IMG/VR virus record: IMGVR_UViG_3300042914_003776
Coordinates: 53,751 to 117,750 of that record
Reading direction: 5' to 3' (one strand)
DNA: 64,000 nucleotides
DNA from: a virus
Notes under the pieces: generated by a model
The model's input: the letters and a program-made list of their open reading frames with translations, nothing else
Told to the model about the DNA's origin: nothing
Databases searched by the model: none
Shown here: positions 1-64,000 of the stretch, in pieces
How the letters are laid out: every line of letters starts with the position of its first letter
How positions within the stretch are numbered: position 1 is the first letter of the stretch
Made by a program: the position numbers and the translations under genes

Positions 1-132
1 ATAAGCTCTACTCCTATAGAACGTAATACTCCCATCGGCCCTGTCATGCCTTCTCTGATAGACGTAATCACCTATAAGCATGTAAGATACCTCAACCATC
101 TGACCACCATTTTCCGGGGGCGTAATAAACAT
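1..132 (-). CDS. Hypothetical protein, 5'-part only
   Basis: Open frame of 44 codons running off the left edge of the window. It begins at an ATG seven bases after an AAAGGA Shine-Dalgarno sequence. The N-terminus reads MFITPPENGG and is followed by YMLIGDYVYQRR. I do not recognise a family. It is the last gene visible in the leftward series. A TTTATATAAAGGA stretch just before the start also occurs before the genes starting at 3838 and 17335. Confidence 0.6.
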   Translation of the reverse strand, partial: MFITPPENGGQMVEVSYMLIGDYVYQRRHDRADGSITFYRSRAY

Positions 133-218
133 ATGTTTTTCCTTTATATAAAAATGAAATTTAGCTGACTGCTCTCGATAGGTCTGCCCTTAGTAGTAGG
201 GGCTTAACATCCCGTAGA

Positions 219-243
219 TAAAAAAAGGAGAAATGAATCTCCT
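219..243 (-). terminator. Terminator after tRNA-Thr
   Basis: On the minus strand AGGAGA and TCTCCT form a six-pair stem with a six-base loop, followed by a run of T. It lies just downstream of the tRNA. Confidence 0.75.
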
Positions 244-247
244 AAAA

Positions 248-318
248 ATCCCCCATGCGGAATCGAACCACAATTTCGAAGGTACAAGCTTCGCGTAATA
301 CCATTATACCATAAGGGA
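248..318 (-). tRNA. tRNA-Thr (anticodon UGU)
   Basis: Complete cloverleaf on the minus strand. The acceptor is TCCCTTA paired with TGGGGGA (wobbles included). The D-arm is GTA/TAC, the anticodon stem CGAAG/CTTCG with loop CTTGTAC (anticodon TGT), and the T-arm TGTGG/CCGCA with loop TTCGATT. No CCA is encoded. It has its own promoter (327-354) and a hairpin-plus-T terminator (219-243), so it is a one-gene transcription unit. Confidence 0.88.
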
Positions 319-326
319 GTGTATGT

Positions 327-354
327 ATTATACACCAGAAAACCGAAAAGTCAA
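327..354 (-). promoter_or_regulatory. Sigma-70-type promoter for tRNA-Thr
   Basis: TTGACT (349-354) and TATAAT (327-332) with a 16-bp spacer; the tRNA begins 9 bases after the -10 box. Confidence 0.8.
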
Positions 355-394
355 CTGACTGCTCTAAATAGGTCCGCCCTTATTAATAGGGAAA

Positions 395-421
395 TAACAC
401 CCCCTACAAGAGGGGGCGTTT
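395..421 (-). terminator. Terminator after the gene at 427-618
   Basis: On the minus strand CCCCCTC..TAGGGGG forms a strong hairpin followed by a T-rich tract, directly behind the stop codon at 427. Confidence 0.6.
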
Positions 422-426
422 TCAGC

Positions 427-618
427 TCATGCACCTACGATAAAATTCATATATCTAGGCCGGGCGATCTGTATATTCGAAATATTTTCATACTTCTCAG
501 ACAGTTCTTCCCTGCATGCTATTTCATCAACACGGGGGTCATTCTTAACCCATTCTATGATATCATAAGTAATACCAATAGCTCCAGCCCGTCGTCCGTT
601 AAAAACTACTTCTGTCAT
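427..618 (-). CDS. Hypothetical 63-residue protein
   Basis: Begins MTEVVFNGRRAG. I chose the internal ATG at 618 because AGAGGG sits seven bases before it and overlaps the stop of the upstream gene; a longer frame would extend into that gene. Third gene of a tightly packed set (801-1355, 629-799, 427-618) served by the promoter at 1399-1427. No recognisable domain; charged and probably soluble. Confidence 0.6.
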   Translation of the reverse strand: MTEVVFNGRRAGAIGITYDIIEWVKNDPRVDEIACREELSEKYENISNIQIARPRYMNFIVGA

Positions 619-628
619 TTTATACCCT

Positions 629-799
629 CTATTGAGTTTCGAATGCGCCCTGAATTTCTTCAAGGCGCTCTACACGTTCACTAATTTCCTGAAAGAACTT
701 CCTGTCCTGCTGGTAACTATACCATGACATGGCAAAAAGCACAATACATAAAGCAAGAAATAAGTAAGAAAGACACGACATTATTTGTTCAAACTTCAT
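629..799 (-). CDS. Small single-pass membrane protein (56 aa)
   Basis: N-terminus MKFEQIMSC is followed by a hydrophobic stretch (about residues 9-25, LSYLFLALCIVLFAM). The C-terminal half is charged and helical and contains ERVERLEEIQ. The ATG follows the upstream stop by one base and has AGGAT in front. Layout resembles a small phage inner-membrane protein with a short cytoplasmic or periplasmic coil; it could be an i-spanin or an accessory peptide, which I cannot decide. Confidence 0.65.
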   Translation of the reverse strand: MKFEQIMSCLSYLFLALCIVLFAMSWYSYQQDRKFFQEISERVERLEEIQGAFETQ

Positions 800-800
800 T

Positions 801-1355
801 TTATCCTACTCGCTTTCCACACGGCGAACCGTCGAGCCATTCGCATACGCCCAAAAATTCTTTCGCAATCCACCCGTTAATAACCATGTTGTTTCTGTCA
901 CGACTCAGTTCTAATAGATCTAATATCGTGACCTGACGCTCACGTTGCTTCTCGTCCTTCTGCCGATACCACCTGCCTCTCAACTCATCTCGGTCTTCCC
1001 ACGTATACGGCACATACTGCGGAGCGATGCGGCGACGATAGGCAAACCCCACGCCTTGCTTTTTGTCGCTCCGAAAGTTAATAGATTTTTCCCATCGGTT
1101 GCCGTTTAAGAATTGATCACCTTCCTCTACATCTTCGTCAGGATGCAGCAATCGCCAGCCTTCTCCGAGGTCTGGTTCGTCCTTACATTTGCTGCATGGA
1201 CTGTCTTTCCATTCGCTGATGATTTCCGAGTGATATCTAGACAACATAACCCCACTCGCCAAACCCCATACTGTATTACGATTATCTATAGCAACTACTT
1301 CGAAAGCATAATCACAGTTTTTTACTTTGTAATTCTGTCCAACTTCAACTTTCAT
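801..1355 (-). CDS. Hypothetical protein, 184 aa
   Basis: Starts MKVEVGQNYKVKN. A longer frame exists, but the promoter -10 box at 1399-1404 would place the transcript start near 1392. The ATG at 1355 has a GGGG/TAGG ribosome site. Residues about 40-70 contain SPCSKCKDEPD and GWRLLHPDEDV; the central YVPYTWEDRDELRGRWY part is aromatic and charged. The CxxC pair could bind metal. No family recognised. First gene of a three-gene unit. Confidence 0.65.
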   Translation of the reverse strand: MKVEVGQNYKVKNCDYAFEVVAIDNRNTVWGLASGVMLSRYHSEIISEWKDSPCSKCKDEPDLGEGWRLLHPDEDVEEGDQFLNGNRWEKSINFRSDKKQGVGFAYRRRIAPQYVPYTWEDRDELRGRWYRQKDEKQRERQVTILDLLELSRDRNNMVINGWIAKEFLGVCEWLDGSPCGKRVG

Positions 1356-1398
1356 CCTATACCCCATATCTAAATAGAAAAAAATCTTTAACACACCA

Positions 1399-1427
1399 AT
1401 TATAAATATATATCGTATAAAAGTCAA
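1399..1427 (-). promoter_or_regulatory. Early promoter for 1355-427 unit
   Basis: TTGACT (1422-1427), 17-bp spacer containing ACGATATAT, TATAAT (1399-1404). Confidence 0.75.
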
Positions 1428-1475
1428 TAGAACATTAGAAGAAAGGGGAAGAAAGTTATGTACCACCCATAACTA

Positions 1476-1551
1476 CACCCCCCAACAGAGGGGACCCGGC
1501 CGGCCCGGCCCCCCCATTCGGGGGAGCCCCTCTCGGGGCTCCTCCTTTTGG
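1476..1551 (-). terminator. GC-rich composite terminator, copy 1
   Basis: Contains the recurring core ACCCGGCCGGCCCGG (1494-1508) flanked by CCCC..GGGG hairpins, including AGCCCCTCTCGGGGCT. It separates the gene ending at 1553/1635 from the promoter at 1399-1427. Confidence 0.65.
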
Positions 1552-1552
1552 G

Positions 1553-1651
1553 CTACCGTTCATTTCTGCCAGCTAGTACACCGATGATAAACAAAACAGC
1601 AATGAACAAAAATACATGTACACTGCCATCTTGACTATACAGCATTGGCAT
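1553..1651 (-). CDS. Small membrane peptide (32 aa)
   Basis: Reads MPMLYSQDGS, a hydrophobic core VFLFIAVLFIIGVLAG, then a charged RNER tail. It overlaps the 3' end of the DUF932 gene in another frame. An in-frame ATG at 1645 is an alternative start. One transmembrane helix with a positive end is typical of phage micro-proteins, but coding is not proven at this size. Confidence 0.45.
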   Translation of the reverse strand: MPMLYSQDGSVHVFLFIAVLFIIGVLAGRNER

Positions 1652-2582
1652 ACTCCATAGCTAGCTCCAAGGCAGTATCGTTAGTTTGACCGTTAGGCCC
1701 AAACCAGAGCGAACTCATGCGGTTATTAGAGTTACGTGAAGCATCATAGTTAAGGTACTGATTAACGCTGTTATATGCAGCCCACCAAGTACCGGAAGCG
1801 GTCTTCTGATAGTCATGATCGATCAAGTCGATAATGTTGTTCATCGTATTTTTGGTACGGGTGGACAAATCGGCTTCTTCGACGCGATCCTTACCCAAAA
1901 CAGCCTTGACGTACTTGCGAACGTCCGATTGGTTGAACATGCGAGAAGCCAAGAATCGGAACTGTTCGGCAGTCGCCTCAAATTCGGCATCGATATTGTT
2001 CATGACTTCATGCAACTTATCGAGAGCCATCTTGCTCGACTTGGTATGTCGAACGCGAACCAACTTGGAGGCATTAGACCCATGAGCCATTGCCAACGTA
2101 TTGGCACATACGATACGGATAGGCGTATAGCCTACACGAATCGCCAACGTACCATCGTGCGAATTGGACAGCATTAGGTACTTTAGCACCTCGTCGCCTG
2201 CAACGATTTCCGAAGGGGCTCGGTTGATCTTAGCCATCACCCAAATACGCTTTCCCTCATCGAGAGAACCGGCGGTTTCTAGGGCAACTTCGCCCGTTTC
2301 GATAAACGGGTTAAACCAACTGAAGGCGTCACGATTCTGGAGCGGTTGGTATCGTGGGCCGACCACACCAAGAATCTTTGTAACGTCACCGACTTGACGA
2401 CAAACCGCATTGGCTGGGGCATCGAGACCCGTCTTAGTTACAAGCGGGAGCAACGAAACGTCCCAATCAAGCCCGGCTAGCTTGATGCCTTCTTCGATGG
2501 TTGGCGGGCCGTCGAGAATCTCGCCCAAACCGTGCCAAGGGGTTTCCGTAACGCTGAACATGTTTTCAATCATAGCTGGCAT
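1635..2582 (-). CDS. DUF932 (phage/plasmid-like TIGR03299) protein
   Basis: 315 residues. The start at 2582 is preceded by AGAGGTG. Family signatures are visible: an N-terminal TPWHGLGEIL, then WDVSLLPL, VGPRYQPLQN near residue 75, AFSWFNPFIE, and a central LMLSNSHDGTLAIRVGYTPIRIVCANTL; the C-terminus has TWWAAYNSVNQYL. DUF932 proteins are common in large phages and plasmids and their biochemical role is not settled. This is the largest early gene but one in the first 10 kb and has its own consensus promoter (2622-2650). Confidence 0.88.
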   Translation of the reverse strand: MPAMIENMFSVTETPWHGLGEILDGPPTIEEGIKLAGLDWDVSLLPLVTKTGLDAPANAVCRQVGDVTKILGVVGPRYQPLQNRDAFSWFNPFIETGEVALETAGSLDEGKRIWVMAKINRAPSEIVAGDEVLKYLMLSNSHDGTLAIRVGYTPIRIVCANTLAMAHGSNASKLVRVRHTKSSKMALDKLHEVMNNIDAEFEATAEQFRFLASRMFNQSDVRKYVKAVLGKDRVEEADLSTRTKNTMNNIIDLIDHDYQKTASGTWWAAYNSVNQYLNYDASRNSNNRMSSLWFGPNGQTNDTALELAMEYANAV

Positions 2583-2621
2583 AAAGCACCTCTCAAAACA
2601 AAAAATAAACTCAACACTCAA

Positions 2622-2650
2622 ATTATAAGGTAAACACAAACAAAAGTCAA
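2622..2650 (-). promoter_or_regulatory. Early promoter for DUF932 gene
   Basis: TTGACT (2645-2650), 17-bp spacer, TATAAT (2622-2627). The stop codon of the upstream gene lies inside the -35 box. Confidence 0.75.
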
Positions 2651-2886
2651 TCGAATTCTTCGGAATCTTCTTCGGAATCTTCCGCGAACATCTTATCCCA
2701 GCAGGCACCACAAATACCACTGAGAAGCATTTCCCGTTGATCCGCTGGGATGTACCATAGGGCGTTTTGAATCAACACGCCACAGTCTTTCCACAGATCG
2801 TAGTCTTCCGACATGATTTCGAACTTGACATTCGTACCGCATTGGATACAATTACGTGAAATGTCCATTTTGGGTAGTCTAATCAT
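2647..2886 (-). CDS. Small zinc-ribbon-like acidic protein (79 aa)
   Basis: MIRLPKMDISRN then CIQC (about residues 13-16) and CGAC (about 60-63) suggest a four-cysteine metal site. The tail is strongly acidic (EDSEEDSEEFD). The ATG at 2886 has AAAGGAG in front; a longer frame from 2916 would start upstream of the probable transcript start. The acidic tail plus zinc knuckle could suit a protein-binding inhibitor, but that is inference. Confidence 0.7.
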   Translation of the reverse strand: MIRLPKMDISRNCIQCGTNVKFEIMSEDYDLWKDCGVLIQNALWYIPADQREMLLSGICGACWDKMFAEDSEEDSEEFD

Positions 2887-2907
2887 TGCTTTCTCCTTTG
2901 TCCTTTC

Positions 2908-2935
2908 ATTGTACAATAAATATCGGCAAAGTCAA
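2908..2935 (-). promoter_or_regulatory. Early promoter
   Basis: TTGACT (2930-2935), spacer with GCCGATA, TACAAT (2908-2913), 16-bp spacing; drives the gene starting at 2886. Confidence 0.7.
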
Positions 2936-2971
2936 GGGGCGGGCTTTAAAAAAAGAAAAAATATTTTATGA

Positions 2972-3025
2972 CCCCCCAGAAGAAGATCCCCCAAAAGAGG
3001 GGGCCGGGCCGGCCGGGCCCACCCC
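2972..3025 (-). terminator. GC-rich composite terminator, copy 2
   Basis: Core GCCGGGCCGGCCGGGCCC at 3003-3020 is the same motif as the other copies in the opposite orientation. CCCCC/GGGGG arms flank it and a T-rich stretch follows on the minus strand. Confidence 0.6.
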
Positions 3026-3046
3026 AAAGTAGGGTAAAAAATTTTA

Positions 3047-3090
3047 TAAAAAAAACCTACGATCTCGCTTCACAGCGATACCGTAGGTCA
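3047..3090 (-). terminator. Rho-independent terminator
   Basis: CCTACG..CGTAGG stem with an inner TATCGC/GCGA arm and a run of eight T, just after the stop at 3100. Confidence 0.8.
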
Positions 3091-3099
3091 CACAAAGGA

Positions 3100-3372
3100 T
3101 CAGAAGAAACGACCCAGAAACTTCGGTAATTTCAAATACCATGCCATTCTATCGGAATAGTATTTGCGATAACCTTTACGTTCTCTAAGAGTAACTAATT
3201 TAGTTCCTCTGAAGAACTCTGGATCATCTTGCCGGTACTTGCTATGCAAGTTAAGCCGGGCGTATTGTTGCTTAGTTAACTGTTGAATGTCCTCAATCTT
3301 ACCAACCCTGAAGCTACCACCGTTTACTGGTTGACAATACCAGCACAAGATTACATCGTCTTTTTGTACCAT
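3100..3372 (-). CDS. Hypothetical 90-residue basic protein
   Basis: MVQKDDVILCWYCQPVNGGSF followed by a basic central part (KQQYARLNLHSKYRQ) and an aromatic C-terminus (RMAWYLKLPKF). AGGAGA precedes the ATG at 3372. It forms a single-gene cassette: promoter 3393-3420, gene, terminator 3047-3090. No family recognised. Confidence 0.68.
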   Translation of the reverse strand: MVQKDDVILCWYCQPVNGGSFRVGKIEDIQQLTKQQYARLNLHSKYRQDDPEFFRGTKLVTLRERKGYRKYYSDRMAWYLKLPKFLGRFF

Positions 3373-3392
3373 AACTTTCTCCTTATGTCACT

Positions 3393-3420
3393 ATTATACA
3401 TTATCGGCAAAAGATGTCAA
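3393..3420 (-). promoter_or_regulatory. Early promoter
   Basis: TTGACA (3415-3420), 16-bp spacer with GCCGATAA, TATAAT (3393-3398). Confidence 0.85.
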
Positions 3421-3490
3421 GTACTTTTAGAAAAATCCATGCTAGAAATTACCCCAATTAGAATTAAAACAATTAAAAAAATAAATGAAA

Positions 3491-3838
3491 TCATATGAAA
3501 TCTTTCTTTAGTCTCAATACTTCATAAGTAAGCCCGGTCACCCCTTTAATTCTTTGGGGTACGCAAATATTTAATTCTTTTGTTCTTAATGCACCAAACC
3601 ACCCCTTGTAATATAAAACGACGTTGAGAGTCCAGCCGTCCGGCACGAAAAATCGCAACCTATCCTTGTTGATATGGTTAACATTATCATAGCGCACAAC
3701 ATAGTCGGAGTCAAGACCTACGGCACGATATGTAACGGGTTTCCATAGCCACGATTTGGGCAAATTAACTAAAACCTCATGATGAGATCCCTGCTTTCTA
3801 ATTAAGACATACGAAAAAAACAATGAACTAAACCACAT
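3491..3838 (-). CDS. Hypothetical protein with hydrophobic N-terminus (115 aa)
   Basis: N-terminus MWFSSLFFSYVLIRKQ could be a signal anchor. The rest is beta-like and aromatic (WKPVTYRAVGLDSDYVVRY, WTLNVVLYYKGWFG). AAGGAT precedes the start. No TTGACA promoter is visible upstream; instead TTTATATAAAGGAT overlaps the T-run of the terminator before it. Function unknown. Confidence 0.6.
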   Translation of the reverse strand: MWFSSLFFSYVLIRKQGSHHEVLVNLPKSWLWKPVTYRAVGLDSDYVVRYDNVNHINKDRLRFFVPDGWTLNVVLYYKGWFGALRTKELNICVPQRIKGVTGLTYEVLRLKKDFI

Positions 3839-3859
3839 TTTATTTATCCTTTATATAAA

Positions 3860-3890
3860 AAAAGGGGCCCCATTTCTGAGACCCCCCTAC
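3860..3890 (-). terminator. Rho-independent terminator
   Basis: GGGGTCTC..GGGGCCCC eight-pair stem (two G-T) followed by seven T on the minus strand, after the gene ending at 3905. Confidence 0.8.
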
Positions 3891-3904
3891 TCTGTCGATT
3901 TTGC

Positions 3905-4207
3905 TTATTCTTTGTTGTAGACTTTAACGACTTCTACAGCCAAGCCTGAAACGGCCTGTGGTGCTTCTAGATCGCCAAGATTAAACTGCAAGCTTGCAGA
4001 GGCGTCCTGAGTACCGTCTGTTACGGTATGAACAACGACGTAGTCAGTCTTTTGTGAAAGTCCTTCTAGAACTACACTATCAACTGCGGCGTCTAGCGTG
4101 ACTTCAGATACAACACCGCCATCAACGGTCTTGAGCACAACCACCTGAGAAACAACATCTTGCGAAACCGACAAAACCCAACTTACTTTTACATCTGCTA
4201 CCATCAT
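3905..4207 (-). CDS. Fibronectin/Ig-like single-domain protein (100 aa)
   Basis: Valine-rich alternating pattern (VKVSWVLSVSQD, DYVVVHTVTDGTQ, AVSGLAVEVVKVYNK) typical of a beta-sandwich such as a fibronectin type III-like fold. AAGGAG lies eight bases before the ATG at 4207. No transmembrane segment. Such domains often decorate virions, which would be unusual in this early arm; alternatively it is an intracellular binder. Family assignment is by pattern only. Confidence 0.6.
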   Translation of the reverse strand: MMVADVKVSWVLSVSQDVVSQVVVLKTVDGGVVSEVTLDAAVDSVVLEGLSQKTDYVVVHTVTDGTQDASASLQFNLGDLEAPQAVSGLAVEVVKVYNKE

Positions 4208-4281
4208 AGATAAATCTCCTTAAAATAAAAAAGTGAAAGCCTACTATATAATACCCAAAAACCGGGCACTATAATATTATT

Positions 4282-4452
4282 TTATAATAAAGATTCCACT
4301 TCGGAAAGAGTTAATAGCAGACTCATGGTGTCGTTCATTACATTAGCGTGCCATTCCCCACGTAACTTAACGAAACGGGTACAAGTGTACTCCGAGTTAC
4401 CCGAACCTTCGGTGAAAACAACAATTTTACTACCAATGCCAAAAAGTTTCAT
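4282..4452 (-). CDS. Hypothetical 56-residue protein
   Basis: Reads MKLFGIGSKIVVFTEGSGNS then TCTRFVKLRGEWHANVM and a leucine-rich end. AGGAG is eight bases before the ATG and overlaps the previous stop, so it is co-transcribed with the gene at 4456-4737. Small beta-strand-rich protein, no family recognised. Confidence 0.6.
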   Translation of the reverse strand: MKLFGIGSKIVVFTEGSGNSEYTCTRFVKLRGEWHANVMNDTMSLLLTLSEVESLL

Positions 4453-4455
4453 AAA

Positions 4456-4737
4456 CTATTCTCCTGAACCCTGTAATAAGTTTGACTCTTCTATTGTATC
4501 GTCTTGATCTTCTTTGTCAAGCTCGTCAATAAAATTTTCTATAGCATAATCAAAAGTTGGTCCGATAGAAGGATACATACTATAAACGTTGTCGTCAACC
4601 AACGATCCCCCAGCCTTCCATCGTTCATATTCTTCGGGCGCATAATCTTTAATAAACTGCTTAATAGACTTATAATCACGCATAAAGTTATTAAACATAT
4701 CCTGCATTTCATCTGGATCTAAACCTAAGTAGCTCAT
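4456..4737 (-). CDS. Hypothetical acidic 93-residue protein
   Basis: MSYLGLDPDEMQDMFNNFM, an all-helical N-terminal part, then EEYERWKAGG and an acidic tail (ELDKEDQDDTIEES). AAAGGAT precedes the start. First gene after the promoter at 4768-4796 and probably translated with 4282-4452. Function unknown. Confidence 0.65.
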   Translation of the reverse strand: MSYLGLDPDEMQDMFNNFMRDYKSIKQFIKDYAPEEYERWKAGGSLVDDNVYSMYPSIGPTFDYAIENFIDELDKEDQDDTIEESNLLQGSGE

Positions 4738-4767
4738 ACTATATCCTTTATTAAAGTATTTACCTTA

Positions 4768-4796
4768 ATTATACACTAGGGGCCGACTATTGTCAA
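4768..4796 (-). promoter_or_regulatory. Early promoter
   Basis: TTGACA (4791-4796), 17-bp spacer, TATAAT (4768-4773). Confidence 0.8.
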
Positions 4797-4848
4797 GAGC
4801 AAAAACTAAAATCCTACTGACTATTTTCCGTCACGGTCGCCCCTATTA

Positions 4849-4965
4849 TTAGGGGGATAACAGCCCCAGAAATAGGTTCTTGAAAAACACAACCGTAATA
4901 ACAAAAAAAGAAACATAAGTCCAGATAATAGAAATAATCTGAATAATTAAGCTGACTGCTCTCAT
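4849..4965 (-). CDS. Membrane micro-protein (38 aa)
   Basis: MRAVSLIIQIISIIWTYVSF followed by FVITVVFFKNLFLGLL: almost entirely hydrophobic, one or two membrane passes. GGAGG lies five bases before the ATG and a consensus promoter at 4979-5006. The stop codon falls inside a CCCCTA..TAGGGG hairpin repeat. The first codons (AGAGCAGTCAGC) match non-coding sequence near 175 and 360, suggesting that this 5' region has been copied elsewhere. Confidence 0.6.
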   Translation of the reverse strand: MRAVSLIIQIISIIWTYVSFFVITVVFFKNLFLGLLSP

Positions 4966-4978
4966 ATTGTCCTCCAGT

Positions 4979-5006
4979 ATTATACTATATCGGCCTTTAC
5001 TGTCAA
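4979..5006 (-). promoter_or_regulatory. Early promoter
   Basis: TTGACA (5001-5006), spacer with GCCGATA, TATAAT (4979-4984), 16-bp spacing. Confidence 0.82.
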
Positions 5007-5045
5007 TAGCTTGAGAATATTTTTTCTTTATTTTAAGCCCCACTT

Positions 5046-5085
5046 TAGAGGGGGCCCGGCCGGCCCGGTCCCCCCTTTCGGGGGG
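5046..5085 (-). terminator. GC-rich composite terminator, copy 3
   Basis: Core GGGCCCGGCCGGCCCGG (5053-5069) with a GGGGGA..CCCCCC arm pair; lies between the structured RNA terminator and the promoter at 4979. Confidence 0.6.
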
Positions 5086-5102
5086 ATCTTGGTGGCATAC
5101 AT

Positions 5103-5132
5103 AAAAAAAGGGGCCCTCCGTCGAGAGCCCCT
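5103..5132 (-). terminator. Rho-independent terminator of the 5.1-5.6 kb transcript
   Basis: GGGGCTCT..GGAGGGCCCC stem then seven T on the minus strand. Confidence 0.85.
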
Positions 5133-5640
5133 AAGTTATAGTTATATGTTTGGCTTGTAGCTTACCGCAGTATCTACAATTTTTAAACTCTTGCGAGTGC
5201 CAGATTCTTAATCACTCACCACTATTTTTTCTCTTTCAAGTGGGTCAAGGTGGGCGAATTATTAGGTTTATCCCGAAACCGGATGTTTAAAGTTGTCCCA
5301 AAACCGGCCTTTTTACCTCACCGAGAGGCGTTTTAGGTTGTCGCTAACCGGATGCCTCGCCATCGGCCCAAATGGCATTTACTTTTTAACGTGACAAAGG
5401 CTAACGACACGGATGGTTAAGCCATCAGCTTTCCGGAAGTTGCTAGTGCTGGAATCGAACCAACATACAACCATTCTAGCAAACGGCTATTCGCTGCATT
5501 ACCACGTTGCCAACGTCTCCCATTTTTGCTTCATATGCAAATAGGATGCTGGGATTTTGCACCCTTGTTTTAACGAGAAGAAGGGCCCTTTTTCTAATTC
5601 TCCGACCAGCTCTAGACTGGATTGGCAGCTTCTCTTCCTC
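5133..5640 (-). ncRNA. Structured untranslated transcript with tRNA-like parts
   Basis: A consensus promoter (5648-5675) and a strong terminator (5103-5132) delimit about 510 bases with no convincing protein frame. The minus strand shows a canonical T-arm (GTTGG-TTCGATT-CCAGC, 5448-5464), a D-arm-like GCA..TGC hairpin, and a TTTGC-ATATGAA-GCAAA hairpin (5525-5541). I could not assemble one full cloverleaf: no standard seven-pair acceptor closes around the T-arm. Downstream are three spaced repeats ending in AACCGG (+ strand; 5264-5282, 5291-5307, 5335-5351). Just before the terminator a start-less frame encodes NCRYCGKLQ, perhaps a gene remnant. It could be degenerate tRNAs, a tmRNA-like RNA or a regulatory RNA. 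Confidence 0.45.
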
Positions 5641-5647
5641 TCTTTTT

Positions 5648-5675
5648 ATTATACCACTATCTTTATCGTTGTCAA
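5648..5675 (-). promoter_or_regulatory. Promoter of the structured transcript
   Basis: TTGACA (5670-5675), 16-bp spacer, TATAAT (5648-5653). Confidence 0.82.
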
Positions 5676-5685
5676 GTACAAACTA

Positions 5686-5922
5686 TCAAAATCCTACGAA
5701 TTCCATCTCAAGATCAATAGAAGCCAGTCTAGCTATTGAACCATTTTTAAGTTTAGCTGTTACTTCACCGGTTGAGTCACAAATGGATTGAATTTCAGCA
5801 TCTTCTAAATCTTGTTCCGTATACGATACATCTTCCAATTCAGCATCATCAATCCATGCGGTTCCATCATTGCAGTAATAGTCAGCCCTGATTGAATACT
5901 TCCAGCCGTTGATTGGTTTCAT
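5686..5922 (-). CDS. Hypothetical acidic 78-residue protein
   Basis: MKPINGWKYSIRADYYCNDG then an acidic middle (DDAELEDVSYTEQDLEDAE) and a beta-like end (VTAKLKNGSIARL). AAAGGG precedes the start. It follows 5933-6148 by ten bases and is probably the last gene of the transcript that begins with the tRNA-like RNA. No family recognised. Confidence 0.65.
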   Translation of the reverse strand: MKPINGWKYSIRADYYCNDGTAWIDDAELEDVSYTEQDLEDAEIQSICDSTGEVTAKLKNGSIARLASIDLEMEFVGF

Positions 5923-5932
5923 TGTTAGCCCT

Positions 5933-6148
5933 TTATGGATCTTCGTTTTCTAGCGTTTCAGTATCGTAATCTTCTAGCTCTAAATTAAGAGCCTTTGCGA
6001 TGATTTCACAGTCCCAAGCCATCATATCGAAACCCTCTAGACCCTCATCCGTGCTATAATCCCAAACTCCGTCAAGAGCGTCATAGCATGAATTTCGTAG
6101 GCGCTGTAATGCGTCTTTGACTTCTTTCAATTTTTCTGTGTCAATCAT
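5933..6148 (-). CDS. Small helical protein (71 aa), paralogue of 7288-7503
   Basis: Starts MIDTEKLKEVKDALQRLRNS with GAAAGG before the ATG at 6148. It shares length (71 residues) and a C-terminal pattern (C-x2-IA-x2-L-x4-LED) with the protein at 7288-7503. Two-helix, acidic, likely soluble. It lies directly downstream of the tRNA-like RNA in the same transcription unit. Confidence 0.65.
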   Translation of the reverse strand: MIDTEKLKEVKDALQRLRNSCYDALDGVWDYSTDEGLEGFDMMAWDCEIIAKALNLELEDYDTETLENEDP

Positions 6149-6174
6149 AATATACCTTTCTAAAGTAAAAAAGC

Positions 6175-6356
6175 GGGGAATGGTTGGATTCGAACCAACA
6201 TAAAGGCTTGATGATTGCCCCAAGACTTTTTAGATATTTTCTCTCGCGTCCATCACTGGGATTCATCACTTCCACATTTCCGACGCGATACCTTTTTTCT
6301 AAAAATTCTTGACCGTAGGTTTAATGCTACGTGCTTTGCCGTTAAGCTACATCCCC
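6175..6356 (-). ncRNA. tRNA-like RNA with 114-nt insertion
   Basis: Ends form a tRNA: acceptor GGGGATG/CATTCCC (seven pairs, one G-T), D-arm GCTT/AAGC, and T-arm GTTGG-TTCGAAT-CCAAC. A CGTAG/CTACG stem sits in the anticodon position but with an eight-base loop CATTAAAC, which would hold TAA (Leu) after a U33. Between this stem and the T-arm lie 114 extra bases folding as CAAGA-A-TTTTTAGA with TCTAAAAA-G-TCTTG, enclosing CGCGTC/GACGCG. This is too short for a usual tmRNA and lacks clear group I intron signals. The promoter at 6370-6397 would start the RNA almost exactly at its first base. Confidence 0.6.
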
Positions 6357-6369
6357 GTGTTGTTCTTCT

Positions 6370-6397
6370 ATTATACATTATCGACTGTCGTTGTCAA
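6370..6397 (-). promoter_or_regulatory. Promoter of the tRNA-like RNA
   Basis: TTGACA (6392-6397), 16-bp spacer with CGATAA, TATAAT (6370-6375); overlaps the last codons of the glycosylase gene. Confidence 0.83.
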
Positions 6398-6968
6398 TAG
6401 TATTAGAATATTTTTTCCAAATTTCTAAATCTAGTTCAGCCGGGCTTTTGTGAGCTTGGTCACAGTAATCTAAAAAGATTCGTTCCAATTCAGCGTATTT
6501 CTTGTTGGTCGGAGTGCTTTTGGGCGCGTCGTGTCCCTGTTCTCTTAACCATCGTAAAATATGGGTGTCTAGCACTGCATGCCTAGCATTACGTTGCGAG
6601 TGCACCACAAAAAATGAAGCGGTCTTTCTTCCTACTCCATAAACTTGTTCAAGATCATCGGCCTTAACACACGACAAAGAATCTTTTAGCTTAACAATTT
6701 CGCTGAATGCCCGGGTAATTCTTTTATATTGACCCAATTTATGAATTTGTGTTACTCGCAAAAGGGCCGAGTCGGATATCTTGTTAAGATGAATAATCCA
6801 CTCAAATGGGGTCATTGTGCCCATCTGACAAGGGGTAAACAAAAAGCTTTCAAGCTTTCTTGCGGTTTGACGAGCGTTCTTGCCTGCAACCAAAATAGAA
6901 AACAAGGCGAATTCTTCTAACTCAAACTGACTACGATCAAATTTTGTAATTTGCTCTGGAATAATCAT
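6378..6968 (-). CDS. Helix-hairpin-helix DNA glycosylase (HhH-GPD superfamily)
   Basis: 196 residues. The helix-hairpin-helix reads VYGVGRKTASFF (residues 109-120); K115 is in the position of the lyase lysine of endonuclease III-type enzymes. AVLDTHIL (131-138) supplies the expected catalytic aspartate, D134. No iron-sulphur cysteine cluster is visible. The protein should remove damaged or modified bases; 8-oxoguanine glycosylases of the AGOG/Ogg type share the KTASFF and LDTHI pattern, so oxidised guanine is one possible substrate. The start at 6968 has AAGGAG upstream and a promoter at 6991-7018. Its 3' end contains the promoter of the tRNA-like RNA. Confidence 0.82.
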   Translation of the reverse strand: MIIPEQITKFDRSQFELEEFALFSILVAGKNARQTARKLESFLFTPCQMGTMTPFEWIIHLNKISDSALLRVTQIHKLGQYKRITRAFSEIVKLKDSLSCVKADDLEQVYGVGRKTASFFVVHSQRNARHAVLDTHILRWLREQGHDAPKSTPTNKKYAELERIFLDYCDQAHKSPAELDLEIWKKYSNTIDNDSR

Positions 6969-6990
6969 CCTTTTGGCTCCTTATGTAAGT

Positions 6991-7018
6991 ATTATACTAT
7001 ACAAACTAAGAATGTCAA
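6991..7018 (-). promoter_or_regulatory. Promoter of the glycosylase gene
   Basis: TTGACA (7013-7018), 16-bp spacer, TATAAT (6991-6996). The stop codon of the lipoprotein gene lies within the -35 box. Confidence 0.8.
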
Positions 7019-7149
7019 TAGCTAGAATTTATTTCAAAAGAAATTTCGTACTTATCAGATTCCGGCTGGGCCTTTACTGTAACCCTGTTCACCTGAGTAG
7101 TAGCACAACCTGTACACAATACAACCAAGATCAAAACTAGATATTTCAT
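7015..7149 (-). CDS. Small lipoprotein (44 aa)
   Basis: MKYLVLILVVLCTGC is a short signal peptide ending in a lipobox-like CTGC (the usual leucine at -3 is replaced by cysteine). The mature part starts CATTQVNRVTVKAQ and is only about 30 residues. AAGGAG precedes the ATG. A tiny outer-membrane lipoprotein could be an o-spanin or an entry-exclusion lipoprotein; no partner is adjacent, so the role is open. It suggests a Gram-negative host. Confidence 0.68.
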   Translation of the reverse strand: MKYLVLILVVLCTGCATTQVNRVTVKAQPESDKYEISFEINSSY

Positions 7150-7160
7150 ATTCTTAACTC

Positions 7161-7190
7161 CTTATACCATATATATCGGCAAGGCGTCAA
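7161..7190 (-). promoter_or_regulatory. Early promoter (weaker)
   Basis: TTGACG (7185-7190), 18-bp spacer with GCCGATA, TATAAG (7161-7166); drives the lipoprotein gene. Confidence 0.65.
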
Positions 7191-7220
7191 GAGAACATGA
7201 GATAAAAAAGAAAAAAGATA

Positions 7221-7272
7221 TACCCCCCGAAAGAGGGGGCCCGGCCGGCCCGGCTCCCCCCGTTAGAGGGGT
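7221..7272 (-). terminator. GC-rich composite terminator, copy 4
   Basis: On the minus strand: CCCCTCTAACGGGGGG, the GCCGGGCCGGCCGGGC core, CCCCCTCTTTCGGGGGG, then a T-rich stretch. Confidence 0.75.
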
Positions 7273-7287
7273 AGCACTTTGGGGGTA

Positions 7288-7503
7288 TTAGTCTTCTAAA
7301 TTAAAACCAAGAACTTCAGCGATTACTTGACACTTTTCTATCATGCATTCAGAATGACCAAGCAAATCATCGAGACTGTCACCTGTTTCAAAATCAATTG
7401 GTTCGATACCACCTTCGTTAACAATTTTATTGAAAGAGCTGTACATCTCCTGCACTAAATTTTTAACTTCATTTAACTGAGCCGCTTTAACAAAAAACTC
7501 CAT
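7288..7503 (-). CDS. Small helical protein (71 aa), paralogue of 5933-6148
   Basis: MEFFVKAAQLNEVKNLVQEM then an acidic loop and C-terminal CQVIAEVLGFNLED. Same length and C-terminal pattern as the 5933-6148 protein. It overlaps the end of the upstream gene by 17 bases, and a promoter (7562-7590) for it is embedded in that gene's coding sequence. Confidence 0.65.
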   Translation of the reverse strand: MEFFVKAAQLNEVKNLVQEMYSSFNKIVNEGGIEPIDFETGDSLDDLLGHSECMIEKCQVIAEVLGFNLED

Positions 7504-7864
7504 CGCACTGTCCTCTCAACTTAGATTTACAACCTTCCATTCCTAACCACACAACATCTGCATTATACACGGCTTTTTCGTTGTTGTCAACAAAAGAGCA
7601 GTATTTATAAGGATTATATTTAATGGGGCGATTCCAAATACCTTCAAACGAAGGTGTCCTAATCTCCAAGCGTTCTGCAACAACGTAAGCATGAACATTC
7701 TTACGCTGATCTTTTAGGACACGTTTCCGGCCCTTCTGCGAGACCCTAAATTCTACGTTATAGGCGATTATATTTGTATGGTGGCCGACCACCTTGCCCC
7801 GGTGCTTAACAGAGTAGCAATCTCTATGCAAGTTCCAATAAACGTAATAGCGGGCTTTACTCAT
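7487..7864 (-). CDS. Conserved phage protein, YWNLHRDCYSV type (125 aa)
   Basis: Starts MSKARYYVYWNLHRDCYSVK; further on RKRVLKDQRKNVHAYV. This N-terminal YVYWNLH..SV..GKVV pattern is familiar from uncharacterised proteins of several phages; no function is known to me. A GTG nine bases upstream (7873) overlaps the previous stop and is an alternative start. Codons for VDNNEKAVYNA double as a consensus promoter for the next gene. Confidence 0.68.
   Translation of the reverse strand: MSKARYYVYWNLHRDCYSVKHRGKVVGHHTNIIAYNVEFRVSQKGRKRVLKDQRKNVHAYVVAERLEIRTPSFEGIWNRPIKYNPYKYCSFVDNNEKAVYNADVVWLGMEGCKSKLRGQCDGVFC
7562..7590 (-). promoter_or_regulatory. Promoter embedded in a coding sequence
   Basis: TTGACA (7585-7590), 17-bp spacer, TATAAT (7562-7567), inside the gene 7487-7864; positioned to drive 7288-7503. 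Confidence 0.7.
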
Positions 7865-7869
7865 GGCTT

Positions 7870-8064
7870 TCACTTATAATAAACCAAATAAATCTCGTCT
7901 GCGTCCATTTTATACCCTGACTTATCGCCTGTCAAGAGGTCATTTACTGGAAAAAACTCATCGCCAAAAGAAAAGTTTTCGTCAGCCGCAAGAACTTCTA
8001 CTTCTTGTCTTAGTTGCTCGGGTGAAAGCCTCTTAAGCTTTTCTAATAATTCTTTATAGGTCAT
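7870..8064 (-). CDS. Hypothetical 64-residue protein
   Basis: MTYKELLEKLKRLSPEQLRQ starts with a helix, followed by EVEVLAADENFSFGDEFFPV. The N-terminus resembles short phage proteins with a TYKELLE..LSPEQL opening. The ATG follows the upstream stop (TGAC-ATG), so it is translationally coupled. Its sequence also contains a weak promoter (7909-7935). Confidence 0.62.
   Translation of the reverse strand: MTYKELLEKLKRLSPEQLRQEVEVLAADENFSFGDEFFPVNDLLTGDKSGYKMDADEIYLVYYK
7909..7935 (-). promoter_or_regulatory. Possible internal early promoter
   Basis: TTGACA (7930-7935) and TATAAA (7909-7914) with a short 15-bp spacer containing GCGATAA, inside the gene 7870-8064. Confidence 0.45.
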
Positions 8065-8065
8065 G

Positions 8066-8254
8066 TCATTTCTTTTCTCCAATTAGATATACAACTTTAC
8101 CATTCTCAGAATCATCAAGTTCAACATTGAAGTGTAAACTGTATTCTTTTTCATACCTTGCTTTAAGTTTTTGAAGTGCCTCAATGGCTTCATCAATACT
8201 ATTACACTCAAAAATATCCCAAAGATCTATGTGTTTAATCAGCCTATCTTCCAT
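8066..8254 (-). CDS. Nested in-frame short form (62 aa)
   Basis: ATG at 8254 is preceded by AAGGAG with seven-base spacing, a better site than that of the long form. The product would be MEDRLIKHIDLWDIFECNSI and the rest of the helical C-terminal domain ending VVYLIGEKK. Confidence 0.5.
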   Translation of the reverse strand: MEDRLIKHIDLWDIFECNSIDEAIEALQKLKARYEKEYSLHFNVELDDSENGKVVYLIGEKK

Positions 8255-8437
8255 TACTTTCTCCTTACGAGGCTTTCGCCCCGCTCCTTCGCGTTTTCCG
8301 CCGTGGGTCATGTACAATCTCCGCCTTTCGTCTACTGAACGAGTTATCACCGCTATGATGCTGTTGCCCTCGCATGAGTCACAAATTGAAGTGTTGTGTG
8401 AATACAACAATGAACCGCATTTCCTACAATTTTTCAT
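8066..8437 (-). CDS. Zinc-ribbon protein fused to a second small domain (123 aa)
   Basis: MKNCRKCGSLLYSHNTSICD carries CxxC pairs (CRKC, CDSC) of a zinc ribbon. A HGGKREGAGRKPRK linker is typical of short phage DNA-binding or HTH-type N-termini. The C-terminal part starts MEDRLIKHIDLWDIF and has its own strong ribosome site (AAGGAG, ATG at 8254). The start at 8437 overlaps the stop of the upstream gene (ATGA). It may be made as one protein, as the short 62-residue form, or both. Confidence 0.6.
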   Translation of the reverse strand: MKNCRKCGSLLYSHNTSICDSCEGNSIIAVITRSVDERRRLYMTHGGKREGAGRKPRKEKVMEDRLIKHIDLWDIFECNSIDEAIEALQKLKARYEKEYSLHFNVELDDSENGKVVYLIGEKK

Positions 8438-8592
8438 ATTCGACACTCGCTGCATTCTCTTGGCTCTGATAATTCAACAATGTGCCACTCTGTATCGTCG
8501 TCCTCGCAATAAAGCAGGGCCGAATCGTGGTCAATAAATGGGCCAACAAAACTTAATCCGTCTACAAAATTACCATAAACAATTACAAACAT
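8434..8592 (-). CDS. Hypothetical acidic 52-residue protein
   Basis: MFVIVYGNFVDGLSFVGPFI then a YCEDDDTEW turn and a CSECRI end. The sequence IVYGNFVDGL..VGPF.D is similar to short phage proteins of unknown role. GAAAGGG precedes the ATG; stop and next start overlap (ATGA). Part of the 8755-7870 operon. Confidence 0.65.
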   Translation of the reverse strand: MFVIVYGNFVDGLSFVGPFIDHDSALLYCEDDDTEWHIVELSEPRECSECRI

Positions 8593-8593
8593 A

Positions 8594-8755
8594 TTATTTT
8601 CCCTTTCTCAAAGCCCTTACAGTAAGTCTTAAACTAATCATTGCTAGCTCTGGACTTGGCCCTTGACCGTGACAATTAGCAAACTCGCCACCTAATAAAG
8701 TAGCAACATATAAACCGTTCCAGTGACTAAATTGAATGTGTGCCTTGATATCCAT
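8594..8755 (-). CDS. Hypothetical basic 53-residue protein
   Basis: MDIKAHIQFSHWNGLYVATL, then GEFANCHGQGPSPELAMISL and a basic tail. The HGQGPSPELA..SLR..VRALRKG segment resembles small phage proteins with an HxGxTxxxAi helix. AAAGGAG precedes the start. First gene after the promoter 8775-8802. Confidence 0.66.
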   Translation of the reverse strand: MDIKAHIQFSHWNGLYVATLLGGEFANCHGQGPSPELAMISLRLTVRALRKGK

Positions 8756-8774
8756 TGCTTTCTCCTTTACGATG

Positions 8775-8802
8775 ATTATACACTATACATCGTCACTGTC
8801 AA
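8775..8802 (-). promoter_or_regulatory. Early promoter of the 8755-7870 operon
   Basis: TTGACA (8797-8802), 16-bp spacer, TATAAT (8775-8780). Confidence 0.82.
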
Positions 8803-8837
8803 GGCCCGGAGTTTAATAAAAGATATATTTTTCTTTA

Positions 8838-8886
8838 CCCCCACAAAAGAGGGGGCCCGGCCGGCCCGGCGCCCCCCGTTAGAGGG
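8838..8886 (-). terminator. GC-rich composite terminator, copy 5
   Basis: CCCCTCTAACGGGGGG and CCGGGCCGGCCGGG core (8856-8869), then CCCCCTCTTTTGTGGGGG followed by a T-rich stretch on the minus strand. Confidence 0.7.
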
Positions 8887-8898
8887 GCTACCTTTTAG

Positions 8899-9105
8899 CT
8901 AGTTCTTGGCAACGATCTTTTTGAGGCTCAGCGTTCGATAGCCACCGTTTGCACAATCGACGGTGATATACTTGCCATTAGGGCCGATACCCCTCTTTTC
9001 AACTACTCCACTGATAGAACGCAAGATATTGCGATTACCATGCAAAGGATAAAAAACATCGACCACGCTACCAACTTTAGCACCGATAGCCTTAAAAGAA
9101 ACCAT
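8899..9105 (-). CDS. Hypothetical small beta-barrel-like protein (68 aa)
   Basis: MVSFKAIGAKVGSVVDVFYP, then ISGVVEKRGIGPNGKYITVD and a basic end. The pattern V.V.YP..G..N..R...G.V...G.GP.GKY.TV is SH3- or KOW-like and may bind nucleic acid. AAGGAT precedes the start. No promoter is visible between it and the terminator at 9139, so it may depend on read-through. Confidence 0.65.
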   Translation of the reverse strand: MVSFKAIGAKVGSVVDVFYPLHGNRNILRSISGVVEKRGIGPNGKYITVDCANGGYRTLSLKKIVAKN

Positions 9106-9138
9106 ATAAAATCCTTAAAAATAATAAATTTTAAACAA

Positions 9139-9173
9139 AGGATGCGACAGCTACATCTCTGCAACTGTCGCAC
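9139..9173 (-). terminator. Rho-independent terminator
   Basis: TGCGACAG..CTGTCGCA eight-pair stem followed by TTTGTTTAAAATTT on the minus strand. Confidence 0.75.
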
Positions 9174-9190
9174 CCCCACACAAAGAAAAA

Positions 9191-9403
9191 CTACGCTTCT
9201 TTAGTCGCAAACTTTTCAGCCTGATCTTTTCGGTAACGCTCTTGACGCTCAACAAGGGCTTTAATTAGAGAGTCTAGGCCAGACGCTCCAACCTTAACGG
9301 AAACCTCGTTATTCTCGCTGTCACGAAATTCGATTGAATCGTAATTCCAACCAATATAGGTCGTAGAAGCATCAAACGAAACCGACTGTTTAACCTTGAG
9401 CAT
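9191..9403 (-). CDS. Hypothetical 70-residue protein
   Basis: MLKVKQSVSFDASTTYIGWN with a beta-like N-terminal half and a charged helical C-terminus (ALVERQERYRKDQAEKF). TAGGAG precedes the ATG. Single-gene cassette between promoter 9442-9469 and terminator 9139-9173. Not recognised. Confidence 0.66.
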   Translation of the reverse strand: MLKVKQSVSFDASTTYIGWNYDSIEFRDSENNEVSVKVGASGLDSLIKALVERQERYRKDQAEKFATKEA

Positions 9404-9441
9404 TTTAGCTCTCCTAACAAAGAAATGAAACTTACACTCTA

Positions 9442-9469
9442 ATTATACCGGGCGATCAATGATTGTCAA
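9442..9469 (-). promoter_or_regulatory. Early promoter
   Basis: TTGACA (9464-9469), 16-bp spacer containing GATCGCCCGG, TATAAT (9442-9447); the -35 box lies in the last codons of 9456-9725. Confidence 0.8.
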
Positions 9470-9725
9470 ATTTCAGACCGTTAATTTCAAAATACTTTTC
9501 GCAATCATTCTTGGAGTCAATCAAGCTCTTTCCGGTGCGTTCCTTATAAAGTTTAACACACGCAAGCTTACCACGATGCTGACCCTCATACTGTTCTTCA
9601 ACAGTCAAATAAATAGAATGAGCGGTCACTTCACAAAGCTTAATAATTAACTTTGCTACGTGAGAATCCAAGAAAGGGGCAGACTTTGCCGCATTCAATA
9701 AATGTCGGATGGCTTCAGTATTCAT
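9456..9725 (-). CDS. Hypothetical helical protein (89 aa)
   Basis: MNTEAIRHLLNAAKSAPFLD, largely alpha-helical with two cysteines, then YEGQHRGKLACVKLYKERTG. AAAGGAG precedes the ATG. The middle resembles short helical phage proteins; no catalytic motif is seen. Promoter at 9745-9772. Confidence 0.66.
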   Translation of the reverse strand: MNTEAIRHLLNAAKSAPFLDSHVAKLIIKLCEVTAHSIYLTVEEQYEGQHRGKLACVKLYKERTGKSLIDSKNDCEKYFEINGLKFDNH

Positions 9726-9744
9726 TCGTTTTCTCCTTTTCCTT

Positions 9745-9772
9745 ATTATACATTATCGACAGAGGTTGTCAA
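9745..9772 (-). promoter_or_regulatory. Early promoter
   Basis: TTGACA (9767-9772), 16-bp spacer with CGATAA, TATAAT (9745-9750). Confidence 0.84.
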
Positions 9773-9835
9773 GTTCTTTAGTAAAAATCTTACAAGTTCT
9801 TTCGGCCCGGCTTGCCCTAATTAATAGGGGGAAAA

Positions 9836-10042
9836 CTAATCTTTTCCAAAATAATCTATGCTATCGTTATTGTGCGTTAACCCCTGCTTGGTCAATTCTC
9901 CAACAACATCGATAATCCCTTGATCTCGGTAAAGTCTTACCAAATAATCCATACAAAATTGCTTCCATTCGTCAACACTTATTTCCCCGGATAGAAACAA
10001 TCTTCGAACGTCGTCATAACTTGACCTATCATTCCATTTCAT
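9836..10042 (-). CDS. Hypothetical 68-residue protein
   Basis: MKWNDRSSYDDVRRLFLSGE, then ISVDEWKQFCMDYLVRLY: helical and acidic. Leader ACAAAGGGGAATT is the same as that of the upstream gene 10060-10248, with which it forms a two-gene unit (17-base gap). Not recognised. Confidence 0.66.
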   Translation of the reverse strand: MKWNDRSSYDDVRRLFLSGEISVDEWKQFCMDYLVRLYRDQGIIDVVGELTKQGLTHNNDSIDYFGKD

Positions 10043-10059
10043 TTCAATTCCCCTTTGTG

Positions 10060-10248
10060 CTAATAATCGTACTGACCGTGATCCCAGTCATCGCCGCCCA
10101 TGTAATCCTGCCATTCCGTATATTCGTCCGGCTGGCCGTCGTCGTAGTTCTCGTTGGCTTCCTCGTCGCCCCAAAACTGGGCCATTTCCTCGGCGGTCAA
10201 CTCTGGGCCATTGAATTCATCGCACTGAGACTTTTCAAAACTAGACAT
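10060..10248 (-). CDS. Very acidic small protein with FExxQCDE N-terminus (62 aa)
   Basis: MSSFEKSQCDEFNGPELTAE then an Asp/Glu/Tyr/Trp-rich tail (GDDWDHGQYDY). Its first residues match those of two other small proteins (11476-11637 and 13566-13718) while the rest differs. High negative charge recalls phage DNA mimics, but this is inference only. Promoter at 10295-10322. Confidence 0.66.
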   Translation of the reverse strand: MSSFEKSQCDEFNGPELTAEEMAQFWGDEEANENYDDGQPDEYTEWQDYMGGDDWDHGQYDY

Positions 10249-10294
10249 TTTAATTCCCCTTTGTGTCTTTTCTATTAATCCTGCTGACTGTTTT

Positions 10295-10322
10295 ATTATA
10301 CAATATATATCGTCCTTGTCAA
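10295..10322 (-). promoter_or_regulatory. Early promoter
   Basis: TTGACA (10317-10322), 16-bp spacer, TATAAT (10295-10300). Confidence 0.82.
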
Positions 10323-10372
10323 GTGCCCGGCTGAAATAAAAAAAAGAATATTTCTTTTACCCCACCAAAAGA

Positions 10373-10425
10373 AGACCCCCCATTAGAGGGGGCCCGGCCG
10401 GCCCGGCGCCCCCCGTTAGAGGGGA
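10373..10425 (-). terminator. GC-rich composite terminator, copy 6
   Basis: CCCCTCTAACGGGGGG arm, CCGGGCCGGCCGGG core (10393-10406) and CCCCCTCTAATGGGGGG arm on the minus strand. Confidence 0.7.
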
Positions 10426-10440
10426 CTTACCCGACACCAC

Positions 10441-11202
10441 CTATCTGGAGTAGCTATGTTTGACCCCCTCCTTTTTGAGTACCTTGAGGGCCTCGGATGC
10501 TTCTGAACCCTTTGGCTGTACCCCATGAATGAGGAGCCCGAAACTGGTGTACCTCGTTTGGGGGTTGGCTGCGTGTTCATCGGTATGATCGATTTCCAAG
10601 CCTAGTTCAGTGGCTTGTTGTACACTGAACACAACTTTAGCATATCTTAGTTTATACTGTTCGATCAAGTAGTCCTCTCGACCCCCCTCGCTGGCGGTAA
10701 GCACTAGATTCTCTGGAATGTCATACAATCGGTTAACCCAGTATCGTACACTCTTGGTGTAAGCGTAGAATAAGCGGCCCGGGTTGTTTCGAGCAACTTC
10801 AATCCAAGCGTCAAAATAATCTTGGTTGAAAAAATCACCGGCAACATGAATCCGGCATACCCCTAAATCGTGGGGCATGCTAGACTGAATCGATTCGATC
10901 ATCTCGGCTTTAGTTAATGGCCGTAAAGCGTCGAAATTGTGCTTGCGTGAATTGTAAACGTTAGTGTATACTACTTCCTGCGAAGCGGAAAAGCAGCGGA
11001 GTTGAGTAGCCGGGCCATCTTTGATAGAACGTTTACCGTCTTTTAAAACGGCTTTAGATAGGCAATCCTTAGCGAATGGGCAAGAGTAGCCCGAAAGCAG
11101 GTCTAATGAATAAACCTTTCGGCCATCTTCCAAGTAAACAGCGATAGATTCTACTTCGGCAAGTGCTTCGATCTTTGCATTAGCTGGGCTGAATTTTAGC
11201 AT
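10441..11202 (-). CDS. GP88 (Gene product 88) family protein
   Basis: 253 residues. Family hallmarks: LLSGYSCPFAKDCLSKAV near residue 35, QLRCFSASQEVVYTNVYNSR, CRIHVAGDFFNQDYFDAWIE, LFYAYTKSVRYWV, LTASEGGREDYLI, and a C-terminal HTDEHAANP..LLIHGVQPKGS. The family occurs in mycobacteriophages, other phages and plasmids; its activity is unknown, although conserved Cys, His and Asp suggest an enzyme or metal protein. Start at 11202 with ACACAAAGGA leader; promoter at 11240-11267. Confidence 0.88.
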   Translation of the reverse strand: MLKFSPANAKIEALAEVESIAVYLEDGRKVYSLDLLSGYSCPFAKDCLSKAVLKDGKRSIKDGPATQLRCFSASQEVVYTNVYNSRKHNFDALRPLTKAEMIESIQSSMPHDLGVCRIHVAGDFFNQDYFDAWIEVARNNPGRLFYAYTKSVRYWVNRLYDIPENLVLTASEGGREDYLIEQYKLRYAKVVFSVQQATELGLEIDHTDEHAANPQTRYTSFGLLIHGVQPKGSEASEALKVLKKEGVKHSYSR

Positions 11203-11239
11203 TTCTTTGTTCCTTTGTGTTATTGCCTTTGACTCTCTT

Positions 11240-11267
11240 ATTATACAATATCGGCAACCGTTGTCAA
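11240..11267 (-). promoter_or_regulatory. Promoter of the GP88 gene
   Basis: TTGACA (11262-11267), spacer with GCCGATA, TATAAT (11240-11245), 16-bp spacing. Confidence 0.85.
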
Positions 11268-11320
11268 GTACTTAAATTTATTTTTTATAAAATCCTGCTG
11301 ACCCTACTAATGGGGGATAC

Positions 11321-11434
11321 GCTAGAAAAAAACTTTTTTGATTTTATTTTATACCCCCCGAAAGAGTGTACCCAGATAGACACCCCCCAAAAGAGGGGGC
11401 CCGGCCGGCCCGGCTCCCCCCTTCGGAGGGGTAT
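11321..11434 (-). terminator. GC-rich composite terminator, copy 7, with A/T palindrome
   Basis: CCCCTCCGAAGGGGGG arm, CCGGGCCGGCCGGG core (11400-11413) and CCCCCTCTTTTGGGGGG arm. A second part ends with AGAAAAAAACTTTTTTGATT, which recurs near 12751 and 14198. Confidence 0.68.
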
Positions 11435-11475
11435 CCCACCACAAGATACTACCCCCGAGAGAGGAGCCCACGCTA

Positions 11476-11637
11476 CTATACCGCTAAATCGCTGACCCCC
11501 ATATCGGATTCGAACTGGTGGAAAAATGCTTCGTTGTAAATCGCCGTCGATTCGATGAAGGCTTCCAGCTCCAAGAGGTCTTCTTGGGTTGGCATGTAAA
11601 CTTCGTCGCACTGCTGAGTTTCAAAAACGTTTTCCAT
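11476..11637 (-). CDS. Acidic small protein with VFExxQCDEV N-terminus (53 aa)
   Basis: MENVFETQQCDEVYMPTQED then a helical acidic remainder (LLELEAFIEST, FFHQFESDMG). I start it at 11637 where ACAAAGGATTAGGA precedes the ATG. The N-terminal motif is shared with 10060-10248 and 13566-13718. Promoter at 11681-11708. Confidence 0.65.
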   Translation of the reverse strand: MENVFETQQCDEVYMPTQEDLLELEAFIESTAIYNEAFFHQFESDMGVSDLAV

Positions 11638-11680
11638 TTTCCTAATCCTTTGTGTGATAGAACGTCTTTCGTATGTCTCT

Positions 11681-11708
11681 ATTATACAGTATCGGCCCGG
11701 TTTGTCAA
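11681..11708 (-). promoter_or_regulatory. Early promoter
   Basis: TTGACA (11703-11708), spacer CCGGGCCGATA, TATAAT (11681-11686), 16-bp spacing. Confidence 0.85.
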
Positions 11709-11713
11709 GAACT

Positions 11714-11908
11714 TTATTGAAAAATCTTAGTTGGAGTCCAGAATTTTGGACGGGCTCGGAACGGCCCTTCTTCGTCACAGAACATCATTCCATCGGGGGT
11801 ACAATAATTCCATTCGCTGAAAATTTCATACCACTTTACCCAACCTTCATCGGTTAGAATTGGCGACCCGTCTTTTGGGGCGGTTTCAATTGGTTGAATA
11901 TCAATCAT
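11714..11908 (-). CDS. QPIETAPKDG-type small phage protein (64 aa)
   Basis: MIDIQPIETAPKDGSPILTD is the well-known start of short phage and prophage proteins (DUF551-like); the rest, EGWVKWYEIFSEWNYCTPDG, also fits, with conserved tryptophans. Role unknown. AAGGACTGGA precedes the ATG. Promoter at 11940-11967. Confidence 0.75.
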   Translation of the reverse strand: MIDIQPIETAPKDGSPILTDEGWVKWYEIFSEWNYCTPDGMMFCDEEGPFRARPKFWTPTKIFQ

Positions 11909-11939
11909 TTTCCAGTCCTTTTTCTGATTAGCTGATTAT

Positions 11940-11967
11940 ATTATATCTTATTTATCGGCCTTGTCAA
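11940..11967 (-). promoter_or_regulatory. Early promoter
   Basis: TTGACA (11962-11967), spacer with GCCGATAA, TATAAT (11940-11945; a second TATAAT overlaps at 11935-11940). Confidence 0.8.
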
Positions 11968-12017
11968 GACTAAAATTTAGCTGAATGCCAAAATCTCAGT
12001 GACTATTACCTATCCCA

Positions 12018-12037
12018 GCCGCCCCTATTTATAGGGG
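12018..12037. repeat. CCCCTA-TAGGGG hairpin repeat
   Basis: GCCCCTATTTATAGGGG is a near-perfect dyad; a second copy is at 12102-12121. Related hairpins: 186-202 (CCCTTAGTAGTAGGGG), 377-390, 4839-4857, 9808-9830. Several are preceded by CTGACT(A/G)(T/C)T about 20 bases before. Confidence 0.6.
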
Positions 12038-12101
12038 TGTTACACACCACAAAATTCTGCTGACCCGGAAATCCTACTGACCATTCACCCAAAAACACGC
12101 C

Positions 12102-12121
12102 CCTATTTATAGGGGCGCTAC
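12102..12121. repeat. CCCCTA-TAGGGG hairpin repeat, second copy
   Basis: GCCCCTATTTATAGGGGC dyad. On the minus strand the centre reads TATAAATA. Confidence 0.6.
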
Positions 12122-12123
12122 AC

Positions 12124-12186
12124 CCGCCCGCCCGAGGCCCCCCGCTAGGGGGGTCAGGCCACCCAGTCGGGGGGGATAGCCCCCCT
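12124..12186 (-). terminator. G/C hairpin cluster after 12197-12532
   Basis: CCCCCC..GGGGGG arms (for example GGCCCCCCGCTAGGGGGGTC) follow the stop codon; no CCGGCCGG core in this copy. Confidence 0.55.
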
Positions 12187-12196
12187 TTCGAGCGTA

Positions 12197-12532
12197 CTAC
12201 TCAAAGTCATCGGCGTCGATTATACCTGCACGGATGGCCACCGTAACGAACGCGATTTCCTTTCGGTATACCATATCCTCATCGATATTGTATTGGATAT
12301 CGCCTTCTGGATTCGCTTCAAGCTGGGCCCGGTAATTTGCTACCCGAGCAGCTTTTTCGTTTTTGTGTTGCCTATGCTTGGAAGTCTTTTTTGTGGCGAT
12401 ACCTACCGCCTTTGCGAGAACACGTAGCGAACGAATACTACCGCCTTTCGAACGGTATTCAGCTTTCAAGTGCTTGTTGGCAAGGCCGAAAGCGTTTTCA
12501 ATCGCAATGTCTAGTTCTGTGAAATCGTACAT
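12197..12532 (-). CDS. Hypothetical basic 111-residue protein
   Basis: MYDFTELDIAIENAFGLANK then a basic segment (YRSKGGSIRSLRVLAKAVGI, KKTSKHRQHKNEKAAR) and an acidic C-terminus (ADDFE). The basic middle suggests nucleic-acid binding. The start at 12532 follows CACACAAAGGAAA; the open frame continues upstream without ribosome site. Transcribed from a non-standard promoter region shared with 13790-13984. Confidence 0.66.
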   Translation of the reverse strand: MYDFTELDIAIENAFGLANKHLKAEYRSKGGSIRSLRVLAKAVGIATKKTSKHRQHKNEKAARVANYRAQLEANPEGDIQYNIDEDMVYRKEIAFVTVAIRAGIIDADDFE

Positions 12533-12569
12533 TCTTTTTTTCCTTTGTGTGAGATAAACTTGCCTTACA

Positions 12570-12740
12570 CTACTATAACCGCACAAACTAAACAAGATTA
12601 ACAGGTCCGATTTATATTTTGTGATAAAAAGATTTTTTGATTGTCGTAAGTTGTTATATCGCATAGACTTGTAGCACGAAATTATTTTACAACTTTTTTT
12701 TGGCACGATATTTGCAATAGATATAGTATAAAAGGGGGGG
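12570..12740. repeat. Duplicated regulatory region, copy A
   Basis: Matches 14021-14195 over about 170 bp: ACTATAACCGCA, AAGATTAACAGGTC, GATTTATATTTTGT, TCGTCGTAAGT-like and TTTTTTGGCACGATATTTGC blocks are kept while sequence between them differs. The leftward side lies directly before the leader of 12197-12532 in the place where other genes have TTGACA/TATAAT. Confidence 0.7.
12701..12716 (+). promoter_or_regulatory. Sigma-54-type -24/-12 element, copy A
   Basis: TGGCACGATATTTGCA: GG and GC are separated by ten bases, an exact fit to TGGCACG-N4-TTGCA. It points rightward, against the local genes. Confidence 0.5.
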
Positions 12741-12745
12741 GAATA

Positions 12746-12870
12746 TAGAAAAAACTTTTGTGATTTTATTACACACCCCCCTAACGGGTGGTCTCACATA
12801 TACACCCCCCAAAAGGGGGGCCGGGAGCCCCCGGTCCCCCCGTTAGAGGGGGTATCCCCCCTTCTGGGCT
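12746..12870. terminator. GC-rich composite element, divergent copy 8
   Basis: GAAAAAACTTTTGTGATT, then CACCCCCCTAACGGGTGG, then CCCCCCAAAAGGGGGGCC and GGGAGCCCCCGG arms. The CCGGCCGG core has been lost or replaced. Confidence 0.55.
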
Positions 12871-12983
12871 ACCACCCCCCCCGTTCAGGTGGTTTTCAAA
12901 AAAATAAGAAAAGTTTTTTTCTGGAGCATCCCCCGATAGAGGGACGCCCCAAAGAGTGGCTGGGTTGCCACCCCCCTTTCGGG

Positions 12984-13196
12984 CTACATGGCTTGGATCT
13001 TTGCCAACCCCACTTCTAGGTTAGTTCGCAAGAGGCGGTAATCGTCTTGGCTTAAATAAACCTGTTCGCCTACTTTGTTGAAAACGTCGTGAGTTTCGTA
13101 GCTTCGTTCTTCCTCATGTTCTAAGGTAGATACCACGGTGAAACCGTTGGTTAGGTTGTACTTGATTGTTCGTTCATTTACTTTTTCTACTAGCAT
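12984..13196 (-). CDS. Small beta-strand protein (70 aa), paralogue of 14422-14640
   Basis: MLVEKVNERTIKYNLTNGFT then VVSTLEHEEERSYETHDVFN and VGEQVYLSQDDYRLL. It shares a pattern with 14422-14640: G-hydrophobic-x-V-V/I-x-T-x-E, acidic turn, YE, then N-x-G-E. ACACAAAGGA leader and promoter 13234-13261. Function unknown. Confidence 0.66.
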   Translation of the reverse strand: MLVEKVNERTIKYNLTNGFTVVSTLEHEEERSYETHDVFNKVGEQVYLSQDDYRLLRTNLEVGLAKIQAM

Positions 13197-13233
13197 CTTT
13201 TTTTCCTTTGTGTTAGTTGCTTTCTACTCTTCT

Positions 13234-13261
13234 ATTATACCTTATCGGCCCGGCTTGTCAA
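13234..13261 (-). promoter_or_regulatory. Early promoter
   Basis: TTGACA (13256-13261), spacer GCCGGGCCGATAA, TATAAT (13234-13239), 16-bp spacing. Confidence 0.86.
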
Positions 13262-13267
13262 GAGACT

Positions 13268-13405
13268 TTAAAGATATTTTAAAGCTTTTTCTGCTTGGGC
13301 CTTTAATCCCTCAAAAAGCTTGCGGGTTTCTTCGCTAATTCCTTCTTGCGATAGAAGGTCTTCGATGGCTTCGATTGCTTGTTTGATGTTTTTGTAGTAG
13401 TTCAT
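13268..13405 (-). CDS. Helical micro-protein (45 aa)
   Basis: MNYYKNIKQAIEAIEDLLSQ then EGISEETRKLFEGLKAQAEK: two amphipathic helices. AAAAGGAAAAAAG leader. It lies about 115 bases downstream of the promoter at 13521-13548; the long leader contains a second AAAGGA, another TTGACT and a GGCGAAAGCC hairpin. Confidence 0.62.
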   Translation of the reverse strand: MNYYKNIKQAIEAIEDLLSQEGISEETRKLFEGLKAQAEKALKYL

Positions 13406-13520
13406 TTTCTTTTTTCCTTTTGTGTTTTGTTTTGTTTTGTTTCGATCAAGCCACGTTAGGTTTGTTATCGGCTTTCGCCTTCCGTTTTAGTCAAGCAACT
13501 TTTTGTTTTTCCTTTTCTTT
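13406..13520 (-). promoter_or_regulatory. Long leader or emptied cassette
   Basis: The minus-strand transcript from 13521-13548 first reaches AAAAGGAAAAAC without an ATG, then TTGACT (13489-13494), a GGC-GAAA-GCC hairpin, GCCGATAA, and the ACACAAAAGGA leader. It looks like a promoter-leader unit whose gene was deleted, or a regulatory leader. Confidence 0.45.
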
Positions 13521-13548
13521 ATTATACCTTATCGGCCGGGCTTGTCAA
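13521..13548 (-). promoter_or_regulatory. Early promoter
   Basis: TTGACA (13543-13548), spacer with CCCGGCCGATAA, TATAAT (13521-13526), 16-bp spacing. Confidence 0.85.
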
Positions 13549-13565
13549 GTCTCTTGAGTCATTTT

Positions 13566-13718
13566 TTAGAAGAAATTTAAAATTTCTTCCAAGGCAGCTT
13601 CTAGTTCTTCCGACATCCCCGATTCAGGGGATTCTTCGTTCACTTCTTCAATCCAGATCAATTCGATTTCGACCGATTCTAGTACTTCATCCGATTGTAG
13701 ATTCTCAAAAACGTTCAT
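13566..13718 (-). CDS. Acidic micro-protein with VFExxQxDEV N-terminus (50 aa)
   Basis: MNVFENLQSDEVLESVEIEL then an almost all-acidic helical remainder (EEVNEESPESGMSEELEAAL). First residues match 11476-11637 and 10060-10248. ACACAAAGGA leader; promoter 13756-13783. Confidence 0.65.
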   Translation of the reverse strand: MNVFENLQSDEVLESVEIELIWIEEVNEESPESGMSEELEAALEEILNFF

Positions 13719-13755
13719 TTCTTTTTTCCTTTGTGTTATTGTCTTCGTTTTCTCT

Positions 13756-13783
13756 ATTATACTCTATCGACCAACTTTGTCAA
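13756..13783 (-). promoter_or_regulatory. Early promoter
   Basis: TTGACA (13778-13783), spacer with CGATA, TATAAT (13756-13761), 16-bp spacing. Confidence 0.84.
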
Positions 13784-13789
13784 GAGACT

Positions 13790-13984
13790 TTATTGAATTT
13801 CTTCAAATTTCTTTTCGAGATATTTTAAATCGTTTGAACGATTTCTGCAATTTCTTGGCGATCCCTCACCGTATGCAATCCAATACTTCTTTGACAATGC
13901 AAAATATTCTTTTTTACCATTGCCAGCTTCTACGATGCTAACCTTAACACCACTTTTTAAAACTTTGCTTTTTAGAATGTTCAT
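13790..13984 (-). CDS. Hypothetical basic 64-residue protein
   Basis: MNILKSKVLKSGVKVSIVEA, a beta-like KEYFALSKKYWIAYGEG segment, then a basic RNCRNRSNDLKYLEKKFEE helix. The start at 13984 follows AAGGAAAAAAG. Like 12197-12532 it is preceded by the duplicated region rather than by a TTGACA/TATAAT promoter. Confidence 0.63.
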   Translation of the reverse strand: MNILKSKVLKSGVKVSIVEAGNGKKEYFALSKKYWIAYGEGSPRNCRNRSNDLKYLEKKFEEIQ

Positions 13985-14020
13985 TTCTTTTTTCCTTATT
14001 TTAAACTTTTGTTCTCTTCT

Positions 14021-14195
14021 ACCACTATAACCGCAGAAAACAAATAAGATTAACAGGTCTGATTTATATTTTGTTGCAAAAAGATTTTTTCGTCGTCGTA
14101 AGTCATTGGTAGATAACAACTTATGATTCGAAATTATTTTTAAAATATTTTTTGGCACGATATTTGCACTGCTTGTAGTACAAAAGGGGGGTATT
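14021..14195. repeat. Duplicated regulatory region, copy B
   Basis: Second copy of the 12570-12740 region, placed before 13790-13984. Confidence 0.7.
14153..14168 (+). promoter_or_regulatory. Sigma-54-type -24/-12 element, copy B
   Basis: TGGCACGATATTTGCA, identical to 12701-12716 although the bases around it have diverged. Confidence 0.5.
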
Positions 14196-14330
14196 GCAGA
14201 AAAAAACTTTTTTGATTTTATTGTGACCCACCCAGAAGAGGGGGTATTTGAGAGATCCCCCAAAAGGGGGGTTCCGGGCCGGCCCGGCCCCCTCGTTCGG
14301 GGGGATATCCCCCCTTTCAGGCTACACCCC
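14196..14330. terminator. GC-rich composite element, copy 9
   Basis: GAAAAAAACTTTTTTGATTT, CCACCCAGAAGAGGGGG, CCCCCAAAAGGGGGG, the core CCGGGCCGGCCCGG (14275-14288) and CCCCCCTTTCAGGC arms. A further A/T palindrome and a CCCAGAAGGGGG hairpin follow at 14345-14400. Confidence 0.62.
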
Positions 14331-14421
14331 CCCATTCGGGTGGAGTTTAGAAAAAAACTTTTTTCTTTTTTTTCTCGTACCACCCAGAAGGGGGATCACC
14401 CCCCTTCCTAGCGTACCACCA

Positions 14422-14640
14422 CTATCCAGCAAGTTTTTCCAACATTTTTAACGTCCATGCGGGGCCACTAGGAAGCGGGTGCATTTCCCCGGCAGGATTG
14501 TAGAGGGTGCATTCTTCATAGTATCGGTCGTCGTCCCATTCTGTGGTTACGATAACATACCATCCGGTTTTAAAGGTAAACTTTGTGGCTCTGTTTGCGA
14601 TGGTTTCGATGAGTTGGATAGAAGAAGTTTGTTCGTCCAT
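14422..14640 (-). CDS. Small beta-strand protein (72 aa), paralogue of 12984-13196
   Basis: MDEQTSSIQLIETIANRATK then FTFKTGWYVIVTTEWDDDRY and ECTLYNPAGEMHPL. Shares the strand-turn-strand pattern of 12984-13196. ACACAAAGGA leader and promoter 14676-14704. Function unknown. Confidence 0.65.
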   Translation of the reverse strand: MDEQTSSIQLIETIANRATKFTFKTGWYVIVTTEWDDDRYYEECTLYNPAGEMHPLPSGPAWTLKMLEKLAG

Positions 14641-14675
14641 TTTTTTTCCTTTGTGTTTGTGTCTCGTATGTTCTT

Positions 14676-14704
14676 ATTATACCTTATCGGCCCAACCCCG
14701 TCAA
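14676..14704 (-). promoter_or_regulatory. Early promoter
   Basis: TTGACG (14699-14704), 17-bp spacer with GGGCCGATAA, TATAAT (14676-14681). Confidence 0.8.
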
Positions 14705-14733
14705 GAGTTGAGCCGAATTTTTTTTTATTTTTT

Positions 14734-14931
14734 TTATCTTACAATGGCCAACTTTGGAACTAGGCTTTTAGGCCCTTGTCGAATGTCAATTGCGGTTCCG
14801 TCCTTGCAAACTAGCATGATAGGAATCATCCAGTAGTCCTCTCCATCATATTCAATCAAGAAAACATACTTGGTTCCGGCGTCAAGAGCAACTTCGTTGA
14901 GACCTACGGTGAACATGTTTAGCTTTTCCAT
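14734..14931 (-). CDS. Hypothetical 65-residue protein
   Basis: MEKLNMFTVGLNEVALDAGT then a beta-rich stretch (YVFLIEYDGEDYWMIPIMLV) and a proline/lysine end. ACACAAAGGA leader preceded by CGAAAGACAGTTT, a leader shared with 15030-15206 and 15284-15445. Promoter 14973-15001. Confidence 0.65.
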   Translation of the reverse strand: MEKLNMFTVGLNEVALDAGTKYVFLIEYDGEDYWMIPIMLVCKDGTAIDIRQGPKSLVPKLAIVR

Positions 14932-14972
14932 TTTTTCTTTCCTTTGTGTGAAACTGTCTTTCGTATGTTTGT

Positions 14973-15001
14973 ATTATACAATATCGACTCAACCCCGTCA
15001 A
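14973..15001 (-). promoter_or_regulatory. Early promoter
   Basis: TTGACG (14996-15001), 17-bp spacer with GTCGATA, TATAAT (14973-14978). Confidence 0.8.
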
Positions 15002-15029
15002 GAGTTGAGCCGAATTTTTTTTATTTTTT

Positions 15030-15206
15030 TTATTGGAACATATCCATTGCGATTGCGTGAAGTTCACAAGAATAGTTGTTCGTCAAGTAATCGCATTCCG
15101 CATCCGTCAATGGGCGATTTTCGACGATATGCCAGCCACCCCGGCAGAACACGGTATCATCGGCAGGTTCTAGTTCTAGGTCGATAACTTGGTTGATTGT
15201 AATCAT
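15030..15206 (-). CDS. Hypothetical 58-residue protein
   Basis: MITINQVIDLELEPADDTVF, then CRGGWHIVENRPLTDAECDY and a cysteine-containing helical end. ACACAAAGGA precedes the ATG. Compact and acidic; not recognised. Promoter 15250-15278. Confidence 0.65.
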   Translation of the reverse strand: MITINQVIDLELEPADDTVFCRGGWHIVENRPLTDAECDYLTNNYSCELHAIAMDMFQ

Positions 15207-15249
15207 TTTTTCTTTCCTTTGTGTTTGAAACTGTCTTTCGTATGTTCTT

Positions 15250-15278
15250 ATTATACCTTATCGACCAATCTTGGTCAA
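15250..15278 (-). promoter_or_regulatory. Early promoter
   Basis: TTGACC (15273-15278), 17-bp spacer with GTCGATAA, TATAAT (15250-15255). Confidence 0.78.
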
Positions 15279-15283
15279 GAGCT

Positions 15284-15445
15284 TTAACCTAAAATTCCGT
15301 TTTTATTTTTAACCACTTCAACTAAGTAGCTATAGCTCTTGCTGGTATGAACCGTACCATCCGCACAGCGAGCAATAAAATATTGCTGCTTTGTTCCGCG
15401 CAATCGGCACTCGATTTTCCAAACTAGTTTTTCTGTACTAAACAT
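15284..15445 (-). CDS. Hypothetical basic 53-residue protein
   Basis: MFSTEKLVWKIECRLRGTKQ then QYFIARCADGTVHTSKSYSY: beta-strand-rich and basic. Leader CACACAAGGAAA. First gene of the dense 10-15.4 kb array; its promoter (15484-15511) follows a region with dyad sites. Confidence 0.63.
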   Translation of the reverse strand: MFSTEKLVWKIECRLRGTKQQYFIARCADGTVHTSKSYSYLVEVVKNKNGILG

Positions 15446-15483
15446 TTTTTTTCCTTGTGTGAAACTGTCTTTCGTATGCTCTT

Positions 15484-15511
15484 ATTATACTCTAATTATC
15501 GCCATTGTCAA
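15484..15511 (-). promoter_or_regulatory. Early promoter
   Basis: TTGACA (15506-15511), 16-bp spacer with GGCGATAA, TATAAT (15484-15489). Confidence 0.83.
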
Positions 15512-15546
15512 TAGGAAACTTTATTTTTTATTTTTTTATTTTTCTA

Positions 15547-15667
15547 GTATACGGCCATATACTGTAAAAATGTATATCGTATTCTATTGTAAAGTATATT
15601 TCAGTATACCTATAAACCGCTGTACATAGTGTACAACCAGTATCATATATCGTTGTACATAGTGTAC
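15547..15667. promoter_or_regulatory. Cluster of dyad (operator-like) sites
   Basis: Two identical TGTACATAGTGTAC sites start at 15621 and 15654 (33 bp apart, about three helix turns), each with the perfect inverted arms GTACA/TGTAC. A near-palindrome GTATACGGCCATATAC is at 15547-15562 and further GTATA/TATAC half-sites lie between. No gene of more than 60 codons is plausible here. Confidence 0.55.
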
Positions 15668-15703
15668 TGGCATACCCCTAGTTTTTCGTTCACCCCCCCT
15701 GTC

Positions 15704-15727
15704 TAGCGACCCCCCGCCGGGGGGTGG
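15704..15727 (-). terminator. Terminator-like hairpin after the GIY-YIG gene
   Basis: ACCCCCC-GCC-GGGGGGT perfect stem, 30 bases beyond the stop at 15756. Confidence 0.5.
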
Positions 15728-15755
15728 GGTGGGTATTGCATACCAAGTCGCTAAT

Positions 15756-16700
15756 TTATATAGATAAAAAACCACCCTTAGCAACACAATGATCCTTATA
15801 GTATCTAAAAACAGCAGTATGGCCAACAATTGCTATATGGTCGGCTATTTCTCTAAAAGTTTTTCCTTCTTCCACCATTGATATAATTAGGTCTTTATAT
15901 GGTTCCAGATTAGATTTTGCTTTTTTATATTTGTTTATAGCATTGTGCTTTGATGTAGAAGACTCTAAATGCTCTGGATTGCAGCATTTTCTATTATGGC
16001 ATTTGTGATGAACTAAATATGGATAATCATTATAATGATAAGCATATGAAACCCTATGACATAAATATTGTTTTTTATCATAGATAAAATAACCATAACC
16101 CTCTTTTGTCGCTTTTTGCCACTCCCAGCATCCATTATCAACCTTGATTAGATTTTTATCTACTTTATTTAAATATAGCTCTTTTAATGGAAAATCTGAA
16201 TCTTGTTTATTTTTATTGTAAATAACGTCTTCGTGCAAAGAGATTATAATTTCATGCTCTTTTTTTAGCAGCTTTTCCGGTGAACATTCTTCTATTATAT
16301 AAAATAAAAAATCACTACCTATATTAAAATCTGTTTGCAAGCCTTTATTATAATGATTATTTTTATTTAATTCTTTAAAATGTAGTTTTAATCTTTGTAT
16401 TACATCTTCTGATGAGCCTATATACGCCTTATATAAATCATTTCTACAAATAACATAAAGCCCACAGATAACTCTTGTTTCGTCTAAAGATATTTTATGC
16501 TTTAATAATTTAGATATATTTTTGTTTTTTACTTTATAATCTAGCCTGATTGATCTTAGTTGACTTTTTGATATTTGATATTTTTCGCATATCTCTTTAT
16601 TTGATAGCCTGCCATAGTTCTCTACAATTTCTTGGGCTTTATCGTGTTTTAAAGTATTTCTTTTTTTATATAAGGATTTTTTGCCTTTTGGTCTAGCCAT
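15756..16700 (-). CDS. HTH-GIY-YIG-HNH-HTH endonuclease (homing-type)
   Basis: 314 residues, start at 16700 with AGGAG upstream. Order: helix-turn-helix (about 20-50, LSNKEICEKYQISKSQLRSI); GIY-YIG core (GLYVICRNDLYKAYIG, 80-95, with R103 and E149 in the expected places); HNH with zinc cysteines (CWEW at 191, CHRVSYAYHY at 214, HHKCHNRKCCNPEHLE at 231-246); C-terminal HTH (about 270-300). Either nuclease alone is common in phage homing enzymes; both in one chain is unusual. The gene is AT-rich compared with its neighbours, consistent with recent arrival. A GTGTATC motif precedes it (16729-16750). Confidence 0.82.
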   Translation of the reverse strand: MARPKGKKSLYKKRNTLKHDKAQEIVENYGRLSNKEICEKYQISKSQLRSIRLDYKVKNKNISKLLKHKISLDETRVICGLYVICRNDLYKAYIGSSEDVIQRLKLHFKELNKNNHYNKGLQTDFNIGSDFLFYIIEECSPEKLLKKEHEIIISLHEDVIYNKNKQDSDFPLKELYLNKVDKNLIKVDNGCWEWQKATKEGYGYFIYDKKQYLCHRVSYAYHYNDYPYLVHHKCHNRKCCNPEHLESSTSKHNAINKYKKAKSNLEPYKDLIISMVEEGKTFREIADHIAIVGHTAVFRYYKDHCVAKGGFLSI

Positions 16701-16728
16701 ATAATATCTCCTGTAAAAAAGGGGGTCT

Positions 16729-16750
16729 GCATATAGATACACAAAAAACT
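16729..16750 (-). promoter_or_regulatory. GTGTATA-type motif on the minus strand
   Basis: AGTTTTTTGTGTATCTATAT resembles the motifs before the rightward late genes; it lies 30 bases before the endonuclease start. Confidence 0.4.
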
Positions 16751-16835
16751 ACCTAGCACAACAAGCTCCTTCTTTTCAATATGTTATGCCCCTACTATTA
16801 ACTGCATCCCCTTTCTGCTTTTTGTGCTATGCTCG

Positions 16836-17270
16836 CTAACTGTGACCCGGCTCTGTAGGCTTCCTTAAAAGCGGCATCATTGCTTCTTCTGGGGTACGAT
16901 TACCCTTCTTAAAGTTGCAATCTCTGCATGCACACACCAGATTTTCCCAAGTGTTTCTACCGTTTCTACTTTGAGGCAAAACGTGATCTAGAGTTAAGTG
17001 TTCAGGCTTTTCACAGCCACAGTACTGACACGTATAATTGTCTCTTAAAAATACGTTACGTTTATTAGGAACGAACCTCTTATTTCTTTTAACGTACTTC
17101 TTGACCATAACTATCTTAGGAACTTGATAGTAGTCACCCCCGGCACTTAAAATAGGGTTTGGCCAAAATTCAATAGCTTGAACTACGCCTTTTAATAAAA
17201 GGACCATTCCTTTCTGCCAGCTACTAATAGTGATGACAGAATAATCCAAATTAAGTATAGTTGTTCTCAT
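16836..17270 (-). CDS. HNH endonuclease (144 aa)
   Basis: Typical of the widespread HNH family with an LNLDYSVITISSWQKGMVLL start. Core: FLRDNYTCQYCGC (C81, C84), LTLDHVLPQS (catalytic D95, H96), TWENLVCACRDCNFKKGNRT (N110, C115, C118). Complete metal-binding and catalytic residues. AGGAT precedes the ATG at 17270. Transcribed away from the late genes. Could be a free-standing homing enzyme or act on host DNA. Confidence 0.87.
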   Translation of the reverse strand: MRTTILNLDYSVITISSWQKGMVLLLKGVVQAIEFWPNPILSAGGDYYQVPKIVMVKKYVKRNKRFVPNKRNVFLRDNYTCQYCGCEKPEHLTLDHVLPQSRNGRNTWENLVCACRDCNFKKGNRTPEEAMMPLLRKPTEPGHS

Positions 17271-17290
17271 AATTTTTATCCTTTTTCTGT

Positions 17291-17308
17291 ATTTAGTGTA
17301 TATTATAA
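17291..17308 (+). promoter_or_regulatory. Late-type promoter motif
   Basis: ATTTAGTGTATATTATAAAA, 27 bases before the first rightward gene. Shares GTGTATAT with other unit starts (33583, 39684, 49417). Confidence 0.5.
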
Positions 17309-17334
17309 AATAGGTTTATATAAAGGAGAAAATA

Positions 17335-17544
17335 ATGCATAATATAATACCGCCCGGCGAATATGTTGTCAAGGGCACTGAAGAATTAAATAAACAAGTG
17401 GCCCGGGAATTAGATATTCCTGACGAACCAAAACACACCACCGCACAGCTTTTCGAAGAAGGAGAGGAAATTGGAAGTAGACGACGAAACCCTACAGAAG
17501 ATAATAAAGATAGCGAAGGCACTAGCTCCAAAGTACACATTTGA
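17335..17544 (+). CDS. Hypothetical 69-residue protein overlapping the sigma gene
   Basis: MHNIIPPGEYVVKGTEELNK then QVARELDIPDEPKHTTAQLF. AAAGGAG precedes the ATG. The last 25 residues (GSRRRNPTEDNKDSEG) overlap the next gene in another frame and look like chance translation. The real product may simply run through the overlap, or a frameshift near 17465 may join it to the sigma-like protein. Confidence 0.55.
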   Translation: MHNIIPPGEYVVKGTEELNKQVARELDIPDEPKHTTAQLFEEGEEIGSRRRNPTEDNKDSEGTSSKVHI

Positions 17545-17956
17545 TTGTCATAGTAAAGAAGATATCGAACAAGAAGCAATCATGATGGGCATCGAGGCAT
17601 TGCCCCGGTACGATTCGGCTCGGCCCCTTGAAAACTTTCTTTACACCCATATTAGCAACCGGCTAAAAAATTTCAAGAGGGATAATTATTTTCGGCCAAA
17701 TTCTGAGGGCGAACCCGAAAAGGTTCAGCAAAGTAAGAAGAATATTCTAGATGCCGGGTCCCTAAACGAGGGGGCTATCTACTTTGAGCCCGACTTGGAT
17801 GACTATCTAGACAGCCGAGAAGCTGTAGAAAAAGTCCGGGCAGCCCTGCCAGCTTCTTATCGTAAAGACTATCTGAAGCTATGTGCCGGGGTAAGAGTGT
17901 CGGCCCATAGAAAGCAGGAGATTTATTCTTTAATTAAGGAAATTTTAGATGGCTAG
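17471..17956 (+). CDS. Sigma-70 region 2-like factor (gp55-like?)
   Basis: 161 residues from a TTG start, chosen because GGAGAGG lies three bases before it. Residues about 10-75 match sigma region 2: IAKALAPKYTFDCHSKEDIE, QEAIMMGIEALPRYD, ENFLYTHISNRLKNFKR (core binding and -10 recognition helix). A weak C-terminal helical part follows; no clear region 4. Size and content resemble the T4 late sigma gp55. It heads the rightward operon, where a late sigma factor would fit. Anti-host or co-activator roles are alternatives. Confidence 0.72.
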   Translation: MEVDDETLQKIIKIAKALAPKYTFDCHSKEDIEQEAIMMGIEALPRYDSARPLENFLYTHISNRLKNFKRDNYFRPNSEGEPEKVQQSKKNILDAGSLNEGAIYFEPDLDDYLDSREAVEKVRAALPASYRKDYLKLCAGVRVSAHRKQEIYSLIKEILDG

Positions 17957-18743
17957 TTTAAAGACCGGGCGTTTCTCAATATCCGAAATAGGCTATATTA
18001 GGGCGAACGTAGATCGGCAAAGCGTAGACGAGATAGCCGGGCATCTTAACCGGGACCCCATATCGGTCCATAACTGGATCGCTAAAAATGTGGGGTTTTC
18101 ATCGGGCGAAAAAAGGGAGGCTGAAGTCCATCAAGAACTCAAGGGGCGACCATATTATAAGGAACTCGCCAAGCAGTTTTCAGAAGATGAGCTGGCAATG
18201 TTTGAGTTTCATTTTAAAAAGATGTGGGCCCAGTTCAAAGATGACGTTTTCCATACCGAAGAGATGCAAATTATCGACTTGGTAAAATTAGAAATATTAA
18301 TGAACCGCATACTCCGGGGCCAGCAGGAAACAGTAGAAAAGATATACCGGCTTGAGGACGAGCTTCAAGACGCAGAAAGGGCCGACGATAAAGATACGGC
18401 GATGGCTCTGGAAAGACAGATTGCCACGCTCCGGGCATCACAGGAAACGATGTCCCGGGACTTTAAAGATTTGCAGGCCCGTAAATCTGCTTTATATAAA
18501 GATCTAAAGGGTACGCGCGAACAGCGTATTAAGGCGATTGAAGATCATCGCCAGACATTCCCAACTTTAATTACCAAAGTAATGACGGACCCTAAATACC
18601 GGCAGGATATGGCCACTTATATCGAAAAGATGCGGCTGGCTACGGAAAAAGAAAGGGCCCGGTTATCTGAGTTAATTTCCTATGAGGACAATATACCAGA
18701 TAGACCATTGTTAAACTCTGACTCTACAATGAAGGACGAATAA
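17949..18743 (+). CDS. HTH plus coiled-coil protein, candidate small terminase
   Basis: 264 residues; the ATG overlaps the sigma stop. N-terminal HTH: RFSISEIGYIRANVDRQSVD and EIAGHLNRDPISVHNWIAKN (about residues 8-48). Then a long helical region with heptads (about 120-220, VEKIYRLEDELQDAERADDK). DNA-binding N-terminus, oligomerising helices and position upstream of the large terminase fit a small terminase, but no family-specific signature is visible. Confidence 0.6.
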   Translation: MASLKTGRFSISEIGYIRANVDRQSVDEIAGHLNRDPISVHNWIAKNVGFSSGEKREAEVHQELKGRPYYKELAKQFSEDELAMFEFHFKKMWAQFKDDVFHTEEMQIIDLVKLEILMNRILRGQQETVEKIYRLEDELQDAERADDKDTAMALERQIATLRASQETMSRDFKDLQARKSALYKDLKGTREQRIKAIEDHRQTFPTLITKVMTDPKYRQDMATYIEKMRLATEKERARLSELISYEDNIPDRPLLNSDSTMKDE

Positions 18744-18745
18744 AA

Positions 18746-18994
18746 ATGACACCAGAAAATTTTATATATTGGATACAGGGATTTTTTGAAATACAAGACC
18801 CAAAAAATATTACTGAACAACAGGTCCAGATTATTAAAGACCATATAGCACTAGTGCTAAAAAAAGATACGCCGCAATATACGCTAAATTTTATTAAGAG
18901 CGATTCATCAGAAATATATTGCTTAAATCAGAAGCCTCCTCTACCAACAAATCCAGTAAATAACATTGTATTACCATTCGGAGGATCTTGTTAA
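18746..18994 (+). CDS. Conserved small phage protein (82 aa)
   Basis: MTPENFIYWIQGFFEIQDPK, then TEQQVQIIKDHIALVLKK. The opening (TPE.F.YW.QGFFE) followed by Q..IIKDHI is a familiar small phage protein of unknown function. The C-terminus is proline- and glycine-rich. Stop and next start overlap (TAATG). Confidence 0.75.
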   Translation: MTPENFIYWIQGFFEIQDPKNITEQQVQIIKDHIALVLKKDTPQYTLNFIKSDSSEIYCLNQKPPLPTNPVNNIVLPFGGSC

Positions 18995-20070
18995 TGAAAA
19001 CAGCCATAATATACGGCGTCACCGGGCAGGACGGGTTTTATTTAACCCAAGAATTACTAAGGCACAATTATCAAGTAGTTGGTGTTACGCGAAGATCAAG
19101 CACTAATAATACCACTAGATTGACCCCTTTTCTTACCAACAAAAATTTAACGCTTATAGAGGGCGATGTAACCGACTGTTTTTCTATAGCGAATTTAATA
19201 AACAAATATAGGCCCGACGAAATTTATAATCTTGCTGCACAGTCCCATGTGGCAACCTCGTTTGTCCAGCCTTCTTTGACTTGGGATATTACGGCCGGGG
19301 GATGTTTAAATATACTTGAGGCGATACGAAATGTTAGCCCGGGTATTAAGTTTTATCAGGCTTCTTCAAGCGAAATGTTTGGTAAAAATTATACGACCGC
19401 AGCCGATGGTAAAAAGTATCAAAATGAGGACACTCCGATGATGCCACAGTCGCCATATGCTATTGCCAAATTGGCGGCACATCACTTGGTAAGAAACTAC
19501 CGGGACTCCTATGGCACCTTTGCATGCTCTGGTATTCTCTTTAATCATGAGAGCGCTCATAGGGGTGAGAATTTTGTTACCAGAAAGATTACCAAGTGGA
19601 TAGGGGGATTGTGTGCCCTATCAAGAGAAAATAACGATATAGTATTTTATGATGATTATATATTGTGCGGCAATACTAAATATCCAAAGCTAAGACTAGG
19701 CAACCTAGAGGCTAAAAGAGACTGGGGACATGCAAAAGATTACTGCCGGGCCATGTATTTAATGCTACAACAAGATACCCCGGACGATTATGTTGTTTCT
19801 ACCCAAGAAACCCACAGTGTTAAAGAGTTTTTAGATACGGCCTTTAAGGTGGCTCATTTGGGCGATTATAATAATTATATTGTTATAGATCCCGCTTTTT
19901 ATAGACCAGCCGAGGTTGATTACTTATTGGGAGATTCTACTAAAGCTAGAACAGTTTTAAAGTGGACCCCTGAATATGATTTTGCTTCTTTAGTAGAAGA
20001 AATGGTGGAGCACGATATACATGAGGCAGAGAAGACAAGATTCGGAATTGCGCAAGTCAGTTCTCGTTAG
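18994..20070 (+). CDS. gmd: GDP-mannose 4,6-dehydratase
   Basis: 358 residues, usual for the family. NAD(P) site YGVTGQDG (residues 7-14); NLAAQSHVATSFVQP; active-site SSSEMFG and YAIAK (Tyr-x3-Lys); then HESAHRGENFVTRKIT and RDWGHAKDYCRAM, all diagnostic. It converts GDP-mannose to GDP-4-keto-6-deoxymannose, precursor of GDP-fucose, -rhamnose or -perosamine. I start at ATG 18994 (GGAGG nine bases before); a TTG at 18988 is too close to it. No other sugar-nucleotide gene is in the window, so product use (virion or host surface glycans) is inferred. Confidence 0.93.
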   Translation: MKTAIIYGVTGQDGFYLTQELLRHNYQVVGVTRRSSTNNTTRLTPFLTNKNLTLIEGDVTDCFSIANLINKYRPDEIYNLAAQSHVATSFVQPSLTWDITAGGCLNILEAIRNVSPGIKFYQASSSEMFGKNYTTAADGKKYQNEDTPMMPQSPYAIAKLAAHHLVRNYRDSYGTFACSGILFNHESAHRGENFVTRKITKWIGGLCALSRENNDIVFYDDYILCGNTKYPKLRLGNLEAKRDWGHAKDYCRAMYLMLQQDTPDDYVVSTQETHSVKEFLDTAFKVAHLGDYNNYIVIDPAFYRPAEVDYLLGDSTKARTVLKWTPEYDFASLVEEMVEHDIHEAEKTRFGIAQVSSR

Positions 20071-20272
20071 AGATAAACATACGTGCCAGCTTTGTTTTAA
20101 AAAGAAAAGGGCCCGGTATTTACAGGTGCACCATATCAGGATGTGGTCTAGGTCGGCCCATTTAAGATTTGAGCCGGGCAACTGTATTACGTTATGTATT
20201 CCTTGCCATAAATCAATTAGGGGCAAAGAACATCATTACGAAAGTTATTTTATGAGGATTATTAATGAGTGA
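20021..20272 (+). CDS. Small HNH endonuclease (83 aa)
   Basis: VLVRDKHTCQLCFKKKRARY then LQVHHIRMWSRSAHLRFEPG and NCITLCIPCHKSIRG: cysteine pairs CQLC and CIPC with the HH of the HNH core and a C-terminal H of CHK. It starts within the last 50 bases of gmd. HNH proteins next to the large terminase in many phages take part in genome packaging; this one lies two genes upstream, so that role is possible but unproven. Confidence 0.85.
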   Translation: MRQRRQDSELRKSVLVRDKHTCQLCFKKKRARYLQVHHIRMWSRSAHLRFEPGNCITLCIPCHKSIRGKEHHYESYFMRIINE

Positions 20273-20759
20273 ATATATAATATTGAGAGACACTAGAGAA
20301 AAACAAGGCTGGGATTTTCCCCGGGACAATTTGTGTCTGGGAGTTGAGGATGTTGCCCTAAAGACCGGGGACTACACTATGAAAGGATATGAAAACGTAA
20401 TTTGTATAGAGCGTAAAAAGGAAGTATCCGAAATAGCTGGAAATATTGGTAAATATAAAAAAAGATTTGAGGCCGAACTACAGAGACTCACAGCCTTTAG
20501 ATATTCATATATTATTTGTGAATTTAGTTTACAGGACATAATAGATTATCCAAAGTTTTCACATATACCACAAAAGAGAAGACAGAACATAGTTATTACC
20601 GGAAAGTATGTCCTAAAATGCCTAATAGAATATCAGCTAAAATATGGCGTACATGTTATGTTTTGCGAAAATCCTGAAAACGCCGCCCATTTTGCCCGGA
20701 GCCTTATGAAAAGAATACATGAAATGCTAGAGAAAGAAAATGATCTCAATAGAAAATAA
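20265..20759 (+). CDS. ERCC4-type nuclease (164 aa)
   Basis: ILRDTREKQGWDF (residues 6-18), KTGDYTMKGYENVICIERKK (33-52): the D..(T)RE..GDY..ERK active site of the XPF/ERCC4 family. A 100-residue helical remainder follows (YSYIICEFSLQDII, HIPQKRRQNIVITGK). Overlaps both neighbours by 8 and 20 bases, so it is in one operon with HNH and terminase. Likely a structure-specific nuclease in recombination, repair or packaging. Confidence 0.85.
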   Translation: MSEYIILRDTREKQGWDFPRDNLCLGVEDVALKTGDYTMKGYENVICIERKKEVSEIAGNIGKYKKRFEAELQRLTAFRYSYIICEFSLQDIIDYPKFSHIPQKRRQNIVITGKYVLKCLIEYQLKYGVHVMFCENPENAAHFARSLMKRIHEMLEKENDLNRK

Positions 20760-22722
20760 ACTAAAAGATGCTTGGCTAAACATAGAAGTTAATGAAAACG
20801 ATCTATTTAATCCTTTATCTATATTAGACGAAGTAGAAGACGTTGAGCAATATATAGAGCGCATAACTTGGTTAATGGCCCAGCCCGAGTATTTTTCTTT
20901 TATTACAAAATATGTATTAAATCTTGAGCTTGCCCCTTTCCAGTATGTCGTTTTACAGGAAATGTGGAATAAAAAATTTCCAATGCTCATCGGTAGCCGT
21001 GGTATGTCTAAGTCTTTTACTATGGCTGTATACTGTATATTAAGATGCTTGCTTATGCCACGTAGAAAAATTATCGTGGTCGGTGCGGCTTTCCGCCAGT
21101 CCAAAGTTATTTTCGAATATATGGAAACGATTTGGAAGAATGCTCCGATATTAAGGGATTTGTGTGATAAAGATAGCGGGCCTTCTAGAGACATAGATAG
21201 GTGCGTTCTTAGGATTAACGGTGGAACTATTACCTGCCTACCTCTGGGCAATGGCGAAAAAATTAGAGGTCAGCGCGCTAACGACATTATAGCCGACGAA
21301 TTTGCTTCTATACCGAGAGATATTTTTGAAAACGTTGTAGCGGGTTTTGCGTCAGTTTCAGCTTCGCCAATAGAAAATATTAAGCTAAAAGCATCAAGGA
21401 AAAAGGCCAAAGAGCTTGGTGTTGTGTGGGAAGACCATTTAGAGGATGCTGGAACTATACATGCCACAAACCAGATTATATTATCAGGTACAGCATACTA
21501 TGAATTTAATCACTTTGCCCAATACTGGAAAAAATATAAAAGCATTGTAGAGACCAAGGGCAACTATAAAAAACTAACAGAAGTATTAGGCTCTCCACCA
21601 AGCCCAGATTTTAATTGGGCAGATTATACAATACTAAGAATACCAGTTAATTATTTGCCGGAAGGATTCATGGATGAAGCTCAGATAGAGCGAGCTAGGG
21701 CCACTGTTCACTCCGGCATCTTTCAGATGGAATATGGCTCAGTATTTACCTCAGACTCTCAGGGCTTCTTTAAACGCAGCTTGATTGAGTCTTGTTGCGT
21801 GTCAAACGATAATCCTATTAAGCTACCAAGCGGAGACGTTTTCTTTGAGCCACTGCTTACGGGCAGTCAGCAGAAACAATATGTTTATGGAGTTGACCCA
21901 GCTTCGGAAGTGGATAATTTTAGCATAGTCGTATTAGAAATAAATGACGATCATAGAAGAATAGTTCATTGCTGGACTACTAATAGGCAAGAGCACAAAA
22001 ATAGGGTCAAGTCTGGGCTAGCAGAAGAGGATGATTTTTATTCTTATTGTGCTAGAAAAATACGTAATCTAATGAAGATATTTCCCTGTAGAGAAATCGC
22101 TATGGACTCTCAGGGTGGCGGTATAGCGGTCATGGAAGCACTGCACGACAAAGATAAGATCAGGGACGGAGAACTACCGATATGGCCGACAATAGATGCA
22201 GAAAGCCCAAAGGATACAGACGACAATCCGGGCCTACATATATTAAAAATGTGCAACTTTGCTAAAGCAGACTGGCTTAGCGAAGCTAACCACGGTCTGC
22301 GTAAAGACATGGAGGACAAAGTCCTTCTTTTCCCATATTTTGATGCTGTTAGCTTGGGCCTATCATCAGAATTAGATAATTTAGAGAATCGGCTTTATGA
22401 TACAAGAGAAGATTGTATTTTAGAAATAGAAGAACTTAAAAATGAATTATCTATGATTGTAATCAGCCAAACACAAAGCGGCAGAGAACGATGGGATACG
22501 CCTGAAACTAAAATAGGTATAAATAAAAAACTTAAACTAAGAAAAGATAGATATTCTTCTTTACTAATGGCCAATATGTCGGCTAGATCTAAGCCCTCTG
22601 TTAATGTGATAGAGTCTTATACATGCATAGGCGGATTTGCTCAATCTTATAATTCTAATGATTCTGATGATAGCGATGAAGACCTATATTATGGACCCCA
22701 GTGGTGGTCGCCAGAATACTAA
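20740..22722 (+). CDS. terL: Terminase large subunit
   Basis: 660 residues. ATPase: Walker A-like GSRGMSKS (about 85-92), Walker B IIADEFA (about 183-189), C-motif region IILSGTAYYEF. Nuclease: VYGVDPASEVDNFSIVVLEI (D near 386) and EIAMDSQGGGIAVMEAL (D near 456). A charged coiled C-terminal extension (LENRLYDTREDCILEIEELK) follows. Pumps and cuts phage DNA at the portal. Overlaps the ERCC4 gene by 20 bases. Confidence 0.93.
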   Translation: MISIENKLKDAWLNIEVNENDLFNPLSILDEVEDVEQYIERITWLMAQPEYFSFITKYVLNLELAPFQYVVLQEMWNKKFPMLIGSRGMSKSFTMAVYCILRCLLMPRRKIIVVGAAFRQSKVIFEYMETIWKNAPILRDLCDKDSGPSRDIDRCVLRINGGTITCLPLGNGEKIRGQRANDIIADEFASIPRDIFENVVAGFASVSASPIENIKLKASRKKAKELGVVWEDHLEDAGTIHATNQIILSGTAYYEFNHFAQYWKKYKSIVETKGNYKKLTEVLGSPPSPDFNWADYTILRIPVNYLPEGFMDEAQIERARATVHSGIFQMEYGSVFTSDSQGFFKRSLIESCCVSNDNPIKLPSGDVFFEPLLTGSQQKQYVYGVDPASEVDNFSIVVLEINDDHRRIVHCWTTNRQEHKNRVKSGLAEEDDFYSYCARKIRNLMKIFPCREIAMDSQGGGIAVMEALHDKDKIRDGELPIWPTIDAESPKDTDDNPGLHILKMCNFAKADWLSEANHGLRKDMEDKVLLFPYFDAVSLGLSSELDNLENRLYDTREDCILEIEELKNELSMIVISQTQSGRERWDTPETKIGINKKLKLRKDRYSSLLMANMSARSKPSVNVIESYTCIGGFAQSYNSNDSDDSDEDLYYGPQWWSPEY

Positions 22723-22723
22723 T

Positions 22724-22740
22724 TCTGTGTATAGAATTAT
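22724..22740 (+). promoter_or_regulatory. Late-type promoter motif
   Basis: TCTGTGTATAGAATTATG just after the terminase stop and 45 bases before the portal start. Confidence 0.4.
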
Positions 22741-22783
22741 GTAATGGTATTACTAATTCAATTACAGGGGTTTTAATCAAATT

Positions 22784-24826
22784 ATGAATAAGTCACCAGA
22801 AGATCAAGAGTTTTTTAGAAGTTATGGCTCCAAAGAAATTGTTGATGCTTATGGCTCAGTAGAAAGAGCAACGGCCTATAGAGACAGAACATTTATTGAT
22901 GTTGAGCCAAGTCGCTCCGTTAGGCCCGGATTTAATAAATCTGATTATTATTCCTTTAGATCATCAGAAATTATACCTTCTCAACAAAAGAAGATCATGA
23001 AGCAGTCGATGGATGCTTATGATAGAGTTGGTATTGTAAGAAATGTAATCGACCTCATGGGAGATTTTGCGTGTCAGGGCATTACTCTTGTTCACGAAAA
23101 TAAAACAATAGAAAAATTTTATAGAAGATGGTTTTCCGAAGTAAATGGTATAGAAAGATCAGAAAGATTTTGCAATTATCTATTTCGTCACGGAAACCCA
23201 ATAGTTAGACGATCCACAGCTAAAATTTCTGCTAAAAAAGAAAAAGAACTGAGAGCTTCAGCCGCCGAAGATATTTACCCGGAAGAAGTAGATGTAAAAA
23301 AGCGAGAGATTCCGTGGAGATATGAATTCTTAAATCCTACAGCCTGTGACTTTAAGAAGACCGGGGTAGGCCAATATAAGCTTGTAATGAATCTAAGCTC
23401 AAGCACCGTCCAAGATCTAAAACGACAAAACAATGTTTATGTTTTATCTGATAACTTGCGTAAGAATATTGAAGCAGGGCAAAACTATATCGATTTAGAT
23501 ACAAACTCTGTCTCTATATATCATTACAAAAAAGACGATTGGCTATTATGGGCTAATCCTATGATTTACGCAATTCTAGATGATATTTTCATGCTAGAAA
23601 AAATGAAGCTTGCAGATTTGGCGGCTCTAGACGGGGCTATTTCTAATATTCGCCTTTGGACTCTGGGAGACCTAGAACACAAGATTGCTCCAAAGAAAGC
23701 TATATTAAATAAACTAAGAGATATATTAGCCAGCAATGTCGGTGGCGGTACTATGGATCTTGTATGGGGCCCCGAACTTAAATTTACCGAAAGCAACTCC
23801 CAGATTTATAAATTCTTGGGCTCTGAAAAATACCAACCTGTTCTTACCTCAATTTATGCCGGGCTCGGCATACCCCCAACACTCACCGGGGCGTCTGGGT
23901 CTAGCGGCGGATATACCAATAATTATGTTTCTCTTAAAACATTAATTGAAAGATTAGAATACGGCAGATCTGTATTATTAACCTTCTGGCAGAAGGAGCT
24001 AGAAATAATAAGAAAAGCTATGGGCTTTAAAAAAGCGGCCCAGATTCACTTTGATTCTATTATTTTATCAGACGAAGCATCCATGAAGAAACTAATGATC
24101 GATCTGGCTGACAGAAACATCATTAGCAATGAAACATTGCTTGAACGAATGAGAGAAATGCCAGAAATAGAAAAAATCCGTGTCAAGCGGGAAGAGAAGG
24201 CTAGAAATGAAAATAATGATATGCCAGATAAGGCTAGTCCATTTCATAGTCCACAGCACGCTAAAAAGATTGCTGAAATATCTGCTCAGAGGGGCGCACT
24301 AGATAAGCCTTATTATGACAAGTTAGAGATTCCATATAAGGAGCCGACAGTGCCTCAAGGTGGCGGCGGTCTTGGTAATCCTGCAAAACCAAAGGATAAC
24401 CCATCTCCATCTGGTGGTCGCCCCCTGAACAGTAAAGACACAACCAAAAGAGCTACTAAGGTTGTTCAGCCAAGAAGCAAGGCCGACATTGCTATGTGGG
24501 CTGTTTCTGCACAAAAACAAATAGCCGATATCTTAAATCCTTTTATCTTAAAACATTTTGATAAGAAAAATTTAAGGGCTATGACCAATGAAGAAACACG
24601 CCAATATGAAAACCTTAAATTGTCAGTTTTAGCCAATATTGAGCCTTTTACCAAGATAGGCCCGGAAAATGTTTATGAGGCTATTAATCTAAATAAAACT
24701 TATTCTAAAGAGTTTTCAGACATGGTAAAAACAAAGGTAGAAGAGTTTATTTCTGATAATAATGAAAAGCCAAGCTTTGAACAAATGAAGCATATTTATG
24801 CTAATTGTTATGCCGAATTAACTTAA
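22784..24826 (+). CDS. Portal protein
   Basis: 680 residues. DRVGIVRNVIDLMGDFACQG and the clip/wing segment; RSERFCNYLFRHGNPIVRR; then the portal signature LTSIYAGLGIPPTLTGASG, GGYTNNYVSLKTLIERLEYG and FWQKELEIIRKAMGF. The last 200 residues are low-complexity (PTVPQGGGGLGNPAKPKDN) plus a helical end. Forms the dodecameric ring between head and tail and follows the terminase as usual. Confidence 0.9.
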   Translation: MNKSPEDQEFFRSYGSKEIVDAYGSVERATAYRDRTFIDVEPSRSVRPGFNKSDYYSFRSSEIIPSQQKKIMKQSMDAYDRVGIVRNVIDLMGDFACQGITLVHENKTIEKFYRRWFSEVNGIERSERFCNYLFRHGNPIVRRSTAKISAKKEKELRASAAEDIYPEEVDVKKREIPWRYEFLNPTACDFKKTGVGQYKLVMNLSSSTVQDLKRQNNVYVLSDNLRKNIEAGQNYIDLDTNSVSIYHYKKDDWLLWANPMIYAILDDIFMLEKMKLADLAALDGAISNIRLWTLGDLEHKIAPKKAILNKLRDILASNVGGGTMDLVWGPELKFTESNSQIYKFLGSEKYQPVLTSIYAGLGIPPTLTGASGSSGGYTNNYVSLKTLIERLEYGRSVLLTFWQKELEIIRKAMGFKKAAQIHFDSIILSDEASMKKLMIDLADRNIISNETLLERMREMPEIEKIRVKREEKARNENNDMPDKASPFHSPQHAKKIAEISAQRGALDKPYYDKLEIPYKEPTVPQGGGGLGNPAKPKDNPSPSGGRPLNSKDTTKRATKVVQPRSKADIAMWAVSAQKQIADILNPFILKHFDKKNLRAMTNEETRQYENLKLSVLANIEPFTKIGPENVYEAINLNKTYSKEFSDMVKTKVEEFISDNNEKPSFEQMKHIYANCYAELT

Positions 24827-24833
24827 AAATAAA

Positions 24834-24848
24834 TTTTTTGTGTATTAA
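24834..24848 (+). promoter_or_regulatory. Late-type promoter motif
   Basis: TTTTTTGTGTATTAAG, 36 bases before the protease gene. Confidence 0.4.
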
Positions 24849-24884
24849 GAAACGTATACATTTATTAAAACTATGAGGTTAAAA

Positions 24885-26309
24885 ATGGAAATTTTTCAAA
24901 AAGAGATAGAAGACGGTTTGGCTCAAGCTATAGCTTCGCAGTCGTCCGTTGCTTATTTATCTCCGGCAGTCAGTGCCAAAAAAAGCTTCCATTTAAATGA
25001 AAGGTCCGTTGCTCACATTGTTAAAGCCGCCGAGCTTGATAATGAGAACCAAATGGACCTTTTTTATTTAACATCTGTTCTTGTCAGCACCGGCTGGAAT
25101 AAAAACGACGACATATTTCTAGCAGAAGAAATGTGGGCGGCTCGAAAAACCCCGGAAGACAAACAGTTTAATTATATGCACAATGAAAAGGATATCATCG
25201 GCCATATTACGGGTAATTATGTTGTTGATTATATGGGCGACTTAATACCAGACGATATGGATCTAGCAGATATTCCTGCCGATTTTAATATTATCACTAA
25301 TGCTGTTATTTATAAGACTTGGAGTGATAAAGAACTTAGAGACAGAATGAGAACCATCATTGAAGAAATTGAGCAAGGTGGTAAATGGCATGTTTCTATG
25401 GAGTGCCTGTTTCCAAGATTCGACTACGCCCTACAAGATAGTAAGGGCAGTATGAAACTGGTTAACCGGGAAGAGTCAACAGCATATTTAACAAAACACC
25501 TAAGAGCCTACGGGGGTTCCGGTGAATACGACGGTTATAAGCTTGGACGGGTTTTGCGCAATTTATCGTTTTCAGGTAAAGGCTTGGTAACAAAACCCGC
25601 TAATCCTCGCAGCGTTATATTAAATGAAAAATCTGTTTCTGAAAATATTAAGGAGAAACAAATGGATATTGAAGAACTGAAGGCCAAACTAGCTAAAGCT
25701 GAACTTGAGCTAGCAGAAGCCGCAAAGATGAACGAAGAAATGAAAAAGAAAATGGAGCAAAAGAAAGACGAAGAAAGCAAAGCTACTCTAGCCCAGCTAG
25801 AAGAATACAAAACAGCTATTGCTGAAAAAGATCAAACTTTGGCTTCATTGCAAGAGCAAATCAGCAAGCTATCGCAAGAGCTTACAGACACCAAGGCATC
25901 TTTTGATGCTCTAAGGACTGAAAAAGAAGCTACTGAAGCTAAGTATCAAGATATGCAAAAGAAAATGAAAATGGAAAAGAGAAAGGCTCAGTTGGCGGAA
26001 GCTGGCGTTGAAGAGTCTGATCTAGAAGAAACCTTGGCTTCAGTTGAAGCTTTGGATGACGTAGGCTTCGATAAAATCGTAGCTATGATGAAAAAGAAAA
26101 TGGCAAAAGAAAAAATGAAAGAAGTTCCTGCTAAGGCTAGCGAGTCTGCTGCGGAAGACATTTTGGATGATGCCGTTGAAAGCAATAAAACTGTTGCGTC
26201 TGTTATCAACGAAACCGAAGATGATGACGCTTCTCAAAAACTAAGATCATCTGCTGCTGAGTGGCTAGGCGGTTGCTTTTCTACTCTTGGCAAAAAAACT
26301 AAAAAGTAA
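24885..26309 (+). CDS. Prohead protease-scaffold fusion (474 aa)
   Basis: N-terminal about 250 residues resemble phage prohead proteases: FYLTSVLVSTGWNKNDDIF, YMHNEKDIIGHITGNYV (candidate catalytic His), GGKWHVSMECLFPRFDYA (candidate Ser in VSME) and FSGKGLVTKPANP. The C-terminal about 215 residues are a Lys/Glu-rich coiled coil typical of scaffolds (ELKAKLAKAELELAEAAKMN). Start at 24885 has GAGGT; an earlier ATG at 24873 lacks a site. The coiled half also has its own ribosome site (see 25662). Confidence 0.8.
   Translation: MEIFQKEIEDGLAQAIASQSSVAYLSPAVSAKKSFHLNERSVAHIVKAAELDNENQMDLFYLTSVLVSTGWNKNDDIFLAEEMWAARKTPEDKQFNYMHNEKDIIGHITGNYVVDYMGDLIPDDMDLADIPADFNIITNAVIYKTWSDKELRDRMRTIIEEIEQGGKWHVSMECLFPRFDYALQDSKGSMKLVNREESTAYLTKHLRAYGGSGEYDGYKLGRVLRNLSFSGKGLVTKPANPRSVILNEKSVSENIKEKQMDIEELKAKLAKAELELAEAAKMNEEMKKKMEQKKDEESKATLAQLEEYKTAIAEKDQTLASLQEQISKLSQELTDTKASFDALRTEKEATEAKYQDMQKKMKMEKRKAQLAEAGVEESDLEETLASVEALDDVGFDKIVAMMKKKMAKEKMKEVPAKASESAAEDILDDAVESNKTVASVINETEDDDASQKLRSSAAEWLGGCFSTLGKKTKK
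25662..26309 (+). CDS. Nested scaffold protein (internal start, 215 aa)
   Basis: In-frame ATG at 25662 with AAGGAG seven bases upstream, exactly at the border between protease-like and coiled-coil domains. Product starts MDIEELKAKLAKAELELAEA. The arrangement is like lambda C/Nu3, where the scaffold is made from an internal start in the protease gene. Confidence 0.65.
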   Translation: MDIEELKAKLAKAELELAEAAKMNEEMKKKMEQKKDEESKATLAQLEEYKTAIAEKDQTLASLQEQISKLSQELTDTKASFDALRTEKEATEAKYQDMQKKMKMEKRKAQLAEAGVEESDLEETLASVEALDDVGFDKIVAMMKKKMAKEKMKEVPAKASESAAEDILDDAVESNKTVASVINETEDDDASQKLRSSAAEWLGGCFSTLGKKTKK

Positions 26310-26327
26310 TAAATAGGAGATATAAAT

Positions 26328-26807
26328 ATGGCTCTAAAAGGCGATAGATACGAACTACAAACCGACATTTCTTTCTTCATGAATGAAGTTGCCGAGCGAG
26401 GCGGTATGGCCGTGTTAAGTACTGGTGGTTCCGGTGCTGCTATGGATCAAAGCCAAGCTTTGGTTACATATGCTTCAACTGGTTCTGGTAAAGTTCCTGT
26501 TGGTATTTTGCTAAACGATATGGTCAATATTGACCTAACTCGTCAGCACATTAATTGGTACAAGAACGAAGTACAGAAGGGCGGCAAGGTAACTTTGCTA
26601 CGCAAAGGCTATGTTGTTACCAACAGAATTCAGGGCGCTGCTCCTGCTGCTGGTAATGCAGTTTATGTTGCTCATAGCGGAAACCTATCAGCAACAGACC
26701 TTGTTGGTCAAGGTACTTCGCTCGTAGTTGGTACTTGGATGTCAAGCCCAGACCAAGATGGTTACGCTAAGGTTGAAATCAATCTTCCTGTAACCCGTAG
26801 ACAATAA
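26328..26807 (+). CDS. Head decoration / capsid accessory protein
   Basis: 159 residues between scaffold and capsid genes. MALKGDRYELQTDISFFMNE, then GGMAVLSTGGSGAAMD, VPVGILLNDMVNIDLTRQHI and KVTLLRKGYVVTNRI with an AAGNAVYVAHSG turn. This layout (short N-arm, VGILLNDV, strong beta content) matches phage decoration proteins often called head fibre or capsid cement. TAGGAG precedes the ATG. Confidence 0.78.
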   Translation: MALKGDRYELQTDISFFMNEVAERGGMAVLSTGGSGAAMDQSQALVTYASTGSGKVPVGILLNDMVNIDLTRQHINWYKNEVQKGGKVTLLRKGYVVTNRIQGAAPAAGNAVYVAHSGNLSATDLVGQGTSLVVGTWMSSPDQDGYAKVEINLPVTRRQ

Positions 26808-26835
26808 TTATAAAATATAAATAGGAGAATATAAC

Positions 26836-27843
26836 ATGGTTAAAAGCGTAGAACGTCCAAGCGACGAACTAATTGATCTATACAAAAGATCTGGTAGCGC
26901 AGACAAGTCTGTAGCTATCGAAGCACAACGCGAAATCGCAAAAGCTATCGAAACCCCTCTTCGTGAAGGCGTTTTGTTTGGCGATGTGATTGGCGGTATT
27001 TATCAGCCAATGCCTCTAGAAGCTAATGCTTCTCCAGAGTTTCCATTGGACTTGCTAGCTCCGGGCACCGAATTGGAGCATGTGGCCTATACCAACCCGG
27101 GCCACGGTCGCATCCCTGAAAAATCAGTGGAAAGCGACTACGTTATGATTCACACCTATGGCATCACTTCATCGATTGACTTCTTGCTAAAGTATGCTCG
27201 TCAAGCAAACTGGAATGTTTTGCAACGCGCTATGCAAGTTATGGAAGCTAGCTTCGTCAAGAAGATGAACGATGACGGCTGGCACACCTTGCTAGCTGCT
27301 GCTGTGGATCGTAACATTTTGGTTTATGACGCCGATGCGGCTGCTGGTCAGTTCACCAAGAGACTTGTTTCTCTTATGAAGACCGTTATGCGCCGAAACG
27401 GTGGCGGTAATAGCGTTACAGCTAAGGGCAAGTTGACCGATCTTTATATGTCTCCAGAAGGCATTGAAGACGTTCGCAACTGGGGCGTTGATCAGTTGGA
27501 CGAAGTTTCTCGTAGAGAAGTTTACGTTGCTGCTGACAACGGCGGTCCTTTGGCTAGAATCTTTGGTGTTAACTTGAACGAATTGCTCGAATTGGGCGAC
27601 GGTCAAGAATATCAAGATTACTTTGTAACCGATCTAGGTGGCGCTCTTGAAGGATCTGACGTTGAATTGCTAATTGGTTTGGATAAGGCTCGTACAACCA
27701 GCTTTATCATGCCAGTTCGTGAAAACGTTCAGGTATTCGAAGACGAAACCCTACATCGTCAACAAAGACAAGGCTATTACGGTTGGGCAGAACTAGGATT
27801 CGGCGTTTTGGATAATCGCCAAATCATTGCTGGTTCTTACTAA
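26836..27843 (+). CDS. Major capsid protein
   Basis: 335 residues. Position after scaffold and decoration genes, strong TAGGAG site and balanced composition support it. Internal features: LLAPGTELEHVAYTNPGHGR, YVMIHTYGITSSIDFLLKYA, ADAAAGQFTKRLVSLMKTVM, LYMSPEGIEDVRNWGVDQLD and an EEDETLHRQQRQGYYGWAEL-like C-terminal helix/strand region (VFEDETLHRQQRQGYYGW). HK97 fold expected; processing by the upstream protease may remove the N-terminus. Confidence 0.85.
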   Translation: MVKSVERPSDELIDLYKRSGSADKSVAIEAQREIAKAIETPLREGVLFGDVIGGIYQPMPLEANASPEFPLDLLAPGTELEHVAYTNPGHGRIPEKSVESDYVMIHTYGITSSIDFLLKYARQANWNVLQRAMQVMEASFVKKMNDDGWHTLLAAAVDRNILVYDADAAAGQFTKRLVSLMKTVMRRNGGGNSVTAKGKLTDLYMSPEGIEDVRNWGVDQLDEVSRREVYVAADNGGPLARIFGVNLNELLELGDGQEYQDYFVTDLGGALEGSDVELLIGLDKARTTSFIMPVRENVQVFEDETLHRQQRQGYYGWAELGFGVLDNRQIIAGSY

Positions 27844-27856
27844 ACCAAAAACAAAG

Positions 27857-27885
27857 AAGCGGGGTTGCAAAGCCCCGCTTTTTTT
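27857..27885 (+). terminator. Rho-independent terminator after the capsid gene
   Basis: AGCGGGG..CCCCGCT seven-pair stem followed by seven T. Confidence 0.9.
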
Positions 27886-27914
27886 GTTGTATAATACTGC
27901 GGTTATGCCAAATA

Positions 27915-27948
27915 TATTTTGGTGTAATTAGTAGCAGGGGGACTACTA
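27915..27948 (+). promoter_or_regulatory. Late-type motif and ribosome-site hairpin
   Basis: TATTTTGGTGTAATTAG (late motif variant) is followed by TAGTAG-CAGGGGGA-CTACTA, a six-pair hairpin that carries the ribosome site in its loop and ends at the ATG. Confidence 0.45.
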
Positions 27949-30660
27949 ATGACGAATCCAAGGTATGGCTACGTTCTAACGACCGACGATGAGGGCCGGG
28001 TAATCTGGTCATCTATTAATGAAAATAATATACTTCCTTCGCAGTCTGGTAAAGCTGATTATGTTTTATCTACAACCGGAAGCGGTATTTATTGGAGGCT
28101 TCCGAGCGCCTCTATTTCTATAGCTAATACAACCGCCAATCAGACATTCTATCCAGTGCTTTCTAGTGGCGATGGTTCTACAACGGGCGTATATGTCAGA
28201 AGTTCTCCCTATGCTTTTTCTTTTAACCCAAATCAAAATCGTTTATATACAGAAAATGCGACCGTAAATACTATTACTGTGGGCAGCGGTAATTCTGGTG
28301 GCATAGGTCAGCTATCTTGGAATCCTGATGATGGCACTTTAGATTTAGGCTTGCTGGGCGGTAATTCTACCCTTCAAGTTGGTCAAGAATTAATGATCCG
28401 GGTTTTTAATGATGAAAATAATCAAATTAATGATGGTCAAGTAGTATCTATTAATGGCGCTCAGGGACAGAGGCTTGCTATTTTAAGAGCCGTAGCTTCT
28501 GGTGCTTATTCTGCGGCTCATGCTATTGGTATTGCTACTGAGAATATTCCATCTAAACAATTAGGTTTCATTACTGTTTTTGGAGTAGTTAGAAATCTAA
28601 ATACATATATTGACGGAAGTTCTGAAGGAAGGGAAATATTTTTATCGCCAACTACGCCGGGCGACTGGACAGTAACTCGCCCTTCAGCCCCTAATCATGC
28701 TGTTTCAGTAGGTTTTATTCAGAGAGAGCATCCAAACGCTGGCAGTATTTTTGTTAGGGTTCAAACAGGCGATCACTTAGAATACCTGCATGATGTTTTA
28801 TTAACCTCTCCCGCCAGCGGAGATATTATAAGATATGATTCATCTAATCAGGTTTGGAAAAATAGCCCGCTTCCATCTGGTGGTATTTATACTGCCGGTA
28901 GTGGCTTAATATTAGAAGGCTCTCAATTTAGAGTTCATGGCACTGGACAATTAAGTGAGCTAAGATTAAGAGCTAATGCTAGTAACTATACAGCTATTAT
29001 AGCGTCCGGGCTAAATACTAATTTGACTTTTATTTTACCATCAGGCTATGGATCTAATAATCAGGTGCTAAAGACAAATGGGGCCGGAGTTTTAGACTGG
29101 ACTACCGTATCAACAGGAAGTACTTACACGGCCGGGTCTGGCTTAACTTTAGTCGGCTCAGAATTTAATCTTGCTGGAACTGGCGTATTAGATAAATTAA
29201 CTGTTACAAATAAACAATCATCTAATATTCCTTTTATTGTAAGATCAGCCGCCGCTCAGTCTGCCAATATTCAAGAGTGGCAAAATTCAGCGCTGGGCGT
29301 TTTAGCTAGCGTAGACAAGGATGGTAATTTTAGCAATTCAGCGACTGGGGCTTTTAATTTTGTACAGCTTAATAGTACTTTGGCGGCGCAGTCGGGCATA
29401 CTTTTTGTAAATAATAGTAAAATAGTATCTACGGCACCAAACTTAATATTTAATAATTCTAATTTAGCTTCACCGAAACTAACATTCCGGGCATCTGGCA
29501 CTATAACGCCCGATATTTCATTAAATATACTTACTACGGCTAGTGGCTCTACTTCTGGCGTACAAACATTATCTTTCGAGGGATCGGCCGGGCAGTTATT
29601 TTCTATTACCGATGTTTTAAATAGCGGCACCATATTTAGTGTAAACGATATTTCTGGCTTACCTTTAATTGAGGCTGATGCAAGCGGCCTAGTTAGATTG
29701 GCCCGGTTTGGAACTGATGTTGAGGTTTATGCCCCGCTTGAATTAATGCCGACCGGAACCACATCGGGTAGAACTAATGAGCTTAGATTTTATGAGCTTG
29801 CTGCTAGTGGCTCAAACTATGTAGGATTTAGATCACCCGATTCTTTGGCGGCTAATCGTATATGGGTTTTGCCTACTGGCGATGGCTCTGCCTCTCAGGC
29901 CCTAACAACAAATGGGGCTGGTGTATTAAGCTGGTCAACGCCGTCCGGAACTACCTATACGGCTGGGTCTGGCTTGGCTTTAACGGGAACTCAGTTTAGT
30001 TTGGGTGGCACTGGCAATATTAGACAATTAAGATTTTTGTCTTCTGGTAATGCTAATTATATTTCTTTTACATCACCCGCCCTATCGGGTATTACAAATT
30101 ATATTTTACCTACCGGCGATGGAACTTCTGGACAAGCTTTACTAACTAATGGCTCTGCGACTTTAAGCTGGGGCCTGCCAGTTCCTACCAGCGGCACAGC
30201 CACAGCCCTTAATAGTGTGGCCATAACAACCAATGCAAACTTTTATCCAGTTCTATCAAGCGGCACCGGGCCCAACGCTTCTTCCATAGATTTAGCTTTA
30301 ACTTATAATCCTAGCACCGACATGCTTACAGCAAGCGGTATTACGGCAACTAGGTTTGCGGGTCATCCTAGCTCAATTATTACTGAATCTACCACATCTC
30401 GCACTCTACAGGCCGGGGATAATGGCGGCGTAATAATGTGTACTAATAATAGTGGAGCCACCCTAACAGTCCCAACAGGTCTTCCGGTAGGATTTTCTGT
30501 CGGCGTTATGGCTGCGGCTACTGGGGTTGTATCTTTTACAACATCTGGAACTACCTTAAATCATAGACAAAGCCATACTAAGCTGGCGGGACAATGGGCT
30601 ATGGGAACTGTAATACAAAGAACGACCAATAATTTTGTTTTAGCTGGGGACACTGCCTAA
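27949..30660 (+). CDS. Large modular fibre/adhesin protein (903 aa)
   Basis: Built from repeated fibre modules: three FILPSGYGSNNQVLKTNGAG-type motifs (also LPTGDGSASQALTTNGAGVL and LPTGDGTSGQALLTNGSATL), YTAGSGLxLxGxxF hinges, and a TPDISLNILTTASGSTSGVQ block shared with 39716-42007. C-terminus: LQAGDNGGVIMCTNNSGATL, a domain common at ends of phage tail proteins. Likely virion surface or tail fibre. Its place right after the capsid gene is unusual for a fibre. Confidence 0.78.
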   Translation: MTNPRYGYVLTTDDEGRVIWSSINENNILPSQSGKADYVLSTTGSGIYWRLPSASISIANTTANQTFYPVLSSGDGSTTGVYVRSSPYAFSFNPNQNRLYTENATVNTITVGSGNSGGIGQLSWNPDDGTLDLGLLGGNSTLQVGQELMIRVFNDENNQINDGQVVSINGAQGQRLAILRAVASGAYSAAHAIGIATENIPSKQLGFITVFGVVRNLNTYIDGSSEGREIFLSPTTPGDWTVTRPSAPNHAVSVGFIQREHPNAGSIFVRVQTGDHLEYLHDVLLTSPASGDIIRYDSSNQVWKNSPLPSGGIYTAGSGLILEGSQFRVHGTGQLSELRLRANASNYTAIIASGLNTNLTFILPSGYGSNNQVLKTNGAGVLDWTTVSTGSTYTAGSGLTLVGSEFNLAGTGVLDKLTVTNKQSSNIPFIVRSAAAQSANIQEWQNSALGVLASVDKDGNFSNSATGAFNFVQLNSTLAAQSGILFVNNSKIVSTAPNLIFNNSNLASPKLTFRASGTITPDISLNILTTASGSTSGVQTLSFEGSAGQLFSITDVLNSGTIFSVNDISGLPLIEADASGLVRLARFGTDVEVYAPLELMPTGTTSGRTNELRFYELAASGSNYVGFRSPDSLAANRIWVLPTGDGSASQALTTNGAGVLSWSTPSGTTYTAGSGLALTGTQFSLGGTGNIRQLRFLSSGNANYISFTSPALSGITNYILPTGDGTSGQALLTNGSATLSWGLPVPTSGTATALNSVAITTNANFYPVLSSGTGPNASSIDLALTYNPSTDMLTASGITATRFAGHPSSIITESTTSRTLQAGDNGGVIMCTNNSGATLTVPTGLPVGFSVGVMAAATGVVSFTTSGTTLNHRQSHTKLAGQWAMGTVIQRTTNNFVLAGDTA

Positions 30661-31019
30661 TGTTTATTAATCTTATTCGCGGCACATTAAGGCCCGGCAC
30701 TGCTGCCTGTGTTAACATAACGGTAAATACAACTAACGAAAGTCTTACATATTCTGAAAATCAATCGTTTACACTCAATGCTGGTGTATTAACTGGTAGT
30801 ACTCCAATTACGTATCAGTGGCAAAGAAAATACCCCGCTGGATCATTTGCGGATATTAGTGGGGCTACAAGTGCTAGCTATACCGAATCATCGGGTCTAA
30901 CCGTGGCTCAAAGCGGCACCGAATATAGATGTAATGTATCCAACGCTTGTAGTAGTGCAACAAGTAGAGTAATAACAATAACAGTTTTAGCCTCGCCACC
31001 GCCCGGCGGAGGCTTATAG
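30660..31019 (+). CDS. Ig-like single-domain protein (119 aa)
   Basis: Ig-like pattern: ENQSFTLNAGVLTGSTPITY, then QWQRKYPAGSFADISGATSA, SYTESSGLTVAQSGTEYRCN and VSNACSSATSRVITITV (W...C...Y.C). Ends in PPPGGG. Start overlaps previous stop (TAATG). Ig-like domains on virions usually bind surface polysaccharides. Confidence 0.78.
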   Translation: MFINLIRGTLRPGTAACVNITVNTTNESLTYSENQSFTLNAGVLTGSTPITYQWQRKYPAGSFADISGATSASYTESSGLTVAQSGTEYRCNVSNACSSATSRVITITVLASPPPGGGL

Positions 31020-31029
31020 GAGATTTATA

Positions 31030-31479
31030 ATGGCTCAATTTTGTGTTGGAATAGCGGACGAACAAGTTCAGTTAGTAATAACCTCACTTTGTTCTTTATA
31101 TAAATATGTACCCATTGTGCCCAACCCTGACCCCTATAATCATCCAAACCCAGCTTTCGACCCAGCTCAGGAAGAAGGCCCGGATAACTTGAAGTCCATT
31201 CCTCAGTTTTTACCAAATCCAGAATATGTCGAGCCTACTGAAGAATCCACTGTTGGGGATGTATTGAGTGGTCCGCCCCAGTTTATTTTAAATCCTGACT
31301 GGAATCCGCCAGCAACAATTCCTAATCCAGAAAGCCCGTATCACTTTGTTAATAGAATGGTTCGTAACTGGATTACGGAAAATGTTAAGGCGTATCAGGC
31401 TCAAGTTGCCGCAGAAGCCGCTAGACAGGCTGCTTTAGAGGCTACACAGGTGGAGATTACTGATCCTTATGTCAGTTAA
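31030..31479 (+). CDS. Hypothetical proline/asparagine-rich protein (149 aa)
   Basis: MAQFCVGIADEQVQLVITSL then repeated NPD/NPE turns (VPIVPNPDPYNHPNPAFDPA, FLPNPEYVEPTEES, FILNPDWNPP) and a helical C-terminus (AYQAQVAAEAARQAALEATQ). AGGAG precedes the start. Extended rigid linker-like; sits between the Ig-like protein and LamG proteins, probably structural. Confidence 0.66.
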   Translation: MAQFCVGIADEQVQLVITSLCSLYKYVPIVPNPDPYNHPNPAFDPAQEEGPDNLKSIPQFLPNPEYVEPTEESTVGDVLSGPPQFILNPDWNPPATIPNPESPYHFVNRMVRNWITENVKAYQAQVAAEAARQAALEATQVEITDPYVS

Positions 31480-32158
31480 TTATAACCCGGCTACGCCAAC
31501 AGACGGGCTTGTTCTTTGTTTGGACACGGCGAATCGCAGAAGCTACCCCGGGTCTGGAACTACTTGGTTTGACCTTAGCGGCAAAGGAAATAATGGCACA
31601 CTAACTAACGGCCCTACATTAAATACAGGGTTTGGTGGCGGTATTAGTTTCGATGGGACGGATGACAGAGCTACCTCGACAATGTTTCTGCAATCAAGTT
31701 TTCCATACTCTATTAGTGCGTTTTTTCGCACTACAAAAACTTCGGGCATCCAGCGCATTACAACTCTACATAAAGCAAATACCAATTTAGGTTTTTTCTC
31801 TTTGCGAATTAGTGATGGCGGGGCAATAAGCGCCAATGCTTACGCTGATACTGGTAATGAATCATTTGCAGTTGGATCAATAATATCAACAAATATTTGG
31901 TATCACGCAGTTGCTGTATTTGCATCTGCTACTGACCGCAAAATTTATTTAAACGGCAAACTTGAAGCGACAGACACTACATCAATTGCAATACCAGCAA
32001 CAATTGACTACGCAGGATTTGGGTCGATCAATTGGTCAACAGGCCATATACAGTATTTTCAAGGTCAATTAGACGACATACGCATCTACTCCCGCGCCTT
32101 ATCTCCATCTGAAATATATCAATTATTCTCCTCTAAGCGTGGGAGGTTTAATGTATGA
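31469..32158 (+). CDS. LamG / concanavalin-like adhesin 1 (229 aa)
   Basis: Opens with the shared TPTDGLVLCLDTANRRSYPG segment, then WFDLSGKGNNGTLTNGP, GGISFDGTDDRATS, strand patterns SISAFFRTTKTSG and WYHAVAVFASATDRKIYLNG, and C-terminal LDDIRIYSRALSPSEIYQLF. This is the LamG-like jelly-roll of carbohydrate-binding virion proteins. Overlaps the upstream gene by 11 bases. First of a triplet. Confidence 0.84.
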   Translation: MSVNYNPATPTDGLVLCLDTANRRSYPGSGTTWFDLSGKGNNGTLTNGPTLNTGFGGGISFDGTDDRATSTMFLQSSFPYSISAFFRTTKTSGIQRITTLHKANTNLGFFSLRISDGGAISANAYADTGNESFAVGSIISTNIWYHAVAVFASATDRKIYLNGKLEATDTTSIAIPATIDYAGFGSINWSTGHIQYFQGQLDDIRIYSRALSPSEIYQLFSSKRGRFNV

Positions 32159-32901
32159 GCATCTATTCTGGGCCTAACACCGCCCAATCCGGGCTAGTCC
32201 TGCATATCGATGCCTCTAATCCTCGCTGCTACCCGGGCTCTGGCTCTACTTTGTTTGACCTGAGTGGGCAGGGTAATAATGGCACACTATCTAATAGCGC
32301 ATCTTTTACTAATAATTCATTTTATATAAACCAAACAGATGCCAATATTAACTTACAATCTAACGCTAGTATTGCTGATTTCTATAAAAATAATACATCT
32401 CTTACTTTAGAAGTGCTTATAAACAAAACTTCTATTACTAGCGCGACAAGTGGCTATAATTTGGGATTTGTTTTATTTAATAATAATGATTCTGGATGGG
32501 TGTCGGGATGGTCTGTAGTTATTAGAAATGCTATTGCAAATAATAATGATGTATTGTTTCAAATAGGGTATAATAGTGTTTCTGATTCTAGATATATTTG
32601 TCCCTTTGGCGCATTAGATAATACTTGGGTGCATATATGTGTTACACATTCTGTTATTAGCGGAAATTCATCTGCTGGGTTTTATAAAAATGGATTACTA
32701 TTAAATAGTTACAGCGGCACAATATCTAACTTTTCTAGTTCTGTAAGTTTTGCAAATAGAATAGGTAGAAATACCGAGATTTCTTATCAGGGGCATAATT
32801 GTGCTGGATATATATCTTGTTATAGAATTTATAACAGAGTTTTAACACCTGTAGAAGTTTTTCAAAATTATAGTACTGTTAGAGGGAGGTATGGACTATA
32901 A
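32155..32901 (+). CDS. LamG / concanavalin-like adhesin 2 (248 aa)
   Basis: AQSGLVLHIDASNPRCYPGS and LFDLSGQGNNGTLSNS, then a divergent AT-rich middle (NNTSLTLEVLINKTS, VHICVTHSVISGN) and C-terminal ISCYRIYNRVLTPVEVFQNY. Same fold as neighbours but the middle has drifted most. Start overlaps previous stop by four bases. Confidence 0.83.
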   Translation: MSIYSGPNTAQSGLVLHIDASNPRCYPGSGSTLFDLSGQGNNGTLSNSASFTNNSFYINQTDANINLQSNASIADFYKNNTSLTLEVLINKTSITSATSGYNLGFVLFNNNDSGWVSGWSVVIRNAIANNNDVLFQIGYNSVSDSRYICPFGALDNTWVHICVTHSVISGNSSAGFYKNGLLLNSYSGTISNFSSSVSFANRIGRNTEISYQGHNCAGYISCYRIYNRVLTPVEVFQNYSTVRGRYGL

Positions 32902-33578
32902 TGGCACTTAATCATTCGCCCTCGATTGTGACTAATGGGTTGGTCCTCTATCTGGATGCGGCGAATCGCCGTAGTTACCCCGGTTCCGGCACAAGCTGGT
33001 TTGACTTGAGCGGGAATAACAATCACGGAACATTAACTAACGGGCCCACTTTCAGTTCCGCGAATGGCGGCGGAATTGTGTTTGATGGAAGTAATGATTA
33101 TGTTGTTTCAGCAAATAACACCAATATATCTGGATCGGCAGCAAGAAGTTTATGTGCATTCTTTTATTTAACAAAATCTTCTTCAAATTATATCAATGTC
33201 ATTAAAATAGGGAATAGTAATAATAATGCAGCATTGTTTGAAATTCTATTACAGCAAAACAGTATTGTTGGTCATTTTTGGGGAACAAATCAAGCTTTTG
33301 CTGCTGATTCTAAAAAAATATTATTAAATAATTATACTTATGTTGTTATGACTTATTCGGGCTCTATAGTTAATGCATACGTGGACGGGTATTTTATTTA
33401 TAGTGGTATTTTTAATCTTAACACATCTAATACTCAATTATTCTGTGGGCTAAAAGAATATTATGAGCACGAAAACTATCAGGGCTCACAATTTATGGCA
33501 CACCTGTATAACAGGGCTCTATCTCCCGCAGAAATAGTTCAAAACTACAATGCTATTAAAGGCAGATTTGGACTATAA
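32901..33578 (+). CDS. LamG / concanavalin-like adhesin 3 (225 aa)
   Basis: VTNGLVLYLDAANRRSYPGS, WFDLSGNNNHGTLTNGP, IVFDGSNDYVVSANN, YTYVVMTYSGSIVNAYVDGY and C-terminal MAHLYNRALSPAEIVQNYNA. One-base overlap with the previous gene. Third of the first triplet; a late-type motif follows at 33583. Confidence 0.84.
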   Translation: MALNHSPSIVTNGLVLYLDAANRRSYPGSGTSWFDLSGNNNHGTLTNGPTFSSANGGGIVFDGSNDYVVSANNTNISGSAARSLCAFFYLTKSSSNYINVIKIGNSNNNAALFEILLQQNSIVGHFWGTNQAFAADSKKILLNNYTYVVMTYSGSIVNAYVDGYFIYSGIFNLNTSNTQLFCGLKEYYEHENYQGSQFMAHLYNRALSPAEIVQNYNAIKGRFGL

Positions 33579-33582
33579 TCTA

Positions 33583-33600
33583 TTTTGTGTATATCTTATT
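33583..33600 (+). promoter_or_regulatory. Late-type promoter motif
   Basis: TTTTGTGTATATCTTATT, 23 bases before the next gene. Confidence 0.5.
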
Positions 33601-33622
33601 AGCCCCAATATAGGAGACACAT

Positions 33623-34120
33623 ATGGCTTGGACTACAGACTTAGTATTATTCGTTCGTTCCCTAATAGGGGATTTGGACGCTACCAAATATAATAATGAT
33701 AGGATTAAGCAGGTCATCGCCGTTTCTGCCTACCAAATGCTATCGACTACCACTTTTTTAAATGAATATACTGTAGATATTAGTTCAGTATCGATTAGCC
33801 CGGACCCTATGGAAGATGTGGATTTTTGCTTATTAGTAGCATATAAAGCCGCTGTGATCATTATAGGGGGCGAAGTTAAAAATGCCTCTAATCAAGCTAT
33901 TTCTTATAGAGAGGGCCCTAACTCGCTAGATTTGGCCGGGGTAGCCGCTGCTCTTCAGGCTCTTTATAAACAATTGTCGGCAACTTTTGAAGACTTGCTG
34001 AATGGTTATATGATGGAGCAAGGCAGTGCAAATGGTCAAGCTATATTGGGACCATACTCGCCGGGCAGTGATTTCATTGCATTTTTCAGGGGTCAAGATC
34101 ACAGAAGTAATAACCTATAG
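33623..34120 (+). CDS. Head-tail adaptor-like protein (165 aa)
   Basis: WTTDLVLFVRSLIGDLDATK, then YNNDRIKQVIAVSAYQML, and VDFCLLVAYKAAVIIIGGEV: the (V/L)R..IGD.D...Y.DDR....I..AA pattern of phage head-completion adaptors. The end (GANGQAILGPYSPGSDFIAF-like, AILGPYSPGSDFIAFFRG) is typical too. AGGAG precedes the ATG. Its place between adhesin genes is unusual. Confidence 0.68.
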   Translation: MAWTTDLVLFVRSLIGDLDATKYNNDRIKQVIAVSAYQMLSTTTFLNEYTVDISSVSISPDPMEDVDFCLLVAYKAAVIIIGGEVKNASNQAISYREGPNSLDLAGVAAALQALYKQLSATFEDLLNGYMMEQGSANGQAILGPYSPGSDFIAFFRGQDHRSNNL

Positions 34121-34129
34121 GAGTTTTAT

Positions 34130-34351
34130 ATGCCAGACGTAGCAAAAAAAATTATTAACGCTAACCCACAAAGGGGCGGCGGGATTGTATCAATGGCCGG
34201 GGCCAAGGCTCTTTCGGCTTCTGAAAAAATTAGTGCAAACTATGAAGTGGGCGTGCCTGTTCAAAAAGACCAGCCCGTGACCGTTATCGAGGCCCGGCTA
34301 GATACTCGTCTTGATGATGTAAGATACTATTCAGGCGATTCTTCTAGCTAA
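34130..34351 (+). CDS. Hypothetical 73-residue structural protein
   Basis: MPDVAKKIINANPQRGGGIV then SMAGAKALSASEKISANYEV and EARLDTRLDDVRYYSG. AGGAG precedes the start; ten bases after the adaptor gene. Alpha/beta, not recognised; presumably a connector or fibre-attachment component. Confidence 0.62.
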   Translation: MPDVAKKIINANPQRGGGIVSMAGAKALSASEKISANYEVGVPVQKDQPVTVIEARLDTRLDDVRYYSGDSSS

Positions 34352-34364
34352 TTAGGGGTTATCA

Positions 34365-36260
34365 ATGGGTGCTACCAGTTTAGATTTATCACAAATAAAA
34401 ACCGATGCTCTGTCTACTGCTAGCACCTTTCGTAGTTTAATTGGGCTGGGCAATGTTAATAATACGAGCGATGCTAATAAGCCCATTAGTAGCGCTACCC
34501 AGAGCGCCTTAGATGGCAAGCTGTCGCTTTCGGGCGGGACTTTAACAGGGGCTTTAAGTGGTACAAGTGCTACGTTTAGTGGTGTCCTTACTGTCGGTAC
34601 AGTTGGATCAACATTAAATCGTATTGCATTTGCATCTGGCCCTAATGGTGCTGCTGGTGCTTATGACATTGTTCAAACATATCCAGAAGTAATTTTATTT
34701 AGAAGGAATCAAATTGGTTTTGCAAAATTAGAAAATAGTGTGACTGAATCTGGTTCCTATACCGGTGGATTGATGCTTACCGGAGGCGGTATATCTTGGG
34801 CAACAAATTCAACAGTCGCAAACGGTCAAGATACTCCCAATCTTTGCATCATGCGTGATGCCGCAGATGCTCTTGCCCTTCGTCGTAGCACCAACGCCCA
34901 AACGCTTCGTATCTACGGCACCTACACCGATGCCAGCAACTATCGCAGATTATACATATCCTCTACTACAGCAGGTGCGTTTACTCTCGGCGTAGAAGGA
35001 GCAGGGACGGGGGCGAGTGGGAATACGCTGACGGTTGCTAACGATCTAAATATTTCTGGTTTGCAGATTACGCTAGGTGACTCTACTCATTGGCTCTATA
35101 ATAGCGTCGGTACTGGCTTCGGGTTAATGTTTAGTGGATTTGGAAGCAAATTAACTTTTAATGGCAATTTTATATTAACAGGTCGTTATACTAACCACGA
35201 ACTGTATGTAGGACATCAAAACGCCAGAATAATATATGGTACACAATCGTATACAAACACTGATACTAATAGAGTTATTGTGCAAGCGGTAGATGGGTTG
35301 CATATTAGAAATACGCCAGCAACAACAAGTGCAACGGCGTTTTTGTACAACACCTTCACCGATGCCAGCAACTACATCCGTCAATCGCTCTCATTCACCA
35401 CCTACAGCAGCACAGTTCACGCACAGCATGTAGTCGAAGGTGCTGGCACTGGGGCGGTCAACGTACCGTTTGTTATTACGCCAAGGGGTGATGGGGCTTT
35501 CATTCTGGGTCGAATGGCTGACGGAACAATCGCGGGCGGCAATCTGAGAGGTCGACTTGCTGTTGATTTGCAAATGGAACGTAGCTTTGCCAATGAAGTA
35601 GCTAGCGGGCAATACTCGGCTATAATAGGAGGGGCACAGAGTAGAGCAAGTGGATATGCTTCACTGGCGTTTGGTATTCGTGCTGTTGCAACTGGTACGG
35701 GAGCCGTAGCGATTGGCTCGGATTTGACTGCATCGGGTAACGAATCAAACGTTATAGGAACTGACTCGGAGGCAACAAGCTTTCAATCAATGGCACTTGG
35801 TAGAGGTGCCAAGTCAGTCGTGTCAGGTCAGATAGCCTACGCCGCATGGAAGTTTTCTAGCAGAGGAGATGCTCAAGGTAGCATTTATATTTTGCTTGGA
35901 AAAACAACTAACAATACTCCAGCTTCATTGTTTTGTCAGACATGGAATAGTAGCAGACTATTGATACCATCTGGAAAACTCCTGCTGTTCACTGCAAAGA
36001 TTGTCGGCGTTAAATCAGACGGCACTGCCGCAGCAACGTATTATCGCAAAGGCTGTATCGAGAACGTGGGCGGTACAACGATGCTCGTAGGCAACATAGA
36101 AACAATAGGCACAGACCACGAAGACAATCCTTTAACCGATGTTTCTATTACGGCGGATAACACTAACGACGCCCTTGATATTAGCGTTACCGGGATAACG
36201 GGCGAAACTTGGCGGTGGGTCGCGGTTGTTGAAGGCGTAGAAGTAGCTTATGGAACATAG
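34365..36260 (+). CDS. Tail fibre with YadA-like head repeats (631 aa)
   Basis: Modules: N-terminal SSATQSALDGKLSLSGGTLT and GALSGTSATFSGVLTVGTVG; the shared TYTDASNYRRLYISSTTAGA block (about residues 185-220); a YadA-head-like left-handed helix (GQYSAIIGGAQSRASGYASL, FGIRAVATGTGAVAIGSDLT, SMALGRGAKSVVSG); C-terminal domain ICGVKSDG/VGVKSDGTAAATYYRKGC..IETIGTDHEDNPLTDV. The C-terminal domain recurs in 39716-42007. Trimeric adhesin likely. Confidence 0.82.
   Translation: MGATSLDLSQIKTDALSTASTFRSLIGLGNVNNTSDANKPISSATQSALDGKLSLSGGTLTGALSGTSATFSGVLTVGTVGSTLNRIAFASGPNGAAGAYDIVQTYPEVILFRRNQIGFAKLENSVTESGSYTGGLMLTGGGISWATNSTVANGQDTPNLCIMRDAADALALRRSTNAQTLRIYGTYTDASNYRRLYISSTTAGAFTLGVEGAGTGASGNTLTVANDLNISGLQITLGDSTHWLYNSVGTGFGLMFSGFGSKLTFNGNFILTGRYTNHELYVGHQNARIIYGTQSYTNTDTNRVIVQAVDGLHIRNTPATTSATAFLYNTFTDASNYIRQSLSFTTYSSTVHAQHVVEGAGTGAVNVPFVITPRGDGAFILGRMADGTIAGGNLRGRLAVDLQMERSFANEVASGQYSAIIGGAQSRASGYASLAFGIRAVATGTGAVAIGSDLTASGNESNVIGTDSEATSFQSMALGRGAKSVVSGQIAYAAWKFSSRGDAQGSIYILLGKTTNNTPASLFCQTWNSSRLLIPSGKLLLFTAKIVGVKSDGTAAATYYRKGCIENVGGTTMLVGNIETIGTDHEDNPLTDVSITADNTNDALDISVTGITGETWRWVAVVEGVEVAYGT
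34886..35031 (+). repeat. Fibre module repeat, copy 1
   Basis: About 145 bp encoding NAQTLRIYGTYTDASNYRRL and ISSTTAGAFTLGVEGAGTGA. Copies at 36779-36920 and 41115-41261. The last about 66 bp are identical between copies 1 and 3. Confidence 0.85.
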
Positions 36261-36268
36261 GAGATAAC

Positions 36269-37567
36269 ATGACACAATTCGCACCAATCTGGAATTCTTC
36301 CGGGGTTAGCTTTAACGCAATCCGGGCCAATGTGACTGATATTGCTAGTTCGGGCACTTCTACCCTGCTGGATCTTCGTGTCAATAATTCCGGGGTTTTC
36401 TCTGTTGATAAGACGGGGGCTGTTGTCTACGGGGGTGGGACTAATTTAGGAAGCACGCTGGATGGCAAGTTGAGCCTGACCGGGGGGACTCTGACAGGAG
36501 CATTGAATGGAACAAGTGCCAATTTTAATACATCGGTTCAGGTAGGTAACGCAATAATAAGTAGCGGTATAGTGCTTGGTGGATGGGGGATTGTCTTAGG
36601 TGGTTATAATTTTTCTGCTTATCAAATTACTACTACGGGTGGTCGATGTTATTTATTTAACAATTTTAATGTCGCTAATAACTTTGGCTATACATTCTCT
36701 GCTAATACCGCAGGTAATGGCGCTGAAGAATTTGGGCTATACCGCAATGGGTCGCATACCTTAATGCAAGTGGGCGGAGCAAATGCCCAACGCTTCAATC
36801 TCTACGGCACTTATACCGATGGCTCCAACTATCGCAGATTATACATATCCTCTACTACCGCTGGGGCTTTTACGTTAGGAGTTGAAGGAGCGGGAACGGG
36901 TGCGAGCGGTAATACGCTGAACATCGGCCCGGGTATTACTATTGATCGTGGTGGTTTTCTCATAAGTGTTGAATCTTCGCTTATATTAGCCACCACAGTA
37001 TTACAGTTAAATTCAGACACAGGTCAGTTACGAGGGAGAAATGGTCGAATAATTCTCTCTGACAATGCAACTGGAAGCACTTTTGATTTATTGAGATTTG
37101 GTGGGATTACCAGTTCTTTCCCCGCCATTAAGCGCAATGCTGCTGCAATCAATTTTCGCCTTGCCGATGATAGTGCCGATGCCGCAATAACAGCAGGCAA
37201 TGGGACTTTTTCCGGAGCTTTATCTGCTGTAACCAAGTCCTTCTTGATCGATCACCCCACACAGCCGGGCAAGAAACTTCAGTACGGCAGTTTAGAATCG
37301 CCCTATCACGGCATCAGACTAACAGGCCGGGCCCAGCTTGTAAACGGCTCTTGCGTAGTCGAATTGCCGGGCTATGTATCGGCCCTAGTCCATGACGATA
37401 TTAATATTCAGCTTACTCCGGTGGGTAGAAATGTGGTCTGGGTCGAGGGGCACGATTTAGAGTCTAATACATTTACGGCCCGGGGCGATCAGGACGGCAT
37501 GTTCTACTGGTCATTTACCGCCGTAAGAAAAGATATTGAGCCGCTTGAGGTAGAGCCGTGGGCATAA
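36269..37567 (+). CDS. Tail fibre with peptidase-like/chaperone C-terminus (432 aa)
   Basis: N-terminal TQFAPIWNSSGVSFNAIRAN and LDLRVNNSGVFSVDKTGAVV, the SLTGGTLTGALNGTSANF link, the shared TYTDGSNYRRLYISSTTAGA block, and FPAIKRNAAAINFRLADDSA (shared with 39716-42007). C-terminus FLIDHPTQPGKKLQYGSLES and VNGSCVVELPGYVSALVHDD is a common phage-fibre end domain. GTG start of the next gene lies within its last codons. Confidence 0.8.
   Translation: MTQFAPIWNSSGVSFNAIRANVTDIASSGTSTLLDLRVNNSGVFSVDKTGAVVYGGGTNLGSTLDGKLSLTGGTLTGALNGTSANFNTSVQVGNAIISSGIVLGGWGIVLGGYNFSAYQITTTGGRCYLFNNFNVANNFGYTFSANTAGNGAEEFGLYRNGSHTLMQVGGANAQRFNLYGTYTDGSNYRRLYISSTTAGAFTLGVEGAGTGASGNTLNIGPGITIDRGGFLISVESSLILATTVLQLNSDTGQLRGRNGRIILSDNATGSTFDLLRFGGITSSFPAIKRNAAAINFRLADDSADAAITAGNGTFSGALSAVTKSFLIDHPTQPGKKLQYGSLESPYHGIRLTGRAQLVNGSCVVELPGYVSALVHDDINIQLTPVGRNVVWVEGHDLESNTFTARGDQDGMFYWSFTAVRKDIEPLEVEPWA
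36779..36920 (+). repeat. Fibre module repeat, copy 2
   Basis: Same module as 34886-35031; shares a 30-bp identical run (around 36827-36857) with copy 1 but has diverged at the 3' end. Confidence 0.8.
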
Positions 37568-38283
37568 TATATAATTCGCTTACACCAACAGATGGGCTAG
37601 TATTATCACTAGATAGTGCCAATCGCCGTAGCTATCCGGGGTCTGGAAATACTTGGCTCGATTTAAGCGGAAATAATAATCATGGAACTTTAACGGGCGG
37701 CGTAACTTATAACGGATTTACCATGAATTTTGATGGAATAGATGACAGAGTTATAACACCTATCACTCAAACATATTCCCTGTTTACTTTGTCGTGTTGG
37801 TTTTTAAATAGTCAAGATTTAGCAAAAGATAATAGAACATTAATAAGCAAAAACTCTTATTATGCTAATACTGAAAATGATTGGCCTATTTCTTTATCTG
37901 TTGGTAGTGCTGGTACTGCTATAGGCATTGTTATAACTTCCGGAACGAGTTTTTTTGTAACGACGCCAAGCACTGGTTCTGCTATATCTACTTCAATAAG
38001 CGGCCTAGGAAAATGGTTTCATGCTGCCGCAACATATGATAGAAATAATTTACGTTTATATATTAATGGTATATTAACTAACTCTACCGCTAATACTATA
38101 GCTTTACCAAATAACACCGGAAGAGCTTATACTATAGGCAGAGCCCCTTTTGAAAGAGATGGTGGATTAAATAAAACAGCGTTCAACAGTTCTATTGATG
38201 ATGTTCGTATTTATAGCAGGGCCCTTTCCGCAGCCGAGATTATGATCTTATTTAACGCCAAACGCAGGAGGTACGGCCTCTAA
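37558..38283 (+). CDS. LamG / concanavalin-like adhesin 4 (241 aa)
   Basis: GTG start. PTDGLVLSLDSANRRSYPGS, WLDLSGNNNHGTLTGGV, MNFDGIDDRVITP, KWFHAAATYDRNNLRLYING and DDVRIYSRALSAAEIMILFN. First of the second triplet. Confidence 0.83.
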   Translation: MGIIYNSLTPTDGLVLSLDSANRRSYPGSGNTWLDLSGNNNHGTLTGGVTYNGFTMNFDGIDDRVITPITQTYSLFTLSCWFLNSQDLAKDNRTLISKNSYYANTENDWPISLSVGSAGTAIGIVITSGTSFFVTTPSTGSAISTSISGLGKWFHAAATYDRNNLRLYINGILTNSTANTIALPNNTGRAYTIGRAPFERDGGLNKTAFNSSIDDVRIYSRALSAAEIMILFNAKRRRYGL

Positions 38284-38990
38284 TGGGACTATTACACTCA
38301 CCCCTCGCCCCTACTGATGGGCTTGTATTATGTTTAGACTCGGCTAATCGCCGTAGTTACCCCGGGTCTGGTAATACTTGGTTTGACTTAAGTGGTAATG
38401 GTAATAATGGTACATTGATAAATGGTGCTAGCTATAATGGACTTGCTATGAATTTTGATGGAGCGGATGATAGGGTAAATGTTTTAAGAATATCTCAATA
38501 TGAATCTACGAGATTTTCTGCATCTTGCTGGATACTACTTAACCCTACGACAGAAAATTCTAACAGGTCTATTTTCGGTTCATTTGCATTTGATGGAACA
38601 AATTTTACCGGAGGATGGATAATAGGCAAAAGACGATCTGATGCAACTGATGGTAATGCAAACAAATTGTTTTGGATATATAAAACAGCAACTACAGCTC
38701 TTGCATCTTATTCAATTGATTTAGCTCAAACTAGAAGGTTTTTTCATGCTGCCTTGACATATGATGGATCTAGGTTTATAGGATATATAAATGGGATACA
38801 GCAATTTTCTGATGCTCAAACTTATATTCCAAATACTCAAAGAAATTTATCGGTTGGAGGAAATGATTGGGGCGGATTCGATGTTAACCATTCTGGCCTG
38901 TTGGATGATTGCCGCATTTATAATCGTGCTCTGAATGCAGTTGAGGTAGGCGCTCTTTTTAATGCCAAGCGCAAGAGGTACGGCCTATGA
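38283..38990 (+). CDS. LamG / concanavalin-like adhesin 5 (235 aa)
   Basis: APTDGLVLCLDSANRRSYPG, WFDLSGNGNNGTLINGA, MNFDGADDRVNVL, RRFFHAALTYDGSRFIGYIN and DDCRIYNRALNAVEVGALFN. TAATG overlap with the previous gene. Closest by eye to adhesin 4. Confidence 0.84.
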   Translation: MGLLHSPLAPTDGLVLCLDSANRRSYPGSGNTWFDLSGNGNNGTLINGASYNGLAMNFDGADDRVNVLRISQYESTRFSASCWILLNPTTENSNRSIFGSFAFDGTNFTGGWIIGKRRSDATDGNANKLFWIYKTATTALASYSIDLAQTRRFFHAALTYDGSRFIGYINGIQQFSDAQTYIPNTQRNLSVGGNDWGGFDVNHSGLLDDCRIYNRALNAVEVGALFNAKRKRYGL

Positions 38991-39688
38991 GCATATTCTC
39001 TGGTAAAGATCCAAACTGGGTAGCTAAAAGAGGCACAGTCACAAACGGGCTTGTGGGCCACTGGGACAGCATGGTTATGTCGGCGGCAGACCGGGCTGGT
39101 AATAGGTGGCTTGATATTAGTGGCAATAATAATCATGGCACATTAGTCGGCGGGGCGAGTTTTGATAGAATTGGTTGTAGTTTTGATGGGTCGAATGATT
39201 ATGCGAGCTTTGGTTTTGGTGGCATTGGGAAATTAACAAATTCTCAAGCAACTGTTTCTGTTTGGGTTAATCCTGCAACTGTTTCGGTTAGGCAAGCTAT
39301 TATTGCGGATTGGAGTTCAGGAGGAATAGCAGAGTCGTTTGCATTACAAATTTCTTCAGTAGGTAGAATTGGTATTTTTGTAAGAAGTCAAACAGCCATA
39401 ATCCAAGAAACATCTATAGACTCAATCTCTACTAATACTTGGACTAATTTGATTGCTACTGCGGGGAATAACGGATTATATGTCTATAAAAATGGTGTTC
39501 AGGTTTATGCAAACGCAACGTCGATACCCTTAACTAACGGAATTACAACTTCAATCGGGCGAGCAGGAGCGCTTGATGGCTTGTATTATCAGGGTCAAAT
39601 TGATGATGTCCGCATCTACAATCGCGCCCTATCAGCCGCAGAAATATTAAGAAACTTCAACGCAACCAGAGCCCGGTTTGGTGTTTAG
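38987..39688 (+). CDS. LamG / concanavalin-like adhesin 6 (233 aa)
   Basis: TVTNGLVGHWDSMVMSAADR (N-terminal segment differs from the others), WLDISGNNNHGTLVGGA, CSFDGSNDYASFGF, NTWTNLIATAGNNGLYVYKN and DDVRIYNRALSAAEILRNFN. Four-base overlap with the previous gene. Confidence 0.83.
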   Translation: MSIFSGKDPNWVAKRGTVTNGLVGHWDSMVMSAADRAGNRWLDISGNNNHGTLVGGASFDRIGCSFDGSNDYASFGFGGIGKLTNSQATVSVWVNPATVSVRQAIIADWSSGGIAESFALQISSVGRIGIFVRSQTAIIQETSIDSISTNTWTNLIATAGNNGLYVYKNGVQVYANATSIPLTNGITTSIGRAGALDGLYYQGQIDDVRIYNRALSAAEILRNFNATRARFGV

Positions 39689-39700
39689 GTGTATATCATA
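39684..39700 (+). promoter_or_regulatory. Late-type promoter motif
   Basis: TTTAGGTGTATATCATAAAA overlapping the stop of adhesin 6, before 39716-42007. Confidence 0.45.
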
Positions 39701-39715
39701 AAAGGAGGACTTTAA

Positions 39716-42007
39716 ATGCCACAAGATATATTAATTACGCCAACAAGCGGCGAGCCACAAATCCTTTTTAGAGGTAGTGGGGCCCTAGATACCGCAATAC
39801 AACTTAATGTACTTTCGTCTTATCAAAGTGCATCTCGGTCCGGCACGGCCCTAGTCTTTGAAGGTACAGAGGGGCAGTTGTTCGCTATTACGGACAACCT
39901 ATCTAGTGGCGTTATTTTTGCCGTTGGAGATGTGACGGGGCTTCCTCTTGTTAAAGTAGACGCTAGTGGGGATGTAACACTAGCCGAGTATGGTCGTTTT
40001 GTGGGTGTAGGCACGGGCGTACCCAGATTTCACCTAGATGTCCGGGGCACTGGAAACTTCAGTACTGCCGTTGTGACCAATAATGCCACCGTTAACGGAA
40101 ACTTGGGCGTATCAAACAGTAGCCCGGGCGCTAAGGCCCATATTAATACTTTAGTAAGCACAAATAAGGGCTTAATAGTTCAGGGGGCCGCTGCTCAATC
40201 GGCCAACTTGCAGGAGTGGCAGAATTCGGCCGGGGCCGTTATTGCTTCTATCGATAAGGACGGGGATATCACGGCTCCTACCGGGACCTTTAACTTTGTC
40301 CAGCTAACTAGCACATTGCCCCGACAGTCCGGGCTGTTATTTTTAGATACCGGGGGCTTCCTTAATACCTCCCCCAACCTAATATACAATTATTCGAACT
40401 TGGCCTCGCCCAAATTGGCGTTCCGGGCCTCTGGTACTACAACCCCTGATATTTCTCTTAATATACTAACGACCGCAAGTGGGTCCACTTCGGGCGTACA
40501 AACCCTGTCTTTTGAAGGGTCGGCCGGGCAGTTATTCTCTATCACTGACGTATTAAACAGTGGTACTATCTTCGGGGTTAACGATATATCCGGGCTACCT
40601 ATATTAGAGGCTGATGCCACCGGGCTTGTATCTCTGGCTCGCTTTGGTACGGGTATTGAGGCGTATAGGGCTATAAATGCGAGAGAGGGTGTAAACACTT
40701 CTTTAATTTCGTCAACCGGAAACGTGAGACTAAATTCTACATTATTAACGCTTAGCGGTACAACATCTTCTTTTCCAGCAATTAAACGCAATGCTGCTGC
40801 AATCAATTTTCGCCTTGCCGATGATAGCGGAGATGCAGAAATTACGGCTGGTACAGGCAGATTTAGTGGTGCGATTTATAATGTAGGGCCAATATATAAT
40901 ACGAGTAGTGCAAGTAGCAATGTTTACGCTATGTATGCTAGTCAGTATGGCTATGCATTTATGCGTTTTGATAATTGGAAAACAATTACTTTCAATGCTG
41001 GTGAGTCTACTGCCTACGAGCATTCAATAAGTATTGCAGGCTGGAGATTAAATACAAATAGCAATGGAAGCGCTTATTTACATACTGATGCCGCTAATAT
41101 ATTTGCACAACGCAATAGCACCAACGCCCAAACGCTTCGACTCTACGGCACTTATACCGATGCCTCCAACTACCGCAGACTCTACCTATCCAGCACTACA
41201 GCAGGTGCGTTTACTCTCGGCGTAGAAGGAGCAGGGACGGGGGCGAGTGGGAATACGCTGAATTTTTCAGTTACTAGTGGAGTTAACCAATTAGCGATTT
41301 TGCCTGACGAGATACGGGCTAGTAGTTCCGGTGGCAATAACTTAATCAGAGTAAACCAAAGTGCTGGTAATTCTGCTATTGCTATTGGTCATAATTCAAG
41401 TCTAGTCGCACAGGCTACTATTGTTGGTGTAGGATCAACCGGAGATGCATTTATGAGCATAATTGCCATAGGTACATCTAACAATGTCACCGGTGGGGCT
41501 TCTGTATGTATAGGCCGTGAAAGCTCAGTAACGGGCCATGAGTCTATAGGTCTGGGACGGGGGATAAATCTAGCTCGTTCTTGTACTTTGGGATATTCTA
41601 TTGGTTCTGGCAACTATAATGATACAACAACCATAGCGAGTATCGTAACAACAGATAACACTCCCACAACATTAAAATGCAGATGGTATGGAGGAACAAA
41701 TAACTTTATTATTCCGTCTGGAAGAGCGTTGTTTTTTGTAGCACATATTTGTGGCATTAAATCAGACGGTTCTGCTGTTGCAAGTTATATAAGAAGAGGA
41801 TGCATAAAAAATATAGGTGGTACTACTTCTTTAGTTGGAACTATTGAAACCATTGGAACAGATTACGAAGACAATGCGGCAACCGATGTTGCCATTACAG
41901 CAGACAATACCAATGATGCTTTGCAAATTGATGTTACCGGTATTACAGGCGAAACTTGGAGATGGCAGGCTTCTGTAAAATCGGTTGAAATGATCTATGG
42001 AACCTAG
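39716..42007 (+). CDS. Modular tail fibre (763 aa)
   Basis: Combines modules from the other fibres: TPDISLNILTTASGSTSGVQ and FSITDVLNSGTIFGVNDISG (as in 27949-30660), FPAIKRNAAAINFRLADDSG (as in 36269-37567), TYTDASNYRRLYLSSTTAGA (shared with both others), a YadA-head-like segment (IGTSNNVTGGASVCIGRESS) and the GIKSDGSAVASYIRRGC end of 34365-36260. AAAGGAGG precedes the ATG. A mosaic receptor-binding protein. Confidence 0.82.
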   Translation: MPQDILITPTSGEPQILFRGSGALDTAIQLNVLSSYQSASRSGTALVFEGTEGQLFAITDNLSSGVIFAVGDVTGLPLVKVDASGDVTLAEYGRFVGVGTGVPRFHLDVRGTGNFSTAVVTNNATVNGNLGVSNSSPGAKAHINTLVSTNKGLIVQGAAAQSANLQEWQNSAGAVIASIDKDGDITAPTGTFNFVQLTSTLPRQSGLLFLDTGGFLNTSPNLIYNYSNLASPKLAFRASGTTTPDISLNILTTASGSTSGVQTLSFEGSAGQLFSITDVLNSGTIFGVNDISGLPILEADATGLVSLARFGTGIEAYRAINAREGVNTSLISSTGNVRLNSTLLTLSGTTSSFPAIKRNAAAINFRLADDSGDAEITAGTGRFSGAIYNVGPIYNTSSASSNVYAMYASQYGYAFMRFDNWKTITFNAGESTAYEHSISIAGWRLNTNSNGSAYLHTDAANIFAQRNSTNAQTLRLYGTYTDASNYRRLYLSSTTAGAFTLGVEGAGTGASGNTLNFSVTSGVNQLAILPDEIRASSSGGNNLIRVNQSAGNSAIAIGHNSSLVAQATIVGVGSTGDAFMSIIAIGTSNNVTGGASVCIGRESSVTGHESIGLGRGINLARSCTLGYSIGSGNYNDTTTIASIVTTDNTPTTLKCRWYGGTNNFIIPSGRALFFVAHICGIKSDGSAVASYIRRGCIKNIGGTTSLVGTIETIGTDYEDNAATDVAITADNTNDALQIDVTGITGETWRWQASVKSVEMIYGT
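41115..41261 (+). repeat. Fibre module repeat, copy 3
   Basis: Same module; 3' half identical to copy 1, 5' half with several synonymous changes, a pattern expected from local recombination. Confidence 0.85.
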
Positions 42008-42015
42008 GAGTTTTT

Positions 42016-42060
42016 ATGCCCAAAGCTGTTTTGAAATTAAATAAGGCCCAAATTGTGTAA
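42016..42060 (+). CDS. Possible micro-ORF (14 aa)
   Basis: MPKAVLKLNKAQIV with TAGGAG six bases before the ATG. Too short to judge; may be a remnant or a leader before the late-type motif at 42051. Confidence 0.25.
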   Translation: MPKAVLKLNKAQIV

Positions 42061-42066
42061 TCCTAT
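42051..42066 (+). promoter_or_regulatory. Late-type promoter motif
   Basis: AATTGTGTAATCCTATTAG, before the gene at 42079. Confidence 0.4.
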
Positions 42067-42078
42067 TAGGAGGACAAC

Positions 42079-42483
42079 ATGGCTACTCAAACATTAGAAT
42101 TTTCTGCCGGGACCGGCTTAACACTAAACTGTAAAATATTTGCTTTGGGCTCAAATACCATTGTAGCTACTGCTATCGCTACAGAGAAAACCAATGACCA
42201 AAACAGATATACGGTTGCTTATACCGATCTTCCGGCTGGGGCCTATAGACTGAACGCCTTTGTTGGGTCAGCGCCCGGCTTTGCTAATGAGGTTTATGAT
42301 TTAACCTTAACTACGGCCACCTTTTATCCTCGCTCAGAATATTCAACCATATCAAGTGATGTAACCAGTATTAAGAATAATGTGGATGCTATCAAGGCTA
42401 AAACCGACAATTTACCGGCAAGCCCAGCTTCTACGGCAGATATTACATCGCTACAAAATAACGCACCAACGGAGGTCTTTTAA
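42079..42483 (+). CDS. Virion-associated protein with transferable C-terminal tag (134 aa)
   Basis: MATQTLEFSAGTGLTLNCKI, KTNDQNRYTVAYTDLPAGAY, a beta-sandwich domain of the kind found at the start of phage base/fibre proteins. The last 30 residues (AIKAKTDNLPASPASTADIT, SLQNNAPTEVF) are almost identical to the end of 43066-44754, suggesting a shared interaction segment. Confidence 0.7.
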   Translation: MATQTLEFSAGTGLTLNCKIFALGSNTIVATAIATEKTNDQNRYTVAYTDLPAGAYRLNAFVGSAPGFANEVYDLTLTTATFYPRSEYSTISSDVTSIKNNVDAIKAKTDNLPASPASTADITSLQNNAPTEVF

Positions 42484-43073
42484 TGACACTAGTAGAATTA
42501 GTAAATTCTGGAAATTATTCATCTATAGAAGAAGCACATCAGGCAATTACGGCCAAAAACATTCCAGTAGCCGACCCAGATAGATGGGACTGGGCCGATA
42601 TTAATGACCTATTGGGCCCGGTTGTAGCCGACCAAATGCTACAGTTTCTAGAGACCCATAGCATGCGCTCTATCGCCCTTCAGTTGGGCGGTGACGGGGT
42701 TGTTATGTCAGACCCCAGAGTTCAGGAAGTTTTAAAGCAGATGGGCACCCAAATTCCGGGCGCTTTAACTTTGGTTCAAAAAACCCTGTCTTATACTTCT
42801 TTATATGAAATGCACGGATTGCCAGAGCCTACTATCCATGAAGTATCAGATGCTTGGAATTGGGTTGGTGTAGAGCCAGATTCTTGGGGTGATGAAGTTT
42901 TATTAACGCTAAATAAACAGGCTGATAACTCGGTCAATTGCTTTATGAGGGTTACTAAAGTTGGCTTTAAAGATGGCAAGGAAGTTGTGAGAGATACCCC
43001 AGCCGTAACTGTTAATGATAACATGCTGAATCATGCTGTTTTATCTTTAGTAGAAAGGTTTATAAATGGCTGA
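42483..43073 (+). CDS. Hypothetical 196-residue protein
   Basis: MTLVELVNSGNYSSIEEAHQ, then DWADINDLLGPVVADQMLQF, LQLGGDGVVMSDPRVQEVLK and a C-terminal beta part (VNCFMRVTKVGFKDGKEVVR). One-base overlap with the gene before and eight with the next. Perhaps a fibre-assembly or attachment protein; I do not recognise it. Confidence 0.68.
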   Translation: MTLVELVNSGNYSSIEEAHQAITAKNIPVADPDRWDWADINDLLGPVVADQMLQFLETHSMRSIALQLGGDGVVMSDPRVQEVLKQMGTQIPGALTLVQKTLSYTSLYEMHGLPEPTIHEVSDAWNWVGVEPDSWGDEVLLTLNKQADNSVNCFMRVTKVGFKDGKEVVRDTPAVTVNDNMLNHAVLSLVERFING

Positions 43074-44754
43074 TAGATGGGCAGTAGCTACGGGAAACTG
43101 GAGCAGCACAGCAACGTGGAATGGTGGTACTCTGCCTACTGCGGCTGACGATGTTTTTGCTGACGGATTCACGGTTACGATAGACCAAGATGTGACCGTG
43201 CTTTCTATCCGCACTACACAACGTAGCGGCGGAACAAATGGAGGCACTTTCAATTGTTCTACCAGCCGAAATATTATTGGTAATATTGTTTCTGGAAAAG
43301 GTACCGGATTAACATTTTCCGCTGCTTCGCCAGCGATACTAAACATTACTGGCAGCATAATAGTAACAGCTCTTGGGAACGACAATAGCTTTCTTAATTG
43401 TAAAGGTTTAGTGGTAACATCTACCGGAACCGTTAATATTATTGGAAGCGCTTCGGCATCAGGCTCAAATAATAACGCACACGCTATTGATTTAAATGGA
43501 TCAAGCGTATTAAATTTAACTGGGTCAGTTTATGGGGCTGGAAGCGGAAATTATGGTATTTTAATGTCTGGTTCTAGTATTGTATCCATAACCGGTAATG
43601 TATACGCCGGATCTAATCTTAATGGTCATGGTATTCAAATGTCTTCATTTGGTAGCCTGACTGTTAACGGCAATGTTTATGGAGCATATCAAGGCACTGC
43701 TTATGGCATAAATGCGACATCAACCACTACGATAATTATTAACGGGACTGTAGACGGAGGGGGAACCGCCGGAAATAATGCGCCCGGTCATGCGGTTGTT
43801 ACTTCTGGAGCATTGACAATCATAGGAAATATTATTGGAGGATTATCTACGTCAAATAATAGTATTGGTGTTGTTTGTAGCGGTACAACTGTAATAAGTG
43901 GCAACATAACAGCAAATGGCTCTGTCGGAGTTTCTGTAGTCGGCGGAGCGATAACTATAAATGGTAACATAACTGGTGGATCATTTGCGTCTGGCTTAAT
44001 ATCTACAACGTCATCAACAGTATTGCATAACGGCAACTCTACGGCTTCTTCAAATGGTTTTTGCGGCTTGGTTGCAACTAAATCTTTAATTAAATCAACT
44101 GACATAGTTCAGCATACATATCGCGTTAATAGCTCTGGTTCTCCCGGCATAGCTCGTTCCCTCTACACCGGCGGTCAAAACTTAGGTCAACCTTCCGGCA
44201 TTCATGTTCGTGCTGGTCATACTTACGGTGTGTCGAATGAATTTGTCGGCACTCTTATAGTTCCATCGGCCCAATTTGTATCTTTGGGAACTCCCGTTGA
44301 TAGCGGCGTTGGCAGTTTGCAGTATTTAAGTTCGTCAGACTTACAAGCGGCCCTAGCCCCTAACTCGCCCGTTATGGCTCAAAGAAGCGACGATGATACA
44401 AAGGCCCTAACCTTTTCATGGCCAGCTTCCGGGGCATCTATCATTGGACAAAAATCTATTGATAATGCAGCATATGTCCCGGTCTCTGGGGCTATTAGTT
44501 ATTTACGCACAGAGAACGCCCGGCACTATTATACTCTTGCCTACAGTCCTTTTGATAGAACCACGCAAGAATCTACTATTAGATATAAAATGGACGACGG
44601 TACATATACTAAATATTTTAATTTAAGAATTATGCCATCTACTAATGCTGAGGTAATTGCTATTAAGGCTAAGACTGATAATTTGCCCCCGGACCCAGCT
44701 TCGGCTTCTGATATTACTTCACTTCAGAATAATGCACCTATGGAGGCGTTCTAA
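43066..44754 (+). CDS. Beta-helix-like adhesin A (562 aa)
   Basis: MADRWAVATGNWSSTATWNG opens a G8-like/strand-rich head. From about residue 90 to 330 imperfect repeats of NITGN/INGN (SVLNLTGSVYGAGSGNYGIL, SIVSITGNVYAGSNLNGHGI, LTINGNVYG-type) indicate a right-handed parallel beta-helix. C-terminal YLRTENARHYYTLAYSPFD domain and the IKAKTDNLP..ITSLQNNAP tag shared with 42079-42483. Paralogue of the next gene. Confidence 0.75.
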   Translation: MADRWAVATGNWSSTATWNGGTLPTAADDVFADGFTVTIDQDVTVLSIRTTQRSGGTNGGTFNCSTSRNIIGNIVSGKGTGLTFSAASPAILNITGSIIVTALGNDNSFLNCKGLVVTSTGTVNIIGSASASGSNNNAHAIDLNGSSVLNLTGSVYGAGSGNYGILMSGSSIVSITGNVYAGSNLNGHGIQMSSFGSLTVNGNVYGAYQGTAYGINATSTTTIIINGTVDGGGTAGNNAPGHAVVTSGALTIIGNIIGGLSTSNNSIGVVCSGTTVISGNITANGSVGVSVVGGAITINGNITGGSFASGLISTTSSTVLHNGNSTASSNGFCGLVATKSLIKSTDIVQHTYRVNSSGSPGIARSLYTGGQNLGQPSGIHVRAGHTYGVSNEFVGTLIVPSAQFVSLGTPVDSGVGSLQYLSSSDLQAALAPNSPVMAQRSDDDTKALTFSWPASGASIIGQKSIDNAAYVPVSGAISYLRTENARHYYTLAYSPFDRTTQESTIRYKMDDGTYTKYFNLRIMPSTNAEVIAIKAKTDNLPPDPASASDITSLQNNAPMEAF

Positions 44755-46661
44755 TGGCAGATAAATGGCCTTTGGCAAATGGTAACTGGAGTAATGCGGC
44801 AAACTGGAATGATGGAACCAAACCTCAGTCTGGTGATGATGTTTATGCCGATGGTAAAATACTTACCATTGATGAAAATGTTAACATCGGCACAGGAACG
44901 TTGAGAACATCTCAAAGAACTGGAGGCACTACTGGCGGATCATACAGCGTGACAGCATCGGGTTTATCTATAACTGCGAATATGGACTTCTTAAGTACAG
45001 GACTTACATATTCTGGCACTGGATTACTGACAATAACCGGAAATTTATTGTACAGAGGTGCTGGAGTAACAAACTCCTCTAGTGGCACACTTACTTTGAT
45101 TGGAAATGTTTCTGGATTAAATACTGGTTATATCAATATATATGGGTTAGTTAATAGTTCCACTGGAACCGTTAATGTAATTGGTAATGTAACTGGTGGA
45201 ACAACTAATAGTGGTAGATCGGTTGTCAATTCCAATGCGAGTGGAACGATAAATGTTACAGGCACACTCAATGCAGGTGCAACAGGAAATAATACCAACG
45301 CTGTGTATTTGGATGCTGGAACAGCAAATATCACTGGAAATTGTTTTGGCGGTGGATCGGTTGCGGGGAATACTTGTTCTGCCGTGACTAATAATGGTGG
45401 TGGAGTAGTCACTATAAACGGCAATGTTACGGGTGGGCCCGGAGTAGATGCAAAAGGTGTTATCAATTCTTCTAGTGGGACGGTAATAATTACAGGCAAT
45501 GCAACAGGTGGTAGTGGGTCTACGGCATACGGCGCAAGCAATCAATCTATAGGGGTATTGCGAGTTTACGGTGCTGCAATTGGTAACGATCACGGGCTAG
45601 GTTTTTCAACCAATAATGGTAATGCAGGGGTTTTCGGTTACGGGATCAATACGGGCACAGTGCAAGCTACTACCACGGTGCGAGCTATTCAGTATGGAGC
45701 AAAAGGTCAATCTCCAACAATTGGTTTAGTGCAGTTAGACACGACGGTTTTAGCCAACAGTTTCGCCAAGTTCCGTACTGCCCCAACATCATTTACTGAA
45801 TACACCTTCGGCCCTCCTGAAAATATCGGCGGTCAGCCAGCAGCGTCTAATGTGCGATTGGGTACGGTCTACAACTTCGGCAACACCACTGGAACATGCG
45901 CAGTTCCGCCTTCCGGCTCTGTTGCTTTGGGCGTACCTGTCGATAATACAACGGGAACAGCTATATTAACAGCCGCAGACTTTAATAATATTTTATCTAG
46001 CGCTCTTCAGCCAAATGGTCCTATCGTAGTAGAAAGAAGCAAAGAAGACACTAACGGTATTACATTCTCATGGCCCGTATCTGGGGCTACTATTTCTGGT
46101 CAAGTAAGCAAAAATAATGGGGCTTACGTTAATACGGCCGGGGCTATTACTTTCTTACGTACAGACGGGACACGCCACTATTATATACTGGCATACAATG
46201 CAGCAGATCGCCCGGCGGCAGAAGGTACGGCCCGGTATAAACTGACAGACGGAACTTATACTAAATATTTCACCCTTAGAGTTGAGCCTTCTTATGTGGC
46301 TAATGTAAGTGTTACGCCCGGCTTTGTAACTCAAGAAGATATACCAAATAAAAATAATTTAGAAATTTTTACCTCCGAACAAGACAATATTACAGTTAAT
46401 ATATATGAGTCGGATGGATATACGCCACTTAGCTTGACCGGAGTTACCCCGGAATTTAGGGTTTCCGACCTTAATGATATTCTTCTTTATACAATAACTT
46501 CGGGGAATATTACTGTGGGTGGCCCGGACAATAATCAGATTACATTCGCTAAAACTCTTCTTACCACAGATGATTTTGAGGGTAAGTGGAGCCTGCGAGA
46601 CATGGCGACCAATGCTAAAGTTTTAAGCACCGGCAGATTTAAAGTAACATATGCACCATAG
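44754..46661 (+). CDS. Beta-helix-like adhesin B (635 aa)
   Basis: MADKWPLANGNWSNAANWND mirrors the start of 43066-44754; repeats such as TVNVIGNVTGGTTNSGRSVV and VTINGNVTGGPGVDAKGVIN form the predicted helix. YLRTDGTRHYYILAYNAADR domain is shared. The C-terminus differs: DNITVNIYESDGYTPLSLTG and FRVSDLNDILLYTI, a small beta domain like the N-terminal domain of BppU-type baseplate proteins. TAATG overlap with A. Confidence 0.75.
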   Translation: MADKWPLANGNWSNAANWNDGTKPQSGDDVYADGKILTIDENVNIGTGTLRTSQRTGGTTGGSYSVTASGLSITANMDFLSTGLTYSGTGLLTITGNLLYRGAGVTNSSSGTLTLIGNVSGLNTGYINIYGLVNSSTGTVNVIGNVTGGTTNSGRSVVNSNASGTINVTGTLNAGATGNNTNAVYLDAGTANITGNCFGGGSVAGNTCSAVTNNGGGVVTINGNVTGGPGVDAKGVINSSSGTVIITGNATGGSGSTAYGASNQSIGVLRVYGAAIGNDHGLGFSTNNGNAGVFGYGINTGTVQATTTVRAIQYGAKGQSPTIGLVQLDTTVLANSFAKFRTAPTSFTEYTFGPPENIGGQPAASNVRLGTVYNFGNTTGTCAVPPSGSVALGVPVDNTTGTAILTAADFNNILSSALQPNGPIVVERSKEDTNGITFSWPVSGATISGQVSKNNGAYVNTAGAITFLRTDGTRHYYILAYNAADRPAAEGTARYKLTDGTYTKYFTLRVEPSYVANVSVTPGFVTQEDIPNKNNLEIFTSEQDNITVNIYESDGYTPLSLTGVTPEFRVSDLNDILLYTITSGNITVGGPDNNQITFAKTLLTTDDFEGKWSLRDMATNAKVLSTGRFKVTYAP

Positions 46662-46670
46662 GAGTATATA

Positions 46671-46997
46671 ATGGAAATTAAAGTAGAACTTACGCAAGAG
46701 CAACTTTGGGGTGTACACTACGTACTACAATATGTGGTAAACCCGCCTATTATCAAAGAAAACGAGCAGATTACAGAACAAAATAAAGATAAGCCAGTTG
46801 AAGAACAGGCTGCTCTAAAAAATCTTCACACCGAAGAAAGCTATATTCAATTTGTTGTTGGTATGGCTACTGATGATTATTATAAGCAGCTATTAAAGTT
46901 TAAAGAAGATAATGCTTTAAAGATGTTTAATAGTTTATCGGATCAAGAAAAGCTTGCGCTTGTTGCGCAGCTTCAAATTCCAGACGTAGTTAAGTAA
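46671..46997 (+). CDS. Hypothetical 108-residue helical protein
   Basis: MEIKVELTQEQLWGVHYVLQ, then helical KNLHTEESYIQFVVGMATDD and LSDQEKLALVAQLQIP. AGGAG before the ATG. Small soluble helical protein in the adhesin-to-connector interval; not recognised. Confidence 0.65.
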   Translation: MEIKVELTQEQLWGVHYVLQYVVNPPIIKENEQITEQNKDKPVEEQAALKNLHTEESYIQFVVGMATDDYYKQLLKFKEDNALKMFNSLSDQEKLALVAQLQIPDVVK

Positions 46998-47008
46998 AGG
47001 AGAAATGG

Positions 47009-47161
47009 ATGGTAGTTTTAGAACTAACTAAAGAAGAAGCACAACAGCTATTAGAACTTTTGGACGTTGCCACTAAGGCCGGGGGCTTGCAAGTAGCACA
47101 GGCTGCTTTACCTCTAGCCGGTAAGCTAGTACAGGCTTCACAAGAGAAGAAAGATGGATAG
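47009..47161 (+). CDS. Small helical protein (50 aa)
   Basis: MVVLELTKEEAQQLLELLDV then ATKAGGLQVAQAALPLAGKL: amphipathic helices. AAAGGAG six bases before the second of two close ATGs (47009); the first (47005) gives an eight-codon frame. Stop overlaps the next start (ATGGATAG). Confidence 0.6.
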   Translation: MVVLELTKEEAQQLLELLDVATKAGGLQVAQAALPLAGKLVQASQEKKDG

Positions 47162-47372
47162 ATTTTCCCATTTTCAGGTAGCTTGTAGTAGATTTGTCAA
47201 CACCATATTTCTTGGTGATTATGATGAAATGTTGTCTTCTAGGGTTTACCGGGAAAGAAACTGGTTTGGTATGTTTATTATCGATACCATTTTCTTTTGG
47301 GAAAAGAATCATTGCCGGGCCAATTACGAGTGGGAGCTAGAGGAAAAAAAGAAATGTTCAATTTTTCATTAA
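47154..47372 (+). CDS. Conserved small phage protein, NHCR type (72 aa)
   Basis: MDRFSHFQVACSRFVNTIFL, GDYDEMLSSRVYRERNWFG, then IDTIFFWEKNHCRANYEWEL. The pattern GD.DE.LSSR.YR...G...ID..FFW..NHCR..YE.E is familiar from short proteins in many phages, often in lysis or tail regions; function unknown. Overlaps both neighbours. Confidence 0.72.
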   Translation: MDRFSHFQVACSRFVNTIFLGDYDEMLSSRVYRERNWFGMFIIDTIFFWEKNHCRANYEWELEEKKKCSIFH

Positions 47373-47872
47373 ATTCTTCTATATTTGAACCGTTTAATCA
47401 AGCGGCCCAGCTTCTTTTTGAGAGAAAAGCCACGTTGGTATTTCCTGAAAAAAGAGAAGAATGTCCAAATTGTTATCTAAATACCTTTGGAACAAAGACC
47501 CGCTCTGTGAGTATATACAAGCAGGGCGGTCCTTATCCGTTCGATGACGGTATGCCTTGCCCATATTGTGAAGGTAAAGGATATAAGCAAGTAGAATTGA
47601 GTGAAACCATTCCCATTCAAATACTTTGGGAAGTTCAGTCTTACTATAAAAAAATGCTACCGATAGAGATTCAACAGGGTTCGATTCAAACTATCGCCCG
47701 GTCTATTTATGCACCCAAGCTAGAAATGGCTAAATACTTAATACCTAATGATGGTGGCATAGAAAATTTAGACATTAAAAAATACGAAAGATTAACTCCA
47801 ATGTACCCTCTGGGCTTTAAAGATAACCCGGTAAAATATATGGTACATTTCTGGAAACAAAATGGTTCTTAA
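47354..47872 (+). CDS. Zinc-binding connector-region protein (172 aa)
   Basis: I start at 47354 (MFNFSLNSSIFEPFNQAAQL, AGGA site) rather than 47297. Two CxxC pairs (CPNC, about 36-39; CPYCEGKGY, about 70-78) form a DnaJ-like zinc site. Then VELSETIPIQILWEVQSYY and KYERLTPMYPLGFKDN. Neighbours are neck/tail genes; similar CxxC proteins occur between capsid and tail genes in other phages. Confidence 0.68.
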   Translation: MFNFSLNSSIFEPFNQAAQLLFERKATLVFPEKREECPNCYLNTFGTKTRSVSIYKQGGPYPFDDGMPCPYCEGKGYKQVELSETIPIQILWEVQSYYKKMLPIEIQQGSIQTIARSIYAPKLEMAKYLIPNDGGIENLDIKKYERLTPMYPLGFKDNPVKYMVHFWKQNGS

Positions 47873-48479
47873 AATTTTTCTTACCGAAAGTGATGCTAGA
47901 ATAGAGGCCAAAATATTAAGGGCCATTTCGGAAGAAGCAAATCTAAGTTTTCCTAAAAAAGCTAATTTAATAACTAATATATTCTCCCGGTCGGCCTATG
48001 ATGCTATCTTGGGTTGCCCAGAAATGATTTCTGTTAGTAGCGGCCTGTTAAAAATAGATTTTGGCTTGAACTTTGACCCCGTTGCCGCTATAGCAAATGC
48101 CGTAGCTCAAAGTATAATTATAAAGTTTAAACCATTTAATATTAAACTAACTTCGGGCGGCTATAATATTCGTGTTCAACCTCTGGACTATTTAAATCTT
48201 TTATCTTTACCAGAGGCCGTAGTTATAACCGAAAAAGGGGTTTCGCTGCCTTGGCTAGATTGGCTTCTAACTTATGGAGACAGCATTATAATAGCTGATT
48301 TTGGTGTAAAATACAGTACGGGCAAGGGTAGAGCGGGCGGCGGATATATGTTACCTACAGAGAGGCCATTTAGTGTTAATGCCGCATATTCTGGAACCGT
48401 AGATGATAATTTTATCACTAGGGCTATCATGAATCAAATTCCTAGCATAGAACAAGATTTAATTAAGGCGTTAAAATGA
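47862..48479 (+). CDS. Head-tail connector / neck protein (205 aa)
   Basis: MVLKIFLTESDARIEAKILR, then FSRSAYDAILGCPEMISVSS, IKFKPFNIKLTSGGYNIRVQ, SLPWLDWLLTYGDSIIIADF and a basic/aromatic strand. The SAYD..L..(C)PE.....S.G.L....G pattern and PWLDWLLTYG are seen in neck proteins of myo- and siphophages. Overlaps both neighbours. Confidence 0.7.
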   Translation: MVLKIFLTESDARIEAKILRAISEEANLSFPKKANLITNIFSRSAYDAILGCPEMISVSSGLLKIDFGLNFDPVAAIANAVAQSIIIKFKPFNIKLTSGGYNIRVQPLDYLNLLSLPEAVVITEKGVSLPWLDWLLTYGDSIIIADFGVKYSTGKGRAGGGYMLPTERPFSVNAAYSGTVDDNFITRAIMNQIPSIEQDLIKALK

Positions 48480-49417
48480 ACGATTTAGTAGGTTTTAATA
48501 AATCACAAGAACCCTCAATAAGTAATATCCTACTAGATAATTTCATTAACTTATATGACTGGGGCTTTCTAGATAAAGGCGGTTTTGTAAATAATAATAT
48601 ACCATCGTCAGGAATGTACGGTGGAGAAAAAACAAGACTTAGGCCAGTTCAAGACCCTAACTATACCACCGGGCAGGTATGGCAAGCCCACAGGCCAAAC
48701 TGGGTGTGGGAAACGGGAGTATCTGTAGGTTCTCCGATAAACATTAGTGGAGTTTTTGTTACCGGCGTTTTCAGACCTGTAGGCAATACTACCCAACCAT
48801 ATCATATTGATTATGTTAACGGCCGGGTCGTATTTAATAGTCCCATTTCTGTTTCGTCAAATGTAAGAATTGAATATTCCAGCAAGTGGATTAATGTTAT
48901 CCCGGCTCAGGGCGTACCGTGGTTCCGAGAGATTCAGCAGGGCTCACAAAGAGCGGCAGGACAGTTTGAGTATTTTGCCTCTGGTAACTGGGCCCAGCTA
49001 GGACAGACCCGTGTTCCTTTGCCCACAATAGCCATAGATGTGTCGCCCCCAGCCAGCTTAAAACCTTTCCAGTTGGGCGGAGGGCAGTGGGTTAATAATG
49101 ATATACTGTTCCACGTAGTTGCTGAAAATGAGTGGGAATGTACCAATATTTTAGATAAAATTATTTATCAAAACGATAGAACGATTAGCCTTTATGATGT
49201 TGATCAGTCAATTAGGTCTGGCGTGGCACCACTAGATTATAGAAACTCGCTAACGCCCGGCGCCTTGCCTAGTGGCTTATATCCTAATTTAATAAATAAA
49301 TTTAAATATTTAGACTGTTATATAAAAGATTCAAAATTAACCGGTAAAGTAACACAACTTTCGCCCGATTTATATGTGGGAACCGTTAGATGTACTACAG
49401 AAACGAGACCAATATAG
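48476..49417 (+). CDS. Tail completion / terminator-region protein (313 aa)
   Basis: NILLDNFINLYDWGFLDKGG, then RPNWVWETGVSVGSPINISG, YHIDYVNGRVVFNSPISVSS and FHVVAENEWECTNILDKIIY. Aromatic beta protein between neck and tail-tube genes; similar LLD.I..FF.WG.LDKGG proteins occur there in T4-like and other phages. TAAAATGA overlap with the previous gene. Confidence 0.66.
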   Translation: MNDLVGFNKSQEPSISNILLDNFINLYDWGFLDKGGFVNNNIPSSGMYGGEKTRLRPVQDPNYTTGQVWQAHRPNWVWETGVSVGSPINISGVFVTGVFRPVGNTTQPYHIDYVNGRVVFNSPISVSSNVRIEYSSKWINVIPAQGVPWFREIQQGSQRAAGQFEYFASGNWAQLGQTRVPLPTIAIDVSPPASLKPFQLGGGQWVNNDILFHVVAENEWECTNILDKIIYQNDRTISLYDVDQSIRSGVAPLDYRNSLTPGALPSGLYPNLINKFKYLDCYIKDSKLTGKVTQLSPDLYVGTVRCTTETRPI

Positions 49418-49438
49418 TTTTTGTGTATATTTTTATAC
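49417..49438 (+). promoter_or_regulatory. Late-type promoter motif
   Basis: GTTTTTGTGTATATTTTTATA directly after the stop of 48476-49417 and before the tail-tube gene. Confidence 0.5.
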
Positions 49439-49475
49439 CAAGCCTATAGGTTTTTAAACATGGGAGTTAACTCAA

Positions 49476-50516
49476 ATGCCAAATAATAGAATATTTTATG
49501 CTTGTCAAGCGGTGGCCATCGCTAAGACAGGCTGGAGCAGTGGAGCCGAATTTAAGATCATGAAAGGTGTTCAGTCTGTCGGCCTGAATACTAATTTTAC
49601 ACTAGAGCAGGTTTTCGAGCTGGGGCAAGTAGAGCTTTATGCTAACGAAGAAGAAATTGCAGAAGTAGAAGTAACCATTGAAAAAGTTATCGATGGTGAA
49701 CCTTTGCTTTATTTGCAAGCTGTTGGTAATATTGGTAAGACAAGTATCGTGGGAGCATCTAATAGTCGTGCTGACGTTTACTTAGCTATTTACGAAGATA
49801 ATATTACCGGTATTGCTGCTCAGACGCCCGGTAGTGTTGTAATGTGCTCTGGTATGTTTGTAAGTTCTGTTTCTTACACCTATCCAGTAGATGGTAATGC
49901 TACTGAGTCCCTCACTCTGGTAGGAAATGAAAAAGTATGGAATAACCAAGTTCCAACTATTGTAGCTAATGCTATTACTAAATTTGTTGAAGATAATACT
50001 GAAGACAACGATTTTGATGGCACTGACTTTCCGGTTTCTGGTATTGTTCGTCGAGCAAGAGTGAATATTCCACAATGCATTATTCCGCCAGAAGTTTGTA
50101 CCCAAAGACATCAAGGCGTTACTACTGTTGGAGCATCAACATTCCCTAATAGCGGTATTCAAAGTATTACTATTAGTGCCGACTTCGGTAGAGAAAACCA
50201 GTTGGAATTGGGTCGATTTGGTCCATACAATCGATATGCAACATTCCCATTCGAAGTTACTTGCGAGTTTGAAGTTAATGCAACTTCAGGCGATTTAATC
50301 TCGGTATCTGGTTTCGGTAGAAACTTAACCGATAGGTCAATCGTGATTCGTGACTTGGCGGGAACAGTGATTAACTTGGGCGGTAAGAATAGATTGACTT
50401 CTATCGCTTACAGCGGTGGAGATACTGGTGGTGGTATTGCTACTATCACTTATTCTTACTCAACATATAATTCATTGAATGTTGATCATGGTGGTGTTAA
50501 TGCAACGTATTACTAA
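49476..50516 (+). CDS. Major tail tube protein (346 aa)
   Basis: RIFYACQAVAIAKTGWSSGA, VGLNTNFTLEQVFELGQVEL (typical LEQVFELGQ..LYE/N of tube proteins), VEVTIEKVIDGEPLLYLQAV, SGMFVSSVSYTYPVDGNATE and ESLTLVGNEKVW. The central half repeats the fold (SADFGRENQLELGRFGPYNR, FEVTCEFEVNATSGD). Polymerises into the tail tube through which DNA passes. Own late-type motif upstream fits high expression. Confidence 0.82.
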   Translation: MPNNRIFYACQAVAIAKTGWSSGAEFKIMKGVQSVGLNTNFTLEQVFELGQVELYANEEEIAEVEVTIEKVIDGEPLLYLQAVGNIGKTSIVGASNSRADVYLAIYEDNITGIAAQTPGSVVMCSGMFVSSVSYTYPVDGNATESLTLVGNEKVWNNQVPTIVANAITKFVEDNTEDNDFDGTDFPVSGIVRRARVNIPQCIIPPEVCTQRHQGVTTVGASTFPNSGIQSITISADFGRENQLELGRFGPYNRYATFPFEVTCEFEVNATSGDLISVSGFGRNLTDRSIVIRDLAGTVINLGGKNRLTSIAYSGGDTGGGIATITYSYSTYNSLNVDHGGVNATYY

Positions 50517-50556
50517 TCTGCGATAGCCATTAGGCGAGTAGATTTAGGACTTTAGG

Positions 50557-51600
50557 ATGGTTTTGGAAAATAAAATAAACAGTTTACTATATAGAATTAT
50601 AAAAGGCCGCTTACGCCTGAGCGTGGGCGGTCTTTCTTTAATTATACAAGAACCAAATTCTGATTTAATAGAAGAATCTTATGAAGTATATGAATCTGTT
50701 TACAACGAACACTACGGAAACGGTGACTGGGTAGAAGATGAATTAAAACAACATCTTGTAGAACAAGGACTTTGGACACCACTAGACGATAAAGAAATAG
50801 AAAAAATAAATAAAGAAATTGAAGACATAAAAGTAGAATGTTTTCAGAATTTTTTTAAAACCCGGGAATTGGTTCAGTTAAAAAGAAAAATTTTATTAAA
50901 ACAAGAATCGGCCAGCGAGATATTGGGCCGTAAACATTCTTTAGATCATTTATGTTGTGAGAATGCGGCAGAAATGACCCGGCAAAACTGGCTACTCTCT
51001 AAAAGCTGTTTTTATAAAAACTGGGAGCCCATAGACTGGACAAATATTAACTTTAGTAAAATTATGGATTTTTATAAAGAAAATATTATTGATCACTCTA
51101 CTATCAGAAAGATTGCCCGGGGAAATGTTTGGCGCACCATCTGGGTTTCTAGCAAAAAGATAGACCTCTTCGATAGGCCCGGTATTGATTTAACTAGAGA
51201 CCAGCTTACTCTTTGTTCTTATTCAAATATGTATGACTCTGTCTACGAGAATCCTGAAAGCCCTAATGAAAAAATTATTGAGGATGACGATTGTCTAGAC
51301 GGTTGGTTTATATTCCAAAGACGCAAGCACGAAAAAGATAAAAAGCTTCAAGAGACCGAAAATCTTATTGCTAATCCTAAAATTAAAAACGCCAAAGAAG
51401 TTTTTGTTATGGCAAAAAATAAACAAGAGGCTGAATCCATTAATGATTTAAACAATGAATTATCAAAAGCGATTGTAGCCCAAAGGAAGAATATTATTAA
51501 AGAAAAAGGTTCTGCAAAAGATACTGATTTCTTTGATGTACAGACAGATTTACAGATGGAAAGGCATCAGGCATTTATGAATAAAATGAAAGGAAGATAA
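50557..51600 (+). CDS. Tail assembly protein candidate (347 aa)
   Basis: MVLENKINSLLYRIIKGRLR, IIQEPNSDLIEESYEVYESV and ALLT..-like helical segments, LGRKHSLDHLCCENAAEMTR, QLTLCSYSNMYDSVYENPES and a Lys-rich helical C-terminus (VFVMAKNKQEAESINDLNNE). Located between tube and tape measure, where assembly chaperones or their equivalents lie; similar IK.P..GLLE...Y.E.YD..L proteins occur in cyanophage-like tails. Assigned from position and pattern. Confidence 0.62.
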   Translation: MVLENKINSLLYRIIKGRLRLSVGGLSLIIQEPNSDLIEESYEVYESVYNEHYGNGDWVEDELKQHLVEQGLWTPLDDKEIEKINKEIEDIKVECFQNFFKTRELVQLKRKILLKQESASEILGRKHSLDHLCCENAAEMTRQNWLLSKSCFYKNWEPIDWTNINFSKIMDFYKENIIDHSTIRKIARGNVWRTIWVSSKKIDLFDRPGIDLTRDQLTLCSYSNMYDSVYENPESPNEKIIEDDDCLDGWFIFQRRKHEKDKKLQETENLIANPKIKNAKEVFVMAKNKQEAESINDLNNELSKAIVAQRKNIIKEKGSAKDTDFFDVQTDLQMERHQAFMNKMKGR

Positions 51601-51944
51601 TGGACGATTTTGATGAAATGTTAAAAGTGTCTTTAGAGCGAAAAAGACTAAAAGAGGAAGGGTTAAAGGATGTTTCAAAAAACAAACTTTATCAAGTATC
51701 AAAAAAGAAAATTTTGACTACTATGATTGGGGCCCTAGATTCTATAGAAAAGAATTTTGGTTTTTTGTGGAGCGATTCTGAAAATATGACATCGCAGCAA
51801 AAACAAATGCGTTCGATTTATGACCAAATCCGTTCTGAAATTTTAGATAAGGGAAATACCCAAATCAGAAATTTAGAAGCAGAGTTTTCTAATTATGATA
51901 TTGTTTTTAGAAAATATAATACAGTTATTCCGTTTAAGAAGTAG
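51600..51944 (+). CDS. Hypothetical helical protein, tail region (114 aa)
   Basis: MDDFDEMLKVSLERKRLKEE, then ILTTMIGALDSIEKNFGFLW and a helical rest (QKQMRSIYDQIRSEILDKGN). One-base overlap with the previous gene (TAATGG). No frameshift site seen. Perhaps the second tail-assembly protein. Confidence 0.65.
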   Translation: MDDFDEMLKVSLERKRLKEEGLKDVSKNKLYQVSKKKILTTMIGALDSIEKNFGFLWSDSENMTSQQKQMRSIYDQIRSEILDKGNTQIRNLEAEFSNYDIVFRKYNTVIPFKK

Positions 51945-51957
51945 GAGAGGATAAAAG

Positions 51958-52836
51958 ATGGCAAAAGTAGAAACAGTTAAGAGTAAAGATTTAAGTGGCG
52001 CAGAAGTTGTTCTTGTTGTAAAGTCGCCTTCGCCAAAAAATTTCAGAGATGCACAAGTTATTTACAATAAAGCTCTCAGAACAGCCTTGGAAGGTGGTTC
52101 TATTTTAAGACGCAAGCTTAATGAGTTCTTGACCGAACAAAAAGTTTGGGATTCTGATAAAGAAAATAATTATCAAAAAATCCTAAAGGAAATTTCGGAT
52201 CACGAAGACACAATTAAGGCTGGGGGTATTTCTCTCAAAAGAGCCAAAGAAGTGGCTCTAGAGCTTAGGGACTTGCGATTAAAGCTAAGAGAGCTATTGT
52301 CAGAGCGACAAACTTATGATGCTACTACGGCAGAAGGTCAAGCTGATAATACTCAGTTTAATTTTTTGGTTTCTGTCTGCACATTTAAGGAGGATGGAAA
52401 TTCTCTAATGTGGTCTAAGCTAGAAGATTATGACAATTCCCGAGAGCCCTATGCCGCAGACGCCGCATCCACGCTCGCTAAGATGATTTATGATCTTGAT
52501 CCAGATTACGACAATAATTTGGTAGAAAACAAATTCTTGAAAAAGTTCAAGTTCGTGCGAGATGACTTGCGATTGGTTAATAAGGATGGCCACCTAATTG
52601 ATGAAGATGGTCGTCTGATTAACGAAAACGGTCGATTTGTAGCCTACCGAGAAGATGGAACTCAGTATTTTGTTAATCGTGACGGCGAAGAAGTCGATGA
52701 AAGCGGAGAAAAGAAAATTACCGTATTGCCATTTTTGGATGATGATGGAAACCCTATCGTAGAAGAAACGGTAGCCTCAGCATCAGAGCCAGAAAAGGTA
52801 GAAGAAAAAACGCAAGATGAACCAGAAAATGTGTAA
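51958..52836 (+). CDS. Tail assembly chaperone-like protein with short repeats (292 aa)
   Basis: LVVKSPSPKNFRDAQVIYNK (N-terminal pattern of tail chaperone-type proteins), then a helical linker, WSKLEDYDNSREPYAADAAS and LAKMIYDLDPDYDNNLVENK. Residues about 205-245 contain four imperfect repeats of (L/F)-(I/V)-x-(K/E)-(D/N)-G. Acidic tail. Directly before the tape measure gene. Confidence 0.68.
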   Translation: MAKVETVKSKDLSGAEVVLVVKSPSPKNFRDAQVIYNKALRTALEGGSILRRKLNEFLTEQKVWDSDKENNYQKILKEISDHEDTIKAGGISLKRAKEVALELRDLRLKLRELLSERQTYDATTAEGQADNTQFNFLVSVCTFKEDGNSLMWSKLEDYDNSREPYAADAASTLAKMIYDLDPDYDNNLVENKFLKKFKFVRDDLRLVNKDGHLIDEDGRLINENGRFVAYREDGTQYFVNRDGEEVDESGEKKITVLPFLDDDGNPIVEETVASASEPEKVEEKTQDEPENV

Positions 52837-52842
52837 TTAATA
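52828..52842 (+). promoter_or_regulatory. Late-type promoter motif
   Basis: AAATGTGTAATTAATAG overlapping the stop of 51958-52836; compare GGTGTAATTAG at 27920 and TGTGTAATCC at 42054. Confidence 0.4.
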
Positions 52843-52857
52843 GCGGGGATAGTGTGT

Positions 52858-52908
52858 TTTGTAGGGCAGTCCATGTATAGGTATTATATGTGGTCTGCCT
52901 TTTTTTAT
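52858..52908 (+). terminator. Hairpin-plus-T terminator before the tape measure gene
   Basis: GGGCAGTCCA..TGTGGTCTGCC with seven following T. It may partly end or attenuate transcription entering the tape measure gene. Confidence 0.65.
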
Positions 52909-52922
52909 AGGAAGAAAAAACA

Positions 52923-55900
52923 ATGGCAAATTTCGTTTTAACTGCTCAAATAGCTTTGCAGGCACCTAGAAACGTTAATCAGGTTGTTAGTCAGATCAGA
53001 AGGCAGCTACAAGGAATTAGTGTTAACATTAAAGTAAACGCTAATACTCAAGCTCTTAATAATACTAATGCACAATTAGCGACTACTACTAAATCGGCAA
53101 GAGCGGCTGAAAAATCTATTTCCGATCTTGGTAGAAGTCTGGGACTTGCCGCTAGACGTTTTGGGGCTATTGCCATTGCCACAGGAACCTTTTTAAGTTT
53201 AAGCCGGGCCATTAAATCGTCTCTCGGGGATGCTATAGAGTTTGAACGCCAGTTTGTTAACTTATCACAGGTTACAGGAAAATCCGTCAAAGACCTAAGA
53301 GATATTTCGCAGGAAATTACGCGACTATCTACCGGGCTGGGTGTTTCATCCGACCAACTGCTTAGAACCTCTGTTATATTAGCACAGGCGGGCCTAGAAG
53401 CTAGAAAAACTAAGGCTGCTCTTGAGGTATTGGCAAAAACAGAGCTTGCATCTTCTTTCGATAATATAGAAAACACTACCGAAGGTGCTATTGCTATCTT
53501 GAGCCAGTTTAGAAAAGAAGCTGCTGCTGCTGGTGGAGACGTTGCTTATTTAGAGAGGGCCTTGGGCGCAATCAACGATGTTAGTAAAAGATTTGCGGTT
53601 GAGTCTGCTGACTTGGTTGCTGTTATTCGTCGCTCTGGTGGTGCGTTTGAGGCTGCTGGTGGCTCATTAAATGAATTATTGGCCCTGTTTACCTCTGTTC
53701 GTGCTACAACCCGCGAATCTGCTGAAACGATTGCTACCGGCTTGCGTACTATCTTTACACGTATTCAAAGAGTTGATACGATTAGACAGTTGCAGGAGTT
53801 GGGCATTGCGCTTCAGGATGCAGAGGGTAAATTCGTTGGTCCATTTGAGGCTATCAAGCGTATTTCTGAGGGTCTTTCTGGACTGGACCCTAGAGACTTT
53901 AGGTTTGCCGCTATTGTGGAAGAGCTTGGTGGATTCCGTCAAATCGGTAAAGTTATTCCTCTTATCAAACAATTTGCCGTAGCTCAAGATGCGCTAAATG
54001 TTGCTCAAGGGGCTTCAGGAAGCTTGGCAAAAGACGCTGAGATAGCACAGCAGTCTTTAGCTAATCAAATATCGAAGGTAAAGCAAGAATTTCAGGCATT
54101 AATTAGAGACTTTGTTGACAGTAGTGGTTTTCAGTCTGTAGCTAGGGGCGCTCTAAAATTTGCAAGTGCATTGATTAGAATCGCTGATGCTTTAGAGCCA
54201 ATACTGCCCTTAATTGCTAGTTTAGCAGCTTTACAAATCGGAAAAGGCTTAATACCCGCTCTTGGGGCCTTAACTGGGGTAACTCGTAGAAATCAGGGTG
54301 GTAAAATTCATGCTTTTGCTAGCGGCGGTTTTGTACCGGGCGTAGGTAATCGTGATACCGTTCCTGCCATGATGACCCCGGGCGAATTTGTTATTAGAAA
54401 AAGCAGTGTTAAAAAAATTGGTGCCGAAAATTTACAAAAATTAAATAAAGGCGGAGCTGTGGATGAATTATCACCCATTAGACCGTCATTGACAAAAAGA
54501 TATGACTCTGGAGATTTAAATAGATATAAAAATCCTACATATGATACATATTCAAAACCAAAAATTAGTAGACAGAGACTAGATTTAGATTATAATAACT
54601 CTAGAGCAGAAGCTCAGAAAATTTTTGATAAAGCAGTTGCCAAAAAAAATAAATACAAAGATCCGCAGAAAGGGTTAGCAGAAGCTAATAAATATATTAA
54701 GTCGCAAACCGGAGAGCTATCGCAAAATTTAGGGGCCGAATTAGATCAACCCACTAATCGATCATTAAATAAAATTGCTGGAGCACTAGCAGAAAAACGA
54801 GTCAGTGAATTATATAATAATAAGCTAGTTAGAATAGCAGATAGAGATGGGGCAGATTTTTACGACAAAAATATGGATGAATATATTGAAGTTAAAAATA
54901 AAATTGCCACAACAACAAATGATGAATTAACAGCCAAAGCCTTATTGGCACACGGGACATCACAGAATTATAAAAATAAAAAATCAGAAAACGTTAAGTC
55001 TCTTACGATAAAACTTTTAACAACTAATATAAAAGATATACCAAAGAAAAATATAGGAGGAATGATTCAAAAATTTGCCGCTGGTGGTATCGTAGATGTT
55101 ATTAAAGGTAATCAGCCCGTTGGCATATTAACTACTGATGATAATAGCACAGCGCCCTATTCAATAAGACCTGATTATAGCCAATCATTTAAACAACAAT
55201 TAGCCGTAGCAGAACCAAGCATCATAAAGCAGGGGCAAGAATTACCCTATATTGATGTTAATCAATTTGGCTTAAATCAATCTGCCGAATCTGGTATTGG
55301 TAAAAAGCTAAGACAAAACTTAATTTCTAATGCCGCAAATGCAGTAAACGTTACGGCCGGGCAAATGTCTGATGTCTTCAAGGGCCTCGGTATTGGTGTT
55401 AATGCTAAAAATCTAGTGCCAGAATCAGAAGCTAAAAAGGCTATTACTGGTAGCGTTGTTGGAACCATGTTTGAATCTTTAGTCCGGGGCGTTTCTAATG
55501 CTTCAGGTTCAGATCTTAAAGATTCTGGATATTTTGACTTTGTGGGCCCTATTTCTGATCAGGCTACGCAGTTATTTGAAAAATCTGGTCAAATTAATGC
55601 TAGTCAGTATAAAGATGCTAAGGCCGGGGCTATTAAGGCTCAAAATATTGCTAGTAAAGTTATAAATCAGGCAGCAGAAGAATATGGCATGCAGGGGGTT
55701 ATTAAATCCACTGTTGGAACTGCTAGATCGATGGAAGATATAGTGTCTAAACTTCCCGCAGGTCTTCGTGCAGATTTTGCGAATCCTGCAAAGGGTGTAA
55801 CAGCTTCAAAATTAAAACCTTATTACAAAGCTAAAAATGTTGATGAGCTTGTAAGACTATTAAGAGATAAAGGTCTTGATATTGAAACTAAGCCAAGAAA

Positions 55901-58900
55901 AGACGGCGGAACAGATATCTTCGCTAAAAATATTAGCGGAATGGCTACTGGAGGAGCCGCATCTGATACTCAACCAGCCATGTTAACGCCGGGCGAATTT
56001 GTTGTCAATAAGAAAAAAGCCCAAGAGATTGGTTATTCTACTTTACATAAAATGAATAAAACCGGAAAGATTCCGGGCTATGCCAAAGGGGGCGTAGTGG
56101 GATATGCTAATGGTGGGCCAGTTAATCCTAATTTACAACCGCCTAAACGACCTCCCGGTGGCGTGCCTTCTATTCCATTAGATGAATTTGCTGCAATGTT
56201 TAACGAAATTATTAAAGCTGGGGGAGGTGTTGTAACTTCTGCCGAGGCCGTAAGAAAAACTTATCTTCAAATGTTATCTAATAATACTAATTTTACTAAA
56301 GCAGAAAAACAAAAAATAAATAATCTTTATGCTATTGCAAAAAAAAGAGAAGCAGCAGAACAAAAATTAATTGACGATTATAAGAAACAACAGGCTGCTA
56401 TTCAAGACTCTACAGACGCGCAAAATAAACTAAAAGATAGGTTCTCTAAAATAGCTAGTTCAGCTCAGCAATTTATATTTTTAGGTTCCGCTGTGGCATC
56501 TGTAGCTGCTCAATTTAGCAGTCTTGATAGAGCTACCGCAGACGCCTTGACGGAAACGCTGACTTTTGGTTCTACTATTCTTGGTATTGGTGGGACAATA
56601 GCAGATTTAATTTTAAGTACTGGGGCCGCTGATATAGCCCTAAAGTACTTTACTACTTCTGTTACAGCAGCCGCTAATGCTGCTTCTGGTCAGGCGGCTA
56701 CTGCTGCTAGCGGCGGCGGTTTAATGGCTGGATTAATGAAATTTGCAATGAATCCTTTGACTTTAGCTATTGCTGCCGCTGCTGCTGCTATTTTAGGAAC
56801 GATTTATTTCTTTGAAGCGAAAGCAAGAAAAACAGCGGAGCAGTTAAATAAAGCAGCCGACGAAATATTACAGTCGGCAGAACAGGGCAAGGGGGGATCT
56901 TTAGAGTCTTTTGTTGGAACAAGAGTTCAGGCAACTATGGCCGCTCAAAAAGCTCCTTCTTACGCATTTACAGGAGAGGCCGAAAAACAAAAAGAAATAG
57001 ACGCAACTAGACAAGCTGCCGCATCTCTATATAACATGACTGTAGCATCTAGATTATTAGAAGAAAAACTATTGTCTATAGAAAAAAATGTCGGTTTTAC
57101 ATCTTTGGAACAAGCTTCATTATCAATTAATGAAATTGCTAAGGCTTCTTCCCAAGCAAGTAAAGAGTTTGCCAAATCTTCTCAGGGCTTAATAGGCGTT
57201 TCCGGAGGAAAAAGAATAGAAGATCTTTCTGGAATCGCTAAAACAAGCGCTGAAGATTTTGATAAAGCTATGAAAATTGCCCAAGAGCAAATGTCTTCGA
57301 CTTTAGGTAAAGGTAATCAAGAATTACAAAAAGCTATAGAAGCAAGTATTCAAAACTACGATTTTTCTACTGGCCAAAATCCTGTAAAAGATATACTTTC
57401 TGGATCATTAGGAAATAATCTTGAAACTTTAAATAAAATTATCGCTGAACAAGCTCAGGTTCAGGCACAAGAGGTAGCAGAAAGGGCTAAAGCTACTAAA
57501 AACTTTAGCCAAGCTGAGGCTGAAATTGAGCAAATTAGAAAAAATGCGGCACGATCTCAGGCCGACAATGTAATAGCCGCAGAATCTCAAATAGAGGCCG
57601 CTCGCAAACAAAGAGAATCATCAGCATTGATTACTAAGGCTTTAACCGAGCAGAAAAATGAAATAATGCAAGCCAATAGTGCTATTAAATTTTTTAGTGC
57701 TACGCTTGAAAATATATCACAATATAATAAATCTTTAGAATCAAATATGTCTCGCCTGAATACGGGTATTACCACCACATCTGTTTCAAACGTTCAGGGT
57801 ATTGGTAATCTTAACGAAATAATCGATCCAAAAGTATTCAACGATCAGCTCTCTAAGGCGGTTAAACCTTTTGGGGCTTTTGGAGATGAGGTTAATAAAA
57901 ACTTAACTTCTACGGCTGAATTATTAGATAAAGCTAGGAAAAAACTTTTGAATGTTAGCTTTGGAGAGGCGGATATTCAGGCAGCTATTAATGATTTATT
58001 TCAAGGAGTAAATATATCTCCTGCTTTAAAATCTGCTATTTCTGGATTGATTCAAGATGCCACAAAAGCATCTAGCGAAGGGCTTTCTACTATTACCGCC
58101 ACAGAGTTTGAAAATATATTTTCTCCTTTAATTGCTCAGTCTGAGCCTTTTAGAAAGGCTGTTGAAGGATTAATTAATACTCAAAATGAATTGATTAATG
58201 CAAATATTGCATATTTGAACGAAATAAATAAAGCTAGACAAGAAGAAATAGATGGAAAACGTAAACTTGTAGATATTGAAACAAGGCTACAAGAAAGATT
58301 GGCTACTGTTTCACAAAAAAGTCTAAGTTCTCAGCAAAAAGAAGCAGCGAGAAATGCCAGAAGGGGTTTTGGTGCAGAAAATAGGGCTGGACTATTGGCT
58401 AATTTCAAACAAGTGTCAGATGATATGAGAACGGCTGGGGAAAATATTAAAAATTCTACCGATAAGGGAGTTGTTGAAACCACAAAACTTCAAAATGCTC
58501 AAGCTAAATTGTCTGTAGAATTTAATAATTTAAAAGGCATAGTAGAAGAATTAGCCGACCAAAGCGAAAGAGCCGCAGATGTAATGTCTGAAATAGATAA
58601 AGAGCGAGCTAAAAGAGATACGCTAACTAAAATTGTTGAAGACTTTGTTGTTGGGGGAAATCAAGAGCGTACTAGTATAGCTCAGTCTTTTCAGGGTGTT
58701 CAATTTGCTGCCGCTACCGGAAGCCTCCAAGGGCTTGATGAAGAACAACGAAAAACTACTTTTGGATTATTGAGTCAGTTAGCAGATGTAGACGATAGAT
58801 TTAAGGCATTAAAACAAAATTTAATTTTTTCTGATGCTGTTAGAATGGGATTAGATCCAAAGGTAGCTAAAGCACTGGCTACACAAACACCAAAAGAAGA

Positions 58901-60737
58901 ACAATTAATTAATGAACTAAGAGCAATATCTAACGAAGAACAGGCGTTCCAAAATGCTTTAAACGAAAATAGAAGAAAAGAAACAGATGTTTTATCACAA
59001 GGGCTTGGTAAACTATCTGGAGAAATATCTAGTTTTCCAGAAAAATTAAAAAAGGCTTTATCCGATGCCGCGCAAGAAGCTAGAGATGAAGAGGCTAAAA
59101 TAGCTGAGTCTAGAATTAGTGCAGAAGAAACGGCAAAAAAAGCAGCAGCGGAAGCACAGAAAAAATCTGAGAAGGAAGCCAGAGACCGAGAAAAAGCTAT
59201 AGATAGAAGATATGAAGAACTGGGTGTGCAACTTGGTGCTTTAGCCGAAGCTCTTCGGGCCAAGGCTCTTGAGGAAAAAACAAAACAAGAATCTCAGCCC
59301 CCTAAGACAGAAGCTCCTAAAGTAGGGTCTATGTTTGGCGATACTAAGGCTCAAATGCAAAAAAGATGGGAGGAAAAAGAAGCTCAAAAAGCGACTGGAA
59401 TTGTAGAGCAAAAACCTCAGCCAGCTTCTACTGGGTCTGTATTTAGTGCCCAAGATGCAAACCAAAAATATTGGGAAGACAGAAGAAAAGCAAAAGAAGC
59501 TCAGGGTAAATCTATGGGTGGTATAGTTTATCGCGCCTCTGGCGGACCAGCATTTAAGCCTAAAGGCACTGATACAGTCCCAGCAATGTTAACGCCCGGC
59601 GAATTTGTTATGCAAAAATCTGCTGTAGATAAATATGGTATTGGTGTAATGAACGCTATAAATAATAGTGCTACTTATGCTAGTAAAGGAGCTTTTATCA
59701 AATATTTAGCTAAAGGCGGCAAAATAGAGCCGGATTTGGTTCCGAGCGATGAGGTTGATGGATCTATTGCTTTTGCTAAGGCCGGAATAAATATGTCGGG
59801 CGAAAATATTCAGCGTCACATGAATACTTTAACTGGGCAAAAATCTGATGCAGCTAGAGACGCTTATCAAAAACTTGTTGAAAAGAATCTTGAACAATCT
59901 AGAGCCGCAAGAGCAGAGTCTATGGCTAGACTTTCGCCCGCTGTAGCACCCGAATTAACAAATTTTAGTCCTTTGCCGAGCGATAATCCAGAACAAATGA
60001 CAAATCTATTTGATACATCCGCTATCCAAGCCCCAAGTGCATCTAAGTTAATAGCAGAATCAATCGAGCAACCGGTTAGCACTAAAGGCTATAGCAAATT
60101 TAGAGATCCAGAGTATCAAAAGGGGCAAAGAGCTAAATATGTCAAGCAGCGACAGGAGCGAGAGGCTAGATCTAGAAAAATTCGTTCCGGAGAAATAGAC
60201 CCGCGAGCAGAACGCAATGCAGCTATTCAGGAAAAACTAAAAACAAGACAAGGAAATATAGCTACAGCTAGATATCAAAGACAACAAAGATCATTACCGT
60301 CTTATGAAAGAGATGCCGACTGGCAAAATAAACGAATTAATCCGACACAATCGCAAGGAGCTATGCAAGGAGCTATGCAAGGAGCGGGCATGGCCCAAAA
60401 TCCTATGATGGCACAGCAAGCCATGATGCAGCCCGGTCAGCCGATGATGAATCCTATGATGGCACAGCAGGCTATGGCTCAGGGGGGTGGCGGAATGGGC
60501 GCTCAAGGATTTAATATGGAGCCATTAATGCAGCTAAAACAAACATTTGATACTCTTACCGGTGTATTAAATAATATGCAGATGACGCATCAGGTTAATG
60601 TAGACGGAGCCCTAAATATAAATGGTGTTAACGCTCCTCAAGTTGCGGAAGCCATTAAAACTTATTTAGGAGAGTTTATCATTTCTGAAGTTAAGAAGAT
60701 AATTGATGGTCAAGGAAAACAATTTAAGCAAGGATAA
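52923..60737 (+). CDS. Tail tape measure protein with nuclease-like inserts (2604 aa)
   Basis: Longest gene in the window. TMP hallmarks: RAIKSSLGDAIEFERQFVNL, TRLSTGLGVSSDQLLRTSVI, SADLVAVIRRSGGAFEAAGG, LASVRATTRESAETI-type segment (SVRATTRESAETIATGLRTI), hydrophobic region about 1180-1310 (LAIAAAAAAILGTIYFFEAK), then long coiled coils. PAM(M/L)TPGEFV occurs three times (about 479, 1018, 2219). Between the first two lie two segments with PD-(D/E)XK-like patterns: GADFYDKNMDEYIEVKNK (about 642-659) and GTMFESLV..YFDFVGP..YKDAK (about 847-900). AGGAAG precedes the start. Confidence 0.93.
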   Translation: MANFVLTAQIALQAPRNVNQVVSQIRRQLQGISVNIKVNANTQALNNTNAQLATTTKSARAAEKSISDLGRSLGLAARRFGAIAIATGTFLSLSRAIKSSLGDAIEFERQFVNLSQVTGKSVKDLRDISQEITRLSTGLGVSSDQLLRTSVILAQAGLEARKTKAALEVLAKTELASSFDNIENTTEGAIAILSQFRKEAAAAGGDVAYLERALGAINDVSKRFAVESADLVAVIRRSGGAFEAAGGSLNELLALFTSVRATTRESAETIATGLRTIFTRIQRVDTIRQLQELGIALQDAEGKFVGPFEAIKRISEGLSGLDPRDFRFAAIVEELGGFRQIGKVIPLIKQFAVAQDALNVAQGASGSLAKDAEIAQQSLANQISKVKQEFQALIRDFVDSSGFQSVARGALKFASALIRIADALEPILPLIASLAALQIGKGLIPALGALTGVTRRNQGGKIHAFASGGFVPGVGNRDTVPAMMTPGEFVIRKSSVKKIGAENLQKLNKGGAVDELSPIRPSLTKRYDSGDLNRYKNPTYDTYSKPKISRQRLDLDYNNSRAEAQKIFDKAVAKKNKYKDPQKGLAEANKYIKSQTGELSQNLGAELDQPTNRSLNKIAGALAEKRVSELYNNKLVRIADRDGADFYDKNMDEYIEVKNKIATTTNDELTAKALLAHGTSQNYKNKKSENVKSLTIKLLTTNIKDIPKKNIGGMIQKFAAGGIVDVIKGNQPVGILTTDDNSTAPYSIRPDYSQSFKQQLAVAEPSIIKQGQELPYIDVNQFGLNQSAESGIGKKLRQNLISNAANAVNVTAGQMSDVFKGLGIGVNAKNLVPESEAKKAITGSVVGTMFESLVRGVSNASGSDLKDSGYFDFVGPISDQATQLFEKSGQINASQYKDAKAGAIKAQNIASKVINQAAEEYGMQGVIKSTVGTARSMEDIVSKLPAGLRADFANPAKGVTASKLKPYYKAKNVDELVRLLRDKGLDIETKPRKDGGTDIFAKNISGMATGGAASDTQPAMLTPGEFVVNKKKAQEIGYSTLHKMNKTGKIPGYAKGGVVGYANGGPVNPNLQPPKRPPGGVPSIPLDEFAAMFNEIIKAGGGVVTSAEAVRKTYLQMLSNNTNFTKAEKQKINNLYAIAKKREAAEQKLIDDYKKQQAAIQDSTDAQNKLKDRFSKIASSAQQFIFLGSAVASVAAQFSSLDRATADALTETLTFGSTILGIGGTIADLILSTGAADIALKYFTTSVTAAANAASGQAATAASGGGLMAGLMKFAMNPLTLAIAAAAAAILGTIYFFEAKARKTAEQLNKAADEILQSAEQGKGGSLESFVGTRVQATMAAQKAPSYAFTGEAEKQKEIDATRQAAASLYNMTVASRLLEEKLLSIEKNVGFTSLEQASLSINEIAKASSQASKEFAKSSQGLIGVSGGKRIEDLSGIAKTSAEDFDKAMKIAQEQMSSTLGKGNQELQKAIEASIQNYDFSTGQNPVKDILSGSLGNNLETLNKIIAEQAQVQAQEVAERAKATKNFSQAEAEIEQIRKNAARSQADNVIAAESQIEAARKQRESSALITKALTEQKNEIMQANSAIKFFSATLENISQYNKSLESNMSRLNTGITTTSVSNVQGIGNLNEIIDPKVFNDQLSKAVKPFGAFGDEVNKNLTSTAELLDKARKKLLNVSFGEADIQAAINDLFQGVNISPALKSAISGLIQDATKASSEGLSTITATEFENIFSPLIAQSEPFRKAVEGLINTQNELINANIAYLNEINKARQEEIDGKRKLVDIETRLQERLATVSQKSLSSQQKEAARNARRGFGAENRAGLLANFKQVSDDMRTAGENIKNSTDKGVVETTKLQNAQAKLSVEFNNLKGIVEELADQSERAADVMSEIDKERAKRDTLTKIVEDFVVGGNQERTSIAQSFQGVQFAAATGSLQGLDEEQRKTTFGLLSQLADVDDRFKALKQNLIFSDAVRMGLDPKVAKALATQTPKEEQLINELRAISNEEQAFQNALNENRRKETDVLSQGLGKLSGEISSFPEKLKKALSDAAQEARDEEAKIAESRISAEETAKKAAAEAQKKSEKEARDREKAIDRRYEELGVQLGALAEALRAKALEEKTKQESQPPKTEAPKVGSMFGDTKAQMQKRWEEKEAQKATGIVEQKPQPASTGSVFSAQDANQKYWEDRRKAKEAQGKSMGGIVYRASGGPAFKPKGTDTVPAMLTPGEFVMQKSAVDKYGIGVMNAINNSATYASKGAFIKYLAKGGKIEPDLVPSDEVDGSIAFAKAGINMSGENIQRHMNTLTGQKSDAARDAYQKLVEKNLEQSRAARAESMARLSPAVAPELTNFSPLPSDNPEQMTNLFDTSAIQAPSASKLIAESIEQPVSTKGYSKFRDPEYQKGQRAKYVKQRQEREARSRKIRSGEIDPRAERNAAIQEKLKTRQGNIATARYQRQQRSLPSYERDADWQNKRINPTQSQGAMQGAMQGAGMAQNPMMAQQAMMQPGQPMMNPMMAQQAMAQGGGGMGAQGFNMEPLMQLKQTFDTLTGVLNNMQMTHQVNVDGALNINGVNAPQVAEAIKTYLGEFIISEVKKIIDGQGKQFKQG

Positions 60738-60740
60738 TAG

Positions 60741-63700
60741 ATGACTAATACAAAAGAATCATTAGGACTGCACACGATATCAGACGGGCCCGTTGGAGGA
60801 ATATATTCTAGGACGGGCCAATCAAACCTCGTTCTTCAGGCTTCTTCGGTTGGAACGCCTCATTTTACCAACTGGGATGCTGGGCTAACCTCGTTAGAAA
60901 ATACCACTAAAGAACGATTTGAAGCTAGAACAGCCACTCGGTTTTTGGACGATTATTTGTCCGAAAAAGGCAATTATAAAATAAGATTTGGGGCAAAAGA
61001 TATTAAGATTGCAGACAATCTGGCGGCTGTATCTTATCCAGAGTACACCGATATTAACAAGTCGATTGTCAAAATATTTGATACTAATCTTTTAACATAT
61101 CACACTGGAATTAAAGTAAACTCATACGATTACACATGTATTGATTGGTCTTTAGTTTATAATGATAGCGTATTAATGCCCCAAATTAATTTGGATACTT
61201 TGCTTAATCCATATGCCGGGTTTCCTAGTAGCACAAATAATCGCTTTGATGCCGACCTAGATGGCCTATATATTATTATAGAATATACTGGCTATTATAC
61301 CCTAGCAGACGCCGACCCATGTGTTTTAGCGGCCCCTTATTATAATTCTGTTTTAGATGGCAAAAGACAAATACTAAAATATAATTCGAATGAAAACTCT
61401 TTGCTCGCTGGGGAATATACTATTGTAGACTTTAGTGCAGGTAGCCCAACTTCTAAAAAGATGGTATTGGCTAGGATTGGTCACACATTAGATATTGGCC
61501 CAACAGAATTCTTTTCTGCAAATCTAGCAACTTTGGATGTCGGCGGATTTGGATTTATTGGATGTAATATTTATTTACTTCGTTATAAACCCGTTATAGA
61601 ATGTGGAAAAGTAGATCTTTATACTAAAAAAAGAGGACAGATCACTTCTTATGATTCTAATGGGAAGTTGGTTTGTCTAAAGCACAATTTACAAAATGGC
61701 GATATCATAAAAATATCTGGGGCAAAAAATTCTAAAATTAATGGAATAAGATATGTTCAGGTTGTTAATGATTCGACATTTATTATTTATTCTACTGCGG
61801 ACCTAACTGTAAGAGTTGATTCTTATTACGAAGGACTACCGGAATGGACTGCGTGTGGCAATATTTATGATTCAGAATCTCAGGCTTGGGACTATTTAGG
61901 CACATTAACATCCCCAGATGGTAGGAATGGATATTGTTTTGAGCATCAAGAATCAATATCAAATGTTGGTTTTCATAGTTTTTATAAAACAAATACGCTG
62001 GGCGATAATTTTAATAATGTTTCTACTTTGGACCAATTACTAGAATTAGATTTTAGTATGACTAGCGGCATACTTACTAACTTTTACAATTTTCCTATTT
62101 TTTCATATGGTTCGCCAACACGGGCACCGTCTGTAGACGCTTTCTTAAATTCTATAAATTTTGATCAGGGATTATTAAAAAGTACGAATGTAGCTAATGA
62201 ATATGCTCCATCTCCGCTAGATAGCGTTTGGGCCGGGCCATATAATTACCTTAATTCTTTTAAATTTGGTCACTCTATAGACTTAGTTAAATATCAAAAT
62301 AAATATGTATTAGCCGTAGGAGAAAGGGGCTTATCTTCTATACCAAATCTAAACTTTTCTTTTCAGCTTCCGGTAAGCCCTATATATGGTAAAGTATTTT
62401 TATTTAATATTTATATGGATTCTAATGGACAGATAGAAAATTTGTCTTATCCAGATAGACCTGTAGAATTTGACTCTAAGTATTATGCTTATACTAATGA
62501 TTCTAGTATTGCCAAGCCGCCATATTTAACGCCCGGTAATAATGTTTCTGGATTCTATAGGTCTCTTTCTCACTTTACACCAATAGATTTTGCCGATAAA
62601 CAATATAATTATTACTACGGAACACTGACGCACACAAATGGCTCTGTTACAGGGGCCACTGACTCAGAATACTTCTTTGATTATTGTAATGATGAAATGC
62701 TTGGGGATTCTAATCTTTATAGAAGAATAGAATATCTGAATGGTATGGACTACTGGTATGGCTCTATGGTTTATTCTTTATTAGATTTAGATAAAAATGG
62801 AGCACTGCCAGAAGACCCAGTTGGGCTAGACTATAATGCTGGCGGCTGTAGGGATGCATATTTTACCAATATTAGCATACCAAAATTTTTATCAAATACT
62901 AGTTTTGTTTACAGTAATCCCCCTATATATCACCGGGGAGGATTTAACGTTTATCCATACGTAGATAACTTTGGCAAGGCGGTTGCATTAGATGTATCAG
63001 GCAATGATATTTATCTTTTATCTTCTTCTAAAACTAAACCAATTGTAGAAAGACCAAATTATAGCGATGGTCTACCATCAGAAATAGAAATAGGCGATGG
63101 CCCCGGCTCTTGCTCTAATGATAATTTAAATAAAACTCATTGTGGATATATTCACGTTTTTAAGAACGGAATAAAGATTCAAAAAATATATGAAACAGAA
63201 GCCTATACTTTACCTAGCGGCAGACACTATGGATTCTATTACAAGGCTGATAAATTTGCTTCATCTATGTATGCTAAAGGCGGCGAGCTTGTTTTTGGCC
63301 AAACAAAACCTATTGATTATCATGATTCCGCATCTAATCAGCTAGAAACATCTAAAATTTTTATATACAAAAGAAGTGGCGATCTTTATTATAAAATAAA
63401 TACTATACAAAACTCTAAAAATAATAACTTTTCTTTTATTAATGATTTTTCTTTTCCGGATCAGAAAGAATTCTTTTTAAGAGACGGAAACGAGTTTATG
63501 GTATTTAGCGGTGGCATATTATCAGGCACAGATATTAGCGGCTTATATTATTATCCGCCGGATAGATTTGGTAATTATTTTAAATACAACGGAAACATTT
63601 TAGTTGCTAACGCTTTCGATATTTATAATGAGGACGGGGAGTATCATGCTTCTAATAATGACATTTTCACCGGAAGATCTAATGAGTTTAATCGACCAAT

Positions 63701-64000
63701 AGATTATTTACATGTATACGAAAAAAATAGTAACGGATGGGATTTTGTAACCAAGATAGCCCCGGCTTTTGACGAATTTGATGCATCTTATTCTTATGCA
63801 GACATACTTGGTCCAAATATTTATCATTCTATTAGAACATTGGGTAATAGAAATTATTCTAATAGCTCGTTTAATTCTAGAACTTGGGATATTGATTTAA
63901 CTGGATGCTATGATTTAATTAATGATAGAATCTTGTTAAAAGATCCATTAAGCTATTCTGTTTTTCAAAAAGAACCAGATTATATTAATTCTTCCAGAAT
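60741..64000 (+). CDS. Large tail protein, 3' end outside window (at least 1086 aa)
   Basis: Open frame from ATG 60741, with AAGGA before it, to the right edge. MTNTKESLGLHTISDGPVGG; aromatic, Tyr/Asn-rich beta protein throughout (FLDDYLSEKGNYKIRFGAKD, YCFEHQESISNVGFHSFYKT, LYYYPPDRFGNYFKYNGNIL). No cysteine-rich or transmembrane part. Position directly after the tape measure suggests a distal tail or tail-tip/baseplate component. I do not recognise the family. Confidence 0.8.
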   Translation, partial: MTNTKESLGLHTISDGPVGGIYSRTGQSNLVLQASSVGTPHFTNWDAGLTSLENTTKERFEARTATRFLDDYLSEKGNYKIRFGAKDIKIADNLAAVSYPEYTDINKSIVKIFDTNLLTYHTGIKVNSYDYTCIDWSLVYNDSVLMPQINLDTLLNPYAGFPSSTNNRFDADLDGLYIIIEYTGYYTLADADPCVLAAPYYNSVLDGKRQILKYNSNENSLLAGEYTIVDFSAGSPTSKKMVLARIGHTLDIGPTEFFSANLATLDVGGFGFIGCNIYLLRYKPVIECGKVDLYTKKRGQITSYDSNGKLVCLKHNLQNGDIIKISGAKNSKINGIRYVQVVNDSTFIIYSTADLTVRVDSYYEGLPEWTACGNIYDSESQAWDYLGTLTSPDGRNGYCFEHQESISNVGFHSFYKTNTLGDNFNNVSTLDQLLELDFSMTSGILTNFYNFPIFSYGSPTRAPSVDAFLNSINFDQGLLKSTNVANEYAPSPLDSVWAGPYNYLNSFKFGHSIDLVKYQNKYVLAVGERGLSSIPNLNFSFQLPVSPIYGKVFLFNIYMDSNGQIENLSYPDRPVEFDSKYYAYTNDSSIAKPPYLTPGNNVSGFYRSLSHFTPIDFADKQYNYYYGTLTHTNGSVTGATDSEYFFDYCNDEMLGDSNLYRRIEYLNGMDYWYGSMVYSLLDLDKNGALPEDPVGLDYNAGGCRDAYFTNISIPKFLSNTSFVYSNPPIYHRGGFNVYPYVDNFGKAVALDVSGNDIYLLSSSKTKPIVERPNYSDGLPSEIEIGDGPGSCSNDNLNKTHCGYIHVFKNGIKIQKIYETEAYTLPSGRHYGFYYKADKFASSMYAKGGELVFGQTKPIDYHDSASNQLETSKIFIYKRSGDLYYKINTIQNSKNNNFSFINDFSFPDQKEFFLRDGNEFMVFSGGILSGTDISGLYYYPPDRFGNYFKYNGNILVANAFDIYNEDGEYHASNNDIFTGRSNEFNRPIDYLHVYEKNSNGWDFVTKIAPAFDEFDASYSYADILGPNIYHSIRTLGNRNYSNSSFNSRTWDIDLTGCYDLINDRILLKDPLSYSVFQKEPDYINSSR

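Follow-up and report, generated by a model that had tools for sequence, protein, structure and literature searches.

A leftward array of small predicted transcription units

Within the window, that is, the whole 64,000-nt stretch of DNA that was analyzed, positions 327-15511 held 27 leftward promoters of the form TTGAC-N15-18-TATAAT and about 38 mostly tiny genes (427..15445, minus strand; median 70 aa), and divergent late genes adjoined the array at its first promoter (15484..15511). The original prediction had counted at least 27 such promoters, each serving one to a few tiny genes, with hairpins or GC-rich blocks separating many units. Our curated set (27 between 327 and 15511, near-consensus cases included) agreed with that count, most units comprised one to three genes of 45-110 aa, and nine copies of a GC-rich hairpin block of ~49 nt (repeat family D1) were located between units. 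Exceptions in size were a 315-aa phrog_1221 protein, a 253-aa GP88-like protein, and a 196-aa HhH protein. The predicted start at 327 did not stand, in that the array continues left past the window start, to about G000:35 kb, and takes up some 34 kb of the phage genome (~158.4 kb). A meaningful Pfam match was found in only three of the about 38 small array proteins, which sustains the number, small size, and obscurity of the "about 40 unknown small early proteins" originally proposed; early expression is treated below as part of the model. Homologues in another array were present for 10 of the 37 ORFs called across the right-hand 17.3 kb.

In a mechanical scan requiring at least 11 of 12 consensus positions, window positions 1-16000 gave 27 promoter-like matches (all but one on the minus strand) and the late region (17500-33500) gave none. 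At a looser threshold (9 of 12) there were 65 matches versus 33.1 ± 5.3 in shuffled sequence. The same promoter gave 13 scattered matches and no arrays in host genomes (genome_contigs).

Overlooked in the original prediction was a directional motif, GCCGATAA, in the promoter spacers, which was conserved across the clade. CGAT was present in 21 of the 27 window spacers, against a shuffled mean of 1.26 (0 of 20,000 shuffles reached the observed count), and CGATA in 99 of 255 clade promoters, in two registers. The window promoters, all on the minus strand, carried GCCGATAA itself at 3393..3420, 11940..11967, 13234..13261, 13521..13548, and 14676..14704 (TTGACG); GCCGATA at 2908..2935 (TTGACT/TACAAT), 4979..5006, 7161..7190 (TTGACG/TATAAG), 11240..11267, and 11681..11708; GTCGATAA at 6370..6397 (directly 5′ of a tRNA gene), 9745..9772, and 15250..15278 (TTGACC); GTCGATA at 13756..13783 and 14973..15001 (TTGACG); and GCGATAA at 15484..15511 and in a promoter-like site (TTGACA/TAAAAT) at 7907..7935. 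Spacers with ACGATA (1399..1427), ACGATAA (5648..5675), GACGAT (8775..8802), GACGATA (10295..10322), and GATCG (9442..9469) occurred once each. Promoters without CGAT were located at 327..354 (TTGACT-16-TATAAT, within the repeat GAGCAGTCAGTTGAC), 2622..2650 (serving the phrog_1221 protein), 4768..4796, 6991..7018, and 7562..7590. Those ending at 7590 and 7935 were contained in upstream genes, the former within the gene's end, and a further match (4493-4520) was doubtful, being situated within a gene. The units g12197 and g13790 seemed to be served by a different leftward promoter.

One gene plus its border was duplicated within the window: g12984 together with the ~375 nt of border region that separate it from the gene after it (12527..13196, minus strand), and g14422 with its border region (13979..14640, minus strand). 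A decayed promoter, CTTGACT...GCCGATAAC, lacking a -10 (13463..13496, minus strand), separated a live promoter from the gene that it serves. Regions 5′ of unrelated genes were 70-94% alike in the window; the whole upstream region of the unit with the promoter at 14676..14704 shared 83% identity with its counterpart in the next unit.

Border blocks and sigma54-like sites

The nine border blocks, all GC-rich and on the minus strand, were located at 1478..1526 (a C-run/G-run dyad, a GGCCGGCC core, and a second dyad, identified by both D1 and folding), 2987..3035 (D1/I2, with a degenerate right dyad and its best match to other copies inverted), 5038..5086, 7223..7271 (the reference copy), 8839..8887, 10376..10424, 11383..11431, 12803..12851 (diverged core), and 14256..14304. 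In the window and in relatives alike, blocks sat 3′ of a stop codon and shortly upstream of the next -35. Borders in many relatives consisted of two 13-7-13 dyads exactly 53 bp apart with a GC core between them, of which the window version is a C/G-rich equivalent; across the clade, the 53-bp spacing was exact in 58 of 65 dyad pairs and the dyad center was exactly 7. Covariation between arms was confined to the inner arms, those of one dyad covarying with those of the other. We rejected a reading of the 13-7-13 dyads as RNA hairpins: the inner arm positions within a dyad did not covary, perfect dyads were rarer than in shuffled sequence (32 vs 41.6), and the predicted folds were only modestly stable. 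No known RNA family in Rfam matched the border blocks, and neither dyads nor arrays were found on two Planctomycetota plasmids.

Two sigma54-like sites (TGGCACGATATTTGC; 12701..12715 and 14153..14167, plus strand) faced against the array direction. A chance origin for these two TGGCACG-N4-TTGC sites was ruled out by the clade arrays, in which 36 sites of the form TGGCAYR-N4-TTGC with GG-N10-GC were present versus 0.8 in shuffles, spaced 10-11 nt from the dyad edge. The copy at 12700 may also be read as a sigma70 promoter (TTGGCA-16-TATAGT). A phage-encoded sigma54 was rejected, since PF04552 was absent from the 117.7-kb record, and any sigma54 used would thus be that of the host; to find a sigma54-like part in a phage would be unusual.

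The borders may function as insulators or terminators. It is also possible, and we propose it tentatively, that they constitute a new composite element, in which the 53-bp (five helical turns) double dyad and GC core would be joined to a sigma54-type promoter at a fixed 10-11 nt, with its start at the dyad edge, and backed onto the sigma70 promoter with the GCCGATAA spacer. Working either as a structured RNA driven by sigma54 or as an insulator/enhancer bound by protein, such an element would be a phage-wide switch that times each one-gene unit, and would serve as a crossover site for shuffling as well.

Gain, loss, and exchange of units in relatives

Same-strand arrays were present in fifteen related records, with promoters in the same versus opposite orientation numbering, for example, 30/0, 29/0, and 22/0. 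Our analysis of insertions and deletions covered relatives of the window phage, none of which is a near neighbor, and it bore out the predicted gain and loss of whole units: 86 independent clean indels were identified, with a median of 254 nt, and 47 of them comprised exactly one ORF. An end within coding interior occurred in 11 of the 86 events, versus 61.7 ± 4.0 expected. Breakpoints instead fell in promoters and whole border blocks, while ribosome-binding/start sites were their most frequent location, with both ends in start-codon zones in 25 events (0.9 expected) and both at promoters in two (0.09 expected).

The further prediction that recombination occurs between flanking repeats held in part. 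Direct repeats of at least 18 nt were found in 29 of the 86 events, and some of these were a whole border block (89 nt in L066/L067, 44 nt in L096/L097) or a whole promoter region (84 nt in L160/L176, and others of 35, 26, and 25 nt), but ends in start zones were more common than ends at promoters. In L064/L073, the empty allele was a chimera whose switch point fell inside the promoter, and a promoter had been swapped before a 92%-identical gene in L160 versus L176/L238. Near-identical promoters also preceded unrelated genes in the relatives, indicating gene swaps behind a conserved promoter. Close pairs were few among those promoter-rich arrays that are nearest to the window, and L109 and L110 (98.8%) did not differ by any indel.

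Probable shuffling of units, rival explanations, and known systems

We consider it probable that the array is built of transcription units, most with a single gene, that are shuffled by recombination at their regulatory parts. Each unit consists, in order, of a border block, an A/T-rich stretch, a sigma70-type promoter, usually with the GCCGATAA spacer, and a ribosome-binding site with one to three tiny genes. The promoters, border blocks, and ribosome-binding/start regions would provide short homologies linking otherwise unrelated genes, and recombination at these could add, delete, or swap single units and exchange promoters between genes, every unit retaining its start signal and border in the process. 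The recombination is probably performed by a RecA/UvsX-like pathway of the phage, in which a RecA-family gene is present. The promoters are expected to fire early, and the array products may act on the host. Against the shuffling model, selection against broken genes alone would likewise empty coding sequence of breakpoints, only 29 of 86 events had the longer repeats, the ribosome-binding/start zone being the commonest site, and close pairs near the window were few, with no indel between L109 and L110.

A rather unlikely alternative is that the region is an early module for host takeover, of the SPO1 or Kayvirus type, in which many strong sigma70 promoters before small genes serve dosage, turnover is ordinary illegitimate recombination filtered by selection, and border repeats follow incidentally from common promoters and terminators. 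Most indels lacked long direct repeats, and precedents exist in SPO1, whose 26-gene module occupies a terminal region of 12.4 kb and is made up mainly of small early genes (PMC6873191), and in the 58 early sigma70 promoters of Kayvirus 515A1 (PMC7698491). However, the repeats spanning complete blocks or promoters, the chimeras within promoters, and the near-identical promoters before unrelated genes exceed what selection alone would yield, and the rigid border geometry is unlike a generic terminator. That geometry also bears on a simpler proposal, compatible with shuffling, that the blocks are plain intrinsic terminators whose repetition reflects terminator composition. Some window blocks were flagged as terminator-like (e.g., 7222-7240 and 10373-10395), and blocks lie between stop codon and next promoter, but T-runs began several bases past the stems, the two arms of a 13-7-13 dyad did not covary, spacing was fixed to the base, and terminator-like matches were 1.9 times shuffled in array and late region alike; we hold this proposal to be improbable. 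Base-exact spacing (58 of 65 pairs, center 7) and two insertions with whole blocks on their flanks would suit a recognition site of a dedicated enzyme, such as a recombinase or REPIN/RAYT-like transposase, actively moving units. This appears highly unlikely, as junctions were homologous chimeras rather than precise site-to-site joins and most events were block-free; moreover, the absence of tyrosine recombinases (PF00589) from 12 clade records and of Y1/RAYT transposases (PF01797) from 13 led us to reject a site-specific recombinase or RAYT as the mover.

Shuffling at regulatory composites has its closest parallel in the PeSL cassettes of T4-type phages, reportedly described by Arbiol et al. 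in 2010 and Comeau et al. in 2014. PeSL are composites of a hairpin and an early-type sigma70 promoter between small variable genes, and phages differ by units at these composites (described in part in PMC4503421). Here, too, a sigma70-type promoter repeatedly follows shortly after a stem-loop between genes, and indel or exchange breakpoints fall at the composites, a pattern seen only among relatives and in fewer than half of the 86 events. The phage is not T4-like, however, encoding a DNA polymerase III alpha with an intein and a DnaB-type helicase, and its terminase matches the nearest isolates at 26%; its elements are the GCCGATAA spacer motif, double-dyad border, and sigma54-like site, and ribosome-binding/start zones are also common breakpoints. 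T4 1-49000 contained none of the array's new motifs, and SPO1 1-49000 likewise lacked the paired dyad, the sigma54-like site, and the spacer motif, in keeping with the original description of a PeSL-like layout built from different sequence elements. The array works like the PeSL shuffling of T4 but is not a member of that system.

Other systems share single traits. The host-takeover module of SPO1 and the early promoter sets of Herelleviridae likewise show dense small genes of unknown function and strong sigma70 promoters, and we know of no unit shuffling at promoters in these phages. Mycobacteriophage stoperators are, like GCCGATAA, short directional motifs repeated at or close to numerous promoters of a single phage genome; in stoperators a repressor site overlaps the -35, whereas GCCGATAA is in the spacer and in two registers. 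Bacterial BIME/REPIN are also paired imperfect palindromes dispersed between genes, with a variable linker; the present elements differ in being phage-borne, fixed at 53 bp, and coupled to a sigma54-like site and promoter, with no RAYT in the 13 records searched. The lack of PF00589 in 12 records separates the array from integron-like targets of tyrosine recombinases.

The host of this clade is probably a member of the Planctomycetota, because the phage carries DUF1559 and DUF1501 genes. Among the open-access papers searched, none was relevant to Planctomycetota phages, so the present findings supply a lead to the host, GCCGATAA as a promoter code, a border geometry exact to the base, and dozens of small proteins that are candidates for anti-host action. 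T4-type phages were already known to shuffle tiny accessory genes at promoter/stem-loop composites, and that an uncultured, distant clade does so with unrelated parts suggests a general way in which phages keep a changeable set of small genes.

Promoters and genes of the array

The strip at 327-15511 carried 27 leftward promoters of the TTGAC-N15-18-TATAAT type, in agreement with the original prediction of at least 27. A promoter scan requiring at least 11 of 12 matches returned 27 sites in positions 1-16000, of which 26 were on the minus strand, and zero sites in positions 17500-33500. From the stop codon of one unit to the -35 of the next, the sequence ran in the order block, A/T-rich stretch, and promoter. 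Mechanical ORF calling gave ~38 array genes with a median length of 70 aa, for which we infer early expression; only three had meaningful Pfam matches (GP88, L5 gp82, and Ogg-HhH). Because ~10 more leftward promoters lay leftward of the window, to ~35.2 kb in its own record (G000), the whole array is ~34 kb, and the window covers its right half.

Additionally, the promoter spacers contained a directional motif, GCCGATAA, which the original prediction had overlooked. CGAT was present in 21 of 27 window spacers versus a shuffled mean of 1.26 (0 of 20,000 shuffles reached 21), and the reverse motif, ATCG, in one of 27. On the minus strand of positions 1-15600, GCCGATA had 11 copies, ten of them within the array promoters and the eleventh (13466) being a decayed promoter. 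In bacterial genome contigs, the promoter had 13 exact matches, which were scattered and formed no array.

Other features were noted in this region. A tRNA gene at 6175-6356 (minus strand; scoring 36.6 bits against the Rfam tRNA family, though ARAGORN missed it) had an insert of ~110 nt that separated the anticodon arm from the T arm and contained a complementary pair, AAGAATTTTTAGA/TCTAAAAAGTCTT; its anticodon loop was apparently 8 nt. A second tRNA-like stretch with a GTTGGTTCGATTCCAGCACTAGCA end (5400-5640, minus strand) lay behind promoter 5675, had no clear ORF, and was called by neither ARAGORN nor Rfam. In the stretch that separates the array from the late genes, 15756-16700 (minus strand) encoded an AT-rich, 314-aa protein with GIY-YIG-like and HNH-like stretches, as judged by eye, that is probably a homing endonuclease.

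The phage, its relatives, and its likely host

The IMG/VR record G000 comprises 117,750 bases (the window being 53751-117750) and was identical, across the 17 kb compared, to a second record, G001 (IMGVR_UViG_3300042879_003909; 158,520 bases). Since the ends of G001 overlap by 122 bases in G000, where the end of locus L189 and the start of locus L184 both matched at 100%, the genome, of ~158.4 kb, is either circular or circularly permuted. A diverged repeat array, tandem or dispersed and with 75-90% between copies, sat where the G001 record was opened (G001 ~157.9 kb to 0.8 kb; G000 ~44.6-46.4 and ~49.1-50.4 kb). Of two further loci, L186 (10873-13557) encoded a DNA polymerase III alpha that ends in an intein-like domain, and L187 (6226-7917) a PhoH protein carrying a LAGLIDADG insert.

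No INPHARED phage matched at the DNA level, and the terminase (20740-22722) had a best identity to isolates of 26%; relatives were encoded on hundreds of environmental contigs. Same-strand promoter arrays were present in 15 related records, namely 14 with terminases 51-68% identical, in which the array lay on the side away from the terminase, and the fragment G004, a near repeat of G005. Example promoter counts were 30, 29, 22, 21, and 20, with 0-1 on the opposite strand, while the array of relative G016 was less clean (16 versus 6 opposite). About half or more of the related records had CGAT in most array promoters; clade-wide, CGATA was found in 99 of 255 promoter-like sequences, and, relative to the -10 hexamer, the start of CGAT was mostly at -13/-12 or -8/-7. 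Gene content turned over: of the 37 same-strand ORFs called in the window's right-hand part, 10 had a homologue in another array. Some anchors persisted, in that the genes g13790, g12197, and g11476-like (named by window coordinate) kept their order in the related locus L110 with different genes between them.

The phage also had genes for two DUF1501 proteins and for a DUF1559 (SBP_bac_10) protein that carries an N-methylation motif. The pilin-like DUF1559 gene and both DUF1501 genes were at L188:7632-11656 (G001 139.6-143.7 kb), placing families typical of Planctomycetota on a phage. DUF1501 alone is nonspecific, as two control genomes also matched. The DUF1559 protein matched Planctomycetota plasmids only (4 of 4), with no match among phage records, and both families occurred in other clade members, which makes a Planctomycetota host likely.

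Borders, paired dyads, and sigma54-like sites

Between window units lay a ~49-nt GC-rich block, present in nine copies, with the structure CCCCCC-loop-AGAGGGGG-CCCGGCCGGCCCGG-CCCCCC-loop-AGAGGGG. Every relative had its own dispersed border on a common plan of dyad, GC-rich core, dyad, A/T-rich stretch, and promoter. Dyads in many relatives were GNCNTAARYCCTT-N7-AAGGRYTTANGNC, with a centre of exactly 7 in 93 of 97 cases, and close pairs were spaced at exactly 53 bp in 58 of 65; another group had the dyad TGCCAAAATGGCA, paired at exactly 29 bp (20 of 21). In the 53-bp family, the arms of one dyad showed no covariation at inner positions, and the inner arms of the two dyads covaried with each other (z 4.7 and 6.1). 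The window yielded no 53-bp dyad pair, having C/G-rich blocks instead. Hairpins of the GCCCCTATT-TATAGGGG type, preceded by CTGACT(G/A)... and once leading straight into a TTGAC box, made up a second repeat family, with window copies at 158-216, 348-406, 4809-4855, 4945-4982, 9784-9830, and 11991-12115.

A sigma54-like site, TGGCAYR-N4-TTGC, was usually located on the promoter side, facing the dyads. Across the window array and those of its relatives, 36 such sites were counted (four being repeats in G004) versus 0.8 in shuffles; 29 were oriented against the array direction, and two (12701 and 14153) were in the window. A separate IMG/VR scan for dyad/sigma54 composites, allowing gaps of 4-24, recovered 71 distinct examples, with a gap of 10 in 20 and of 11 in 27, a complete dyad in 63, and a second dyad exactly 53 bp away in 42. 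Given that the sigma54 GC element usually lies 11 bases from +1, a transcript from such a site would start at the dyad edge. Back-to-back sites ~16 nt apart, in the G016 array (13729-13790, from L240) and in locus L260, where they adjoin a double dyad, look as if they could form a divergent sigma54 promoter pair. No sigma54 gene was found in G000; sigma54 promoters are known in Planctomycetota (PMC12316311).

Shuffling of array units

The array was originally likened in layout, with different sequence elements, to the mobile promoter/stem-loop (PeSL) cassettes of T4-type phages, and its mode of working is similar to PeSL shuffling in those phages (PMC4503421). In appearance, it also resembles the early modules of small genes in SPO1 and Kayvirus. 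Scans of T4 1-49000 and SPO1 1-49000 exposed no CGAT-spacer promoter, paired dyad, or sigma54-like site, and the array is accordingly not a PeSL family member.

Close pairs of relatives, the source of all breakpoints (several from a more distant group reached via the phrog_1221 protein), provided 86 independent clean indels (one side ≤10 nt, the other ≥90 nt, flanks >82%; median 254 nt), their independence resting on insert-sequence clustering, with some contigs sharing a sampling series. At least one end fell in a coding interior in 11, versus 61.7 ± 4.0 in random placements, while both ends were in start-codon zones in 25 (0.86 expected) and in promoters in two (0.09 expected). Exactly one full ORF was contained in 47 of the 86. 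The predicted gain and loss of units was supported in relatives, and recombination between flanking repeats was supported in part; selection against broken genes accounts for part of the breakpoint pattern.

The phage encoded a RecA-family protein, and searches for a tyrosine recombinase and a RAYT found neither. In the window, intergenic regions before unrelated genes were 70-94% alike, and one gene was duplicated together with its border (12527-13196 and 13979-14640). Among pairs of related loci, the direct repeat at the indel was an entire 89-nt border (L066/L067), a 44-nt border (L096/L097), or an 84-nt promoter region including the 5′UTR (L160/L176). In L064/L073, the point at which the empty allele passes from its left to its right flank lies between TTGACAA and GCCGATAAGG. 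Near-identical promoters in L160 and L176 preceded unrelated genes, and a gene with 92% identity had a sigma54-like site in L160 and TTGACATGGCCGATAAGTATGGTATAAT in L176 and L238. Where direct repeats span whole modules and alleles are chimeric, these comparisons argue for recombination at the modules themselves.
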